64,000 bases of DNA from Prostheceraeus crozeri (Eukaryota; Platyhelminthes; Polycladida; Euryleptidae), in the NCBI GenBank assembly GCA_907163375.1, contig CAJQUW010000468.1:1-64000 (forward strand), in the 5' to 3' direction. The notes under the pieces are model-generated. The model saw only the letters and a program-made list of their open reading frames with translations. It searched no databases and was not told where the DNA came from. A program made the translations under genes and the position numbers. Shown here in pieces: positions 1-64,000 of the stretch (position 1 is the first letter of the stretch; each line of letters opens with the position of its first letter).

Positions 1-62
1 CCTGAAAATGAAAAAGATTGTATTAAGTTTACGTTCAAGGAAGGAGAGGGAGGAAAGTAGCG

Positions 63-217
63 ACTTACCATTTTAGTTGGATAATAGAATAGAATAGAGA
101 GAGGAAATGTGCGTCCGTCACTCGTGTGATTCAACGATGGAATGATTCTTACTGTGGAAGGCTCGCTATTTATATAGAAATGCTTGATTCTCATTGGATG
201 ACGATCCTCATTGGACA
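63..217 (-). promoter_or_regulatory. Promoter, leader and ATG/GTAAGT exon end of a gene leaving the window
   Basis: Read on the minus strand there are two CCAAT boxes (214-210 and 197-193, 17 bp apart), a TATATAAATA box (176-167), about 95 bp of leader, an ATG at 71-69, and GTAAGT directly after it at 68-63. The layout matches the polymerase promoter of the large element, where the CCAAT boxes at 17238 and 17255 are also 17 bp apart, the TATA box follows about 23 bp later, and the ATG is again the last codon of exon 1. I infer that the gene leaving the window is a polymerase homologue or shares its promoter; its coding sequence is not visible. Confidence 0.55.
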
Positions 218-469
218 ATAACATCAAGCTGATTCCAAATCTGGCCTCCGCTTACCAATCCGAGCCTTCATTCGCCCGCTGGAGCTGTTTCTTGGGAAAT
301 TCTAACTCAGTCGTTTTTCGTCAATCTCCCAAAATCTTAAATGGCGTCTCACATCTAAACGAAGACAGATAGGAACAAGGCGATTCTTTCACTGAATTTG
401 TCTCACTCTTAGCTTTCAAACGAGCTATTGCACGACTTTCTACGATCTCTAGAACCAAAGTTGGAAGAT

Positions 470-1500
470 CGGTGCCGGGGGGGGGGACGTCAGCGAAAAT
501 TTTTCTCTCCGATTGCGTTCAAATTCACCATACCGATGCAGAATTTCACGCTGAATCCGAATCTGGCCTCCGTTTTCCAATCCGATGCTTCGTTTTGAAG
601 CTACAGCCCAAAACGTCCCAAATTCTAACTCTGTCGTTTTTCGCCAATGTCCCAAAATCTTAAATGGCGTCTCACATCTAAACGAAGACAGATATGAACA
701 AGCCGTTTGTTTCACTGAATTTGTCTCACTCTTAGCTTTCAAACGAGCTATGGCACGACAAAATCCGTCCACTGGAAGCCAGAATCGAAGCGAGCTCTCC
801 CGAGGGGGGGGACGTCAGTGAAATTTGATGAAAAATGTTTTGGTGACGGTCCCAGGTCGAAATTCCACACTTTGGAAAATTTTCAAAATTTTACCCATAC
901 AAAGCCATTCTGACACTTAGGATTTTTTCAGGTGAGCGAGCTCCGACCTAAAATCTTGTAACCGCTCTAACTTTTGAACGACTGGTCCGATTGACTCGCA
1001 ACAAAAAATGTTGTCGAGCAGTTTTTTCTCCTCTTTCAAACGAGTAGCCTGAAGACAAAATCCGTTCACTAGAACCAAAGTTAGAAGATTGCTGTCGGGG
1101 GGGGGGGGGTCAGTGAAATTTGATGAAAAATGTTTTGGTGACGGTCCCAGGTCGAAATTCCACACTTTGGAAAATTTTCAAAATTTTACCCATACAAAGC
1201 CACTCTGACACTTAGGATTTTTTCAGGTGAGCTACGACAGTCCACCCTCCCAACCTGGCCGGCACACCACGCCAGCCTGGCCGGCACACCACGCCAACCT
1301 AGACACCACATCACCGCGCGCTATACGACGGTCGGCCAGAGGGGGGGGGACGTCAGAACCAAAGCACCACGGCGGCCGACCACGACACTCTGTCGTTCCA
1401 GAGGGGGCGGGACGTCAGAACCAAAGCACCACGGCGGCCGACCACGTCACTCTGCCGTTCCAGAGGGGGGGGACGTCAGCGACGGCGGCCATCTTGCGCT
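470..1500. repeat. G-tract satellite and outer terminal repeat of element 1
   Basis: Degenerate units carry G runs (about 478-487, 805-811, 1098-1107, 1332-1340, 1400s, 1466-1474), mostly followed by ACGTCAG. The 838-930 and 1124-1230 stretches are two copies of the same satellite core found in the large element (words such as GTGACGGTCCCAGGTCGAAA). The outer part (1240-1500) holds a shorter tandem repeat built on the CCACGGCGGCCGACCACG block. Open frames across this block are composition artefacts. Confidence 0.75.
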
Positions 1501-1566
1501 ATCCAGAAGTGGAGTTTTACTTACTACTCACCTCCAGATCGTTCCAACATCTCAAGTCCCAATTCT

Positions 1567-2086
1567 TTAACGGCTGTCCTGCCTTGCAAGGTTTTTCAGG
1601 ACTTTTCAATATTCAATCAGCTGTAGAAGTGTAAATAGGCTAATTAATATAGCCTATCCCAAAGCTCTTCCGTGACTTTTCATGAATTGACACAGTAAAG
1701 CCATATGTAAAGTTTGAACCGCCAATTATTATTTGTTTCAATGCTACGACCTAAAAGTGTTTCACCTGCCTGGACCCTGTTACGGAATCCGTCAAGTTCT
1801 CTCTACAATCCGCGCTCCCTTAGAATATTTATTGATGTGTGAGTTTTGCCAGCACTGCATGATGATCAGCTGTTGGTCTGATGAATGAAACTGCACTATA
1901 TTGACGTTTCTTCTAGCGAAACTGTTCTCAGATGAACGTCACTTGTGAGGAGTAGGCCAAAATGAGACAGCCGGCGTGACGAATTCCCGCTATATTGAAG
2001 CGGTTGATTTCGAAGATGACGTGGCCAACAGTTAGACCCTGCTGAGCAGATGAAGCAAAATTTTTTCTAGGCAGGACAACCGTTAA
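1567..2086. mobile_element. Short inverted-repeat element flanked by TTAA
   Basis: Left end TTAA at 1567-1570 followed by CGGCTGTCCTGCC; right end GGCAGGACAACCG followed by TTAA at 2083-2086. The terminal repeats match with one mismatch. TTAA targets are typical of piggyBac-type transposons. No coding sequence is visible, so this is a non-autonomous element (MITE). It sits just upstream of the P-like fragment. Confidence 0.6.
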
Positions 2087-2103
2087 TAGGCCAACCGAAG
2101 TTA

Positions 2104-2328
2104 TTGAATTTTGATGCGTCTCATTTGCTTAAGTTAATTAGAAATCTATTGCATGACTATCAAATTCTTACTTACAAAGATTCTGATGGTGCATTTCATA
2201 AAATTGAATGGATTTACATTGAAAATCTTCATGAATTGCAAACAAATGATTCATTGATTCTCGCAAATACGTTGGGAGTAAAACATATTCATTACAAACG
2301 GGCACTTATGAAGGTGTTCCTTTCATAG
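2104..2328 (+). pseudogene. P-element-like transposase fragment
   Basis: A 74-codon frame contains FDASHLLKLIRNLL, then a WIYIENLHEL segment and HIHYKRALMKVF. The order (F-D-x-x-HLLK-x-x-RN, a W-x-x-I-x-x-L segment, then a K-x-HI-x-x..MKV segment) is that of the central GTP-binding insertion and catalytic region of P-element/THAP9-type transposases. Neither the THAP DNA-binding domain nor the downstream catalytic part is recognisable. The stop at 2326 and lack of a continuing frame indicate a dead fragment. Recognition is by motif pattern only. Confidence 0.5.
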
Positions 2329-2330
2329 AA

Positions 2331-3660
2331 GGAACGTTCATCCATGACTGCAAAAGCGCTTAATCACAGATATTTGAATTGATGAACTTCCACAGAAAGT
2401 TCTTGCAATTTTATCAAGCTGCAATTACGATGACTGAATATGCAGATGAATCAGAACCCGTACGTACTGCGTGATTACTTATATAAATGGAAATGGTGTA
2501 AATGTCTACTTTTATCATATGAGCTTCTAATCGCTTTTATCAATGAATAATTGCCGTGACTTTGATAGTATCCCCCAACTTCTTGCCGAAGTATTTTTTA
2601 GACACAAAATACACCCCAGTATATTTCTGACAAGAGACAATGACTTGCTTACCGGCTTCACGTGCTGTTGATCAGGCCGTCTTCGCTAATCCTGTGTCTG
2701 GCGACAACTGAAGTCTCGTTTACTCACTCGATTAGTTACTTTCACCAAGTAAAATTTCATCACGTGATAGCGCTGGATGAAAAGCTGCATGAATATCATG
2801 AAAATCCAGATTTCCCTTTTTTAAGTTGCGCTATGTCATATTTCAGACTCGTGGCGCGTCTGCCCAGGTTTCTCTTAGCCTAACTAATAACTTTCTCGTC
2901 TGTATCAAACAGGTCGACCATCTCACAAGCTTCATTACGCAATTTCTACACAAAGTGACGTTATGAGTTTGTCAATGAAATTCTCTTCCAAGACATTAAG
3001 CTACCACAAGTTTGGAAGACAACTTGACCAAACTTACTCGACCTAGCTTACTGTGCAATAACCATTACATGTACCTGTTGTATTATTCTTACTAGCAGTG
3101 GCACAAAGCTCAATTAATACTTGCCTCCGCACCAGTCAGTCGGTAATGATGCATAATAGCGGATTAGGAAGTAAGTCTGACAAACGTTTTCCAAGAATCC
3201 ACAGGCTTGCAGAACGGAAATATATCTATTTGAAATATGAGCACTTAAACAAAATACACCCAAAGCTTCTAAATGTACCGCAAGTTAATAGAGTACCGTT
3301 GTGCTTCAAAAATGTCTTCATAAACAGAAAATGAAGGGAAATTTTAGCGTCAACAAGTAACCTCACTCTGTGTGAAGTAAGGGTGAAACAAGTGTATTCC
3401 GTTAGTGCTCACAAAATACGGGAATATAGAAGAATAGAATATCTGTTCCATGATAATGTTGCTGATTGATTGGGGACACTAATCGATATTCAAATGCTGC
3501 ATTACCATACATGCTATGCAATCAGCACTTATAGCATTATTTATATGATGACAATTATGGCTTACTATATGTCATAACTATCATCGTTATGGAAATTTCT
3601 GCATAAACGGCTGGCTAAATTTATAAGCATCGGCGCGCTACTGGCGTAATTGTGGCTTAT
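2331..3660. other. No feature recognised
   Basis: AT-rich sequence with only short frames lacking family motifs or paired splice signals. It may contain further decayed P-like sequence just after 2331, but I cannot support it. Confidence 0.4.
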
Positions 3661-3830
3661 GGGGAAAATATTTAGAGATGCCGTCAGTCACCGGTACGGT
3701 GAGGGTTTTATTGGGTATGGGTCACCTCAAGTGGTGCCCTCACCTTGACAATCCTCAAAAAACTGGTGCCCACGACAACCCATATGACCCATTCCTGAAC
3801 CAGCGTGGGGCCGTCAGAAGCGTGTTACTA

Positions 3831-4603
<773 letters not shown>

Positions 4604-5036
4604 TACTAGATGGCGAAGTCAGTGAATTCACAGTGAAGTTCACACGGTGATACATCTGTGGTTTTGAGAAGGAGCAGCAGCACGCATGCGGAAATCAATC
4701 TTCAACTTATGTCAAAGTCATGGGAATCAAAAGAACGCACGCGCTTTGCGGTCGCAGTCGATGAATCTGTTCGAACAAGAAAACGATTGCTAGCTGATGA
4801 CGTCAACACATCACTCCGAAAACAGTGACGCCGTTGCGTGCACCGCTGTCAGTGAAGAGTGAGCGTCGTGTGTTAACATGGAAATGGATTGTAGTACTAG
4901 TAGCGCGCGCATGAGATCTAACGATATAGGATGGGGATCGACTCCACATGTTTTCCAATGCATACATTTGACTGTTGACTAACCGGTCTCCCATATCAAT
5001 TTTCATGCGATAGCGAATTGGGGGCAGGATTGCAAA

Positions 5037-5216
5037 ATGGGGGAAGCGGTCGACCCCCAAGCCCCCCATGGCTACGTGCCTGGCAACCATCCGACGGAAG
5101 AAGATTCAGATGAAAGCAGCTACATGTCTGCGATGGACCTACATCATAGCAGCCAACTCAGCAGAGATAGCTCAGCGTCTGACGACGATGTACGCCTACA
5201 AAACGGTTTACAGTGA
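5037..5216 (+). CDS. Small acidic open frame, function unknown
   Basis: A 59-codon frame starting MGEAVDPQAP is rich in acidic residues and serine in its middle (TEEDSDESS, RDSSASDDD). It resembles the disordered acidic N-termini of some transposases or nuclear proteins, but nothing recognisable follows and there is no clear splice donor at its end. It may be chance coding or a lone exon. Confidence 0.2.
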   Translation: MGEAVDPQAPHGYVPGNHPTEEDSDESSYMSAMDLHHSSQLSRDSSASDDDVRLQNGLQ

Positions 5217-6258
5217 CGTCACATGTAGTTGGGGGTTTGGATTTTCGCGGAAAGGATGGTGAAGAATACATGATAGATCCATCAGCGACTTCTGGAAGAT
5301 ACATCATTTAATTTCATTAGTGGAAGGACTGGACCTACAATGGATTGCAGAAATACAGAAATACAGTATTCACAAACCTCTTGGCGATTGCTGATGGACA
5401 TCATGGTAACGTACACAAACGAGGGGAAAGAAAGGCAGGGAAATGACAACAGGTTTAAGAGTATGATAGCAGCCGGCGAAGCTTATAAGTTTATCAGACT
5501 TCTCTACTTTGGTGGCAGTCAATTGGAGATTCGTTGCAAAAGCTTTGGAGCAAAGAGCGTACATGACCGCAAGGTATTCTTCGCTACAATGAGTCTGCAG
5601 GATGAGAGAACTGCTACAGAATCTATTTGATTGCAAAACAGAACGCGTCGAGTACACAAAAAACAGATAAAATGGCTGCGATAAGAGAATTCTTGCTTTT
5701 TCGAAAACCATTTGCCGAAATTCTTCAAGCTATGATTCTGTAACATTGGTCTCATTCAGAGGGCGGTGTTGTTTTGGGCAACATGTTAACTATACAGCTA
5801 GGTATGCGGAGTGTAAATTCTTTATGAGGTATTGCAGCAGAGAACTTATATATTGTATGCTAGGAATCATATCATATTGTGGAAAGGATTATGACAGAAT
5901 CACTTTCATTCGTTGCCGTTCGTAAACTCATTCGTTCAGTGGAAGACAGTGGCCGGAAAATGTAGATTTTGCTACACGGAAGGAGGCCATCTTCTTTTTG
6001 GAGGAAGTCTACAGGATGCATTTTAGACACGAATATAATGTGACAGATCAGGGAAAGAGACCAAACTATTCGTGACATAAACTTATCTATGTCTCATATA
6101 TTTTCGAACTTGCTTGTATTTCGGCAGGAATATCTTGTCAGTTTGATCAGAAGTGTAGTTCTGAGCTGTCATAAATGCGAATAGCGTTATTCACATAAAT
6201 ACAATGTTTGACAACAAAGGTCTGTCGCAGTGCATTGAATATCTAAAGAGAATGACAA
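5217..6258. other. No feature recognised
   Basis: Several frames of 60-113 codons overlap on both strands here (for example 5340-5630 and its complement), but none shows a recognisable domain or splice structure, and mutual overlap on both strands argues for chance. Confidence 0.35.
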
Positions 6259-6261
6259 CTA

Positions 6262-7612
6262 CAGATTGTTTCATAAAAAATGGATCACCCTTAAACATCG
6301 CCTTAACTTCAACTTTGTCTAACTCCGCCAAACTTGAACGAATTTCTCTGAAATTTGGAAGATATGTCAATTGTGCTTACTAATATCATTGTTGGAAATT
6401 TCAAGCATGAATATTGAGTTGTTTTCCTGTTATAGATAAAAAAGTAGTAGATAATTTGATCTTCATTTAGCAATGTTACACAAAATCATACCTCACTCTT
6501 ATAAAATTGCATTTGTGTTCCTTTGTTATGTAATATGTTGTTCTACAAGCCAAAAGTTATCAAGCAAAACAAAAATAAAGAAAATCGGTCAATCAGAGCC
6601 AGTATAGCACCATTATTCATCAACAATAATGTAACTGCTACATGTGATTAACTGGACTTCATGTTCCATAGCTTCCTGACTTCGTTGCGGTGGTGTTGGC
6701 AGCACTCCTGATTGCTTTCAGCTAGAAATCTATCTCTTACCGGTTGAAAACAATACAAAGCACAAATGAACAATGACGAGATCGCATTCACAAAAGGCAA
6801 AGTGTCAGGGTTTTCTTTGCGAGCCACAAGCAAGCGACTAAATGTCCCTTACACAAATGTGCATCGATGGCATAATGATGATTTTCGGCTCTGTCGTAAA
6901 GAGGGCTCTGGCCGTCCACGCAAAACATCCAAACGTATAGACCGCCTAATTTTGAGATTTGTTAAAGTTGATCCAAGTCTCTCGTTAACTGAGATGGCTG
7001 CACTATACTCGTCTATTTCTAAGTCCACTATTCGTAGAAGACTTCACATGCAGCAAGGAACCATGAATTCTGAACGCTATGTGAATGTTTTACGAATGAA
7101 CATTGGCCAAATGACAGATCAACTTGGTGATCCATCGACTTGGTTATTTATAGATGATAATGCTACGTGTCACAGGAGTAGTAGAGTCAACTTATGCAAG
7201 TCTCAATTAGGGCTTAGGACATTATCTTGGCCAGCTCGTTCTCCTGATCTGAATCCCATAGAAAATGTATGGAGTATTCTAAAACGTAACGTTCGTCGTT
7301 CACTGCTGCCTACAGATGGCGTATCACAACTTACGTCACTGTTAAAAAGAGAGTGGAGAAAGTTAGATCAGTCAAAAATCAACGATATCATCGAATCAAT
7401 GCCTAGACGAATTGGTTATGTCATTGACAATAAGGGTAGGGCCACAAAATATTGGCTTCTTAAGAACCGTTACTGTATCATAGCTTATCAGATTATATAA
7501 GGACATTTAAATATATTAGGGACATGAAACAACATGAAAAATGCTTTCTGTATCATACTTATGTTTTATTTAGTCAAATTTTAGGATGATCCACCTTTTA
7601 TGAAACGGACTG
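6262..7612 (+). mobile_element. Tc1/mariner element with TA target duplication
   Basis: Terminal inverted repeats start CAGATTGTTTCATAAAA at 6262 and, on the complement of the right end, CAGTCCGTTTCATAAAA from 7612; both continue into a matching GTGGATCA-type segment. TA dinucleotides flank both ends (6260-6261 and 7613-7614). The element is 1351 bp, close to normal for Tc1 elements, and encodes a transposase on the plus strand. Confidence 0.8.
6766..7500 (+). pseudogene. Tc1-type transposase with internal deletion
   Basis: Residues 1-60 form the paired-type helix-turn-helix region (GSGRPRKTSKR is the linker between the two DNA-binding halves). The second helix-turn-helix continues to about residue 95 (SKSTIRRRL). 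The frame then jumps directly to NSERYVNVL, a segment that normally follows the first catalytic aspartate by tens of residues. The second aspartate (FIDDNATCH) and the glutamate (SPDLNPIENVW) remain, spaced as DD34E. At 244 codons it is roughly 100 shorter than usual, and the missing part carries the first catalytic Asp, so it should be inactive although the frame is open. Confidence 0.8.
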
Positions 7613-7639
7613 TATTAAGTCAATACAAGACAGCAACCC

Positions 7640-7745
7640 CCTCGATTCCCCGAACGCACTCGCCCGACCTAGGAATCAAACCGAAGTCCGCGGTGGAAAC
7701 GAGCTCGCACCTTCTTCACTAGGCCACGCTGACGGTTCCGTTAGC
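7640..7745 (-). repeat. tRNA-derived SINE-like sequence
   Basis: On the minus strand an A-box-like sequence (TGGCCTAGTGAAGAAGGTGC, 7726-7707) is followed by a B-box-like GGTTTGATTCC (7682-7672) at tRNA-like spacing. The flanking bases do not form proper acceptor and T stems, so this is a tRNA-related retroposon head, not a tRNA gene. The 3' end is undefined. Confidence 0.4.
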
Positions 7746-7759
7746 GTCATCGTTCGGTT

Positions 7760-9064
7760 CGACGGTAATCCACTCTAAATCCCTATCTTCCATGTCAGCA
7801 TCATCATCACTAGAATCGAACTTATCGCCGTCGCAGTCAGCTGTCAGTCCAGAAATGTTGGATGGATTAATGTGTTGTCAGACTCTTCATCGCTGCTGTT
7901 GTCGAATCCACACCGTCTTACAGGCAAGCGTGCTCGGGTCAGTCGTAATGATCAGCCATGCAGCTTCGGCGAAAGAATGAAGAAACAGCTCGTATTATCA
8001 AGTTCTATTTCTAACTTAGGTCACGCTGATTTGACAAGCGACAATGTAAATTGACTGCATGATCACAGAGCTACTCTGAAGCCGATAGCCAATCAAATGA
8101 TTTTTTCAGTCCTCCAAACACTTGATGTCTGTCTCAAGCAGCTGACGTAATTCATTGATGAATACAAGCCGTCTGTCATACCTAAAAAGCAACTTGATGT
8201 CAAGGACAATAAGTTGTCGTCTTTGCGCAGTAGGGGCAGTGGTGTAGTCTCAAAATTAGTGGTGGAACAAAGGTAAAACGGAATTTGCGGAGTGTTTCAC
8301 GGCTGTTTTTCCTTTGCATGATGATGCATGATCGAAAAGTAGCCATATAAGCATGGGCCTAATCAAATACCCGGTCAGATCAGTTTGGTTAAGTTGTGCG
8401 GACTATGCATATAGGCTATGATATACAGATGATTTTACCACAAGAACTACGATGTTAAAATAATAACATGTATATGTTCAGGTAATAGTCCAACACGTGT
8501 CGCATAACGTACGTTATAGTCTATAGGCTTCTTCCGAATCTGCTATCCCGGGTCAAAGCTCTATCATGTTATGTAAGCATCAAATACAAAAAGATATTCA
8601 GATAATTTACAAGAAACAACTATATTATCACCTGCAAAATGCTGCCATGATATGGGAATGGGGTCTATGTGTAAAATTGAAAAATGAAATAACTACATGT
8701 ATGTACGCAAAATTACATATGTCTATATCTATGGACCAAATGATATAATCGTATGGAGGCAACTTTTGAATTGTGCCACTTACAAACAGACAGTCTGCGT
8801 GTTTTAGTTAATTGAGCATCTTTAAGATTGCAAGAAAATTCAATTCTCTATGTGTTGAAATACATTTATGTATACAACTGAACTCAAATAGAAACAAAAC
8901 ATGCCAGGCCTATTGCTGAAAACGTAAGTTGAAAAAGTAAAAAGCCAACTACTAATTGTAAGCACTATTCAAAAGAGACTATAGAGGATAAGTCACGGAT
9001 GCGAACAAACATGCACAATAGTGCAACATGTAGAAATTAAGTTATAGAACCTTCCAGAAGATTT
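7760..9064. other. No feature recognised
   Basis: No convincing coding or repeat structure. A CAGTGGTGTAGT sequence near 8229 resembles a hAT-type terminus also present in inverse orientation near 35680, but no partner end is seen. Confidence 0.35.
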
Positions 9065-9148
9065 TTGGCTTATTCTGCTGCTTTCTGTCGAGGGGCCACT
9101 GATATGAACGAACATGAGGTTTTGGACATTCTCCAATGTCAGATTTGC

Positions 9149-10130
9149 TCAATTGTCTGTTATGATATTGTTCATTTCACTGAAGCCTCTTCCGCATTCA
9201 GCAGACGAACAAGGGATTGTCTGAATGGCTTTTATGAGGGGAAGAATTTCTTTTTCATTCTCCTGACCATCGACATAGGTTCTCATACCTCGAAGACACA
9301 TTCTTGCATCCATCTGGAATCTGTTAGCCAAACGACGAACTTCAGCTTCTCCAAAACGAATGTCGGTATTGACAATGTTTACGTGTTTCTTATCAAGCAC
9401 TTCGAGATCTTTCAAGAAGGTGCCATTCTCAGTTGGTACCAGTCCAGTATTCATGGTATGAATGAAACTTTCGAGAAATTGGTGGAAAGATTTACTAACT
9501 TATGTTCACCTTCAGAGACAGATTTTTCAGCTTCGGGAATCTCACCTGGTGAATCTTTGAAGGACGCGATCACTCGGATTGTTCGTTGAAGCAACTTATG
9601 AACCTTCGGTATCGTCATATCCGATTCTTGTAGTGCCAAGGATAGATCAGACAACTCAGACAGGTAATCATTCAACAGTGCTAAATCTAAAAGGAACTCT
9701 TTGATAGACAATTTCGCCTTCAGACCTCTAAACCTCTGTCTCTCTTTGCAATCGCGTGTTGCATGAAGCAAGTTCGAAATGTCCATTCAGAGATTGGAAT
9801 GATCGCCACACTGCAGAAAGAGTTCTAAAGTTGCGGGGAATCCATCTCACACTAAATACTCGTCCGATCTTTATCAATTCAGTCTTCAAGTCTACTGATA
9901 TGTCTTTAATTTGGAATTGGTTCTTTGATGACTTGCTGTATATGCACAATAGAGACTGTCCATGAAACTCTGAAAGCGATTGACTTCCGTCATATCTCGT
10001 AAAACATCACCATCAGACATCTCAAGTCTATGATTGAGGCAGTAGCACACGAATAGATTAGAAATTTACATTTGAAGTCTGTTTGCGACTCCAGACCGCG
10101 ATCCCACCATCACACATGCTCTATCGCTGA
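9149..10130 (-). pseudogene. KIAA1586-like hAT transposase, C-terminal and middle pieces
   Basis: Minus-strand segments in order: LAFISDRACVMVG (about 10138-10100), a piece with RFQSFMDSLYCAYSK and FRTLSAVWRSFQSL (about 10000-9800), a piece with the KLSIKEFLLDLALLNDYLSELSDLS block (9786-9451), and a C-terminal piece with RFGEAEVRRLANRF and SSAECGRGFSEMNNI (9454-9149). The last is the hAT dimerisation motif. The order matches the transposon-derived E3 SUMO ligase KIAA1586-like family. The pieces lie in different frames, so the gene is dead. Its upstream parts are at 11430-12036 and 33743-34072. Confidence 0.7.
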
Positions 10131-10139
10131 TGAAGGCCA

Positions 10140-11420
10140 GTAGCGGATCCAGAGGGGGGTCCTGGGGGTCCGGACCCCCCCCGTTTGGTATGTACTGGCG
10201 CCCTTTTCATAGGATAGACGCCTTGTTTTTTTATATTATGTGTTTGTGGCTAAGAAAGATTATAAGTGCCTTGAAATTCCGCACTTGGACATTCTGGCGT
10301 TTCTAGCGCCCCAGTTACTGTTTAATCCACCATCTCTAGGGCGCCCCAGTTTCTGTTTCAGTCACTCTTTCTCTAGGGCGCCCTAGTTACTGTTTCATCT
10401 ACTCTCTCCAGGGCGCCCCAGCTACTGTTTCATCCACCCTCTCTAGGGCGCTCCAGTTACTGTTTCATCTAGGACGTCCCAGCTACTGTTTCATCCAGCA
10501 ACTGTTTCATCTCTCTAGGGCGCCCTAGCTACTGTTTCATCCACACTCTCTAGGGCGCCCTAGTTACTGTTTCGCAGGGTTGCCAACTCACACAGTTTAC
10601 TCGTGTGTCACACGGTTTGGCCCTGCTGCACACGGTCACACGAATGAAACTAACAATACACACGGCAACTCCCCTTTACTTCAATTACACACGAAATTGT
10701 CATTAATTTTAAGCGATATTTGTTTTAAGTTTGACCCTGCAAAAGTGATTTCAGTCTACTGAATTTCCTTAGAGACATTTTCATTTGAATAGAGCTTAAA
10801 TGTCGCATTTACACATCGATCTCTCTATTTGCCGATTCTTATTGAAGTAGTCAACAATGAAGGAATCGATGTGACGTTACAGTAGAGAACGAACTTACTA
10901 TGACTCAGCAGTTCAGATTGAATAAAGTTGACGTGAACGGAAAGCGATTTTCATTTCTGTGAGCGTGAAGATCGTGGCGTCGTGTACAGCAGCCGTCGAA
11001 ATTATATGTGCTAATCTATAAAACATTTTGACTTAATCGCACCTCAGTGTCATTCTATCTTCGTTTTCATTTTCGTCGAAATTCTGGGACAGTTGCCATA
11101 AAGTGGTTATCATTCGCAATTGCTATCGCCTTGGTCAGTGTGTATTTTTGAAGCAGATCTATGAAGTTACGGCAACGGCAAATAACTTGAACGTTATATT
11201 TCTTGAACTATATTTCTATGTTACCATTCCATTTTATACCTGTAAGAAGCTTATGAAGGAATTGAGAGCTTCGGAAGAAATTACATTTTGAGCAACTTTA
11301 AACATCCAGAACCTTCATACGTTTGCTCAGACGATTACCCCCCGTTTGTTCAGACGATTTGTTCAGCGCCCCCCCCCCGATGTTTGGACCCCTCCCTTTC
11401 GAAAATTCTGGGTCCGCCCC
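10140..11420. mobile_element. Non-autonomous inverted-repeat element inserted in the hAT relic
   Basis: The direct repeat TGAAGGCCA (10131-10139 and 11421-11429) brackets the insert. Inside it the ends are GTAGCGGATCCAGA and, on the complement of the right end, GGGGCGGACCCAGA. Removing it rejoins the hAT frame around LAFISDRA. The GCGGAYCCAG ends are of hAT type; whether the duplication is 8 or 9 bp depends on where the end is placed. A minisatellite occupies 10301-10575; no transposase is encoded. Confidence 0.65.
10301..10575. repeat. Minisatellite of about 39 bp
   Basis: About eight imperfect copies of a unit containing CTCTAGGGCGCCC(C/T)AG followed by TTACTGTTTCATCCAC, some truncated (near 10470-10510). 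It lies inside the element at 10140-11420. Confidence 0.75.
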
Positions 11421-11429
11421 TGAAGGCCA

Positions 11430-12036
11430 ACCTGTTCTAATAGAGAAATTCCTCGGTCAACCCGTTATCGAAAAGAGTCTTCATGAGGGTATCGCAGTGA
11501 CCACATCAGCAGTTTACGAAGTTAGTTACTTCTCATGCTAAGAATAAGAAGTCAGGTTTGTCATTGTCCTGGGCAACACATGTCTTGAGAAAAATTGTTA
11601 ATGCGCTTTTGTTGCTTAAAGTTGTAGATTTATCAATGATGATAGACAACTTAAATTTGCTCAATACGATATTAACAATGATTTTTCTTTTCATCTCAGT
11701 TGATATACAGTCGGCAATTGCTGTCGCACTGTAACGAGAATGTAAAATAATTCCACAGTCTAGACAGTTAAGCTTTTGCAAATTAATCAACTCAGGATGG
11801 TCTGAGAATGGACGATTGTTCTTTGCAAAAAAGTAAACAGTTCTGAATATGATCTCTGTTTTCATTATTTCTTCACTCTTGAGTTTTCTTACAGCTTCAG
11901 AAATGCAATCGTTTTTCTGAGAATTAACTATTTTGCTTGCGATGTCACATGCACATACAAGCACATGCACATGCACTGATTCAAAAGACTCAAGTTGCTG
12001 GTTGCATTTGCTTTTGCAGTTTAAAAATGCCATCAT
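11430..12036 (-). pseudogene. KIAA1586-like hAT transposase, central N-terminal piece
   Basis: The minus-strand frame reads through FRTVYFFAKNNRPFSDHPEL, LHSRYSATAIADCIS and KLSIIIDKSTTLSNKSALTI, a block typical of the region before the catalytic core in KIAA1586-like hAT proteins (the DKSTTLS motif carries the first acidic residue). It continues toward the insert at 11420. Its first 40 or so codons, which include a GTGCAT simple repeat near 11945-11975, do not look native, and the expected preceding sequence is at 33743-34072, beyond the insertion complex. Confidence 0.65.
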
Positions 12037-12059
12037 TTCCGCTTAACTACGCTCGCGGA

Positions 12060-12784
12060 GCGCAGGGAGATTTCAGACATTTTGCTATTTCACAAGATTG
12101 TCAATAGTGCAATCAGTTGCAATTATTTGACATCAGCTGTTTGTCTTAAAGTGCCTGGTCGTATTACCAGGAATACTGGTATTTTTACTTCAAAAAGAAA
12201 AAGTCGCTTACTCTTACGCGAATATGCTTTCTTCCCGAGGACATTTTTGAGAGTAAACAAATTCAAAGAAATTGAAGTTTTCAGCGCATCTCTTTCTACA
12301 GTAAAAGCTAAAAAGGTGTCTGATAAAACATTTCACATAATTTTCTCGGTTCTTTTTATAAAGTATCTTTTTTCTTATTGTCATGTATTTTAGGTAGGTA
12401 CATTTACAGTATATCTGGTTTTTAATGTCTCACCTTTATTCTGGTAATCTGTTGTAGTTCATAAGTATTTGAAAAATGCTATGTATTTTACTACTATGTC
12501 TTTTGTAATATCTCAATCTATGAGATTGGACATATTTCTATTCTTTAACTTTGTTTGAATATGTTCATGGTTTGAATACACACTCAGTTTTCTTATGCGT
12601 GTACGCTGTGTTTTTAGCCGAGAACCCATGTACCCTTTATATTGTGCATGCTAATGTGTATACTGATTAATACAGCATAGAGTTGTAAAGATAGCAGCTT
12701 AGATTGGATTAGATCATATCAGATATTACATCTTTTATCAAGTATATTTGTTCATGCTGTAATATATTTCAGGCACGTGTATAT
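12060..12784 (+). other. Left flank of the palindromic element, retroposon-like sequence
   Basis: This lies between the hAT pieces. The stretch from 12411 (TATCTGGTTTTTAATGTCTC) resembles the sequence right of the palindrome at 33647 (TATCTGGTTTTCTATTGTCTC), and the right flank ends in a LINE-like tail (AATAAATACAAATACAAATACAG). I infer that a retroposon split the hAT gene and then received the palindrome near its 3' end. A 103-codon frame at 12082-12393 has no recognisable domain. Confidence 0.35.
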
Positions 12785-12790
12785 TTTCAG
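12785..12790. repeat. Left target-site duplication TTTCAG
   Basis: TTTCAG directly precedes AGTAGTAAG at 12791 and is repeated at 33641-33646 directly after CTTACTACT. Six base pairs is the duplication length described for Polinton/Maverick integrases. Confidence 0.75.
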
Positions 12791-14440
12791 AGTAGTAAGA
12801 AAACGGCGAACACTCGACCGGCGCCCCCCCCTCTGGAACGGCAGAGTGTCGTGGTCGGCCGCCGTGGTGCTTCGGGTCTGAGTCCCCCCCCCTCTGGAAC
12901 GACAGAGGTTGTAGTCTGTCGTGGTGTGCCGGCCAGGTGTGTTCACAAACTGTTCGCTGACGTCCCCCCCCCCTCTGGAACGATAGAGTGTTGGTGGACT
13001 TGGGCGACCGCCAGGATTAGTCTTGAGGCTATAGTGTGTGATGTTTTTCGTGCAATCTGCTGAATGTTGGGTTGAAAATGGGCTGTTTCGAGTGGAAGCA
13101 GTGCTCGGATGTGAAAACGGAGGCCAGATTCGGATTCAGCGTGAAATTCTGCATCGGTATGGTGAGTTTCAAGTCAATCGGAGAGAAAAATTTTCGCTGA
13201 CCTGCCCCCCCCCCTCGGGAGAGCTCCCTTCGATCTTGGCTTCCAGTGGACGGATTTTGTCGTGCCATAGCTCGTTTGAAAGCTAAGAGTGAGACAAATT
13301 CACTGAAAGAAACTGCTTGTTCCTATCTGTCTTTGTTCAAAAGTTAGAGCGGTTACAAGATTTTAGGTCGGAGCTCGCTCACCTGAAAAAATCCTAAGTG
13401 TCAGAGTGACTTTATATGGGTAAAATTTTGAAAATTTTCCAAAGTGTGGAATTTCGACCTGGGACCGTCACCAAAACATTTTTCATCAAATTTTGAAATT
13501 TCACTGACGTCCCCCCCCCTCTGGACAGCTTGCTTCGATTTTGGCTTCCAGTGGACGGATTTTGTCGTGCGATAGCTCGTTTGAAAGCTAAGAGTGAGAC
13601 AAATTCAGTGAAAGAAACGGCTTGTTCCTATCTGTCTTCGTTCAAAAGTTAGAGCGGTTACAAGATTTTAGGTCGGAGCTCGCTCACCTGAAAAAATCCT
13701 AAGTGTCAGAGTGACTTTGTATGGGTAAAATTTTGAAAATTTTCCAAAGTGTGGAATTTCGACCTGGGACCGTCACCAAAACATTTTTCATCAAATTTTG
13801 AAATTTCACTGACGTCCCCCCCTCCCTCTGGACAGCTTGCTTCGATTTTGGCTTCCAGTGGACGGATTTTGTCGTGCGATAGCTCGTTTGAAAGCTAAGA
13901 GTGAGACAAAATCAGTGAAAGAAACGGCTTGTTCCTATCTGTCTTCGTTCAAAAGTTAGAGCGGTTACAAGATTTTAGGTCGGAGCTCGCTCACCTGAAA
14001 AAATCCTAAGTGTCAGAGTGGCTTTGTATGGGTAAAATTTTGAAACTTTTCCAAAGTGTGGAATTTCGACCTGGGACCGTCACCAAAACATTTTTCATCA
14101 AATTTTGAAATTTCACTGACGTCCCCCCCCCTCTGGACAGCTTGCTTCAATCTTGGCTTCCAGTGGACGGATTTTGTCGTGCGATAGCTCGTTTGAAAGC
14201 TAAGAGTGAGACAAATTCAGTGAAAGAAACGGCTTGTTCCTATCTGTCTTCGTTCAAAAGTTAGAGCGGTTACAAGATTTTAGGTCGGAGCTCGCTCACC
14301 TGAAAAAATCCTAAGTGTCAGAGTGACTTTGTATGGGTAAAATTTTGAAAATTTTCCAAAGTGTGTAATTTCGACCTGGGACCGTCACCAAAACATTTTT
14401 CATCAAATTTTGAAATTTCACTGACGTCCCCCCCCCCTCT
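12791..14440. repeat. Left terminal inverted repeat with G-tract satellite
   Basis: The outer 400 bp (12791-13200) pair with 33640-33230 with about a dozen differences. C runs follow CTGACGT or CTCT motifs at about 12825, 12884, 12965, 13205, 13511, 13818, 14126 and 14431. The satellite proper has CTGACGT at 13504, 13809, 14116 and 14421, giving three units of 305-307 bp plus one diverged unit (13196-13504). Each unit includes the sequence facing outward TTTTTTCAGGTGAG on the minus strand. Confidence 0.85.
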
Positions 14441-14462
14441 TATCGATTGCATATTCACAGGG

Positions 14463-15140
14463 TATATAAGAACGGGATCGGGAGAGGAATTTCACTAAGT
14501 TGAGAAACTGACTACAGGTAAGTCGTTTCTCTTGAGGTCCGATATCGGACTTCTGACTTTACATTGCTGATATCAGCTAAGGTGTCAGACTTATAGGTTA
14601 GTCAGTATAGCATGACTGACCATTTGATGATAGTAGGCCGAAATCTTCAAACGGCTATAACTTTGCTTCTACAAGTCCTTTAGACTTGATTCAAAAAACA
14701 TTCGACAGCGTTTGCTATGCTGAAGGTGACAGACTACTTATAAACGTTTTATGAGTAGTACTAAAATACTGAAAAATTTAAATTCATATTTAATGATAAT
14801 AATTAAAGTTTTTGAATAAAAAGCAGTCGTTTATGAGTCTCTGTGACTTGGGTCGTTTCCTCTTGTAAATAACTCCACCGGTTTTCATGTCAAAACTGGG
14901 GCCCGGATACCAACACAGTGATATGACGCACGCTCTGTCCGATCGAGGTTGGATTTGTGGGTCGAGGCCTTGGAGCTGGGATAAGATCCCCTCTGAGTAA
15001 TGCCTGTAACGGATTCAAGAGCTTAACACCCAAACGGTTGCTGACTTGCTATCAAATGTTTGGTGACTTAGTCTTTCAATGCATATCAGCAAGTAGTATC
15101 CTATAAACACTTGCTATCAAATTTTACTCTATCTTTACAG
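14463..15140 (+). promoter_or_regulatory. TATA box, leader exon and 5' UTR intron of the 360-aa gene
   Basis: TATATAA at 14463-14469 lies just inside the last satellite unit. A leader exon ends ACTACAG at 14517, followed by GTAAGTCG (donor at 14518). The acceptor CTATCTTTACAG ends at 15140, seven bases before the ATG at 15148, giving a 623-bp UTR intron. The mirror copy is at 30050-30727 with the TATA box at 30721-30727. Confidence 0.6.
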
Positions 15141-15147
15141 AATTATC

Positions 15148-16292
15148 ATGACAAAACCGAATAACGCAAAGATGTTAGTTGGCAAGTGCAGTTGTGGCAA
15201 GATTGCCAGAGGTAGCGAACTTAAGAAGCATTTAAAAGAAAAAGAGGGGACGATGGGCCATGAGAGGAAAGTGATGTTGAGGTTGTGTGTGTCTTGTCGG
15301 AAATGTGTGATGGGGGATGAGAAGGAATTTATGAAGGCGCATTTGCAGTGTGAGAGTGGGAACATCGGAGAGAAGGGGTTCAAGGCATGGTTTGAGGGAG
15401 AGTTGTTGGAAAGGGAAGAGGTGAGAAAGGCGGTGGCAACGATTCAGGACGTGATTGGGGAGAAAGTGGTGAGGAATGCGAGTGATGGGATTTCGAGTGA
15501 TGGGAGTTCGAATGAGGAAGTTGAGTTGAGAGCGAAAATGAAGAAGAAGGATGATGTTGATTTGGATGCGGTGATGGAAGATTTGTTTGGGGACATAGCG
15601 GATTTGAAGGAAGAGTGGGAGGGGGAGGAAGTGGCTAAGCCGATGGCAGCGTCATCGCCACGGCAGCAAGAGGCGTATGATACGGAGGTATTTGTGAGAA
15701 TGAAGGATCGTGTGATGGCTTTGGAAAGTAATAATAGAAAAGTTTTGAAGGAGAATGAAGAGCTGAAGGTGAAGGTTGAGGGGTATAGGGCAACGAGGGA
15801 AGAGTTGGAGAGCTTGAGAAAGAAGGAGAAGGAATGGATGGCGGAAAGGAGCGAGTTGATGAGGAAGGCAGGTTTGGTGGAGAGTTTGCAGGCGAGTGTG
15901 TCGAGGAAGGATGAAGAGATAGAGCGGATGCGAAGCGTGGTGAAGGAGACGGAGGAGGTGAAGGTTATTAATAAGAGGTTTACGGGTGAAGTGGAGCGAC
16001 TGCATGAGGGTTTGAAGTGTCGAAAAAGGAGAGTATATGAGGTTCATCTTCCCCTCTTTGAGAATAACGTATGCGATGCCCCTACAATCTCCAGCGACTT
16101 AAATGAAACACAGTTGTGTTATGAGGGGGATGGAGTTCGCTGCCTCCACATGACGATGAACATCAATGGAGATCTTGATGACTTCGTCGTCAGAAAAGTC
16201 AGAAAGAAGGTTCCCAGTAAGTCTATTCAACATAATCATTTTTGTAGCTCATCTAATCTCCTATTATTTTTCTTTCAGAGTGTTTGCAGTAG
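15148..16292 (+). CDS. 360-aa Cys/His and coiled-coil protein, left copy
   Basis: The open frame runs to 16332, but a consensus donor (CCCA/GTAAGT at 16217) and acceptor (TTTCTTTCAG ending 16278) predict a 62-bp intron; after splicing, translation ends at TAG 16290-16292, giving 360 residues. The N-terminus has two Cys/His clusters: C14-x-C16..H28..H38 and C47-x2-C50..C53..H65-x2-C68, likely zinc-binding. Residues about 135-165 are acidic. Residues about 178-300 are charged and heptad-like (repeated E, K, R, L), a probable coiled coil. Family unknown. As the first gene inside the terminal repeat it could be a DNA-binding replication factor or the priming terminal protein, but no priming residue can be identified. 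Its composition is strongly purine-skewed compared with the polymerase. Confidence 0.7.
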
Positions 16293-16726
16293 TAGTGTCG
16301 GTGGACGGAGAACGACCCATGGGCTCTTTTAAGGGCCAACCTTCTAATGCAGCTAAAGCGGTCCCAAGCCCGCCACATATCCTCGGATATGGAATGCAGA
16401 GGGGAAGAAAAATGATGAATGGAATGAAATGGGAGGACACTCACGCGCCACACGCAACATAACACACTTCTCTCTTCCGTAGTCTAACAAGCTCTTTACA
16501 CATGGATCGCAGTCGATTGCTATCCCTGTATCAGAAGTGTAAGCTATCTTAATTTTATTTGACACTATTTCATCTATCATCATCGTCCATATGAAATGTT
16601 TTAAGATTTACAAGTTAGACTAAGCGTGCTACTATTTCCAAATGAAAAAGTATACATGGTTAAATCATCCACTGAAGTCCCGTTCAAGTAAGTCAGTATG
16701 AAAGCAAAGATAATATGAAATAAAAA
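16293..16726. other. 3' region between convergent genes
   Basis: It holds the 3' UTR of the 360-aa gene. AATAAA on the plus strand (16719-16724) and TTTATT, a minus-strand AATAAA (16727-16732), lie back to back and could terminate the two convergent transcripts. The corresponding right-arm region carries a 315-bp nested duplication. Confidence 0.5.
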
Positions 16727-16730
16727 TTTA

Positions 16731-17180
16731 TTATGGCATGTATTTCAAAAGGTCTTCATCGTCAATATCGTCCCAGAGTCTGGCTTCACATAGATCACAA
16801 AAACAGTTCAGTTGCTTTAGTCGTTCTTCCACTGCGAGCCTCACTTTATCAATATACTTCCACTCTGCCATAGTTCGTGGCTGGGAGTTAGGGGTGTACC
16901 ACTCCCATAATTGGTGGAGGAATTTCGTGCTGGTGATCTCCATCACATCGTCAGTATCGTACTGGAGATACTTCCACCTCACGCCTGTTAAGTCGGGACA
17001 CTCCTTCTCACATACACTCTCCTCTTCCTCATCCGCTGGTAATGATAACTTTCTGATATTGTCCAGTCGGTACACCTTCTCTACCTTCCCCTTCGTTGGA
17101 GCGTTTGGTGCAACGAGCGCCTTTGGTGTTGAGCATGGAGAAGAGAATTTTGTGTTTGGTGTTGTCGGAGGGCTTGTCAT
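16731..17180 (-). CDS. 149-aa protein of unknown function, left copy
   Basis: The 149-codon frame begins MTSPPTTPNTKF. The first 45 residues are low-complexity (P, S, T, K), followed by an acidic DEEEE stretch (about 51-56). A tryptophan-rich middle contains GVRWKYLQYD and LHQLWEWYTP; the C-terminus has CFCDLCEARLWDD (a C-x-C-x2-C cluster) and an acidic end. No family recognised. The start lies 271 bp from the polymerase start on the other strand, so the two genes probably share a bidirectional promoter. The stop codon overlaps its own poly(A) signal. The right copy differs at two residues (T/A in CPDLTGV, K/E in EWKYID). Conservation of the frame in both arms supports a real gene. Confidence 0.65.
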   Translation of the reverse strand: MTSPPTTPNTKFSSPCSTPKALVAPNAPTKGKVEKVYRLDNIRKLSLPADEEEESVCEKECPDLTGVRWKYLQYDTDDVMEITSTKFLHQLWEWYTPNSQPRTMAEWKYIDKVRLAVEERLKQLNCFCDLCEARLWDDIDDEDLLKYMP

Positions 17181-17229
17181 GTTGACTGTGAATAATGACT
17201 TTGAAATGTTTTCTAATTCTTAAGTATCA

Positions 17230-17454
17230 ACAAGCAACCAATCAGAATGAACAGCCAATGAATGATGAATATGAAAGTATATATGCAAAGTGACATCCGT
17301 ATCATTTCACTCTGTCTTTGAGACGCATAAGTGAACTGTTGTCTAGCGAATTCTGTATTTGAGGCGTACAAGTGAACTGCTCTCTAGTGAATTCCAAATT
17401 TGAGACGTATTATTTGACTGAAGTATCAACCTTAAACTTGATTTCGTTGAAATG
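17230..17454 (+). promoter_or_regulatory. Polymerase promoter and repeated leader
   Basis: CCAAT boxes at 17238-17242 and 17255-17259, TATATAT at 17278-17284, then a leader containing an imperfect 41-bp tandem repeat starting GAGACG/GAGGCG at 17320, 17361 and 17402. The ATG at 17452-17454 is followed at once by GTAAGT. The same layout is seen at 217-63 in element 1. The mirror copy is at 27421-27645. Confidence 0.6.
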
Positions 17455-20400
17455 GTAAGTTGAAAATTTCCTCTCTCATCTCCCTCAAACGTGTGGCTAA
17501 TAGCATCTTCCTCAATTTCAGGCATCAACTTCATCACCAACACCCTCCCTTCTCGAGGAAAGTTTAGAGTTATTGAGTCAAGGTAGGTTGTAACAATACA
17601 CTGAGACTTGAACAGAGATGATAGAATGATTTCTCTTTCAGGTGATACCAGTCTCATCTCGAGCGAGTCGGATAACAACAGCGACTCCATGTCAACATTG
17701 TCGCGGGAATGCAACGATCGGGAATGTGCTGACTGTGGACACATCTTCACGAGGAAGCGGGATCTCACCCGACACATCAAGCGAGGTGTTTGTCGACCTA
17801 AGCCGGCATCAAACTCCGAAGGTGGGGATGATTCTGTTAACGTCGTCTCCTTTTCTTGCGACTTGTGCGCTCAGTCTTTCGAGACACGTTTTGAACTATC
17901 TTCGCACAGACTTCAACATACACACAGTGACGATAGTTATACTAACAGCACCTCCTCTATCCGACTCACTGAAGTGTCCATAAATAATTTAGTGAGGAAC
18001 TACCAGATGGACTCCTCAGAAACCATTGCTAACTTTGAGGAATGGTTTCATCAAAATTCATCATTGATAGAAGCGCTCTTCAACAATTTAGACAATTTTA
18101 GGATGAAGGCGCTCATCTATCTTAAAATAAAATATGTAAAAATCGACCACCATACTGGTCAAATAGTAGAGAGGTTGGAGTTTCACATACCCTCCTCTCC
18201 TGCAACCGAAGTTGTAGACTATGAGTCTTGGATAAATTTTCATATCCAAGGATTAAAATTAAACATAGATAAATTTAACGAGCGCGATAGCGGTCTCGTT
18301 TTTGATGGTATTGAGTCCGCCTTATTTAAAATCACTTTATTAGAAAACTACTCTGGACGAGGCTCCTTTAAACTTCCGAAAAATTTAAGAAATAAAGCAG
18401 CAGTCATTTCTGTAGATTGCGAATCGCAATGTTTTAAGTATGCCGTCCTCTCCATTCTCCACTATAATGATGTACAGAATAGCCGATACCGTAAGAGTAA
18501 GTATCAACAGTGGGAGAATGAATTAAAGTTTGATGACTGCAATAGTGAAGATATGAAAATTAAAGATATAGAAAAATTTGAAAAATTGAACAACATCAAA
18601 ATAGTTCTCCATGTTTGGGAAAAGGGATTGAAGGGTGTCCGCTACAACTGGCGTTCGAGTTGTTATGACCACGTTGTCAACCTTTTGTTAGTAAGACAGG
18701 ATGATAGTGAGGAATGGCACTACTGCGGCATTCCCAAAATTTCTCGCTTATACCACCACTTAAGAAATTCTACCTCATCAGAGATTTATTACTGTGACAG
18801 ATGCATTCGGAACTTTAGGAGTAAAAACAAATTTGAAACTCATTATGAGTGGTGTAAGCGAGGTAAACTGCAAATGGAACGCATGCCCAAAGATAAGGAG
18901 TTTTCATATAGAGAGAATGGCGATGAACTAAGTCCTCTTCGTGTCATCTATGCTGACATCGAATGTTATATCGATGATAACATCCATCGACCAGCAGCCA
19001 TTTCCTGCTATGAAGTATGGCATGACCATTTCCAAAATAGAAAAAATAAAATGCGCGTCTGGCAAGGTGAGGATTGTATTTACCAATTCCTACAATTCCT
19101 CGAACAGGCTGTAAAATTTCAGCAAAAGTATGATGGTGAACTCTATCGCAGATCATTGCATATGACAGCAGATGATCAAGTAAAATTTGATAGTTGCAAC
19201 GTTTGCCCCAAATGTAGGAAAACATTTGACGATGATAAGATTAAGAAAGTGCGCGACCATGATCACATCACTGGTAAATTTAGAAACGCACTCTGTTCAA
19301 AATGCAATTTTTCGCTGAGGATGAAACGGCGTACATTACCCGTCATTTTCCATAATTTCAAGGGCTACGATAGCCATATGATAATAAAAGGAGGTTTAGG
19401 TCAAATGAAAGAGTGGAAGCTTGATGTAATAGCACAAACGAGAGAGACGTTTATGGCCATGACAGCAAAAGTGCCTGTCGATAAAACTAAAGAAAATAAG
19501 ACGGTCTATTTTGATATAAAATTTTTAGATTCCTACCAATTTATGACTGCATCACTGGCCTCTCTCGTACAAAATCTGAAGTCTCTTCCACTAACACAAA
19601 ATCTTAAGAAACAATATCCAAATCTAACCGATGAAGTCATCACACGGAAAGGAGTCTTTCCATATGCATATTTTGATGCAATTAGTAAACTCGGCGAGAC
19701 TTCTCTTCCGCCCATAGATAAATTTAAAAATGATTTGAGCGGTGCAGAATGTAAGACCGAAGATTATGATCATGCACAAGATGCATGGATAAAATTTGAC
19801 TGCCATACATTTGGTGAATATATGATTGCCTACCTTAAGTTAGATGTATTTTTGCTGGCTGATGTATTTCAGGAGTTTCGACGAGTGGCATTAGAAGAAG
19901 ATAAGTTAGATCCCGTCCACTTTGTCAGTCTACCAGCCATGTCATTTAAGTCTGCTTTTAAAATGACTGGTGAGACCATTCATCTCTTACAAGATCCAGA
20001 GATGTATAATTTATTTGAGCGAGGAATTCGCGGTGGTCTCACATTTGTAAATAAACATAGGTTAAAATCTGAAACAGTAGGTAATGATCATATCCATCTT
20101 AAGTATTATGACCAAAATAATTTGTATGGTAGTTCATTATCCAAACCACTCCCTCACTCTGAGTTTAGCTGGTTAGATGATAGTGAAATTCAGCATCTCT
20201 CCAACCCTTCTAACATACTAGCAATTCCAGATGAAGGTGATTGGGGATATTATTTTGAGATAGATCTAATCTATCCAAATAATATTAAACATAAAACCGT
20301 AGATTTTCCACTCGCACCCGAATCAGGTGAAGTGAGTAAAGATATGTTTTCCGACTTTATGAAACAATTTCATAAAGATTTAGAATCATGCGGTCAACCC

Positions 20401-21459
20401 GACTATAAGCCTTGTCGCAAACTTTTACTCACCCAGTATGATAAGGAAAACTATCTAGTCCACTTTAGCATCTTAAAATTTTATTTAGAAATGGGTATGA
20501 TTTTAAAAAGAGTTCACCGCATTATTAAATTTAGACAGAAAGCCTTCCTCAAACCATATATTGATAGCAACAGCCAGAAACGTGCACTAGCCCAAAATAA
20601 TTTTGAAAAAGATTTTTATAAGTATAAGAATAATAGTCTATTTGGTAAGACGATGGAGGATGTTAGAAAACGTGTAAACTATAAACTAGTCAATGATGTT
20701 ACAAAATTTAAGAAATTGGTCTCATCACCTCTATTCATCGATAGAGACATTATCGATGAGGACCTTGTAGGTGTTAAAATGATAAAATCTGAAGTTGAGT
20801 TGTGCAAGCCCATCTATATTGGTCAAGCTGTACTAGATTACTCTAAGCTTGAAATGTACCAACTCTTTTATAAAATACTAAAACCATGTCCTCTCGTAAA
20901 AGGGGTTCGTTTGTTGGGTGGTGATACAGATAGTTTCTTCTTAGGTATTACCACTCAAAAAGATTTAAATTTCAATGAAGTAGGAAAATCTTTAGAAAGA
21001 TATTTTGATACATCAAATTATCCTACTGATCACCCACTCTACTCCATCAAAAATAAGGCAAAACTTGGCTGCTTTAAGGATGAGACAGCAGGGAAGGAAA
21101 TAGATGAAATGATTCTCCTCCGTCCAAAAATGTACAGTATGAAATTAAAGGATAGCGACGATAGTATTAAGCGTGCTAAAGGCATATCTAGATCATTGGT
21201 CTCTAACATGAAACATAAGAATTTCAGGAAAGCCTATAGAAATAAAAATATAACGTTTGTCAATATGACAATCTTAAAATCTAAGTCGCATGAGATCAAA
21301 ACTCATACTTTTAGGAAACGGGCGCTTTCAGCATGGGAGGATAAGAGGTGCTGGCTAGAACACAACATATCTCTTCCACATGGACATCCTGACACAAACA
21401 TACCACCACCCAAAAGAATTAAACTCACACTACCACATTCAGGAGACGTCCTAGCATAA
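17452..21459 (+). CDS. Protein-primed-type family B DNA polymerase, left copy
   Basis: Predicted exons are 17452-17454 (ATG only), 17522-17582 and 17642-21459, with introns of 67 and 59 bp bounded by GTAAGT/TTTCAG and GTAGGT/TTTCAG; the frame stays open, about 1293 residues. The main frame from 17608 alone codes 1283, and residue numbers here count from it. Zinc fingers: C40-C43-H56-C62, C84-C87-H100-H104 and C396-C399-H412-C416. A Cys275/His355 region could be a cysteine-peptidase-like domain. Exonuclease motifs: D450-I-E452, N583..D588, Y742-x3-D746. An endonuclease VII-like HNH insertion (C533-C536, D550-H-D-H553, C563-C566) lies between Exo I and Exo II. Polymerase motifs: A at D835 (DQNNLYG), B at K1007-NNSLFG, C at D1106-T-D1108, and KMY at 1174-1176. 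All catalytic residues are present. The long A-to-B gap suits the TPR insertions of protein-primed enzymes. Confidence 0.9.
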
Positions 21460-21764
21460 TCATCCTTAACTTAGTATTTTGATGTTGATTTCTGTAGATA
21501 AACATTGTTGTTTTATGTATCGCATGAGATTGTTTTTTCCTTGTGAATATGTGTCCACATCTGTACATTCCCCATGTGATGACTTTTCCACTGAAAGACA
21601 TTTTTCCTATGCCTGTATATTTCCACCCTTCACGAAGTAAAAAGACTTTTTGTATATAGCAATGTTTATTGAAGTGCGCTCATGTATATATTTTCAGTGG
21701 ATGTTGTATAAAGTCTATTGCTTCACATTCATGTACATATTTCAATAAATGTTGTATAAAGACT
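21460..21764. other. Convergent 3' region of polymerase and 262-aa genes
   Basis: It holds an AATAAA at 21744-21749 for the polymerase transcript and TTTATT at 21665-21670 (minus-strand signal) for the 262-aa gene, so the 3' UTRs would overlap. Two imperfect copies of a segment containing TTGTATAAAG(T/A)C are visible (21705-21715 and 21751-21762). Mirror at 23111-23415. Confidence 0.5.
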
Positions 21765-22553
21765 TCACTTTGTTTTCCGAAACACTAACGTTATGAGGGA
21801 TTTAGTATCTTTCACGTGGATGCACTCTTGTAAACCATTGGTAATTTTGATAGCAATAGAGGGTATAGTTTGTTTGACGACGGGATGATAGAAAATAGAT
21901 TCAAACATCTTCTCGACTATTCCATATGAAGCGTCTTTATCATGAATGAAATCACGTAAAATGTATTCTTTTTTCTCACCAACAGAAATAGGTAGAATCA
22001 AATCACTTTGAATGTAAAGGTGCTGTTCATGTTTATCAAGTGTCATTGGTGTTTCTATACCAATCGTATGCGCAGCAGCAAACACTGTTTGTAGCATTGA
22101 AAAACCAAAGAGTTTTTTCAAATTTTTACTCAATTGACATTGAATGTCATCACCCAGTCTCAGAACAACGCGTTGATTTTCAATTGAAAACGAAATGTGG
22201 TGTGTCTTTACATCATATTTACTTTTCATCACATGCTTCAACTTCTGTTGTATATAAGGATTTACTACATGAATGAAGCTTTCAACTGTATGATATAGAC
22301 GCGGCATTATATTGATAGCAACTTTAGATTCTTCATAAGACTGGTAAATTTTCTTGATGCGATCGCCATAGATGTCCACCCACCATTCATCATTAACTGA
22401 ATCAGCTTTAGTGTGATATTCATGAGAAGCATACACCACACCGCTTCCAATAATAGGTGTATAATGTCTTACAAAATGACGCAAGGTTGGAGAGAAATAA
22501 ACTGTAAGTTTGTCATTATATTTCTGAATAACCAACTTATTTTTGTTCGCCAT
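21765..22553 (-). CDS. 262-aa virus-like structural-type protein, left (complete) copy
   Basis: The 262-codon frame begins MANKNKLV. It has no signal peptide or membrane helix and is beta-strand rich in pattern, with motifs SFSIENQRVVLRLGDD, LYIQSDLILPISVGEKK, YILRDF, YHPVVKQTIPSIAIKI and C-terminal TLVFRKTK. The C-terminal pattern (surface-exposed 'SDLI..VG', 'LR.F', 'Y.PV', basic LVFR end) resembles a family of proteins repeatedly found beside protein-primed polymerase genes in invertebrate virus-like elements, possibly virion or host-attachment proteins. This is pattern recognition, not proof. The ATG lies 4 bp from the inner inverted repeat of the palindrome centre, so its native promoter is gone. 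The right copy is deleted. Confidence 0.6.
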   Translation of the reverse strand: MANKNKLVIQKYNDKLTVYFSPTLRHFVRHYTPIIGSGVVYASHEYHTKADSVNDEWWVDIYGDRIKKIYQSYEESKVAINIMPRLYHTVESFIHVVNPYIQQKLKHVMKSKYDVKTHHISFSIENQRVVLRLGDDIQCQLSKNLKKLFGFSMLQTVFAAAHTIGIETPMTLDKHEQHLYIQSDLILPISVGEKKEYILRDFIHDKDASYGIVEKMFESIFYHPVVKQTIPSIAIKITNGLQECIHVKDTKSLITLVFRKTK

Positions 22554-22591
22554 AATTTTCTCTCCAACCTTGCGTCATTTTGTAAGACATT
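22463..22591. repeat. Palindrome centre: 35-bp inverted repeat with 59-nt spacer
   Basis: 22463-22497 and 22557-22591 are exact inverted copies; the spacer is 22498-22556 and contains the start codon of the 262-aa gene. Right of 22591 the sequence jumps to the mirror of about 22284, so roughly 177-179 bp of the left arm (22284-22462) are missing on the right, with two bases of shared sequence (TT) at the junction. Confidence 0.85.
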
Positions 22592-23110
22592 GAAAGCTTC
22601 ATTCATGTAGTAAATCCTTATATACAACAGAAGTTGAAGCATGTGATGAAAAGTAAATATGATGTAAAGACACACCACATTTCGTTTTCAATTGAAAATC
22701 AACGCGTTGTTCTGAAACTGGGTGATGACATTCAATGTCAATTGAGTAAAAATTTGAAAAAACTCTTTGGTTTTTCAATGCTACAAACTGTGTTTGCTGC
22801 TGCGCATACGATTGGTATAGAAACACCAATGACACTTGATAAACATGAACAGCACCTTTACATTCAAAGTGATTTGATTCTACCTATTTCTGTTGGTGAG
22901 AAAAAAGAATACATTTTACGTGATTTCATTCATGATAAAGACGCTTCATATGGAATAGTCGAGAAGATGTTTGAATCTATTTTCTATCATCCCGTCGTCA
23001 AACAAACTATACCCTCTATTGCTATCAAAATTACCAATGGTTTACAAGAGTGCATCCACGTGAAAGATACTAAATCCCTCATAACGTTAGTGTTTCGGAA
23101 AACAAAGTGA
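22557..23110 (+). pseudogene. Deleted right copy of the 262-aa gene
   Basis: It retains about a dozen codons from the N-terminal part (inside the 35-bp repeat), loses about 60 codons, and continues from the segment before KHVMKSKYDV to the normal C-terminus. The first 20 or so codons lie only in the left copy, and the deletion junction introduces a stop, so no normal product is expected. Over the shared 158 residues it differs once (R/K in RVVLRLGDD). Confidence 0.8.
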
Positions 23111-23415
23111 AGTCTTTATACAACATTTATTGAAATATGTACATGAATGTGAAGCAATAGACTTTATACAACATCCACTGAAAATATATACATGAGCGCA
23201 CTTCAATAAACATTGCTATATACAAAAAGTCTTTTTACTTCGTGAAGGGTGGAAATATACAGGCATAGGAAAAATGTCTTTCAGTGGAAAAGTCATCACA
23301 TGGGGAATGTACAGATGTGGACACATATTCACAAGGAAAAAACAATCTCATGCGATACATAAAACAACAATGTTTATCTACAGAAATCAACATCAAAATA
23401 CTAAGTTAAGGATGA

Positions 23416-26400
23416 TTATGCTAGGACGTCTCCTGAATGTGGTAGTGTGAGTTTAATTCTTTTGGGTGGTGGTATGTTTGTGTCAGGATGTCCATGTGGA
23501 AGAGATATGTTGTGTTCTAGCCAGCACCTCTTATCCTCCCATGCTGAAAGCGCCCGTTTCCTAAAAGTATGAGTTTTGATCTCATGCGACTTAGATTTTA
23601 AGATTGTCATATTGACAAACGTTATATTTTTATTTCTATAGGCTTTCCTGAAATTCTTATGTTTCATGTTAGAGACCAATGATCTAGATATGCCTTTAGC
23701 ACGCTTAATACTATCGTCGCTATCCTTTAATTTCATACTGTACATTTTTGGACGGAGGAGAATCATTTCATCTATTTCCTTCCCTGCTGTCTCATCCTTA
23801 AAGCAGCCAAGTTTTGCCTTATTTTTGATGGAGTAGAGTGGGTGATCAGTAGGATAATTTGATGTATCAAAATATCTTTCTAAAGATTTTCCTACTTCAT
23901 TGAAATTTAAATCTTTTTGAGTGGTAATACCTAAGAAGAAACTATCTGTATCACCACCCAACAAACGAACCCCTTTTACGAGAGGACATGGTTTTAGTAT
24001 TTTATAAAAGAGTTGGTACATTTCAAGCTTAGAGTAATCTAGTACAGCTTGACCAATATAGATGGGCTTGCACAACTCAACTTCAGATTTTATCATTTTA
24101 ACACCTACAAGGTCCTCATCGATAATGTCTCTATCGATGAATAGAGGTGATGAGACCAATTTCTTAAATTTTGTAACATCATTGACTAGTTTATAGTTTA
24201 CACGTTTTCTAACATCCTCCATCGTCTTACCAAATAGACTATTATTCTTATACTTATAAAAATCTTTTTCAAAATTATTTTGGGCTAGTGCACGTTTCTG
24301 GCTGTTGCTATCAATATATGGTTTGAGGAAGGCTTTCTGTCTAAATTTAATAATGCGGTGAACTCTTTTTAAAATCATACCCATTTCTAAATAAAATTTT
24401 AAGATGCTAAAGTGGACTAGATAGTTTTCCTTATCATACTGGGTGAGTAAAAGTTTGCGACAAGGCTTATAGTCGGGTTGACCGCATGATTCTAAATCTT
24501 TATGAAATTGTTTCATAAAGTCGGAAAACATATCTTTACTCACTTCACCTGATTCGGGTGCGAGTGGAAAATCTACGGTTTTATGTTTAATATTATTTGG
24601 ATAGATTAGATCTATCTCAAAATAATATCCCCAATCACCTTCATCTGGAATTGCTAGTATGTTAGAAGGGTTGGAGAGATGCTGAATTTCACTATCATCT
24701 AACCAGCTAAACTCAGAGTGAGGGAGTGGTTTGGATAATGAACTACCATACAAATTATTTTGGTCATAATACTTAAGATGGATATGATCATTACCTACTG
24801 TTTCAGATTTTAACCTATGTTTATTTACAAATGTGAGACCACCGCGAATTCCTCGCTCAAATAAATTATACATCTCTGGATCTTGTAAGAGATGAATGGT
24901 CTCACCAGTCATTTTAAAAGCAGACTTAAATGACATGGCTGGTAGACTGACAAAGTGGACGGGATCTAACTTATCTTCTTCTAATGCCACTCGTCGAAAC
25001 TCCTGAAATACATCAGCCAGCAAAAATACATCTAACTTAAGGTAGGCAATCATATATTCACCAAATGTATGGCAGTCAAATTTTATCCATGCATCTTGTG
25101 CATGATCATAATCTTCGGTCTTACATTCTGCACCGCTCAAATCATTTTTAAATTTATCTATGGGCGGAAGAGAAGTCTCGCCGAGTTTACTAATTGCATC
25201 AAAATATGCATATGGAAAGACTCCTTTCCGTGTGATGACTTCATCGGTTAGATTTGGATATTGTTTCTTAAGATTTTGTGTTAGTGGAAGAGACTTCAGA
25301 TTTTGTACGAGAGAGGCCAGTGATGCAGTCATAAATTGGTAGGAATCTAAAAATTTTATATCAAAATAGACCGTCTTATTTTCTTTAGTTTTATCGACAG
25401 GCACTTTTGCTGTCATGGCCATAAACGTCTCTCTCGTTTGTGCTATTACATCAAGCTTCCACTCTTTCATTTGACCTAAACCTCCTTTTATTATCATATG
25501 GCTATCGTAGCCCTTGAAATTATGGAAAATGACGGGTAATGTACGCCGTTTCATCCTCAGCGAAAAATTGCATTTTGAACAGAGTGCGTTTCTAAATTTA
25601 CCAGTGATGTGATCATGGTCGCGCACTTTCTTAATCTTATCATCGTCAAATGTTTTCCTACATTTGGGGCAAACGTTGCAACTATCAAATTTTACTTGAT
25701 CATCTGCTGTCATATGCAATGATCTGCGATAGAGTTCACCATCATACTTTTGCTGAAATTTTACAGCCTGTTCGAGGAATTGTAGGAATTGGTAAATACA
25801 ATCCTCACCTTGCCAGACGCGCATTTTATTTTTTCTATTTTGGAAATGGTCATGCCATACTTCATAGCAGGAAATGGCTGCTGGTCGATGGATGTTATCA
25901 TCGATATAACATTCGATGTCAGCATAGATGACACGAAGAGGACTTAGTTCATCGCCATTCTCTCTATATGAAAACTCCTTATCTTTGGGCATGCGTTCCA
26001 TTTGCAGTTTACCTCGCTTACACCACTCATAATGAGTTTCAAATTTGTTTTTACTCCTAAAGTTCCGAATGCATCTGTCACAGTAATAAATCTCTGATGA
26101 GGTAGAATTTCTTAAGTGGTGGTATAAGCGAGAAATTTTGGGAATGCCGCAGTAGTGCCATTCCTCACTATCATCCTGTCTTACTAACAAAAGGTTGACA
26201 ACGTGGTCATAACAACTCGAACGCCAGTTGTAGCGGACACCCTTCAATCCCTTTTCCCAAACATGGAGAACTATTTTGATGTTGTTCAATTTTTCAAATT
26301 TTTCTATATCTTTAATTTTCATATCTTCACTATTGCAGTCATCAAACTTTAATTCATTCTCCCACTGTTGATACTTACTCTTACGGTATCGGCTATTCTG

Positions 26401-27423
26401 TACATCATTATAGTGGAGAATGGAGAGGACGGCATACTTAAAACATTGCGATTCGCAATCTACAGAAATGACTGCTGCTTTATTTCTTAAATTTTTCGGA
26501 AGTTTAAAGGAGCCTCGTCCAGAGTAGTTTTCTAATAAAGTGATTTTAAATAAGGCGGACTCAATACCATCAAAAACGAGACCGCTATCGCGCTCGTTAA
26601 ATTTATCTATGTTTAATTTTAATCCTTGGATATGAAAATTTATCCAAGACTCATAGTCTACAACTTCGGTTGCAGGAGAGGAGGGTATGTGAAACTCCAA
26701 CCTCTCTACTATTTGACCAGTATGGTGGTCGATTTTTACATATTTTATTTTAAGATAGATGAGCGCCTTCATCCTAAAATTGTCTAAATTGTTGAAGAGC
26801 GCTTCTATCAATGATGAATTTTGATGAAACCATTCCTCAAAGTTAGCAATGGTTTCTGAGGAGTCCATCTGGTAGTTCCTCACTAAATTATTTATGGACA
26901 CTTCAGTGAGTCGGATAGAGGAGGTGCTGTTAGTATAACTATCGTCACTGTGTGTATGTTGAAGTCTGTGCGAAGATAGTTCAAAACGTGTCTCGAAAGA
27001 CTGAGCGCACAAGTCGCAAGAAAAGGAGACGACGTTAACAGAATCATCCCCACCTTCGGAGTTTGATGCCGGCTTAGGTCGACAAACACCTCGCTTGATG
27101 TGTCGGGTGAGATCCCGCTTCCTCGTGAAGATGTGTCCACAGTCAGCACATTCCCGATCGTTGCATTCCCGCGACAATGTTGACATGGAGTCGCTGTTGT
27201 TATCCGACTCGCTCGAGATGAGACTGGTATCACCTGAAAGAGAAATCATTCTATCATCTCTGTTCAAGTCTCAGTGTATTGTTACAACCTACCTTGACTC
27301 AATAACTCTAAACTTTCCTCGAGAAGGGAGGGTGTTGGTGATGAAGTTGATGCCTGAAATTGAGGAAGATGCTATTAGCCACACGTTTGAGGGAGATGAG
27401 AGAGGAAATTTTCAACTTACCAT
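23416..27423 (-). CDS. Protein-primed-type family B DNA polymerase, right copy
   Basis: Mirror of the left gene (coordinates sum to 44875). Predicted exons are 27423-27421, 27353-27293 and 27233-23416, with the same ATG/GTAAGT start and both introns. The 1283-codon main frame is identical in protein sequence to the left copy, and overlapping antisense frames are also identical, so the DNA is virtually unchanged. All exonuclease, HNH-like and polymerase motifs described for the left copy are present. Two intact copies facing each other suggest very recent origin or continuing homogenisation between the arms. Confidence 0.9.
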
Positions 27424-27645
27424 TTCAACGAAATCAAGTTTAAGGTTGATACTTCAGTCAAATAATACGTCTCAAATTTGGAATTCACTAGAGAGCAGTT
27501 CACTTGTACGCCTCAAATACAGAATTCGCTAGACAACAGTTCACTTATGCGTCTCAAAGACAGAGTGAAATGATACGGATGTCACTTTGCATATATACTT
27601 TCATATTCATCATTCATTGGCTGTTCATTCTGATTGGTTGCTTGT
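27421..27645 (-). promoter_or_regulatory. Right copy of the polymerase promoter and repeated leader
   Basis: Mirror of 17230-17454: CCAAT boxes on the minus strand near 27633-27637 and 27616-27620, ATATATA near 27591-27597, the 41-bp leader repeats, and the ATG/GTAAGT exon end at 27423-27415. Confidence 0.55.
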
Positions 27646-27694
27646 TGATACTTAAGAATTAGAAAACATTTCAAAGTCATTATTCACAGTCAAC

Positions 27695-28144
27695 ATGACA
27701 AGCCCTCCGACAACACCAAACACAAAATTCTCTTCTCCATGCTCAACACCAAAGGCGCTCGTTGCACCAAACGCTCCAACGAAGGGGAAGGTAGAGAAGG
27801 TGTACCGACTGGACAATATCAGAAAGTTATCATTACCAGCGGACGAGGAAGAGGAGAGTGTATGTGAGAAGGAGTGTCCCGACTTAGCAGGTGTGAGGTG
27901 GAAGTATCTCCAGTACGATACTGACGATGTGATGGAGATCACCAGCACGAAATTCCTCCACCAATTATGGGAGTGGTACACCCCTAACTCCCAGCCACGA
28001 ACTATGGCGGAGTGGGAGTACATCGACAAAGTGAGGCTCGCAGTGGAAGAACGATTAAAGCAACTGAACTGTTTTTGTGATCTATGTGAAGCCAGACTCT
28101 GGGACGATATTGACGATGAAGACCTTTTGAAATACATGCCATAA
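27695..28144 (+). CDS. 149-aa protein of unknown function, right copy
   Basis: Same frame and start as the left copy with two substitutions (A for T in CPDLAGV; E for K in EWEYID). C-terminal C-x-C-x2-C cluster intact. It is divergent from the right polymerase gene and ends just before the 315-bp duplicated region. Confidence 0.65.
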   Translation: MTSPPTTPNTKFSSPCSTPKALVAPNAPTKGKVEKVYRLDNIRKLSLPADEEEESVCEKECPDLAGVRWKYLQYDTDDVMEITSTKFLHQLWEWYTPNSQPRTMAEWEYIDKVRLAVEERLKQLNCFCDLCEARLWDDIDDEDLLKYMP

Positions 28145-28202
28145 TAAATTTTTATTTCATATTATCTTTGCTTTCATACTGACTTACTTGAACGGGACTT
28201 CA

Positions 28203-28715
28203 GTGGATGATTTAACCATGTATACTTTTTCATTTGGAAATAGTAGCACGCTTAGTCTAACTTGTAAATCTTAAAACATTTCATATGGACGATGATGATA
28301 GATGAAATAGTGTCAAATAAAATTAAGATAGCTTACACTTCTGATACAGGGATAGCAATCGACTGCGATCCATGTGTAATTAAAACATTTCATATGGACG
28401 ATGATGATAGATGAAATAGTGTCAAATAAAATTAAGATAGCTTACACTTCTGATACAGGGATAGCAATCGACTGCGATCCATGTGTAAAGAGCTTGTTAG
28501 ACTACGGATGGGCTTAAGTGGATGATTTAACCATGTATACTTTTTCATTTGGAAATAGTAGCACGCTTAGTCTAACTTGTAAATCTTAAAACATTTCATA
28601 TGGACGATGATGATAGATGAAATAGTGTCAAATAAAATTAAGATAGCTTACACTTCTGATACAGGGATAGCAATCGACTGCGATCCATGTGTAAAGAGCT
28701 TGTTAGACTACGGAA
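28203..28715. repeat. Nested 315-bp duplication specific to the right arm
   Basis: A block starting TTAAAACATTTCATATGG occurs at 28271, 28380 and 28586, but once in the left arm. The steps are 109 bp and 206 bp, adding to 315 bp, the exact shift between inner and outer mirror sums. The second copy ends at an aberrant junction (CTACGGATGGGCTTAAGTGG near 28502-28520). It lies in the 3' region between the 149-aa and 360-aa genes and disrupts neither. Confidence 0.85.
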
Positions 28716-28897
28716 GAGAGAAGTGTGTTATGTTGCGTGTGGCGCGTGAGTGTCCTCCCATTTCATTCCATTCATCATTTTTCTTCCCCTCTGCATTCCA
28801 TATCCGAGGATATGTGGCGGGCTTGGGACCGCTTTAGCTGCATTAGAAGGTTGGCCCTTAAAAGAGCCCATGGGTCGTTCTCCGTCCACCGACACTA

Positions 28898-30042
28898 CTA
28901 CTGCAAACACTCTGAAAGAAAAATAATAGGAGATTAGATGAGCTACAAAAATGATTATGTTGAATAGACTTACTGGGAACCTTCTTTCTGACTTTTCTGA
29001 CGACGAAGTCATCAAGATCTCCATTGATGTTCATCGTCATGTGGAGGCAGCGAACTCCATCCCCCTCATAACACAACTGTGTTTCATTTAAGTCGCTGGA
29101 GATTGTAGGGGCATCGCATACGTTATTCTCAAAGAGGGGAAGATGAACCTCATATACTCTCCTTTTTCGACACCTCAAACCCTCATGCAGTCGCTCCACT
29201 TCACCCGTCAACCTCTTATTAATAACCTTCACCTCCTCCGTCTCCTTCACCACGCTTCGCATCCGCTCTATCTCTTCATCCTTCCTCGACACACTCGCCT
29301 GCAAACTCTCCACCAAACCTGCCTTCCTCATCAACTCGCTCCTTTCCGCCATCCATTCCTTCTCCTTCTTTCTCAAGCTCTCCAACTCTTCCCTCGTTGC
29401 CCTATACCCCTCAACCTTCACCTTCAGCTCTTCATTCTCCTTCAAAACTTTTCTATTATTACTTTCCAAAGCCATCACACGATCCTTCATTCTCACAAAT
29501 ACCTCCGTATCATACGCCTCTTGCTGCCGTGGCGATGACGCTGCCATCGGCTTAGCCACTTCCTCCCCCTCCCACTCTTCCTTCAAATCCGCTATGTCCC
29601 CAAACAAATCTTCCATCACCGCATCCAAATCAACATCATCCTTCTTCTTCATTTTCGCTCTCAACTCAACTTCCTCATTCGAACTCCCATCACTCGAAAT
29701 CCCATCACTCGCATTCCTCACCACTTTCTCCCCAATCACGTCCTGAATCGTTGCCACCGCCTTTCTCACCTCTTCCCTTTCCAACAACTCTCCCTCAAAC
29801 CATGCCTTGAACCCCTTCTCTCCGATGTTCCCACTCTCACACTGCAAATGCGCCTTCATAAATTCCTTCTCATCCCCCATCACACATTTCCGACAAGACA
29901 CACACAACCTCAACATCACTTTCCTCTCATGGCCCATCGTCCCCTCTTTTTCTTTTAAATGCTTCTTAAGTTCGCTACCTCTGGCAATCTTGCCACAACT
30001 GCACTTGCCAACTAACATCTTTGCGTTATTCGGTTTTGTCAT
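28898..30042 (-). CDS. 360-aa Cys/His and coiled-coil protein, right copy
   Basis: Predicted exons are 30042-28974 and 28911-28898, mirroring the left gene with the same 62-bp intron and TAG stop. It differs from the left copy at two residues in the last third (L for F in NKRLTGE, R for K in GLRCRKRR). Cys/His clusters and coiled-coil region intact. The upstream 5' UTR intron and TATA box at 30721-30727 are also mirrored. Confidence 0.7.
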
Positions 30043-30049
30043 GATAATT

Positions 30050-30727
30050 CTGTAAAGATAGAGTAAAATTTGATAGCAAGTGTTTATAGGATACTACTTG
30101 CTGATATGCATTGAAAGACTAAGTCACCAAACATTTGATAGCAAGTCAGCAACCGTTTGGGTGTTAAGCTCTTGAATCCGTTACAGGCATTACTCAGAGG
30201 GGATCTTATCCCAGCTCCAAGGCCTCGACCCACAAATCCAACCTCGATCGGACAGAGCGTGCGTCATATCACTGTGTTGGTATCCGGGCCCCAGTTTTGA
30301 CATGAAAACCGGTGGAGTTATTTACAAGAGGAAACGACCCAAGTCACAGAGACTCATAAACGACTGCTTTTTATTCAAAAACTTTAATTATTATCATTAA
30401 ATATGAATTTAAATTTTTCAGTATTTTAGTACTACTCATAAAACGTTTATAAGTAGTCTGTCACCTTCAGCATAGCAAACGCTGTCGAATGTTTTTTGAA
30501 TCAAGTCTAAAGGACTTGTAGAAGCAAAGTTATAGCCGTTTGAAGATTTCGGCCTACTATCATCAAATGGTCAGTCATGCTATACTGACTAACCTATAAG
30601 TCTGACACCTTAGCTGATATCAGCAATGTAAAGTCAGAAGTCCGATATCGGACCTCAAGAGAAACGACTTACCTGTAGTCAGTTTCTCAACTTAGTGAAA
30701 TTCCTCTCCCGATCCCGTTCTTATATA
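30050..30727 (-). promoter_or_regulatory. Right copy of the 360-aa gene promoter and UTR intron
   Basis: TTATATA at 30721-30727 (TATATAA on the minus strand), donor GTAAGTCG just after CTACAG near 30673, acceptor CTTTACAG ending at 30050, seven bases from the ATG at 30042. Confidence 0.55.
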
Positions 30728-30749
30728 CCCTGTGAATATGCAATCGATA

Positions 30750-33640
30750 AGAGGGGGGGGACGTCAGTGAAATTTCAAAATTTGATGAAAAATGTTTTGG
30801 TGACGGTCCCAGGTCGAAATTCCACACTTTGGAAAATTTTCAAAATTTTACCCATACAAAGTCACTCTGACACTTAGGATTTTTTCAGGTGAGCGAGCTC
30901 CGACCTAAAATCTTGTAACCGCTCTAACTTTTGAACGAAGACAGATAGGAACAAGCCGTTTCTTTCACTGAATTTGTCTCACTCTTAGCTTTCAAACGAG
31001 CTATCGCACGACAAAATCCGTCCACTGGAAGCCAAAATCGAAGCAAGCTGTCCAGAGGGGGGGGGACGTCAGTGAAATTTCAAAATTTGATGAAAAATGT
31101 TTTGGTGACGGTCCCATGTCGAAATTCCACACTTTGGAAAATTTTCAAAATTTTACCCATACAAAGTCACTCTGACACTTAGGATTTTTTCAGGTGAGCG
31201 AGCTCCGACCTAAAATCTTGTAACCGCTCTAACTTTTGAACGAAGACAGATAGGAACAAGCCGTTTCTTTCACTGAATTTGTCTCACTCTTAGCTTTCAA
31301 ACGAGCTATCGCACGACAAAATCCGTCCACTGGAAGCCAAAATCGAAGCAAGCTGTCCAGAGGGGGGGGACGTCAGTGAAATTTCAAAATTTGATGAAAA
31401 ATGTTTTGGTGACGGTCCCAGGTCGAAATTCCACACTTTGGAAAATTTTCAAAATTTTACCCATATAAAGTCACTCTGACACTTAGGATTTTTTCAGGTG
31501 AGCGAGCTCCGACCTAAAATCTTGTAACCGCTCTAACTTTTGAACGAAGACAGATAGGAACAAGCCGTTTCTTTCACTGAATTTGTCTCACTCTTAGCTT
31601 TCAAACGAGCTATCGCACGACAAAATCCGTCCACTGAAAGCCAAAATCGAAGCAAGCTGTCCAGAGGGGGGGGACGTCAGTGAAATTTCAAAATTTGATG
31701 AAAAATGTTTTGGTGACGGTCCCAGGTCGAAATTCCACACTTTGGAAAATTTTCAAAATTTTACCCATACAAAGTCACTCTGACACTTAGGATTTTTTCA
31801 GGTGAGCGAGCTCCGACCTAAAATCTTGTAACCGCTCTAACTTTTGAACGAAGACAGATAGGAACAAGCCGTTTCTTTCACTGAATTTGTCTCACTCTTA
31901 GCTTTCAAACGAGCTATCGCACGACAAAATCCGTCCACTGGAAGCCAAAATCGAAGCAAGCTGTCCAGAGGGGGGGGGGGACGTCAGTGAAATTTCAAAA
32001 TTTGATGAAAAATGTTTTGGTGACGGTCCCAGGTCGAAATTCCACACTTTGGAAAATTTTCAAAATTTTACCCATACAAAGTCACTCTGACACTTAGGAT
32101 TTTTTCAGGTGAGCGAGCTCCGACCTAAAATCTTGTAACCGCTCTAACTTTTGAACGAAGACAGATAGGAACAAGCCGTTTCTTTCACTGAATTTGTCTC
32201 ACTCTTAGCTTTCAAACGAGCTATCGCACGACAAAATCCGTCCACTGGAAGCCAAAATCGAAGCAAGCTGTCCAGAGGGGGGGGAACGTCAGTGAAATTT
32301 CAAAATTTGATGAAAAATGTTTTGGTGACGGTCCCAGGTCGAAATTCCACACTTTGGAAAATTTTCAAAATTTTACCCATACAAAGTCACTCTGACACTT
32401 AGGATTTTTTCAGGTGAGCGAGCTCCGACCTAAAATCTTGTAACCGCTCTAACTTTTGAACGAAGACAGATAGGAACAAGCCGATTCTTTCACTGAATCT
32501 GTCTCACTCTTAGCTTTCAAACGAGCTATCGCACGACAAAATCCGTCCACTGGAAGCCAAAATCGAAGCAAGCTGTCCAGAGGGGGGGGGACGTCAGTGA
32601 AATTTCAAAATTTGATGAAAAATGTTTTGGTGACGGTCCCAGGTCGAAATTCCACACTTTGGAAAATTTTCAAAATTTTACCCATACAAAGTCACTCTGA
32701 CACTTAGGACTTTTTCAGGTGAGCGAGCTCCGACCTAAAATCTTGTAACCGCTCTAACTTTTGAACGAAGACAGATAGGAACAAGCCGTTTCTTTCACTG
32801 AATTTGTCTCACTCTTAGCTTTCAAACGAGCTATGGCACGACAAAATCAAAATCCGTCCACTGGAAGCCAAAATCGAAGCGAACTGTCCAGAGGGGGGGG
32901 GACGTCAGCGAAAATTTTTTCTCTCCGATTGACTTGAAACTCACCATACAGATAAAGAATTTCACGCTGATTCCAAATCTGAAATCCGTTTTCCAATCCG
33001 ATGCTTCGTTTTGAAGCTAGAGCCCAAAACGTCCCAAATTCTAACTCTGTCGTTTTTCGCCAATGTCCCAAAATCTTAAATGGCGTCTCACATCTAAACG
33101 AAGACAGATATGAACAAGCCGTTCGTTTCACTGAATTTGTCTCACTCTTTGCTTTCAAACGAGCTATGGCACGACAAAATCCGTCCACTGGAAGCCAAAA
33201 TCGAAGCGAGCTGTCCAGAGGGGGGGGGACGTCAGCGAAAATTTTTCTCTCCGATTGACTTGAAACTCACCATACCGATGCAGAATTTCACGCCGAATCC
33301 GAATCCGACCTCCGTTTTCTCATCCGACCACTCCTTCCACTCGAAACAACCCATTTTACAACCCAACATTCAGCAGATTGCACGAAAAACATCAAAAACT
33401 ATAGCCTCAAGACTAATCCTGGCGGTCGCCCAAGTCCACCACGACACTCTATCGTTCCAGAGGGGGGGGACGTCAGCGAACAGTTTGTGAACACACCTGG
33501 CCGGCACACCACGACAGACTTCAACCTCTGTCTTTCCAGAGGGGGGGGGACTCAGACCCGAAGCACCACGGCGGCCGACCACGACACTCTGCCGTTCCAG
33601 AGGGGGGCGCCGGTCGAGTGTTCGCCGTTTTCTTACTACT
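30750..33640. repeat. Right terminal inverted repeat with expanded G-tract satellite
   Basis: ACGTCAG follows a G run of 7-11 bases at 30761, 31066, 31370, 31674, 31981, 32286, 32591 and 32902, giving seven units of 304-311 bp against three on the left. A diverged unit follows (32902-33229), then the outer repeat to 33640 with further G runs near 33461, 33540 and 33601. Each unit carries TTTTTTCAGGTGAGCGAGC on the plus strand, that is, pointing outward. Confidence 0.85.
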
Positions 33641-33646
33641 TTTCAG
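33641..33646. repeat. Right target-site duplication TTTCAG
   Basis: Identical to 12785-12790; it directly follows the terminal CTTACTACT. Confidence 0.75.
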
Positions 33647-33780
33647 TATCTGGTTTTCTATTGTCTCATTTTGATTCTGGTAATGTTGTAATCTGTATAT
33701 CATTCGCATCTGATGACTGTAATTGTCATCCAGCTGTTGTCATCATTTTGAATAAATACAAATACAAATACAGGGATTGA
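33647..33780 (+). repeat. LINE-like 3' tail
   Basis: AT-rich sequence ending in AATAAATACAAATACAAATACAG, a short-repeat tail typical of several non-LTR retroposons. The start resembles 12411 onward in the left flank. It abuts the hAT piece at 33783. Confidence 0.4.
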
Positions 33781-34072
33781 CGTGTTTATGAATTTTTCCT
33801 CGAAGCATTGAGAGCTTCGATTCGCGTTTCTCATTATCGTCAGACAAACGCACTTCACAGGTGACCCATTCTTCAGCTAGGGATACATTTTTCTCTTTAT
33901 GAGGACCAAATCCACTTTTACTTGCCTCTTTGCAATTTTGAAAACCTAACTTTCCATTGTTTGGAAATAGCCATTGATGCTTTCCGGTGAATTCCTTCCT
34001 CTGCTTTTCCGTCCAAATACCTAGCCAAGGTGAGTGATTCTCCGCATCAGGAGCATATTGTCTGAGAGGCAT
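33743..34072 (-). pseudogene. KIAA1586-like hAT transposase, N-terminal piece
   Basis: The minus-strand frame contains GIWTEKQRKEFTGKHQWL, KLGFQNCKEASKSGFG, VSLAEEWVTCEVRL and SKLSMLRGKIHKH, the N-terminal finger-like domain of KIAA1586-like proteins. The native part ends near 33785 at the retroposon tail. The natural continuation is the piece at 12036-11430, so about 21.7 kb of insertion now separates them. Confidence 0.65.
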
Positions 34073-34079
34073 TCTTTAC

Positions 34080-36640
34080 GGCATTTGAGTAAGCAGCAGC
34101 AGTATAAGAGTAGTGGCCTGATGAGATGTCTCGACTTCTTTTCTTAAAACTGAAAATTAAAATATCGAAAATAAGAAAATGCCTTTAAAGCAGCTTTGTC
34201 AAACTTATAAAAATTGTCCATCGTTCACTGTTTCTTTATTTGCTTCAGATTGGCGATCATCACAGCCTCTTCTACGTAACATTGTTTATCTGTCAGCTAG
34301 GAATTAGAAGATATCAGCAATTAGGTCTAAAAGTGAGAAAATGTGATTCAAACTCTCCTGTGATTTACAAGCACTATTTATTTGGCCACAGTTGCAGCGT
34401 GCATATTGTGTATTTACATGTGTGCAACCATTTTTGTATAGCATATAAAATTAGAATAATTACATGACAGATATAGGCTCACTGTCTACTTAATTTAATC
34501 TTAACTTAGCTACTTCCAAAGATAAGACGAACCACCATGTCATCTCATGCCCAGAGCTTCTGGCAAATCGGGAAAAACTTTAAACTTCTGTCTCCATTCT
34601 CTGGTCGATCCGTCACAGATGGTTAGACTGATCTGGGTACCAGCTAGCTTCTCAGACTGTCAAAGTTAATCATCGATACTACACCCAGACAGGTCATCTG
34701 AAGGAAGTAGGGGAAAGGAATTAAATATCTATTAAAACATAAAGCATCTGATTGCCAGCTGTCACTAGCAGTATCCTACTCTGATGGCCAGGTCGGTGGT
34801 GCACTAAGCCCTTAAGTCATTTTTCTTTCGGCGGCTTCATTAAGCGGAGCTCCTCCACGCTCCCACCAAAGCCGATCACCGGGGAAGATGTCCCTGTAGC
34901 GTGGATCAGCAAACCGAAGTAGTCAAATCTGTTATACCAGAATTGACGCAGCGACAGGGCTCCTGGTGCCGCTGAAGAGATAATTCTGCACATACTGAAC
35001 TGTGCCACCGATCTTCAGTTTACATCATTTTTCATCAAATTTGTCGTTTGATACAATGTACTCGTACCTACCAAAGTAAGTATGGTACTTGCTTTTACAA
35101 ATCAACTGAAGCCAACTCGTGAGCAACTTGATTGTTGAATTGTCAATTGAACACGCTTTACAGTTGACATATTGTTTAGGAAGAGCGAATAACATATCAG
35201 GAGAGATCTTCGAGCAACGTGATCGGGTGTTCGATAAAAATTAGGTCTCTGTCACAGTATGTTGGACGTCATAGCATGACTGGTCTATTTATATACTGCT
35301 GTGAGTAGACTGTAGAGCTCACGCTAAAGCTCTGATGAGAAAGCATAAGACGGATGGAATGACAGACCTGCGACTCTCTAAGCACTGTATGCAGCATACA
35401 CGCGTATTCCAGACAGATCATCTGATGCAAAGTAAGTATATAAGAGTTCTTTGATCTGATTTGCTCATATCCATAAGCTTTCATAAAAAAAGAAGACGAT
35501 AAGGATCAACAATTTGTTTTCAACATAGCCTCCATTTGCTTGCATCTTACAGTCACTTTCAAAACTCATTTATGGTGCAGGTACGTTCAAGTCACATATT
35601 TGTGGAGAGGGTGCGGTAATCTCAAAATATTTCGGTGGGGGTACGCCGCCGAACTGCCGCGTAGCCCCGCCCACTACACCACTGAGTAGGGGAAACGACA
35701 AGGTGTCGTCCTTGGGCGCGAAAGGGTTTTAATTGTGATTTGAACACAAAAAATACTCTTAGGCTGATCCATGGCCTGAGCAGAATAGTATGACACATCG
35801 AATTGGATGTGGTTTGGGTCATTATCACTTCAAGAGTTGTCGCGACATGTTGTGCTCAGCGCAACAAGTTAGATCAGGTATGCCTAGTGACAAAACAAAA
35901 CTGATTTGAAATAGTGGAATCTGAGCCCATATTCTTGATCAGGAGGCTGAAATTGATCAATGCGGAAGTTATTTTGAATAGAACCTCGCTGTAATATATA
36001 GTGGTTCCGCTGGGTGGCTCCGTCAACTTCACATAGGCCTACGTGTACGTGACCATAGAGTAACGCTACCATATGAAATGCGAACTAGACATTTTTTTGT
36101 ATATACCATTTAATTGTGAAGTATATGTTATGTTGGAATTGAAGCAGTGGTTTCAATAGAGAGAAAGTTTCCAACCACACGAGTCTTCTAATTGATTATT
36201 CCATGTACTTAACACTTCCGGCTACTCGAAAGCAACTTATAATTGCCTTACGGCTACAGAGAAGCGAGTTATCAGTGTTTTTTGGTCAGTACCAAGCAAC
36301 TCACATCGACTTGGTTACTATCGGTACATTTATTGAGATGACCTAGGATTGTTTATAGCAACGAACTTGACAAAAACCCCCAAATTTTGAAAGCGAATTA
36401 GACAACGACTTAGTTATGACAAGACAGTGCTATCTGACTGTGATAGTAAGTACGTGATGCGGTGTGCAGACTTTATAAACAGCTACACTGTTACAGCCTG
36501 ACGTCATTAACAGCATCAACATGAAAATATAATTGTGGGCGGTGTTGATCTTTCGGATCAACATTTTGCAAAACTGAGTATAGTCCGCAAATCGCAGGTT
36601 TTGTGAGGAAATGGGGACTCCATTACTTGCAGAGATTGGT
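34080..36640. other. No gene recognised; one possible transposon end
   Basis: Only short frames without motifs. At 35650-35684 the complement begins CAGTGGTGTAGTGGGCGGGG, a hAT-like terminus without a visible partner. Confidence 0.35.
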
Positions 36641-36651
36641 ATTGAATACCA

Positions 36652-37759
36652 GTGGCGGCTTTAGCGATCATGCCCTTCATGCTCAGCATGACGAAGTATT
36701 TTGTCTAATTTTCCTCCACACAAATCAACGATGTCAACCACAAGAAAGGGAAAGTTTTGAATCAACAAAAAAACTTCCAACATCATTTGATTACATTTGA
36801 CAACATTTGATTACTATGTCAGATCATGTTGCTGTGACATTAGGGTCATACTCAATTAAGATTTATCAAGTAGCTAACTTGTTCTAAAAAATTCAGGGGA
36901 ACGCAAGTCAATTCGAGCATACCTCATTTGTTATTGGCCGGATCATCTGACGGGAGAACAATAGCAAAATCTGCGGATGACGATTTTCATACTCCATCTC
37001 ATGCCGTGGACGGGAAGCACAAATGATACGTATAGCTCGTTTCAACCAACTAACGGTAGCTGATTGGACGGCAATCTGCTGATTTTATCGGTGTAGTGAG
37101 ATCATGAGATGTCTCGAGTCTCAGTTGCACGATTGAAACCCCATCGAATTGACTTCCTTTATAAGTAATTCAATATCTTCCAATGTTAATACAGCTTGTG
37201 ATTTTGTGCGATTGACGGTGTTTTTACTATCTTAAATGCATGCTTCAAATAACTAGAACTTGAATATTATTTAATATACATTATCTGGTGATTAAATTTA
37301 GCCGTGGTCTTCTACATGCTTGCATATGTAGATATGTCTAGGAGCAAATAGTATAATAGGCTATGCATGCATCAGATTATCATCGGATGTACTCAAACAT
37401 ACAAATCATGTAGCCTACGCCTGGAATTTTATTTTAAGCGTATTTTGGCTGATACAGTATGTAGATCATTAGAATTATGCCTAGCCCTACACCATATTCA
37501 CTGGATTACCTGATGTGAAAAGTAGGCGGCTTGCATGTTTGAATTATAATTAGGAAAGGGCAAATGCAAATGGAATGAGATTAAAATTTTGTTCATCGAA
37601 TTCGTAACTTTCTTAAGTTGCATGATATTAAGCTACATTATGCTACATCAGTTGCATGGTTAAAAATCCTCGTATGATAGCTGTCACACATACTTTTTTC
37701 CTCATGATGCGAAAAAATTGATGAGCATGACCTAACAGAAATCCATAGAGCCGCCACTG
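36652..37759. mobile_element. Non-autonomous hAT element with perfect 8-bp duplication
   Basis: Ends CAGTGGCGGCT (36652) and AGCCGCCACTG (to 37759) are exact inverted copies. TTGAATAC flanks both sides (36644-36651 and 37760-37767). The element is 1108 bp, AT-rich, without a transposase. Confidence 0.85.
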
Positions 37760-38269
37760 TTGAATACCTTCTCTTTAAAAAGGAGAGAGCTAGACAATCG
37801 AAATCAGTTTGAAGAGTTTACCAAAAAAGTTTGTCTGAGCCTACACGTCAGCTCCGTCTATCTATTTCTCCACCAGAAAATGCGGAATCGCCTTTTCACC
37901 TGCAACGTAGGGCCCGCCACCGACAAGAAACGTTGGAAGGCCAGACTGCGATGCCCTGAATGCTACAGGCATAATCAGCGTAGCAATGCGTACTAAGTGT
38001 GTTTAGGTTGTCCGGCAGCCCTCTCCACTGTGTGGATTGTTTCAAAATATGGCATGATGCTTGAGTCCAATGGAGACATGATTTGATACTAACTGAGCAA
38101 GTCGAGGGCTTTTTTTTTGATGATTTTTGATTATATTTTCATTGTAGATGTATAAATTATGATTTTATTATGATTTTCAGTCTTTATCATTTTTTACAGC
38201 TACGGGTGTTAAAATTATTTTGAGCTACTTGCGAAAAGAAATTGCGAAAAATCCGTTGTATTATACCTA

Positions 38270-38637
38270 GGCCTGGAACTATGACCTTGGTGTCACTATC
38301 TCAAAAGACCTAAACCTTCGTTGTATTGTATAAAGGCAGCTAGTTATTCGTGCTCAACAGGTATTAGGCTGCATGAAGTTTTGTTTTGAATCTGTGGACC
38401 CCTCGGCCTCAATCGCATGTGTAAAGCATTCGTTCGACCTTATTTAGTTTTGGTCTTCAATATGGTGTTCTGAGACATTCAAGTCGTTGAAAATGTCCAA
38501 AGACGAATTACCCGGATGCTGTTTCCCGATATTTGACATCTGGATTATCATTAATCGCTGCATTTTCGATTCTCGGGATCAAGACTTTGCAAACGAAGCG
38601 GCGCCAAGACTTTTACCTTCTATAATACCTTCTTATA
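38270..38637 (+). pseudogene. LINE reverse-transcriptase relic, first part
   Basis: Decayed translation includes NYDLGVTISKDLN, then CKAFVRPYLV and VENVQRRITRMLFP: the thumb region after the reverse-transcriptase core in Jockey/L2/CR1-type LINEs. Several frameshifts and stops. It is interrupted by the Tigger element and continues at 40868. Confidence 0.6.
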
Positions 38638-40865
38638 CAGTATAATCCCGTTATAACGTACACCGGATATAACGTACACTCGGTTATAACGGACACATAA
38701 AATATTCCCGGCAAAATTTCCTATCTGACCCATATTAAAACACCCTGGTTATAGCGTACATGGCTATAACGTACAATTGGATATAACGGACACAAATTTC
38801 ACTCCGATGGAAATTTAACGTACAAGTCCGCTTGTACTTATCTCATAGTTCCTGACAGTAGTAGATTTTCTCAGCAATATTTCTTTGTAAAAGTGTTAGA
38901 AGTACAACCAACCAATGAAATTCTCGCCAGAAGGTTTGAAATTATCGAGAGATTCGCCATGTTGATATCAGAGCAAACTTTTATATCTCAGCGTTCAAGC
39001 ATGTCTCGCAAGCGTCAATCACTCTCTTTTGAAATGAAAAGGTCCATCTGTGAGCAGATAGAAAAAAAGTCGAAGACTCAAGCGGAGCTACGGCTTGTCG
39101 AGAGCAACAATAAACACGATATGGTCGCAACGGGAAAAGTACAAAACGAGCTGTTTCAGTGATAAAACGAAGAAAATGCGGAAAGGAATCTATGAAGATG
39201 TTGAACAGGCGCTAATGACATGGCTTATACAAGCACGATCTTTGGGTGCACCGGTAACGGGACCGCTGCTCAAGGAGAAGGCCAATCAATTAGCTGCACA
39301 ACTCGGACAAACTGACTTCAAATGCAGTGACGGGTGGTTTGACAGATTCAAGGCCCGACATGATGTGACTTTTCGAATCGTCAGTGCAGAATCAAATGAT
39401 GCTCCACAAGCTGCTATTGATGACTGGCAGAAGAAATTGCCTGCGATCCTGGCTAGCTTTGATCCATGCGATGTTTTCAACGCAGACGAAACGGCCCTTT
39501 TCTTTCAACTGCTTCCAAGTAAAACTTTTACCTACAAAGGTGATCCATGCCATGGAGGGAAAAATAGCAAGCAACGTTTGACTCTGATGATTGGCACAAA
39601 CATGGATGGATCTGAGAAACTCCCCATTTTGGCTATAGGAAAGTCAGCCAAGCCTCGTTGTTTTCAAAACGTCAAAAAGCTGCCAGTGACTTACCGAAAC
39701 AATAAGAAGGCATGGATGACGAGCACGTTATTCCGAGAATGGATTGAGAATCTTGACAATTACTTCGGCAAGAAAAAGCGGCGCATTCTACTCATCGTTG
39801 ACAATTGTTCCTCGCATGATCCTGCTCTTTCTACTTCCCTGAAGAACATTGATCTCAAATTTCTACCCCCAAATTGCACAAGTCACCTCCAGCCATGTGA
39901 CCTTGGCATCATAAAAAATCAAAAAGTTCATTACCGACGTCGTCTTTCACGGAAACTATTGGAGGCCATCGAAAACAATGAAGCGGACAATTTCCATGTG
40001 GACATTCTTCAGTGTTTGCGGTGGATCCGAACTGTGTGGGAAAATGAAGTATGTCAGACAACGATAGCTAACTGCTTCCACAAAGCTGGATTCACTAGGG
40101 AGAAGGAAGTTGAAGAAATCAATGTAGACCCTCTTGAAGCTGAGGATGCTTTAAGAGATCTTGGAAACATTTTCGAACGCATGCGTAGCTTTGACTTTGT
40201 GGTTTCTGGCTCCGCCGAAGACTTCGCCAGTGCTGATGACATTGTCTACACGACTCAAGCGCTGTCTGACAGAGAGATAGCGCGAAGTATAAGAAACGAT
40301 CAGGATATGTGTGAGTCCAGCAGTGATGAAGACGAAGTAAGTGCATCTTTGCCACCACCGACTTCGACTGAAGCGAAGGAAGCAATTTCTGCTCTTCAGC
40401 GCTACCTTGAGTTCGCTGGAGCTAGTGACGAATTATTCCTATCATTAAGCAAAGTAGACAGCTACCTACATCATTTGCCACACAAAAAGCAGACTCTTGT
40501 AACTTCCTTCTTTAAACCACTGTGAATATTTAGCTATAAGAGGCTAAAGCCTAGCCAAAGTTTGCATATGAAGTTGATTATGACACCTGTAATTTGTAGA
40601 CCTATTTGCAATTTGTGCTGCCAGTGATTTGCAATGACTTATGCTTTAAGATTATGATTTATATGCATGTCTCTAATCATGATTATTTAAGTATTTTTTG
40701 TGTCAAATTACTTGTTCTGATCATGCCACATCAAAAAAGTAAGTGTATAGAGGCAGTCTAGATAACAAAATATGGGAAAATGCCTTACCCTGGATATAAC
40801 GTACATCGGATATAACGGACATTTTTTTTATTCCCGTGAGTGTACGTTATAGCGGGATTATACTG
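38638..40865 (+). mobile_element. Tigger/pogo-type element with TA duplication
   Basis: Ends CAGTATAATCCCG (38638) and CGGGATTATACTG (to 40865) are inverted copies, with TA on each side (38636-38637, 40866-40867). Subterminal copies of the TATAACG(T/G)ACA motif occur several times at the left and at least three times at the right, likely transposase binding sites. Length 2228 bp, encoding one transposase. Confidence 0.9.
39001..40525 (+). pseudogene. Tigger-type transposase with one N-terminal frameshift
   Basis: The protein begins at ATG 39001 (MSRKRQSLSFEMKRSICEQI, the CENP-B/pogo helix-turn-helix). The frame shifts near 39086-39095 and continues as SRATINTIWSQREKYKTS. The CENP-B second DNA-binding half contains GWFDRFKARHDV. 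The DDE catalytic region has FNADETALF, LLIVDNCSSH and LQPCDLGIIKN, so all three catalytic Asp residues are present, followed by an acidic tail. Apart from the single shift (a base loss or sequencing error) it is intact, so the element is young. Confidence 0.85.
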
Positions 40866-40867
40866 TA

Positions 40868-41150
40868 TAATAATTCAATGTCATGTTTCTGTTCCATTTT
40901 GATGTTTAATCGGAAATTTAAGTCGCACTCGTGGTCATAAGTATAAATTAAGGTGTCAATTTCCAAATTCATTGTGTGGAGGTAATTGGTTCTCATGTGG
41001 CATTATTCCCTTTTGGAATGATTTGCCGACAGATTGCGTTGAGTGCTGAAGTAGGCCTACTAGTACTTTTAAAAAATGTCGGATTCTTACTTTGAAGAAA
41101 TTGCTTGACTTTCTTGAAAAAATTTCTTCTTGCTTAGCTGTTATTTGAAA
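40868..41150 (+). pseudogene. LINE relic, second part
   Basis: It reads TRGHKYKL-like (LVVISIN near 40930), then IIPFWNDLPTDCVE (about 41000-41045) and a short basic tail, the C-terminal end of Jockey/L2-type LINE proteins. It follows directly from the piece ending at 38637 once the Tigger element is removed. Confidence 0.55.
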
Positions 41151-41206
41151 TTGTATGGATTGCTCTCATTGGAGCTTATTTTGAAATACAAAAGATGGGA
41201 TGTATT

Positions 41207-42271
41207 CAGGCTTGCCGTTGGGATGAATTTCCAGCCCAATCCCAATGAGAATTTCCCTTGGCCGGTAGCCTGCTTTAGAGCTAAAAACGTACGCAAGTTG
41301 ACCCGCTGATGCCTATACCATATGTGTTTATTTTTTAATTGACGAAGGCCACGGATGTAGGCCTGGTCTTAATAGGGGCTTTAATTGATTTTACACAATT
41401 GTGTATAATAGGCCTACTGTATGGCTATATTTTGCACCGATAGACTGCCTTCACCTGAGAACTTATAGGGGCCTATGGGTATAGCTGATATGTATGTACG
41501 AGCTAACAAACATAATTGGTATTAATCAAGCCTATATCGGATAATGCGGTGTTAATAAACAGCTCGCCACACAGGCTCTTTTTGAAGCCACTGTTCCTGC
41601 GCAGTGTGACACTGTTACAGCGTCATATTATTGCCCGTTTCAATCAATGCCTCATACGCACGCGCAAAGTACGAGTTGAGGCACAAGAAGGCCTGCGAAT
41701 TAAGCCACTATTTCTAGCAACTAGGGAAGTTAAAACCATAGAGAAGGGCTAAAGCTGACTGTGTCAATTTGTGTGAATCACACTAAGAGCTTGCTCGAAT
41801 TCGAGAGAGGCAAGGTCAGACTGAAGACACAGCAAGATGAACTGCTCAGTACAAACCATAGAAATTGACAACAATAAAACCTCTAGAATGGAAATTAAGC
41901 TTCATGCAATGCACAATAATGGCACATAAATCGCACGCATTTTCACTTAGATGCACCTGCCAACGTCTGTATGATTGGGTCAGAATCAGTCACATGTGTA
42001 AATCGAAGCTTTTCATTGGTGGTTCATGCCCCAACTTAGTTCCCCCGGATGTGCATAGTCTTTGGGATGTGCCGCGACCTTGAGTCAATTTCCATTCTAG
42101 TCAACTTCATAAACAGTTTATTTCTATGGTACAAACGGAAAACATTTGTAACGCACTGACTGTCAACGACCACATGCATATTTTGTTGGGAGATGGCTTA
42201 TTGGGATTTATTGTGATTGGGGTGGATTTTTGGTAGCCCAGTTGCTATTGGGATCCCAATCGGCAAGCCTG
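41207..42271. mobile_element. Inverted-repeat element with CAGGCTTGCCG ends
   Basis: Left CAGGCTTGCCGTTGGGAT and right ATCCCAATCGGCAAGCCTG are inverted copies with one base difference in length. Flanking GATGTATT and GATGTTGC match at five of eight positions, so the duplication is doubtful. No transposase; probably a hAT-type MITE. Confidence 0.55.
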
Positions 42272-42563
42272 GATGTTGCTACAACCATGTCATCAATGCC
42301 CTTCATGGAGCCAAGGTTAAATCTCGATGAGTTTTGATAGTTAACGGCGATTGTATTTGAATAATATACATCAAAATAAATTATTGCTCCAGGTTTATTT
42401 GTAAAACTTCAATGTTATTCTTTATTGACTGCTTCAGGGCATTTATAACAAAACCTCACAAACATCACAGCTTCAAGATACATGACACAAAAATCAAATT
42501 AGATAATAATCTGCATCACTGATCGTTCCGAAACAATTCACGATGAAACTCTCAGGCTTTTAT

Positions 42564-43031
42564 CTAGCTGCTAGTTAGACAGGTATGATGAAATCTATCA
42601 CAACGCCTTCCAGACGTTTTAAATAAAACTTCTGAACGCACGTGGTTAGTGTCTACCGCGATACGATAGTGCATAGGCCTATGTTTAATTGCCAATAATT
42701 TTGAAAATATTTTCATCAGGTTTTGAAATTCCGGCTGGAGACACATGAAATAAGGTATATACTTTGTTTCTTTAGAAGCACACTTATCATCTGTTTCTGT
42801 AAGCGACGCGCTAAATGGATAGGCATGATAGGCAAAAGTAATCTTTCCAGCATGCTTTTTGAAATAATGGCTATTGGCTGTCTGCCGTGATGTATTGATA
42901 AAGCCTATGATGACCGATAATTTAAAGTATTCTTCAGCAGTGTTGAAAATCAGGCGGGAATAAAGTAAATAGACAAACCCATGACTATCCCAGTAAATGC
43001 GTTTGCTCCTTATGAGCATTCTATTTTTCAA
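42564..43031 (-). CDS. 155-codon open frame, unknown
   Basis: The frame begins MKNRMLIRSKRIYWD. It has no recognisable domain, repeat or membrane segment, no clear splice sites were found, and it stands alone in an AT-rich region. It may be chance or decayed. Confidence 0.2.
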   Translation of the reverse strand: MKNRMLIRSKRIYWDSHGFVYLLYSRLIFNTAEEYFKLSVIIGFINTSRQTANSHYFKKHAGKITFAYHAYPFSASLTETDDKCASKETKYIPYFMCLQPEFQNLMKIFSKLLAIKHRPMHYRIAVDTNHVRSEVLFKTSGRRCDRFHHTCLTSS

Positions 43032-43584
43032 AACAACGTGCTTGCAAAAAACGATATGTTACTGATTTCAAAATAGAAGATGTTCACATTTACAGTCTGC
43101 TTGCTTTCATTTTAACTCAATGATGCACACAGTATTTCATAAAAAACAATGGTTCTGCATATACTAGGCAGGCATCCATCTCTTGGTGTACAAAAAGTCA
43201 ACAAAGCCAGATTTATACATGATTAAAAATTAGGAACCTGTATTCAAACATTTTCATCAAGAATTCAAATCAATCGAAAAAATTTATCTTTTCCGTGAAA
43301 ATGCCAATAAGAAGGACAACTAGCATTTACTAACAGTAACTAGCAGTGTTATGGTTTTTACTATGCTGGTTTCTTATAATCATCCAAGAAGATATAGAAA
43401 CTTTACACTTAAATTCTAGGATGTCATATTTTACATCTTAGACCGCAATCACAGCAGTCATATTCTAATTTCTCATGATGGAAGGGAAGGTACCAGGAAA
43501 TTCAGGACATATGTACACGCACACGTCTCATTTTACATTGCTGTTCGAAGCTTTTATTATCGAAGGAGTTTCTTATAGAGCATG

Positions 43585-43764
43585 AATAACCGAATCTGTC
43601 AAAAAATTTGTTATCTCACAACATGCTTCGTGGTGGCGCCTCGTTGTCAGCTGTGATGATAAAGTGGCAAATTGCGGATTAGATGAAATGCATTCATAAC
43701 GTGTGTGACGAGACAGGGCCGCTACAAATGTGAGATAATAAACCTTTTATAAGATTCGGTCATT
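43585..43764. repeat. Short inverted-repeat MITE
   Basis: The left end AATAACCGAATCTGTCAAAA... and the complement of the right end AATGACCGAATCTTATAAAA... continue in parallel to TTATCTCACA on both sides. About 180 bp, no coding content. Confidence 0.55.
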
Positions 43765-44472
43765 TACTCGTACATTCTATTGGATGCTGATTATGCATCT
43801 GCCGGATCATGCCGCATCTGAGCTCTTCTATCAGAATTAGGAAGAAAATCATACTACTTTGAGATATTCCATGTAATGCCTTCCTACATTGAAATATCTA
43901 CTGAATGATTGACAAAATAATCATACAGGGGAATAAAATCAAGAATTTCCTGGCTGACCATGCCACGAATGAAAGTATCTGGAATTAACAGATGATTGTC
44001 AAAGACAATAACACAACTCACATCGAGCAAACATCAATGCACGGAATACTGTGAAAATGTTAGTTATCGACACTTCAATGCACTAATGTTGCTTAGAATG
44101 AAATCACCAAAGTAACGAAAGTCACAAGTCAGCATTAAAGCATTTCAGTCAAATAGCACCAAATACTTTCATCACATTAATCAATGTGTGATCAAGCTTT
44201 TACAACCTTGTGATTATGTGAGGCGGTGAGGATCTTCCTGAATGTGAGCTCCTTGTCAATAAGTCGTTCGACTCGCTGTTTGATCGACTGAAGTCAACAT
44301 CTGTTAAGAAAAGAGAACATTCTAAAATAATCTGCATCATAACAAAAATAACTAGAATACGTCTATGAAGCAAATTATATAGAGAATTCGAAACCAAGTC
44401 ATCTAGCCGTTAAATGATGAAAAAAATTTGAAGAATTTCTATTTTGCGATATTGACTTTGTTGATATTGACA

Positions 44473-45193
44473 TAGTTTTTACCACCCATGTATCCACATA
44501 GTCCAGTCACTCGTCAAATAAGTGCCGTCAATTGTCAAATGCAAGAAAGGACACTTCTGATCGTTGTGAATTGCAGTCATGTATCAAAATAAAGCAATCA
44601 AGAGTCAACATGTGCAGTCAAGCATCAAATTATCAGTCTAACTGTGCTGACGAACGAGATGATGAGGCACTCGCTGGCTCACTGGTTTGCTCACTCGCAG
44701 AGACATATTCCTGATTGTCTTCAAAAAGCTGACATTTTGATGTGAGTAGGCCTACAGTGCTTTCTTGTGGCCTGATTTTTCAATATATGTATCGGATCTG
44801 GATTAGATGATGTTTTTTCCTCAAATTTTACTATAGATGTTAATTGATGAGTTAAATAACATAGCTTGATGGATGAATATTCGGCGAATAACTCTGAAAA
44901 TCTGAATGATTCAGTAATTTCTCCTAATCATATTTCGCCTTTTTCATGGTAATTCATTAATTAAACATGCTTTGAATATCCTCATAAACCTATGGACATA
45001 GATATTAGTAGGAATAAACACTAAAAAGCATATATTGCATCTATTTGATACTTGACTGAACTTTTTTACACTTGGGTGGTGTAGTATGACACTTCGGTGC
45101 TCTATTCTGATACATGGGTGAACTATTTGGACAATCGACTGCCTTATTTTGATAGTTGATTGGCTTAAGTGGATACATGGGTGGTAAAAACTA
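44473..45193. mobile_element. Foldback element with sub-repeated arms
   Basis: Left TAGTTTTTACCACCCATGTATCCAC and right GTGGATACATGGGTGGTAAAAACTA are exact inverted copies. Both arms are built of short degenerate units of the type (C/A)AGTCAA(T/G)TGTCAAAT or GTATCAAAATAA. Such internally repeated arms are typical of foldback elements. No transposase. Confidence 0.6.
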
Positions 45194-47441
45194 AGCAACA
45201 CAAAAATACACGACGTCATCAGAATCGCAATCTGCATTAAATACAACTTGAAAATAAAGAAAGTGCTTTGATTCACACAAGAAATTGTTATCGAAATGAC
45301 AAACAGAATTCTTCATCGCTTACAATTAAATTACCTTAATAATATTCTCTAAGCTAATATTGATTCAAAGCTTCCTTGAACTTGATGAGATGCTATCGCA
45401 ATGTAATCCTAAGAACAAGAAGGAAAATTCTATATTTTATAATAGACCAACATGCACATCGAGCAATGTACAGTGTGCAAATCATGGAGAGGAGTCGGAA
45501 TCCATCCAGTTATTTAACACATTTCTCAACAATTATCATCAGGATTAGGCGCATTTTCAAAATATCAAGATTCTCTTCAACGCATAATAACGCTTATTCA
45601 AAAGTAAAAATACCTTGACAGGTAATTGATGCATCAAGTTCATTAAAACTCTCCATTCACTGTTAAAACTGCTTGAAAGTGGTACGGTCTGGAATGACAT
45701 TTTCAATTTATAACCAGATGCTTTCATGATGCTTTACTGATCATGGACATCTGATGGATGATCTTTTTCTAGTACGATATGACCATGATTTCTTTGTTTT
45801 TGAAATTGAATTAACAATCAATGCATTTTCATAGTACCGTACCTAGTTGCTCTAAAAGAAAACAATGCCTTACTGTTGAAGTGCGTCGAGCCAACAAAAT
45901 TTGCGAATACCTGAATTTTATCAACTTTGTGAAATTATGACAAGCGAAGGTCAGTCTCAAAAACAAATGTTTTTTTGCCAATAAACAACTAAATTTGTCT
46001 GATATTGAGGGACTGTGTCGAAAGCATCGAAAAGTTAGGAAAACCAGCCTGATACAGATTCTCTTGAGTGTCTTGCCTAAGAATTGTGGACTAAGTGAGG
46101 ACTCATGCTCTTGCATGTTGTTTTATTAGGCAAATTAAGAAAATAACAATATAGGCTTATCAACAACTTGCTAAGCAAGCTTGATTAAAAATTATAAACT
46201 ACAAATTTTATCAATTATGTTTTTTCTGAGTGCGTATCAATAAATATTAAGCTAAATAAATTGAGCCTTAGGTGAAGCTGTCTGAGAAAACCGGCGCGCA
46301 TGCTTTTTAGTTGTCCTCCTTTAGCTAAAGGGCGTTACTGAATTCATTTGCTCTGTTTCCGACTAATTAGGAGAATGGTTCTTTTATATTTGCGAAAGAT
46401 CAATTAACATAAAAATGCGCACAATGAGTCAAACAGAAATAATTACAAATCACACAGTCAATCAAGAAAACACAGGTCGCATTATTCATTCTGAAAACAG
46501 AATCTCAACATCAATCGCTTCCACTGGATCATGGACGACAATAAGTAGACCTGACAAACTTTCATCCGATCAATTTATGAAATACATGTACGTACAATTT
46601 GATTGATGTAGTGCTGAAAAACTAACCATAAAAAAATTTCGATGACATATTAACGACAAAAAACTGAAAATCACCAATGTGATGTGTATCGCAATTAAGA
46701 TGGCAAGTTACCGAATTCAATTGTATTATCTATATAATATGTATTATATACAATACAATGTACAATATTTTATATTGAATATTACTGTGTTGAGTATTAA
46801 TATAAAAGTGCAATACTGGTACTAGTAGCAGTTAGTGACTATTCCACGAAAGTCGCTTTGAATGAGCATCTCTACAAAAACGTATTGTACTCAAAATTTA
46901 GTCATGAATGCTTGTAATTTGCAACAGTGTATTTTCACACATCTAGGAATCATTTTCACAATACTTGGGTCCGTAAAAGTATGGTCACACACGAACATAT
47001 GATAAAAACTAGCAACAAATCATGAGAATGTTGCAAACAATGTTTTGGTAGTTCACAAATTATCTAAATTTTACTAATGGCTGCGACTTTAATCCTATCA
47101 GGACCTGGGAGTGCCCCCTTATCAACTTCTTTTTACATCTCCTAAAGTAAGTCAGATAAAAGTTTAATTTTTTGTGACTTTTAGTTTGCATGCATGCTGA
47201 ACTTTCAGTAAAAATTTGGGCAAAATTGACATACTGTAAAGTCAGTTTTAAAGGTCACTTTTAACCTCTTGAGCCCCAAAGCCAAATCTGCTACACTGCT
47301 CCAACTATCCATAACGTGCAGGGAACGTCATTCGCTCATATCTGCAACTCCCCAGACGCTGAGTGAACAATGGGAAGATAATACAGTTATGTGTACAGTG
47401 CACGTCATGGGTAGTTGGGGTCAGTGTTCACATTTATAGTA
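45194..47441. other. No feature recognised
   Basis: AT-rich, with a TA-rich tract around 46720-46805. Frames are short and lack motifs. Confidence 0.35.
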
Positions 47442-48277
47442 CTGTCGAACCTCTGTATAGTAAACCTCTACAGAGTGAATTCAATTTTTGAGCCCATCAA
47501 TAATGGTATACGTGTACTTTGCGCTTGTTACAGATCTCTACATAGTGAACCTCTTCATAGTGAATATACTATCTAGTCCCTTTGCTGTCTCAACCACTAC
47601 ATAATGAATATTTCACATCAATTATGTATTGATCTTTAATTATACTTTGCAATTAATACGCATCCCATGTACGTGTACTACCTTTATTGAGGCGAGTAGT
47701 TCGACGATACTTATTACTCCCAAGTTTCCTAAGTTATTAAAGTCTATGAGTATACAATCTAAATTTAGATGCAAATCAATAGTTAATACAGCTAGTAGTT
47801 TTAAGTTTTTTTGGGCTTTCAAGAGTACCGACTGTTGAGTCAGATCAGTGAATTCCTTGAAAGAAAAAGTGACCTTGCAGCTTGATCAACAAGCTTCTGA
47901 TCAACTAGGAAACCTGCTTGCTTCTGTTGACGAGCGGAATACTGTGCATACTTGTATTGACAGTTATTTCCATTGTTCATAATTAGTGTGTATGTAGCTT
48001 ATACTGTATACAGTACTGATTATTTTGTAGCAGTTACATTCTGCATATTGACTTTATATATCATTTAATGTGACCTTGTGATACAATGTGGTATTACTGT
48101 TAATTACCCTATAAAATTTGTTTTCTAAATACATGCATTAGTTTAAATTATGTTGCATGATTGTTTTGACTTTATATGCTTACTTTAAAACCAATATTAC
48201 ATCAAATTTTAGAAAATCTCCTTATAGTGAATCTTTTTATCTGGTCCCTTGAAATTCACTATGTAGAGGTTCGACTG
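47442..48277. mobile_element. Non-autonomous Tigger-like element
   Basis: Left end CTGTCGAACCTCTGTATAG and complement of right end CAGTCGAACCTCTACATAG are inverted repeats, with TA at 47440-47441 and 48278-48279. Subterminal copies of CTC(T/C)ACATAGTGAA occur inside the left end. 836 bp, no transposase. Confidence 0.7.
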
Positions 48278-48279
48278 TA

Positions 48280-50139
48280 CTAACATTAGCGTAGAATATT
48301 TTACTTTTAACACCAAATAGATATGCTTGAGTAAAAGTTTGCATAAATGCTTTAGTTGTAATGAACAATTTTTGAAGAGTAAAAAAACACAGAATCATGA
48401 AAAGTAAAAAAATTGAAAATTCATATTGTAAATTTGAATTTTTGGTAGGAAGGTCTTCGAATCATGCAAAATAGGCACTACCATTCGAAAAAGGAGACTC
48501 GAAATATACGGTATTATCCATCGGAACAGGGAAAATTTGAAGGAGGCAGTGCCTCCCGTTCCTGCGCCGATAAAAAAAAATCGGTCCTGACCGGGTTCAC
48601 GCCTGATGCAAAGATATTATGTCATTAAAATCACTAAATATTACAAATGTACTTGGATAGTGTTAAATCAGTTTTCTTGATTTAAGATTCAATGAGATTT
48701 AGTACATTATTGCACATTGAAAACATCGCATGATTGAAGTTATTACATTTTATTATCTTACAATAACATAAAACTTAATATTTGGTGACATGCTGATTTT
48801 AGTGATAGAGAACCTACCTGTACTACAGATAATTTTGTAAAAAACCCTTCTTTTTATGCGGATAGTTCTATTGTTGGCATGTGAGAAAAAAATATCAAAT
48901 GTTTTTAAATATTATTTCATGGAGATATACGTGCGATAATAGCACGATCAAGAATAAAATTGAAAGGATTAAATCCACATGAGCTATTGCTATTAATGTC
49001 TTCATTGATCAGATGCATATTTCTAAGAGTGCTAGTATCTTACCGACAAAATTCGCATCTTACTATACCCCATTATTTCATATAGATTGATAAATAAATC
49101 AAATTCGAAACTGCTGTGAAGAAGGCAAGTGTGTCAGTAGATTTTCCTGAAGAAATGCATGTGTCGTGACATTTTACAATTCAACATTTTAGCAACTGCA
49201 CATTTGGCGGATAATGATTGTCTTGCCATACAACTAACGAAGATCAATACATTATCAATAGTACCTTCTTTGCTTTCAGTCATGATTACTGTCTGTTCAG
49301 TATTCATGATAGCAGCAACTCCCGTGAGTATTATGAGCTATGAAAATTCTGTGGTTGCAATCATATTTCGACTCTCATCTCGAACCTAAATTTTACTTAA
49401 TTATTATAGAAGCTGATTCCTAATAGAATTAAATTGAGCTAAATATTAATTTTTTTGATTACCACAATTAACCTCAACAATTTCAAGAGATTCAAATGGC
49501 ATCAATAGAAAAAAATCGCCTAAGTTATCCCACAGAATAACAAGAGCGACTTCAAAATTAGTAGGCAGCATGCAATTTATAAATCCGCAATGATTTTTTA
49601 TGCGCAATTCCATTAGTTTACGCATTCTTCTAGCTTACACATAGAACGCAGTTTGGAATTTCAAAAAGCAGTCATTATCAAAAAAAATATGCAGAAAAAA
49701 TCATTATCAAAAAGCAGTATTTTATCTTTCCATCATGCAATTCAGAATCATGAAACATGTTCAAGTGTTGATGTATCAAAGCAGACATTGAATATGTTGA
49801 AGATAAAGGATCCCATGAAAAAAATTGTCTTGACCAATTCCTTCGATTGCATCAGTGATTATTCAAATACTCACATGTTCATGATTTTCCAGAGACTGAT
49901 GGAGGAAATAGACATTACATACGACACATGCTGATTTCTAATTCATTGTACTACTTCAATTCAAAACCAAAAATTCTAAAAAATCGAATCTAGCATCATT
50001 ATATCAATTGAATGCACGTCTATGATACCAAAGCGCTTATTTATTACTTAGAAGTTTGATAGACGCAGTCTATCGAAGGGATTGCATATCAATTTGCCGG
50101 GTCATTGTTAGTCTACTTTGACTAAGTAAACTGATAAAA
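48280..50139. other. No feature recognised
   Basis: AT-rich sequence with short frames (for example 49653-49934) without recognisable motifs. Confidence 0.35.
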
Positions 50140-50147
50140 GCTTCATA

Positions 50148-50679
50148 CAGGGTTGCTGCTTCGATTGCTTGGGTTTGCTTAGGTTTTGGGTTGCTTGGGT
50201 TTTGGACCCAAGGCTTGGGTGTCAAACCAAAGCCCAAACCTAAAAGACGATGTAAAACTTCTGCTGCAAGTCTGTGTAAGTCGCATGTCCGAGGCTTTGA
50301 CTGAAGTCCAGTTATTCATTGCTATGAATTGTGACAAACTGAAATCGAAGTCTTATGACTGTGTTCTACGTCAGGTCATTGACAAAAAATCGGAAAAAGT
50401 GTAACTTTATAAATTCAATTGCTTGCTCTCAAAGTATCCGAAACTTGAAGAGCGTCAGTTCAGCAACATTGTTGATGATCCAAGTTGTCTTTGTGTGGTC
50501 TGTTAACAAAGGTATAAGAACACAATGCAGTGTAAGGACTGTGCCGAGTGGGCACACGAGATAATAATGGCTATGGTAGTAGTTAGCCCCTTGAGTTAGG
50601 GGCTTGGGTTGCTTAGGCTTGGGGTAAAACCGAGCCACTTGGCTTGGGATGACCCAACCCAAGCCCTATAGCAACCTTG
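50148..50679. mobile_element. MITE with arms rich in CTTGGGTT words
   Basis: Left CAGGGTTGCTGC... and complement of right CAAGGTTGCTATAG... are imperfect inverted repeats. Both arms contain repeated GCTTGGGTT words in opposite orientation. Flanking 8-mers do not match, so the exact ends are uncertain. Confidence 0.5.
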
Positions 50680-51189
50680 CCTCACAAAAACTTAAAATAT
50701 CCGAATTCGCTAATCGGAAATTTCTTGATTGGCCTTGCATCGGAAGATTCAACATTTTGTGCGTTTGTTAAAATGAAACTGTCTGGTATTTGAATATTAG
50801 TAAGGCAATTATCAGGGCCCTTTCTTCGTTTTAATCATAGCTTGACTGCATAGTAATACACAGATCAGTCAAATAGTGTGAAGAGAAATTATCTTTTGGC
50901 AAACTATCTTCTTTCATGCGTATAAAAACACATGAAATCGAATGAATCAAAGAACATGAAATAAAATGACCGAATTCGATATGCTACAAAATAGCAAGTA
51001 ACGCGAATTCTGGCAGATGAAACTCCTATCAGTTAACATGCGTTCACGTCAGACTCATGAAAACAAAACTATATTCCCAAGGCAAGGTGAACTAACTACA
51101 TCTTTTAGATTTTGTTGTACTTTAAGAAGATGTCGATTACTGTCTTATTGTGCTATTGATGTTATGAATAATGGTTAAACGTCACTACT

Positions 51190-51365
51190 CCCCAATACTG
51201 GGGGCTCCGACGGTGCTGACATGGTCAGTCTTTTATCTGGAGCGTTGCGATCATTTAGCCCGGAAGCCTTTATTTATAACTTCCAATGATACTCTCGAGG
51301 CTCGACCACTGGATCGAAAGATCGCTAGGCCAAGCACTTAACCACTGTGCTACAGAGGCAACTGA
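51190..51365 (-). repeat. tRNA-derived SINE
   Basis: Minus strand: A box TAGCACAGTGGTTAAGTGC (51352-51334) and B-box-like GGTCGAGCC (51307-51299), followed by a tRNA-unrelated body running toward 51190. The tRNA stem structure is not kept. Confidence 0.55.
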
Positions 51366-51799
51366 TTGTGATATTATGACGAGACAAAATTTCAGTGTCA
51401 TTTCAGGAGTAACAGTATATTTTCTAGTCACTCAAAGTAAAATAACTACATGCCGGAGCGCATAGTTGCACTTCTTAAATACATTTTCTCACCAATCGCG
51501 CTTTTTGTAGTTAGATCTACTGTCTTGTCTCGTATAGGAGGGCAGAACAGTGAATGACACTGACGCATAGATAAGACATTACACATACATAAATCAATGG
51601 GAAAGAAGATAATTGAATCGACAAAAAACGAAATGTATGAGCGGATCGGATAGTGCTATGAAAATTATCGTTTAGCAATTTCTGTCAGGCAATCAACTTA
51701 ATGTACTTAGCTGTCAAGATATAGCGTCGACTTTGCTGAAGATGCGACTAATACAGCAGTGTCAGGTCAATCATTTGCCTACTGATTCTCCTGAATTAA

Positions 51800-52440
51800 G
51801 TGGTTAATAAAATGACGATTCCTTGCCCTCAGCAATTGACTCGATCGTTTGTGGAATTACTCTGGAATCTATCTTCTTAATATTTCCATCGCTATTCATG
51901 TTTCCGTCCACCACATAAACTCAACCAGACCGCGCCAGCTGATCAAAATGTGACCTCCACAGGATGCCTAACTTTGCATTTGCAATGATCAGATGCGAGT
52001 TAATGTCAATCCGTAACACAAGGATAGGACAATCATCTGCAGCCTCCACAGTAGTCTCATTAATCCGAAGCACACGTGTCCATTTGTCAAGGACTCATGT
52101 CGTTTGGTCTACTCGTACTGATACCTAATATTCTTCTCCGATAGGAATTGATTACATTTTGGCCTAAATGCTTTCCGGACCTGGTCGATGGTGTCATCAA
52201 TTAATAAGATGATAGATTCCACAGTAATTCCACAAATGGTCGGGTCATTTGCTGAAGGCAGGGACTGCTTTCAACAATATAGCGCGCCCTTCCTGTTAGC
52301 AGGAAGTCATTGAGCAGATTCGAAGATGCTGGAATCAGAGTTCTACCTTGGCCGGCATCATCAGTGGACCTGAACCTAATCGAGCTCCTCTGAGGGATTG
52401 TCAAACGTCAGATATCAAGGAAGCGTCCAAAAAGTAAGAC
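51800..52440 (+). pseudogene. Tc1/mariner transposase relic
   Basis: Heavily decayed. Around 52350-52400 the plus strand reads WPASSVDLNLIELL followed by a stop, which corresponds to the catalytic-glutamate motif of Tc1 transposases. Upstream text (GIRVLP, RPF) fits the preceding segment in shifted frames. No intact frame remains and ends are undefined. Confidence 0.5.
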
Positions 52441-54200
52441 CGAGATCATTCGCGCCTTATAAGATAATGAGCCCAGTGATACCATTGGACACTGTGCGAC
52501 TAAAAATTAATAAATACCGAAGCACTTGAATCAGAATCTTGCGGTCTGCCTTTGATATGCTCATCAATGAGCGATCAGGTATCTACGAGTCTCACAAAGG
52601 TAGCAGCTGTCGCATTACATACATTTGAATTAGTAAACTAAATTAGAGATGAGACTTGTAGGCACCGGATCTTTGGAGGAAAAGATTTTTGAGGGACTTT
52701 CTGCGAGTTTTGAAGGTATTAAAAACTAAGGAAAGTTTACGGTTTTCCGGTAGGATAAGGTTGACAGCATGAAAAGTTTTCAATGTCTCCTTTACTTTTT
52801 CTTTCACGTAATGAAACTTCCAAAAAGCATAGGAAATATTCGAATTCAAATCTTTTGATCAGAGTTATGCGAAATAGCATAATCAACTGCTTGTTTGATC
52901 TTGGTAATGAAATTTTGATTGTAGCCATTTTGCATAAAAATCGATAGATTTTATCTAAAGATTTTTCATAAAAGTTATCATTAGACACCGACATCTTAGG
53001 TGAATAATTTTGTCATTTTAGGTTTTTTATAGGTGAACAATTTTACAAATTAAGGTAATTTATTTAGGTGAATCAAAAATCCATTTAAGTATCTAGATTC
53101 ATTCAGAGCAATGGTATTTTTTTGTTTATTTCCATGAACTGTACATTTTTCGGTAACTAATTTGTAAATAAATACCGCGACAATAATCTATGTGTAAGTT
53201 CAAAAAAATAATTAGGGAAAAGAAAGTGAAAAGCAAGTCCTAGATTTAATCGCGATTTGGAACGATTTTATTTCAAGCTATAACAACTGCACGGATCAAA
53301 CATTAGCAACTATGTATGTATGCTTTAAAATGTATGTTGACAATTCAATTGTGCGATTGTGTATGTGTCAAACAGATCAAAATTACTCGTATTTAAATGC
53401 AATATGAACTCTGAAAATGTATATAAAGGAATTAGAAACTATGATCAGAAACATGTGGCACTGCCAGAATCATTCATCAATGTCTTCATTATTCCAATTA
53501 TAAAAGTAGTTCGTCACCACGATTTTCCCCATGTTTTCCAATATGTGTAGATCAGTCAATCAAACAGCTTAGTTTTCAAAAGTTTTTGTCGTAATGACAA
53601 TATTTAGGTGATTTAGGTGTTTTTACAAAATATCCGGAATATAGGTAAAAAATTCATTTTAGGTGATTCACCTAAATTGTCGCTGTCTAGTTATCATTAA
53701 TACAAAGAGGATTGGCACGATAAATCGAAGCCTTGATGGCAGCAGTTTTGTACCTGAACGGAGAGAAAGCCTCCTTCGGCATATAGACACCCGTGTTGGT
53801 TGGGTTAACTGCACATTCAGTTCCAAAACTATCATCAAGTTTGTGCAGTTTGAATTTCAGTTTTCATCATTCTCGGTGTCCATACTGAGATAAAGCTTGC
53901 TTTGTCTGAAATATCTAAATGCTCGAGCACAAGATCTTCACAAGAATATTTACATGAGTGATCAAAACACACTTTTCACTCAAAGAAATTTCTTACTTGG
54001 TGATAAATTTGCTCATTGCTTTAAAATAATAAAAGCCAGCCTGAAATACATGCCGGTCTTGGTCGGTTTCCGGTTTCCATCTCTGAATATAATTAATTAT
54101 ATGTTGCTATTACTCACTATAAGCTCGTAATTATACCACTACATTGTGAATCATAATTCGCATCACTTCACATAAAAATGATTTAAAACAACGGTTAAAA
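52441..54200. other. No feature recognised
   Basis: AT-rich. Around 53020-53090 and 53600-53680 a TTTAGGTGA(A/T)T word recurs about eight times, suggesting a decayed local repeat. No gene supported. Confidence 0.35.
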
Positions 54201-54207
54201 CTAAATA

Positions 54208-54293
54208 CAGTCCACTCTTGATGTAAGCGACACCTTGGGACCGGCTGTTGTCATCGCTTGTATCGAGAGATCGCTTATATCGAGAGTCGACTG
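54208..54293. mobile_element. 86-bp MITE with TA duplication
   Basis: Left CAGTCCACTCTTGATGTAAGCGA and complement of right CAGTCGACTCTCGATATAAGCGA, with TA at both sides (54206-54207 and 54294-54295). A second inner AAGCGAT copy extends the right arm. Tigger/pogo-like ends. Confidence 0.65.
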
Positions 54294-54681
54294 TATATAG
54301 CAGCACCCTGCATAGTTTACTGCACTAAGGCATGTCTGCGAAAATCGATACCTAATAAGTTATTTTCTAAGTTGTACAATTAAGAATATCTGATTAATCC
54401 TCTAATCTAGCATGATCTCCTATGCTGAAAACTATACGGACCCAACCAAAATATTAATTTCTTTGTCTTGCAGACATTGTCTAGCATGTACATCTAAAAT
54501 TTAAAAAAAGTAAATTTTTTCTATGAATTGTATGATAGGTTACATATTCCGTTTCTATCACCAAAGTCGTCATTGAAATATTTTTTTCCATCAACTTGTT
54601 TGATGATCATAAGATGCGCAACGTCAAATTCAGTATTTTTAGTGTATAAAAAAATTGTGGGATTTTGAAAATAGTTGTCTT

Positions 54682-57600
54682 TTTCCTGTCCCGTGCGATA
54701 CCAAACTTACTATTCAACTACGTATTCGTCGAACAGAGAACCAACAAGTCTTCAAAATACAAAATTTGCGTTATCGCCAAGTACCCATTAGAAAACAACA
54801 AGCATGTCAAATTTCGATTGCATCTTCTTTTCAAATTAGTGGTACTGGACGGGACAAAATTATAGGTATCGGACGGGACATAACGAATGTGCCGTCCGAT
54901 ACCTTATACGCATGCATAAAACACCCTAAGTTATACACAGCAGCTGCTCATCAAGCTATTTTCTTGATTACACAACCTTTAATCGATTGCTATTTTCTAT
55001 GGAAGTGTCCCACAAGAAAAATTCAATTCATTCCTGACGGAAATTATCCGGATCATTGCACAGGCCTATGTATCGGGCCAATATTCAGAAGATTTTTTGC
55101 CGAGTCCAACGACAATCGATCCTTCATCATATTCATCAACACGTGTCTTTTTCATCAAGCACGCTTTTTGTAAGTATTTATTATGAATGTGAACGACCAT
55201 TTTGTTTTAAACTGAACATTATTTGATTGAATAGTTTTACGATTCGATAGCCTGTAACTATTTGAGACGAAACTTGCATGTATAATTTATTAAACCCAAT
55301 CCTGTTATTTTGCCTGGTACCTTATTACTTATAGGGCTACTGTGTTCAATAAATGATAAATAGGTAACTTAAAGTAATTCATTTGATCAGTCTTCATCTA
55401 GTTACCTTGAAATCAGTCTTGCTGACAGTAAGAGAAGCTTTTGCACTTTTTTCGGAGGAATTTCCATGCTCCAAGATAAAAAAGTCCAAATTTGCACAAC
55501 TTCGACCTGCGTATGTACTTCTGCTATCCAATCTTCCACAAAATATCTGTCTTTGCCCATTGCATGAGAACTTTAGTCTAAAATTACAGGCACTGAATTC
55601 TATCCACGATATAGCAAATTCTCCACGCGACTTTCTTGATGCTGTATTATGTAGCCGCGAAAATAGGGATTGTATGTTCGATGATTGTGCAAACTGTCCT
55701 AATTTGGAAATACTTGATAGGATAGCGACTATCACTGACACTGTTGAACTTCGCCAATGGCGAACAAAGAAAAGAAAGACATGTAAGAAGATGAGAAAAT
55801 TCCATATAGTTCTCTTGTTGATTCTCTGAAAGCCTCGATTATAGAATTTTCGACCCATTGTTTCATAAAAGATAGACAGTCTGAGTACTTCAAAAACACG
55901 CGCAATACTCTAGATGAACATACAGCGGTGCTACAAGTTGATTTCTCAGAAAACTATAGCAGCAGAGATGCAAATGAAATCATGAGTGCTCACTGGAATA
56001 ATCTTTAAGTTACTATCTTTGCCGCTGCGATTTGGTTGTCGGATGAAAATTGTCATTCTTATGCATTAATATCGGATGAACTGAGCCATGACAAGTACAG
56101 TGTTCATGTTTTTTTGTCATTTCTAATTACCGAAATCAAGCGAGTCAGGCCATCAGTGAAGGAAGTCGAGATATTTTCCGATGGTGCTGCGAGTCAGTTT
56201 AAACAGTGCTTTTTGTTTCTCAACCTAACCCATTTGAAATCAGATTTTGATGTCAACATCAAGTGGTCGTTTTTTGCCACAAGTCACGGCAAAGGCTGTG
56301 TTGATGGAATCGGTGGCACAGTCAAGCGCCTCGTTTGGAAATACGTGAAGGCAAAGCTGGTACCAGCCGTAGATGCACAAGGCTCTGCAAAACTAGCTAA
56401 GCAGCTAACAGAAGTAGTAGACATCAAATACTTTGGAGCGGATGAAATTAACTTGATCCATGACTTGCTAGATAAGAGATGGGATAATTGTCCAAATTTG
56501 CCTGGTATAAGAGCATGTCACTATGCGAGTCCTATTTCTGGTCAAGTTGTTGAAGTGGACAAATATTCGATGAACGACTGCAATCAAAATGATTTAGGCG
56601 GGCGATTCAAATTTGACTTTCATTCTGGTCAAATAGTCCAGTCGAGCAGTCAACCAGTTCAGTCAGACTCGACGTGCGAAGAGGTGCATGTAGCCGAAGC
56701 GGATTGGGTAGCAGTGATGTGTAGCGATGAAAGGTGGTACTTGGGAGAAGTTCTGGATACCGAGTACCCAAGAGTGAGAGTGTCGTTCATGGAGACAATT
56801 GGAGGAAATAGGTAAGCTGACTAAGTGCTTACTGTGTTACTCATTTGTTAAGTTTCACATGTAATTCATATCATGGTCTTCATATCACCGCACATTTTAC
56901 ACAATGCACGTATGCTCCATCGATTATCTGTACATTTCCTCATTAGATTCTCCTATATACCTTTATCGATTGATAGCAAAATCCAGCTGGGTCTGCTACG
57001 ATGTAGAAACAAACGCTTCATGATTTGTAATGGGTAGGCCTATTTGTCGCAAATTTGCTCTATGTTTTTCCATGTAAACGTTTAGACTGATCAAAGTCGT
57101 ACAGTTTCTAAAAAACACATTTGATTTCAGGTATCAGAAGAAGAATTCGGAAGAGATCTTATGGGTTTCATACAGGAGTATTTTGAAGAAAACTTCTGTG
57201 CCCAAAATATATGGGTTCGTCTCTTCTACTCGGTCGTCTACTTACCAGTTGGATGATTATTTGGAAATAAATGACTTGTACTTGGCTTGTTTGTGAATTG
57301 TCGTTACGAATTACCTGTTACCAGTTTCAACAAAAGTTATTTTGTATGATTATGTTTTTTCTCTACTCAAAAATCAGGGAACAAACAAATCGAAATTGTC
57401 AAAACTTAGAATAGAGTTCATGCTTGAAAACACATGTGTTAGAACTATCAATTGGTGACATCAGTTGACTTCTACAGCTCTTTTTGGATTATTTATAAAT
57501 ATTTCAAGAATTTGTTAACTTTTAATCATGATTTCAATCATACTTTATTTAAGAGTCAAAAATGTCCCGTCCGATATCAGTAGGTTTTTGAACGCAAACA

Positions 57601-57950
57601 AACAACGAAAACATATTTGACTAAGCCAACAGTACTCAGATACTATTCATGTAATAACTGAAAGAACCTGTCATCGTAAAGGTTTCTGAAACCAAAAACT
57701 TCGCAGAATATTTCAAATGAAAAGTTGTACTCTGGTTATAGATATTTTAAGTGTCCCGTCCGATGCCAAAATGTTATCATATCGTTTGTGATGAAGAAAG
57801 CTCTTATGACAAGCACAACTATATAAAATCTTGAGCTGAGGACCTCAAATTCTGTTTTCTGTACCATAACTTAGATAGTAAGTTATCAATATAAAAACAG
57901 AGCCCTTGAAAGGCCAAAATTGTTCTGTGAATGTCCCGTCCGATACCGTG
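54682..57950. repeat. Dispersed GTCCCGTCCGATACC motif around a transposon-like gene
   Basis: Copies of the motif, exact or with one or two changes, lie at about 54687 (+), 54848 (-), 54873 (-), 54891 (+), 57564 (+), 57754 (+) and 57933 (+). They cluster at the two sides of the 55.4-57.3 kb gene, as subterminal binding sites of a transposon would. Exact terminal repeats were not found. Confidence 0.5.
55409..57296 (+). pseudogene. Transposase-like gene with SDGAASQFK and ATSHGKG motifs
   Basis: Segments in order: AFALFSEEFP...KSKFAQLRP, CLCPLHENF and a CMFDDCANC Cys cluster (55409-55790). After a frameshift near 55795 come VDFSENYSS (55937), an in-frame TAA at 56006-56008, then IFSDGAASQFKQ, FFATSHGKGCVDGIGGTVKR and a Trp-rich acidic segment. 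A spliced end uses donor 56812 (GTAAGC) and acceptor 57130; the second exon (57131-57296) stays in frame to a TGA and reads ILWVSYRSIL and YQLDDYLEI. The family recurs in invertebrate genomes without an accepted name. Asp residues in VDFSENY and SDGAASQFK suggest an RNase H-like transposase fold (inference). One stop and one shift make it a recent pseudogene, unless they are sequencing errors. Confidence 0.6.
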
Positions 57951-57993
57951 GACATGCCCACTATACAACAAAATCTGAATAACTTTCTCTTAC

Positions 57994-58087
57994 CTGTATT
58001 TCTGAGGGACATTTTAGAGATTACTCGAATAAGGGAAGCATTTTCTTCTTTCAGGCGACGATTTTCAGCTCTCAATTCCTCCAATAT
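57994..58087 (-). CDS. Coding exon of a coiled-coil protein (downstream exon)
   Basis: The minus-strand exon is bounded by acceptor TTATTATAG (to 58088) and donor ACAG/GTAAGAG (57993). It encodes ILEELRAENRRLKEENASLI and a short basic tail, a leucine-zipper-like coiled coil, in phase with the exon at 58142-58312. Without the donor the frame would run to 57845 through a copy of the GTCCCGTCCGATACC motif. Confidence 0.45.
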
Positions 58088-58141
58088 CTATAATAAAGAA
58101 CGAGAATGTAAAAAGAGAATAAATAAATGGAGTTATCTTAC

Positions 58142-58312
58142 TTTTTCCTGTTTCAGAGCAGAATTTTCAGATTCCAATTCCTTGATCTTGGCTTGCTCTT
58201 CGTTTTTGGATATACGTTTCATTGTCATCATTTGATCGGCACTTATTTGAGCGATCTTTTCCTGTAGAGTACGTACTTCTGACTGCAGCTGCTCACTTAA
58301 AGCCTTGTAATC
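58142..58312 (-). CDS. Coding exon of a coiled-coil protein (upstream exon)
   Basis: A 171-bp phase-0 exon with acceptor TTTGTGTTTCAG (ending 58313) and donor GTAAGATA (58141). It encodes 57 residues beginning DYKALSEQLQSEVRTLQEKI and ending LKQEK, a strongly heptad-patterned coiled coil. Open frame with consensus splice sites on both sides is the best host-gene evidence in the window. Family not identified. Confidence 0.5.
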
Positions 58313-58319
58313 CTGAAAC

Positions 58320-59320
58320 ACAAACTACAATGTAAGTTGCAACATTTTGTCCTTAGTAAAAGTTCCGTCGCCATTAATCAAATTTACGTATACAAGTATT
58401 ACATTAATTATGTTTGAGGTCATCAGCTTTAGTTAGGCTACTGATTTCGAGCCGAGAATTTCAAAGTGAATGCTGAACATTTCAAGAGAACGTTCCCGAA
58501 CTGTCAGCTTTCTTAATATCAAGAGTGCCCACATTTGGCATGAAAGGAAAGATTTTCAAATTCTGCATCCAAAGTTGTATGCACGTATGAAAATCATCCA
58601 TTTCCCCAAGCGGAAAATGAGTAGTAGGTAAAGCAAGGTTCAGACAATTTTTAAACTTTTCGTGAAGATAAGCGAAATGTTATAATCATACGACGTGAAG
58701 TATCGGTAGGCCTATTGCAAATATGATTTTAACACAAAGTCACCGTATGAATTGTAGCTAATTTCAACATTGCACAACTTTGAAAAGTAGAACAACATAG
58801 GCCAAAGTAAGCTTACTAAACCGCCTTCGTCCAAATAGCATACAGGTACAAATTATTTCTTGCATAATAGCAGTAGTAACAGACTACATATTATGATACG
58901 TGTCACCACGGTGCTATTTTCTAGAAGTATGTATGTGTTTTGAAGGTATATGGCAAAAAGTTAGTCCACAAAAAGTACCATAGGCCTACTAGTATATTTC
59001 AATTTCAACCAATAATTTGATAGTCACTGGCTCTACGGTCACTGGGAAATAATGTCGTTTGTTTCATTTCTTCTTGGGTTGGTTCTTTCCGACAGGATCT
59101 TCTGAAAGGGTCTTTTGTCCGCTTCCTGATTAGATCCACTGCACCGACAACTTAAACATGCGAAGGATTTTCAGAATCCACATTTTGGTCAATACCACGG
59201 GACAACCAAAGTTTTCTTCGGATCAAAGCGAACCTTATCACAGATCCCTACAACTTTTCAAATTTTCTTCTTTCAAAAAGAAGCTTCCTGCGCTTGAATA
59301 GACCAGCGGCAGGCCTGCGT
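58320..59320. other. No feature recognised
   Basis: Presumed intron of the minus-strand coiled-coil gene; no repeats or coding motifs seen. Confidence 0.3.
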
Positions 59321-59327
59321 TCAGACG

Positions 59328-60260
59328 CTACCTGTGATACACGTAGCATTTCCACGAGTTGGCCATATTTGGTAAAAGTTTGGGGTAGAATGGACTTCTT
59401 CGGAAATCCGTTCGATCGAAGCACGAAAATCCACGCTTCTGTTTTGATTTCAAAGCATGCTTGATTTTCAATTGAGCTGACCTGCTCGAAGCATCGAGTT
59501 GCATTCGGTTTTTCGTGATCAACTGCCCAATTCGATTGAATGCCCCTTCTACATCAGGTCCGTGGAAGCAAGTCAACGCTCGTTTTATTATGTTCCACGA
59601 TTAGCTTAATTCATATCAGTTGTCACACGATAACAATAGCTGTCAAATCTCTCCTTCGGCTTCATTTCCATCGATTAATCGGTACTCGAAATGCAGGCGT
59701 GGATTTCTGGCAATGCAGCGGTTGATTGATCTGCAAGACATGATGCCAGATATTCATTGATTCAAGGGCCGTTGAAGTACCATACTTACAGGGAGATAAG
59801 CACGACAAAGCGGCTATTAATGGGTTTTCTAGAGGAAACTTTGTTAGAGGATGCTTGGGTGGATCGAAGGTAGGCAGATCGAACACTTTTCAACAAAGTC
59901 AGTTGCTGTTCCTATGCATTTTTTCAAATACTCTGTACATGAAGTACCAACAAACATGGATTTCAGCGGATTATCTTCGTTCTGTAGAACATCAAGTAAA
60001 GCAGCTTTGTCTTGTCGAGTCTTTTTTAAAGCTTCTGGTGTAACAAAAACACGGTAAAGGGTTCAATGTCAAACGCCACATGGATTGAATGGAATTGATC
60101 CATCTTCGAATCCTCATGTTGGAAGAGTTTCAAATAATTTCTAAAATATGGTAGGATGTCGTTGTAGAAGTTTAATTGTAACAGTAAGTTCATTCGATCA
60201 AAAAACAATACTTTCGCGATACCTTCTTTACGCGCCAAACCTGCTTCAGTATAAAGAGTA
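59328..60260 (-). pseudogene. hAT-like transposase, C-terminal part
   Basis: Minus-strand pieces in order: ARKEGIAKVLFFDRMN...YFRNYLKLFQHEDSKMD (60238-60080), a middle part with LKKTRQDKAALLDVL (about 60040-59990), LTKFPLENPLIAALSCLSP (about 59850-59790), and CFHGPDVEGAFNRIGQLIT (59570-59510) with the dimerisation-type pattern of hAT proteins. Frames change several times. The upstream part lies at 62210-61794, beyond the Penelope-like insertion. Confidence 0.55.
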
Positions 60261-60289
60261 CCTTGCTCTTTTCCAATAACGAACCAACT

Positions 60290-61356
60290 TTCTTCCGCTT
60301 AAAGAAGAAATTTATGTCTGCGATGGAAAATGCTTTAAAGAAATGTGCGGTATAGGCATGGGGAATAATGCAGCACCAGTTCTAGCATCAGTATTCATGC
60401 ATTTTGTTGTGTAATTGGTCTTTTGTAGTAATTTCACATTTTGCTGGGTTAGGTATATCGATGACTTTTTTGTCATATATGATTCTTCTAATGATTTTCT
60501 ATTGAATTTTGTTAATAGTTAGCATTCTTCTATCAAATTTACTATGGAAATTCCACGTGATCAAAAATTGCCTTACTTTGATACATTGTCTAGCTTGGAT
60601 TCGCTTCATCAACAATTTCAATTTAGCTTATACGTAAAGGATCTTCATAGTGATACATGTCTACGTTTTGATTCGTTTGTACCTAATAGCCGTAAAAGAG
60701 CTTCGCTGATTAGTGAACATCACCTTGTTATGAGAAACGCAAGGTTTGAAAATTTAGTAAATGGAAAAAATGTTTTATCTAAGAGATTTTTTAGTAATGG
60801 TTATCCTTAAAAGTTTGTTGTTAAGTGTTTTTTGAGTCATTCTATTGTACAAAATCGGTCAGCAGAAAGTGATGATAATGTACCCCATCCCTTCATATGA
60901 CAATACCCTATTATGGTGAAGAAAGTCGTTGACAGATATACCAACTTGCCAGAGACTGAACGTAATTTAGGAACGCGATTTAGAAGAAAGGATGAATATC
61001 CATCCTGCTCTTCTAATTGTTTTTCTTGTTTGACGGCTGTTGTAGAAGGTTTATGTTATAAGAAGTTTGTTATTTATCACATTGAATGCAAAATCTGTCA
61101 CAAAGTGTATATTGGTGAAACATCTCGAACTAAAAGATCTAGAATTAATGAGCACTTCAACAACACATCATCCGCATTTTACCAACACATGCGTGAATTT
61201 CATAACATCAATCCAAAGATAACATCTCAATGGAAAATATTGTGCTCTGGAAGAAACAATGCAAAGCGAAGATCACTTGAATCCCTTTACATTCAAAACA
61301 CGCTTAATTTAGTAAATGGTTGTGTTGGTGAAGTTTTGCTCCCCTTTTTATCTTAG
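60290..61356 (+). pseudogene. Penelope-like element: reverse transcriptase end plus GIY-YIG domain
   Basis: Decayed plus-strand coding: GIGMGNNAAPVLASVFM (about 60351-60400), RYIDDFFVIYDSS with the YIDD-type catalytic motif (about 60450-60490), then DQKLPYFDTLSSLDSL and CLRFDSFVPNSRKR (60544-60810). A final open piece (60913-61356) carries a Cys-x-x-C linker and the GIY-YIG-type nuclease pattern IYHIECKICHKVYIGETSR. RT followed by a GIY-YIG domain is diagnostic of Penelope-like elements. It is 5'-truncated and has several stops and shifts. Confidence 0.8.
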
Positions 61357-61793
61357 TTTGCTTGAGCACTGTTCACTTTTTGTGTTGTCTAATTTCTACG
61401 ATGGATATTTTTTATTACTTCTATACATTTCCTTTTGATTAGATTGCTTTGATAAACCTTGCATATACCGCATTCCATGATAGATGATCTTATGCATATT
61501 TTCTATATTGCTTTCTGTGTCTGCATTTTATGTATCTATGTCTTTATTCTCATGTTACATCATTATGAAATTTTGTTTAACTGCTATGCATAAATGATAT
61601 TTTGTCACTCTCGTTAAAGAATTACGAAGCATTGAGTAAAAAAATATTTTTATTCCTGCGAAAGCCAGTGGCAAATATTTACAATCATTTTCTTCCGCTA
61701 TTTTTCATCTCCAATACCCTTCATCACTGCTTCCTTCACTTTCTGATCATTACTGAGGTAGAATAAAAGGCGAAAGCGGGAGGAGAGGCTCAT

Positions 61794-62210
61794 CTAGACG
61801 TCGTGAAATAGCATCCATGTACAAAAATCTATTATCCAACACACGAAGAAGTTCAACAAAATCATGTTTAGAATCATACCAAGCTCCGCAAATTCATCGT
61901 TGACACTTTGTTTAATATCAGTGTGAATTGCTCTTGAAAATATTTGTAATTTTTCTTCAAAAGCACGCACTAATTTCTCAGCCGCGTTGTTGACAGCATG
62001 GCACATATCTCCATCTGCATCAACGATATTTGGAGCTATTTTTTGCGAATTAAAGTCTTCAGTCCTGAGAACACATCCTCTCATGGTGCTGCAACTATCC
62101 ATCAATAGACTCATAATGTTATGGAGGCATATTGTCTTTGTAGAAAGGCGCTTCTACAGTTTCGCAATGTTCAATGGCTTTACGGCCTGTTAACTTCAGT
62201 GCTTCAATAT
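61794..62210 (-). pseudogene. hAT-like transposase, central part
   Basis: The minus-strand frame reads SLLMDSCSTMRG, VDADGDMCHAVNNAAEKLV and SRAIHTDIKQS, the block with the second acidic residue and GD-x-CH motif seen in a hAT-like family. It ends near 61794 where the Penelope-like 3' tail begins, and the C-terminal part resumes at 60260. Confidence 0.55.
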
Positions 62211-62571
62211 GATGAGTGAATGAATCAATTGTCGTCCCAAAAATGACGAAGGGGGGTCAGGGGTATGATTTTTTGACGGATTTGAACAACTCACTAGACC
62301 CAACCGAATTCAATATCTCAAGGCGGAATATCAGAAATTTCCGTCTGGAGGCGGAAAATTCTCATAGGCGGTTGTATGCAGTACGCAAGCGATGCATAGG
62401 CTTTGAAAGAAGAAAATGAAAGAAGGCTGGATAAGGCTGAGATGTAAGCGTCGAATGTGTGGTGTTTGATGTGTCAGTCGGAACGATACCAAAGCGGGGA
62501 AATGAGAACGCGTTTGAACTTGGATCCTAAAAGCAGCATCATCCGTAGAAATCGTTAGAAGTGAGAAGTGA

Positions 62572-62609
62572 CAGGAAAAATATCGGAAGGGCGTCCGATA
62601 TTTTTCCTG
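62572..62609. repeat. Perfect 16-bp hairpin
   Basis: CAGGAAAAATATCGGA, loop AGGGCG, TCCGATATTTTTCCTG: an exact inverted repeat with a 6-nt loop. No poly-U follows and no gene is adjacent; possibly a transposon remnant. Confidence 0.6.
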
Positions 62610-63039
62610 GGACGAAACGTTGGCATCTAATTGCCGTCTGCTGGACCTAACAGTTAAAGCAGCCTTCGACTGTCAGACGTGGAGGAGATCCATTAGAAGA
62701 AATAGTCTGATCCAATGTAATTGAAACAAAAGGACTCAAAACGTCGAAAGTAAACAATACAAAGAAGCATAACGAAACAAATGAAAAGTCCTGTCTGTCA
62801 CTTCCTATAAAATCGCAAATAAACTTTATCAAAAATGCGAGCAACGGCATTCGATCCTGCAGGCCATAACAGGGAGAATTCTTTCAGTTAGAAAGGAGGA
62901 TCTCGATGTGCTTTGGAGTTAACATTAATTTTGGTATTTGTCAAAATTAACTCAATCTCAAACGAGTTTACGATTACTAAATATGACTATATAGAGAGTA
63001 CAGATGACACTTAATGATGGTCACAAATTTCACAATTCC

Positions 63040-63475
63040 ATTTAATTAAGACAAGTAACCTGGCAAACGATAAACTTATCAAATTTCAACAGATGTAGCC
63101 ACCACGAGACATGTTTCGGCCTGTTGGCTCTCATCAGTCGTGGGTAGGTTTGAACCAGCGACGTTGGAGCTACTTGTCTTAACATGTAGTAAGTAGTACC
63201 TGCGTGAAGCGCCTCAATCTCGGATGCGACATTAAGTGATTGCAAAATGCCATCTGCCCTCCACGTGCCTGCGTTAAAGCAGTGCCTTCCTGGCTAATTC
63301 ACGCTCTCAACAGATGGTCAACAGGTGGCCTTGTGGTTAGAGGGCATGCTTGCACGTCCTCTTGCTCCAACGTCGCTGGTTCAAACCTACCCACGACTGA
63401 TGAGGCTCAACAGGCCGAAACACGTCTCGTGGTGTTTACATCTGTTGAGATTTGATAAATCCATTTAATTAATCT
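63040..63475. mobile_element. Inverted repeat of tRNA-SINE-like sequence
   Basis: About 100 bp at 63076-63174 are repeated inverted at 63366-63465, with minor differences. The flanks CCATTTAATTAA on both sides extend the pairing. In the spacer and right arm a tRNA-like A box (TGGCCTTGTGGTTAGAGGGC, 63326-63345) and B box (GGTTCAAACC, 63378-63387) are present on the plus strand. It looks like two SINE copies in opposite orientation or a foldback derived from one. Confidence 0.6.
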
Positions 63476-63515
63476 ACAAAAAGGAAATTGCCTGAGTGAG
63501 AAAATCAGTACTTAC

Positions 63516-63676
63516 AACCTGCTGTTCATTGTCTGTGCTTGGTTCATCCATAAAAACTGAGTCATCGTAAACTTCACCCTGAGTAGATCTTCGATTGGCA
63601 AGAGCCTGCCTTGCTTTGTGTATTCTTTGTGTTTCCGACTGAGACGATTGTGTCGGTGACATCATTGCTGAATGCC
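63516..63676 (-). CDS. Coding exon, possibly the 5' coding exon of a host gene
   Basis: The minus-strand exon has acceptor TTATTTCAG (ending 63677) and donor GTAAGTAC (63515). ATG ATG lies near its start, and it encodes MMSPTQSSQSETQRIHKARQ followed by an acidic DDSVFMDEPSTDNEQQV end. It may join the coiled-coil exons at 58 kb (same strand, about 5 kb downstream), but phase compatibility was not established. Confidence 0.4.
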
Positions 63677-64000
63677 TGAAATAATGAAGCAATATTAGTC
63701 TGCGAGGCTGCAAATTCATTCAAAAGAAGCAAGAAGTCGATGAATCAATCGATTTCAGTCTATATTGACCACCATCAGGTATATAGATATCATACACATG
63801 CATGGAAAACTTATATATCGACTTATACATCAAAAATTGATTTAAATTAGTGGAATATCATTAAATGTCAAAAAACGATGGTCAGAGAGATCGAAAGACA
63901 AGGAGTTTACATCAGTCCTTCCTTAATCGTGTCCGTTCAACTAAGTTCTGCTGCTATGGCTAAGAGCCACACTTCAACTATTTCGCACACTTTGTTTTGT

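Follow-up and report, generated by a model that had tools for sequence, protein, structure and literature searches.

A near-perfect palindrome of 20,850 bp in the genome of the polyclad flatworm Prostheceraeus crozeri carries the ends of an inserted Polinton, and in our judgement it probably arose by replication snap-back, followed by exchange between terminal repeats (TIRs) and integrase insertion of the linear palindrome. It lies in the window, by which we mean the whole 64,000-nt stretch of DNA analysed. The preliminary description had proposed an integrated snap-back half genome; the palindrome, the integrase-type ends, the target-site duplication (TSD) and the fold-back junction agree with this, but the two ends are not simply one end given twice.

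The palindromic element and its genes

The palindrome, previously described as 20.85 kb long, could be confirmed with exact coordinates and aligned arms. Its ends are of Polinton type (AGTAGT..ACTACT), with a 6-bp TSD, TTTCAG, on both sides.

12791..33640, unstranded: whole palindromic element, AGTAGTAAG..CTTACTACT, 20,850 bp
12785..12790, unstranded: TSD TTTCAG, left copy
33641..33646, unstranded: TSD TTTCAG, right copy
16820..17031, unstranded: patch with 9 of the 11 inner-arm mismatches

The inner arms (16496-22285 and 22590-28379) align without gaps over 5790 bp with 11 mismatches (99.8% identity), and a second pair (14430-16680 and 28510-30760) over 2251 bp with four; chance cannot account for inverted agreement so long and so close. 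Across a 5-kb stretch, 17032-22085, the arms do not differ at all. Within the mismatch patch, relative C7921 has two of the right-arm alleles, and five right-arm alleles are absent from all seven relatives compared; the right-arm allele A at 22086 is present in 5 of 29 relatives. By these alleles, the right arm is partly a mosaic drawn from the family. Dating from arm divergence was dropped, as the alleles are mosaic and the left and right ends of three other copies differ by 0.2%, 1.5% and 3.2%. The right arm is longer by about 315 bp around its copy of 16476-16680, an interpretation of the alignment that follows from the presence of 16496-16680 in both aligned blocks. Each flank was also searched on its own, and the only inverted pair of at least 80 bp measured 95 bp.

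15148..16332, + strand: 394-aa ORF, left arm, length counted from the first ATG
28858..30042, - strand: 394-aa ORF, right arm
16731..17180, - strand: 149-aa ORF, left arm
27695..28144, + strand: 149-aa ORF, right arm
17608..21459, + strand: 1283-aa PolB-like ORF, left arm, with Endonuclease_7 domain and, by eye, a DTDS motif
23416..27267, - strand: 1283-aa PolB-like ORF, right arm, identical to the left-arm copy
21765..22553, - strand: 262-aa ORF, intact in the left copy only
22634..23110, + strand: truncated copy of the 262-aa gene, right arm

The coiled-coil-like ORF, earlier given as 360 aa, is 394 aa long; its coiled-coil-type NCBIfam matches are weak and under the cut-off, and a Pfam search gave no match. 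The PolB-like protein has C2H2-finger-like matches under the cut-off and no PF03175 match at E<=0.1; homologues P0012, P0052 and P0054, 51-53% identical to it over the whole length, carry PF03175. The viral_contigs search found no relative of the polymerase among viral contigs. The 262-aa ORF, whose gene starts within the central 304 bp (22286-22589), is distantly related to the C-terminal half of a 465-aa protein of relative C987. The ORF listing contains no retrovirus-like integrase, and the side of the genome with capsid, ATPase, protease and integrase is missing, as the earlier proposal of half-genome content had it. Since the integrase ORF missing here is found in C987, the element is a derivative of a Polinton and not a complete one.

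Full-length relatives and the central turn

The window element derives from a full-length Polinton family of about 22 kb, members of which are present in the same genome. In at least 39 near-identical copies (40 best of 1643 candidates scored), the central region continues straight where the window turns. At all 39 other loci among the matches listed, identity to the query is about 100% over positions 1-1102, followed by divergence from the window, and the last 33 nt of the window sequence in the query match the opposite strand. The left arm differs from its closest relatives among the matches listed (C13477, C3816 and C2954) at 2 of 2367 positions. C987, one of these copies, traced outward from the centre, has an integrase (rve 1.3e-10, Chromo 6.4e-7), weakly matched protease and ATPase (below cut-off: Pox_A32 0.026, Peptidase_C48 0.0013, Peptidase_C5 0.044) and capsid candidates of 425 and 465 aa; neither candidate has a Pfam match, and a PDB sequence search with the former was empty at E<=1. 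Ends and TSD of the same kind as the window's were found in C7555, C13477, C10227, C2954 and C7508. Both ends of C987 were located, with flanks unlike each other and the TSD unconfirmed; the TSD is likewise unconfirmed in copies with one end located (C5929, C9952, C7921, C3816, C9970) or none (C11119, C13838, C14055, C13760).

22488..22497, + strand: fold-back stem, 5' side, TGGAGAGAAA
22557..22566, + strand: fold-back stem, 3' side, TTTCTCTCCA, the point up to which the sequence is shared with the 39 other loci
22567..22589, - strand: first 23 nt past the turn, reverse complement of 22465-22487; the next 179 bp (22286-22464) are skipped

The turn consists of a 10-bp inverted repeat enclosing a 59-nt loop, after which the sequence returns on the other strand, and this combination of stem, loop and 179-bp skip is a fold-back priming signature. 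Stem and loop can be read both in the window and in relative L014, and in relative L027 the stem is altered at one position. As in snap-back or copy-back genomes, one half is duplicated in inverse, with a short unique loop between the copies at a candidate priming site, and the fold-back origin suggested earlier for the centre holds insofar as the junction sits at a short inverted repeat.

Terminal repeats and other palindromic insertions

13206..14436, unstranded: left TIR array, 305-bp unit, 4.0 copies
30753..32913, unstranded: right-arm TIR array, 305-bp unit, 7.1 copies, left-type in the outer 769 bp tested
32910..33236, unstranded: right-TIR-type stretch, best matching right ends (C7555 97.3%, C987 95.1%, C13477 95.6%)
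33237..33640, unstranded: right end, outermost 404 bp, assignable to neither left nor right type

The arrays differ in copy number (4.0 left vs 7.1 right), which corrects the preliminary description. The outer ends are about 93% alike across 12791-13367 and 33067-33640, and their outer 420 bp differ by 3.1%, as against 0.2% between the inner arms. With this difference and the right-type stretch, the termini are not identical as expected of a snap-back genome, and a perfect duplication of one end was rejected because of that stretch. Of the claim that the same end is present twice, what stands is the inverted left half at the right; what falls is bases 405-731 counted from the right end, which are right-type and are linked, inside the repeats, with the inverted left half. 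The stretch implies either TIR exchange after snap-back or a palindrome that arose within an element already integrated. Such exchange is usual, since three of seven right ends carry a left-type array in copies without a fold at this element's centre. In the outer 404 bp, two alleles are common to the window's two ends and missing from 11 other ends (C987_R left out of the count), and for the right end the best match elsewhere is to a left end, C7555_L (97.0%); the end comparison leaves out C7921_R (110 bp only) and C11119 (no end found).

Further palindromes with different centres, a prospect raised in the preliminary description, exist in the same genome. C6304, a palindromic insertion of an unrelated family, has TSD CTCTAG and its own centre (2-6 nt overlap, loop of about 104 nt). 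C6899 and C4953 are palindromic and satellite-filled, each with a TSD; they are 97% identical over 1212 bp, and their insertion sites and TSDs differ. Among the best 40 matches to the C6899 arm, 12 of 12 same-contig pairs are convergent, with separations of 11 to 59 kb. Palindromic relatives elsewhere suggest that fold-back has occurred on more than one occasion. A constant size that would point to packaging (17.4, 18.4, 19.1 and 20.85 kb vs about 22 kb) was considered, and is weakened by the separations.

The inverted-arm elements that spread are of the gene-poor kind, not pol-half copies. The best 40 matches to a pol-side query lie in 39 contigs and include an inverted pair in the window's contig only, a count that partners past contig ends escape.

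Origin of the palindrome

On the snap-back reading, protein-primed strand-displacement copying would free a nascent 3' end just beyond the polymerase gene, which would fold onto its own strand, anneal at the 10-bp inverted repeat and be extended back as far as the left terminus. The following replication round would yield a linear palindromic molecule whose two ends are both usable termini, exchange within repeats common to left and right TIRs could place a right-type stretch at one of them, and the integrase of a full-length copy would insert the product with a 6-bp TSD. Lacking the capsid/integrase half, the palindrome would depend on full-length copies. This reading gains from the second palindrome in an unrelated family with its own centre and TSD, from the recurrent inverted-arm elements (C6899, C4953 and the 12 convergent pairs) and from the two alleles private to the window's outer ends; the allele mosaic of the right arm is what a pool of replicating variants should produce. 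Against it count the right-type stretch, which pure snap-back does not predict, the roughly 3% difference between ends vs 0.2% between inner arms, the five patch alleles missing from seven relatives, and the gene-poor nature of the spread elements, with one of 39 pol-side contigs paired among the matches listed. The separations of 11 to 59 kb also fit poorly if packaging limits size. As the window junction was found once among the loci scored, movement of the palindrome as such is left as a candidate only.

A real rival, albeit an unlikely one, is an origin in situ: a break or stalled fork in the right half of an inserted full-length Polinton, whose resected left side folded at the 10-bp repeat, copied the left half and rejoined through left/right TIR homology, losing the right half and keeping the TSD and right end. 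A single event would then account both for the right-type stretch and for the change to repeats of left type at about 32910, and the persisting TSD, the single junction and the lone inverted pair among the pol-side matches listed are all in keeping with it. However, it requires two steps at one break per palindrome, yet two unrelated families have palindromes; it leaves inverted-arm elements repeated at many sites unexplained, needs extra conversion for right-arm alleles from other copies, and sits badly with an outer 404 bp that is not specifically right-type. An assembly or amplification artefact, whether from an inverted chimera among the reads or from a path wrongly taken through near-identical copies, is improbable. 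Near-identical copies are numerous, the arms match perfectly over 5 kb, and inverted chimeras of this sort arise in phi29 whole-genome amplification (PMC1855051); but the palindrome stops exactly at the element ends with matching TSDs in both flanks, neither flank is palindromic within itself, and array number, the extra 315 bp or so and the SNP patch distinguish the arms. A wrong path would moreover have to arrive at the correct right flank when many copies offer others, and to do so in C6304, C6899 and C4953 as well. That the window is one copy of an ordinary non-autonomous Polinton family with very long TIRs, palindromic by design, is very improbable: elements of the C6899 type resemble such a family, but for the window we rejected it, its junction being private among the loci scored and its relatives unpaired, with the window's own contig the single paired one of 39 among the matches listed. 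The palindromic parent that the preliminary description had named as a refuting case was not found among the best 40 pol-side matches.

The element resembles Polintons/Mavericks (adintovirus-like) in its PolB-like protein with Endonuclease_7, its TIRs ending (AGT)2//(ACT)2 and its 6-bp TSD and, through C987, in the rve-plus-chromodomain integrase and the weak protease and ATPase matches; it differs in consisting of one half in inverted duplicate. Foldback transposons such as FB and Galileo likewise have inverted arms of great length that contain tandem repeats, but another transposase and TSD length, and are not virus-like. The phi29 DNA polymerase is of the protein-primed type. Symmetric or palindromic defective adenovirus genomes were reportedly described by Daniell in 1976, and a palindromic Ad5-SV40 hybrid is said to date from 1983, both being protein-primed linear DNAs with the same end twice; unlike the window element, such defective genomes are extrachromosomal. 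Left-end fragments only are mentioned in the portions of the adenovirus review literature drawn on here. Ends and 6-bp TSDs are described for vertebrate Mavericks in PMC8097293. Of 475 chimeras made by the strand-displacing phi29 polymerase (PMC1855051), 85% were inverted, with intervening deletions and priming mostly at 2-21 nt, the same signature as the window junction. Those chimeras are artefacts made in vitro, not a heritable element. Snapback genomes of AAV defective particles (PMC8235507) are similarly half genomes folded back, which carry a single end type and a replication gene in part. They differ in being parvoviral. Nor are they known to be inserted by an integrase with a TSD. Titles and abstract openings of the top-ranked matches in the open-licence literature described no palindromic Polinton.

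To our knowledge, Polinton replication has so far been inferred from genes and not watched. If the snap-back reading is true, a chromosomal palindrome with an intact junction is a fossil of a replication intermediate, and both protein-primed strand-displacement copying and an integrase acting in trans become testable. We put forward, tentatively, that Polintons may make copy-back defective genomes in vivo, as RNA viruses and parvoviruses do, which the integrase of the parent then inserts, and that some may now be self-perpetuating, gene-poor palindromic satellites (the C6899 type) that live on full-length Polintons in this genome and may interfere with them. Such satellites would be, among DNA elements, the equivalent of defective interfering genomes. 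They would be fixed in the genome of an animal and might restrain their parent element.

The palindrome and its fold-back junction

The palindrome that the preliminary description placed at window positions 12791-33640 is present in the assembly with exact limits. The inner arms (16496-22285 and 22590-28379) are gap-free and identical at 5779 of 5790 positions; for the outer arms (14430-16680 and 28510-30760) the figure is 2247 of 2251. The element begins with AGTAGTAAG, ends with CTTACTACT and is flanked on both sides by the target-site duplication (TSD) TTTCAG. Self-comparison of each flank gives one inverted pair of at least 80 bp (length 95 bp). Each arm carries ORFs of 394, 149 and 1283 aa, the last encoding a polymerase and identical between the arms. 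This polymerase has an Endonuclease_7 match and C2H2-like matches below cut-off. Of 3522 candidates, 104 are homologues at E<=0.001, and the top one is 95% identical over 83%. Public sequence contains close kin: P0001, on a JGI metagenome contig of 3.3 kb, is a polymerase with 95% identity, and P0002, on an ENA contig of 21 kb, a relative with 75%. Outside the element, ORFs at 6766-7500 and 39095-40525 resemble, by eye, Tc1/mariner and pogo-like transposases; minus-strand ORFs on either side of it (11533-12036 and 33743-34072), without a Pfam match, we take to resemble pieces of one hAT/ZBED-like protein.

The assembly (2.05 Gb, 14,165 contigs) holds many Polinton-type polymerases, with at least 176 PF03175 matches (88 of 18,708 candidates scored). 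A query across the centre (21465-22589) recovered the window and at least 39 other loci among the matches listed; all 39 are about 100% identical over query positions 1-1102 and then diverge from the window, and 29 of them entered the detailed comparison. The full-length parent that had been proposed has a candidate counterpart in contig C987, one of these 39 loci, which, followed outward past the centre, has capsid- and integrase-side ORFs and then a right terminal inverted repeat (TIR). These ORFs include ones of 465 aa, 153 aa (protease-like) and 425 aa, a 406-aa integrase (rve plus chromodomain) and a weakly ATPase-like ORF of 205 aa. The 262-aa protein of the window shows similarity (23%, E 2e-13, single comparison) to the C-terminal half of the 465-aa protein. 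C987 may itself be rearranged, since its two flanks share no TSD; matching TSDs, with flanks read by eye, occur in C7555, C13477, C10227, C2954 and C7508.

In the relative L014, TGGAGAGAAA (window 22488-22497) and TTTCTCTCCA (22557-22566) are the two sides of an inverted repeat, separated by a loop of 59 nt; another relative, L027, has a single change in the stem. The window sequence runs up to 22566, turns into the reverse complement of 22487-22465, skips 179 bp and resumes as reverse complement from 22285 downwards. Judged from sequence, this is the structure that fold-back priming would make. Junctions of the same kind are described for phi29 polymerase in vitro: 85% of 475 chimeras were inverted with intervening deletions, and complementary stretches of 2-21 nt had primed more than 70% of the junctions (PMC1855051).

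Nine of the 11 inner-arm mismatches lie within 16820-17031, and none in 17032-22085. Among the seven relatives read in this patch (C11119, locus L058, aligned poorly), right-arm alleles 16820A and 16859C occur in six and 16848G and 17031G in one (C7921); five of the nine right-arm alleles occur in none. Nearer the centre, 22086=A is found in 5 of 29 relatives and 22159=T in none of the 29. The right arm is therefore a partial mosaic of family alleles. Family copies L010-L038 have SNPs in common by patches, as if the copies recombined within a replicating pool.

Terminal repeats and the origin of the element

The right end of the window element was compared with left and right TIRs of its relatives and with its own left TIR.

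Matches to the right end of the window element (bases counted inward)
405-731, C7555 right TIR: 97.3% of 328
405-731, C987 right TIR: 95.1% of 325
405-731, C13477 right TIR: 95.6% of 275
405-731, C10227 right TIR: 98% of 150
405-731, C9952 right end: 90% of 171
405-731, C3816 right end: 94.3% of 140
405-731, C2954 right end: 89.3% of 149
732-1500, C10227 left TIR: 97.7% of 768
732-1500, window left TIR: 97.4% of 770
732-1500, C7555 left TIR: 97.8% of 633

The top matches of bases 405-731 are right TIRs, left TIRs reaching 89-91% over about 170; in the other three right ends compared (C9952, C3816, C2954) the right type is not complete here. Bases 732-1500 match left TIRs, the right ends of C7555, C987 and C13477 reaching 89-92% over 170-178. 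The two types therefore meet at about 32910, within repeats common to both. The outer 404 bp cannot be assigned to either type: outside the window they match a left end best (C7555, 97.0%), while right ends reach 92.6-96.1%, with C987 matching over just 212 bp. Two alleles common to both ends of the window element are absent from 11 other ends, and four are private to each side. Of seven right ends from copies that do not fold at the window centre, three (C9952, C3816, C2954) also contain left-type array pieces.

Two observations on relatives indicate exchange between TIRs: left-type repeats inside right ends (loci L049, L089 and L090, on C9952, C2954 and C3816), and near-identity of the two ends of C10227 (L047 and L046, 0.2% difference).

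The proposal of a snap-back half genome carrying the same end twice needs its main amendment at the right-type bases 405-731. We prefer a reading in which snap-back during replication would have made the palindrome, exchange within the TIR would have supplied the right-type stretch, and an integrase acting in trans would have inserted the element. Fold-back repair inside an already integrated Polinton explains that stretch more simply, the stretch being the main evidence for it, and we give this model a minor but real share of the probability. In four elements of the assembly sequence the TSDs and flanks are consistent with the limits of the palindrome, which makes an assembly or amplification artefact improbable.

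Other palindromic elements in the genome

A search for palindromic copies with different centres had been proposed, and contig C6304 supplies one with its own centre and TSD (CTCTAG, read by eye). Its arms (57294-65931 and 74666-66036) are 99.82% identical over 7935 bp, with one mismatch and one gap in the outer 676 bp; the element (57296-74664, loci L061-L064) has a centre of about 104 bp and ends AGTAGT/ACTACT. It encodes a PolB that carries PF03175 (2.9e-33) and an ATPase whose Pox_A32 match exceeds the cut-off. At nucleotide level it does not match the window arms, and its relative C1856 continues straight across the centre, inside a 407-aa ORF. C6304 is thus a second polymerase-bearing palindrome; it belongs to a different Polinton-like family and has a fold-back centre of its own. 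No further contig with two inverted genes was found among the PF03175 matches listed.

Six contigs have both ends among the best 40 of 1350 candidates. Four, of 21.6-22.5 kb, have polymerase and capsid sides at opposite ends; in each of the two shorter ones, one sequence occurs at both ends in inverted orientation.

Elements with inverted end copies
C6899: 18.4 kb, TSD GCGGGA, end copies 99.9% of 1249 bp
C4953: 19.1 kb, TSD TCAGTC, end copies 95.0% of 1795 bp

Their interiors consist largely of mirrored arrays of a ~29-bp unit, which match their own inverse at only 72-90% and with gaps; that of C6899 has no ORF of 100 aa, whereas each arm of C4953 has a right-side ORF of 176 aa. The window's polymerase arm is in neither, matches being limited to 270-550 bp near 16410. 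With arms that share 97% identity over 1212 bp, the two are related but are not copies of one palindrome. Both (L065, L066 and L077; L067, L068 and L078) are gene-poor Polinton-type elements with TSDs and mirrored arrays.

For a 900-bp piece of the C6899 arm, the best 40 of 1606 candidates all match at no less than 99% and are spread over at least 28 contigs. Among the matches listed, 12 contigs have two each, all 12 pairs convergent and 11-59 kb apart; the widest may be two separate elements. The evidence here is the pairs, with a confirmed TSD in none of the 12, together with sequence from near the centre of C13838 and C14055; these two pieces share 97.5% identity over 571 bp and show no palindrome within 751 bp. 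By contrast, the 40 listed matches of the polymerase-side query fall in 39 contigs, of which the window's alone has a pair. Palindromic Polinton derivatives recur in this genome, in two families and with proper TSDs in four elements, and the gene-poor kind with inverted arms has spread in it.
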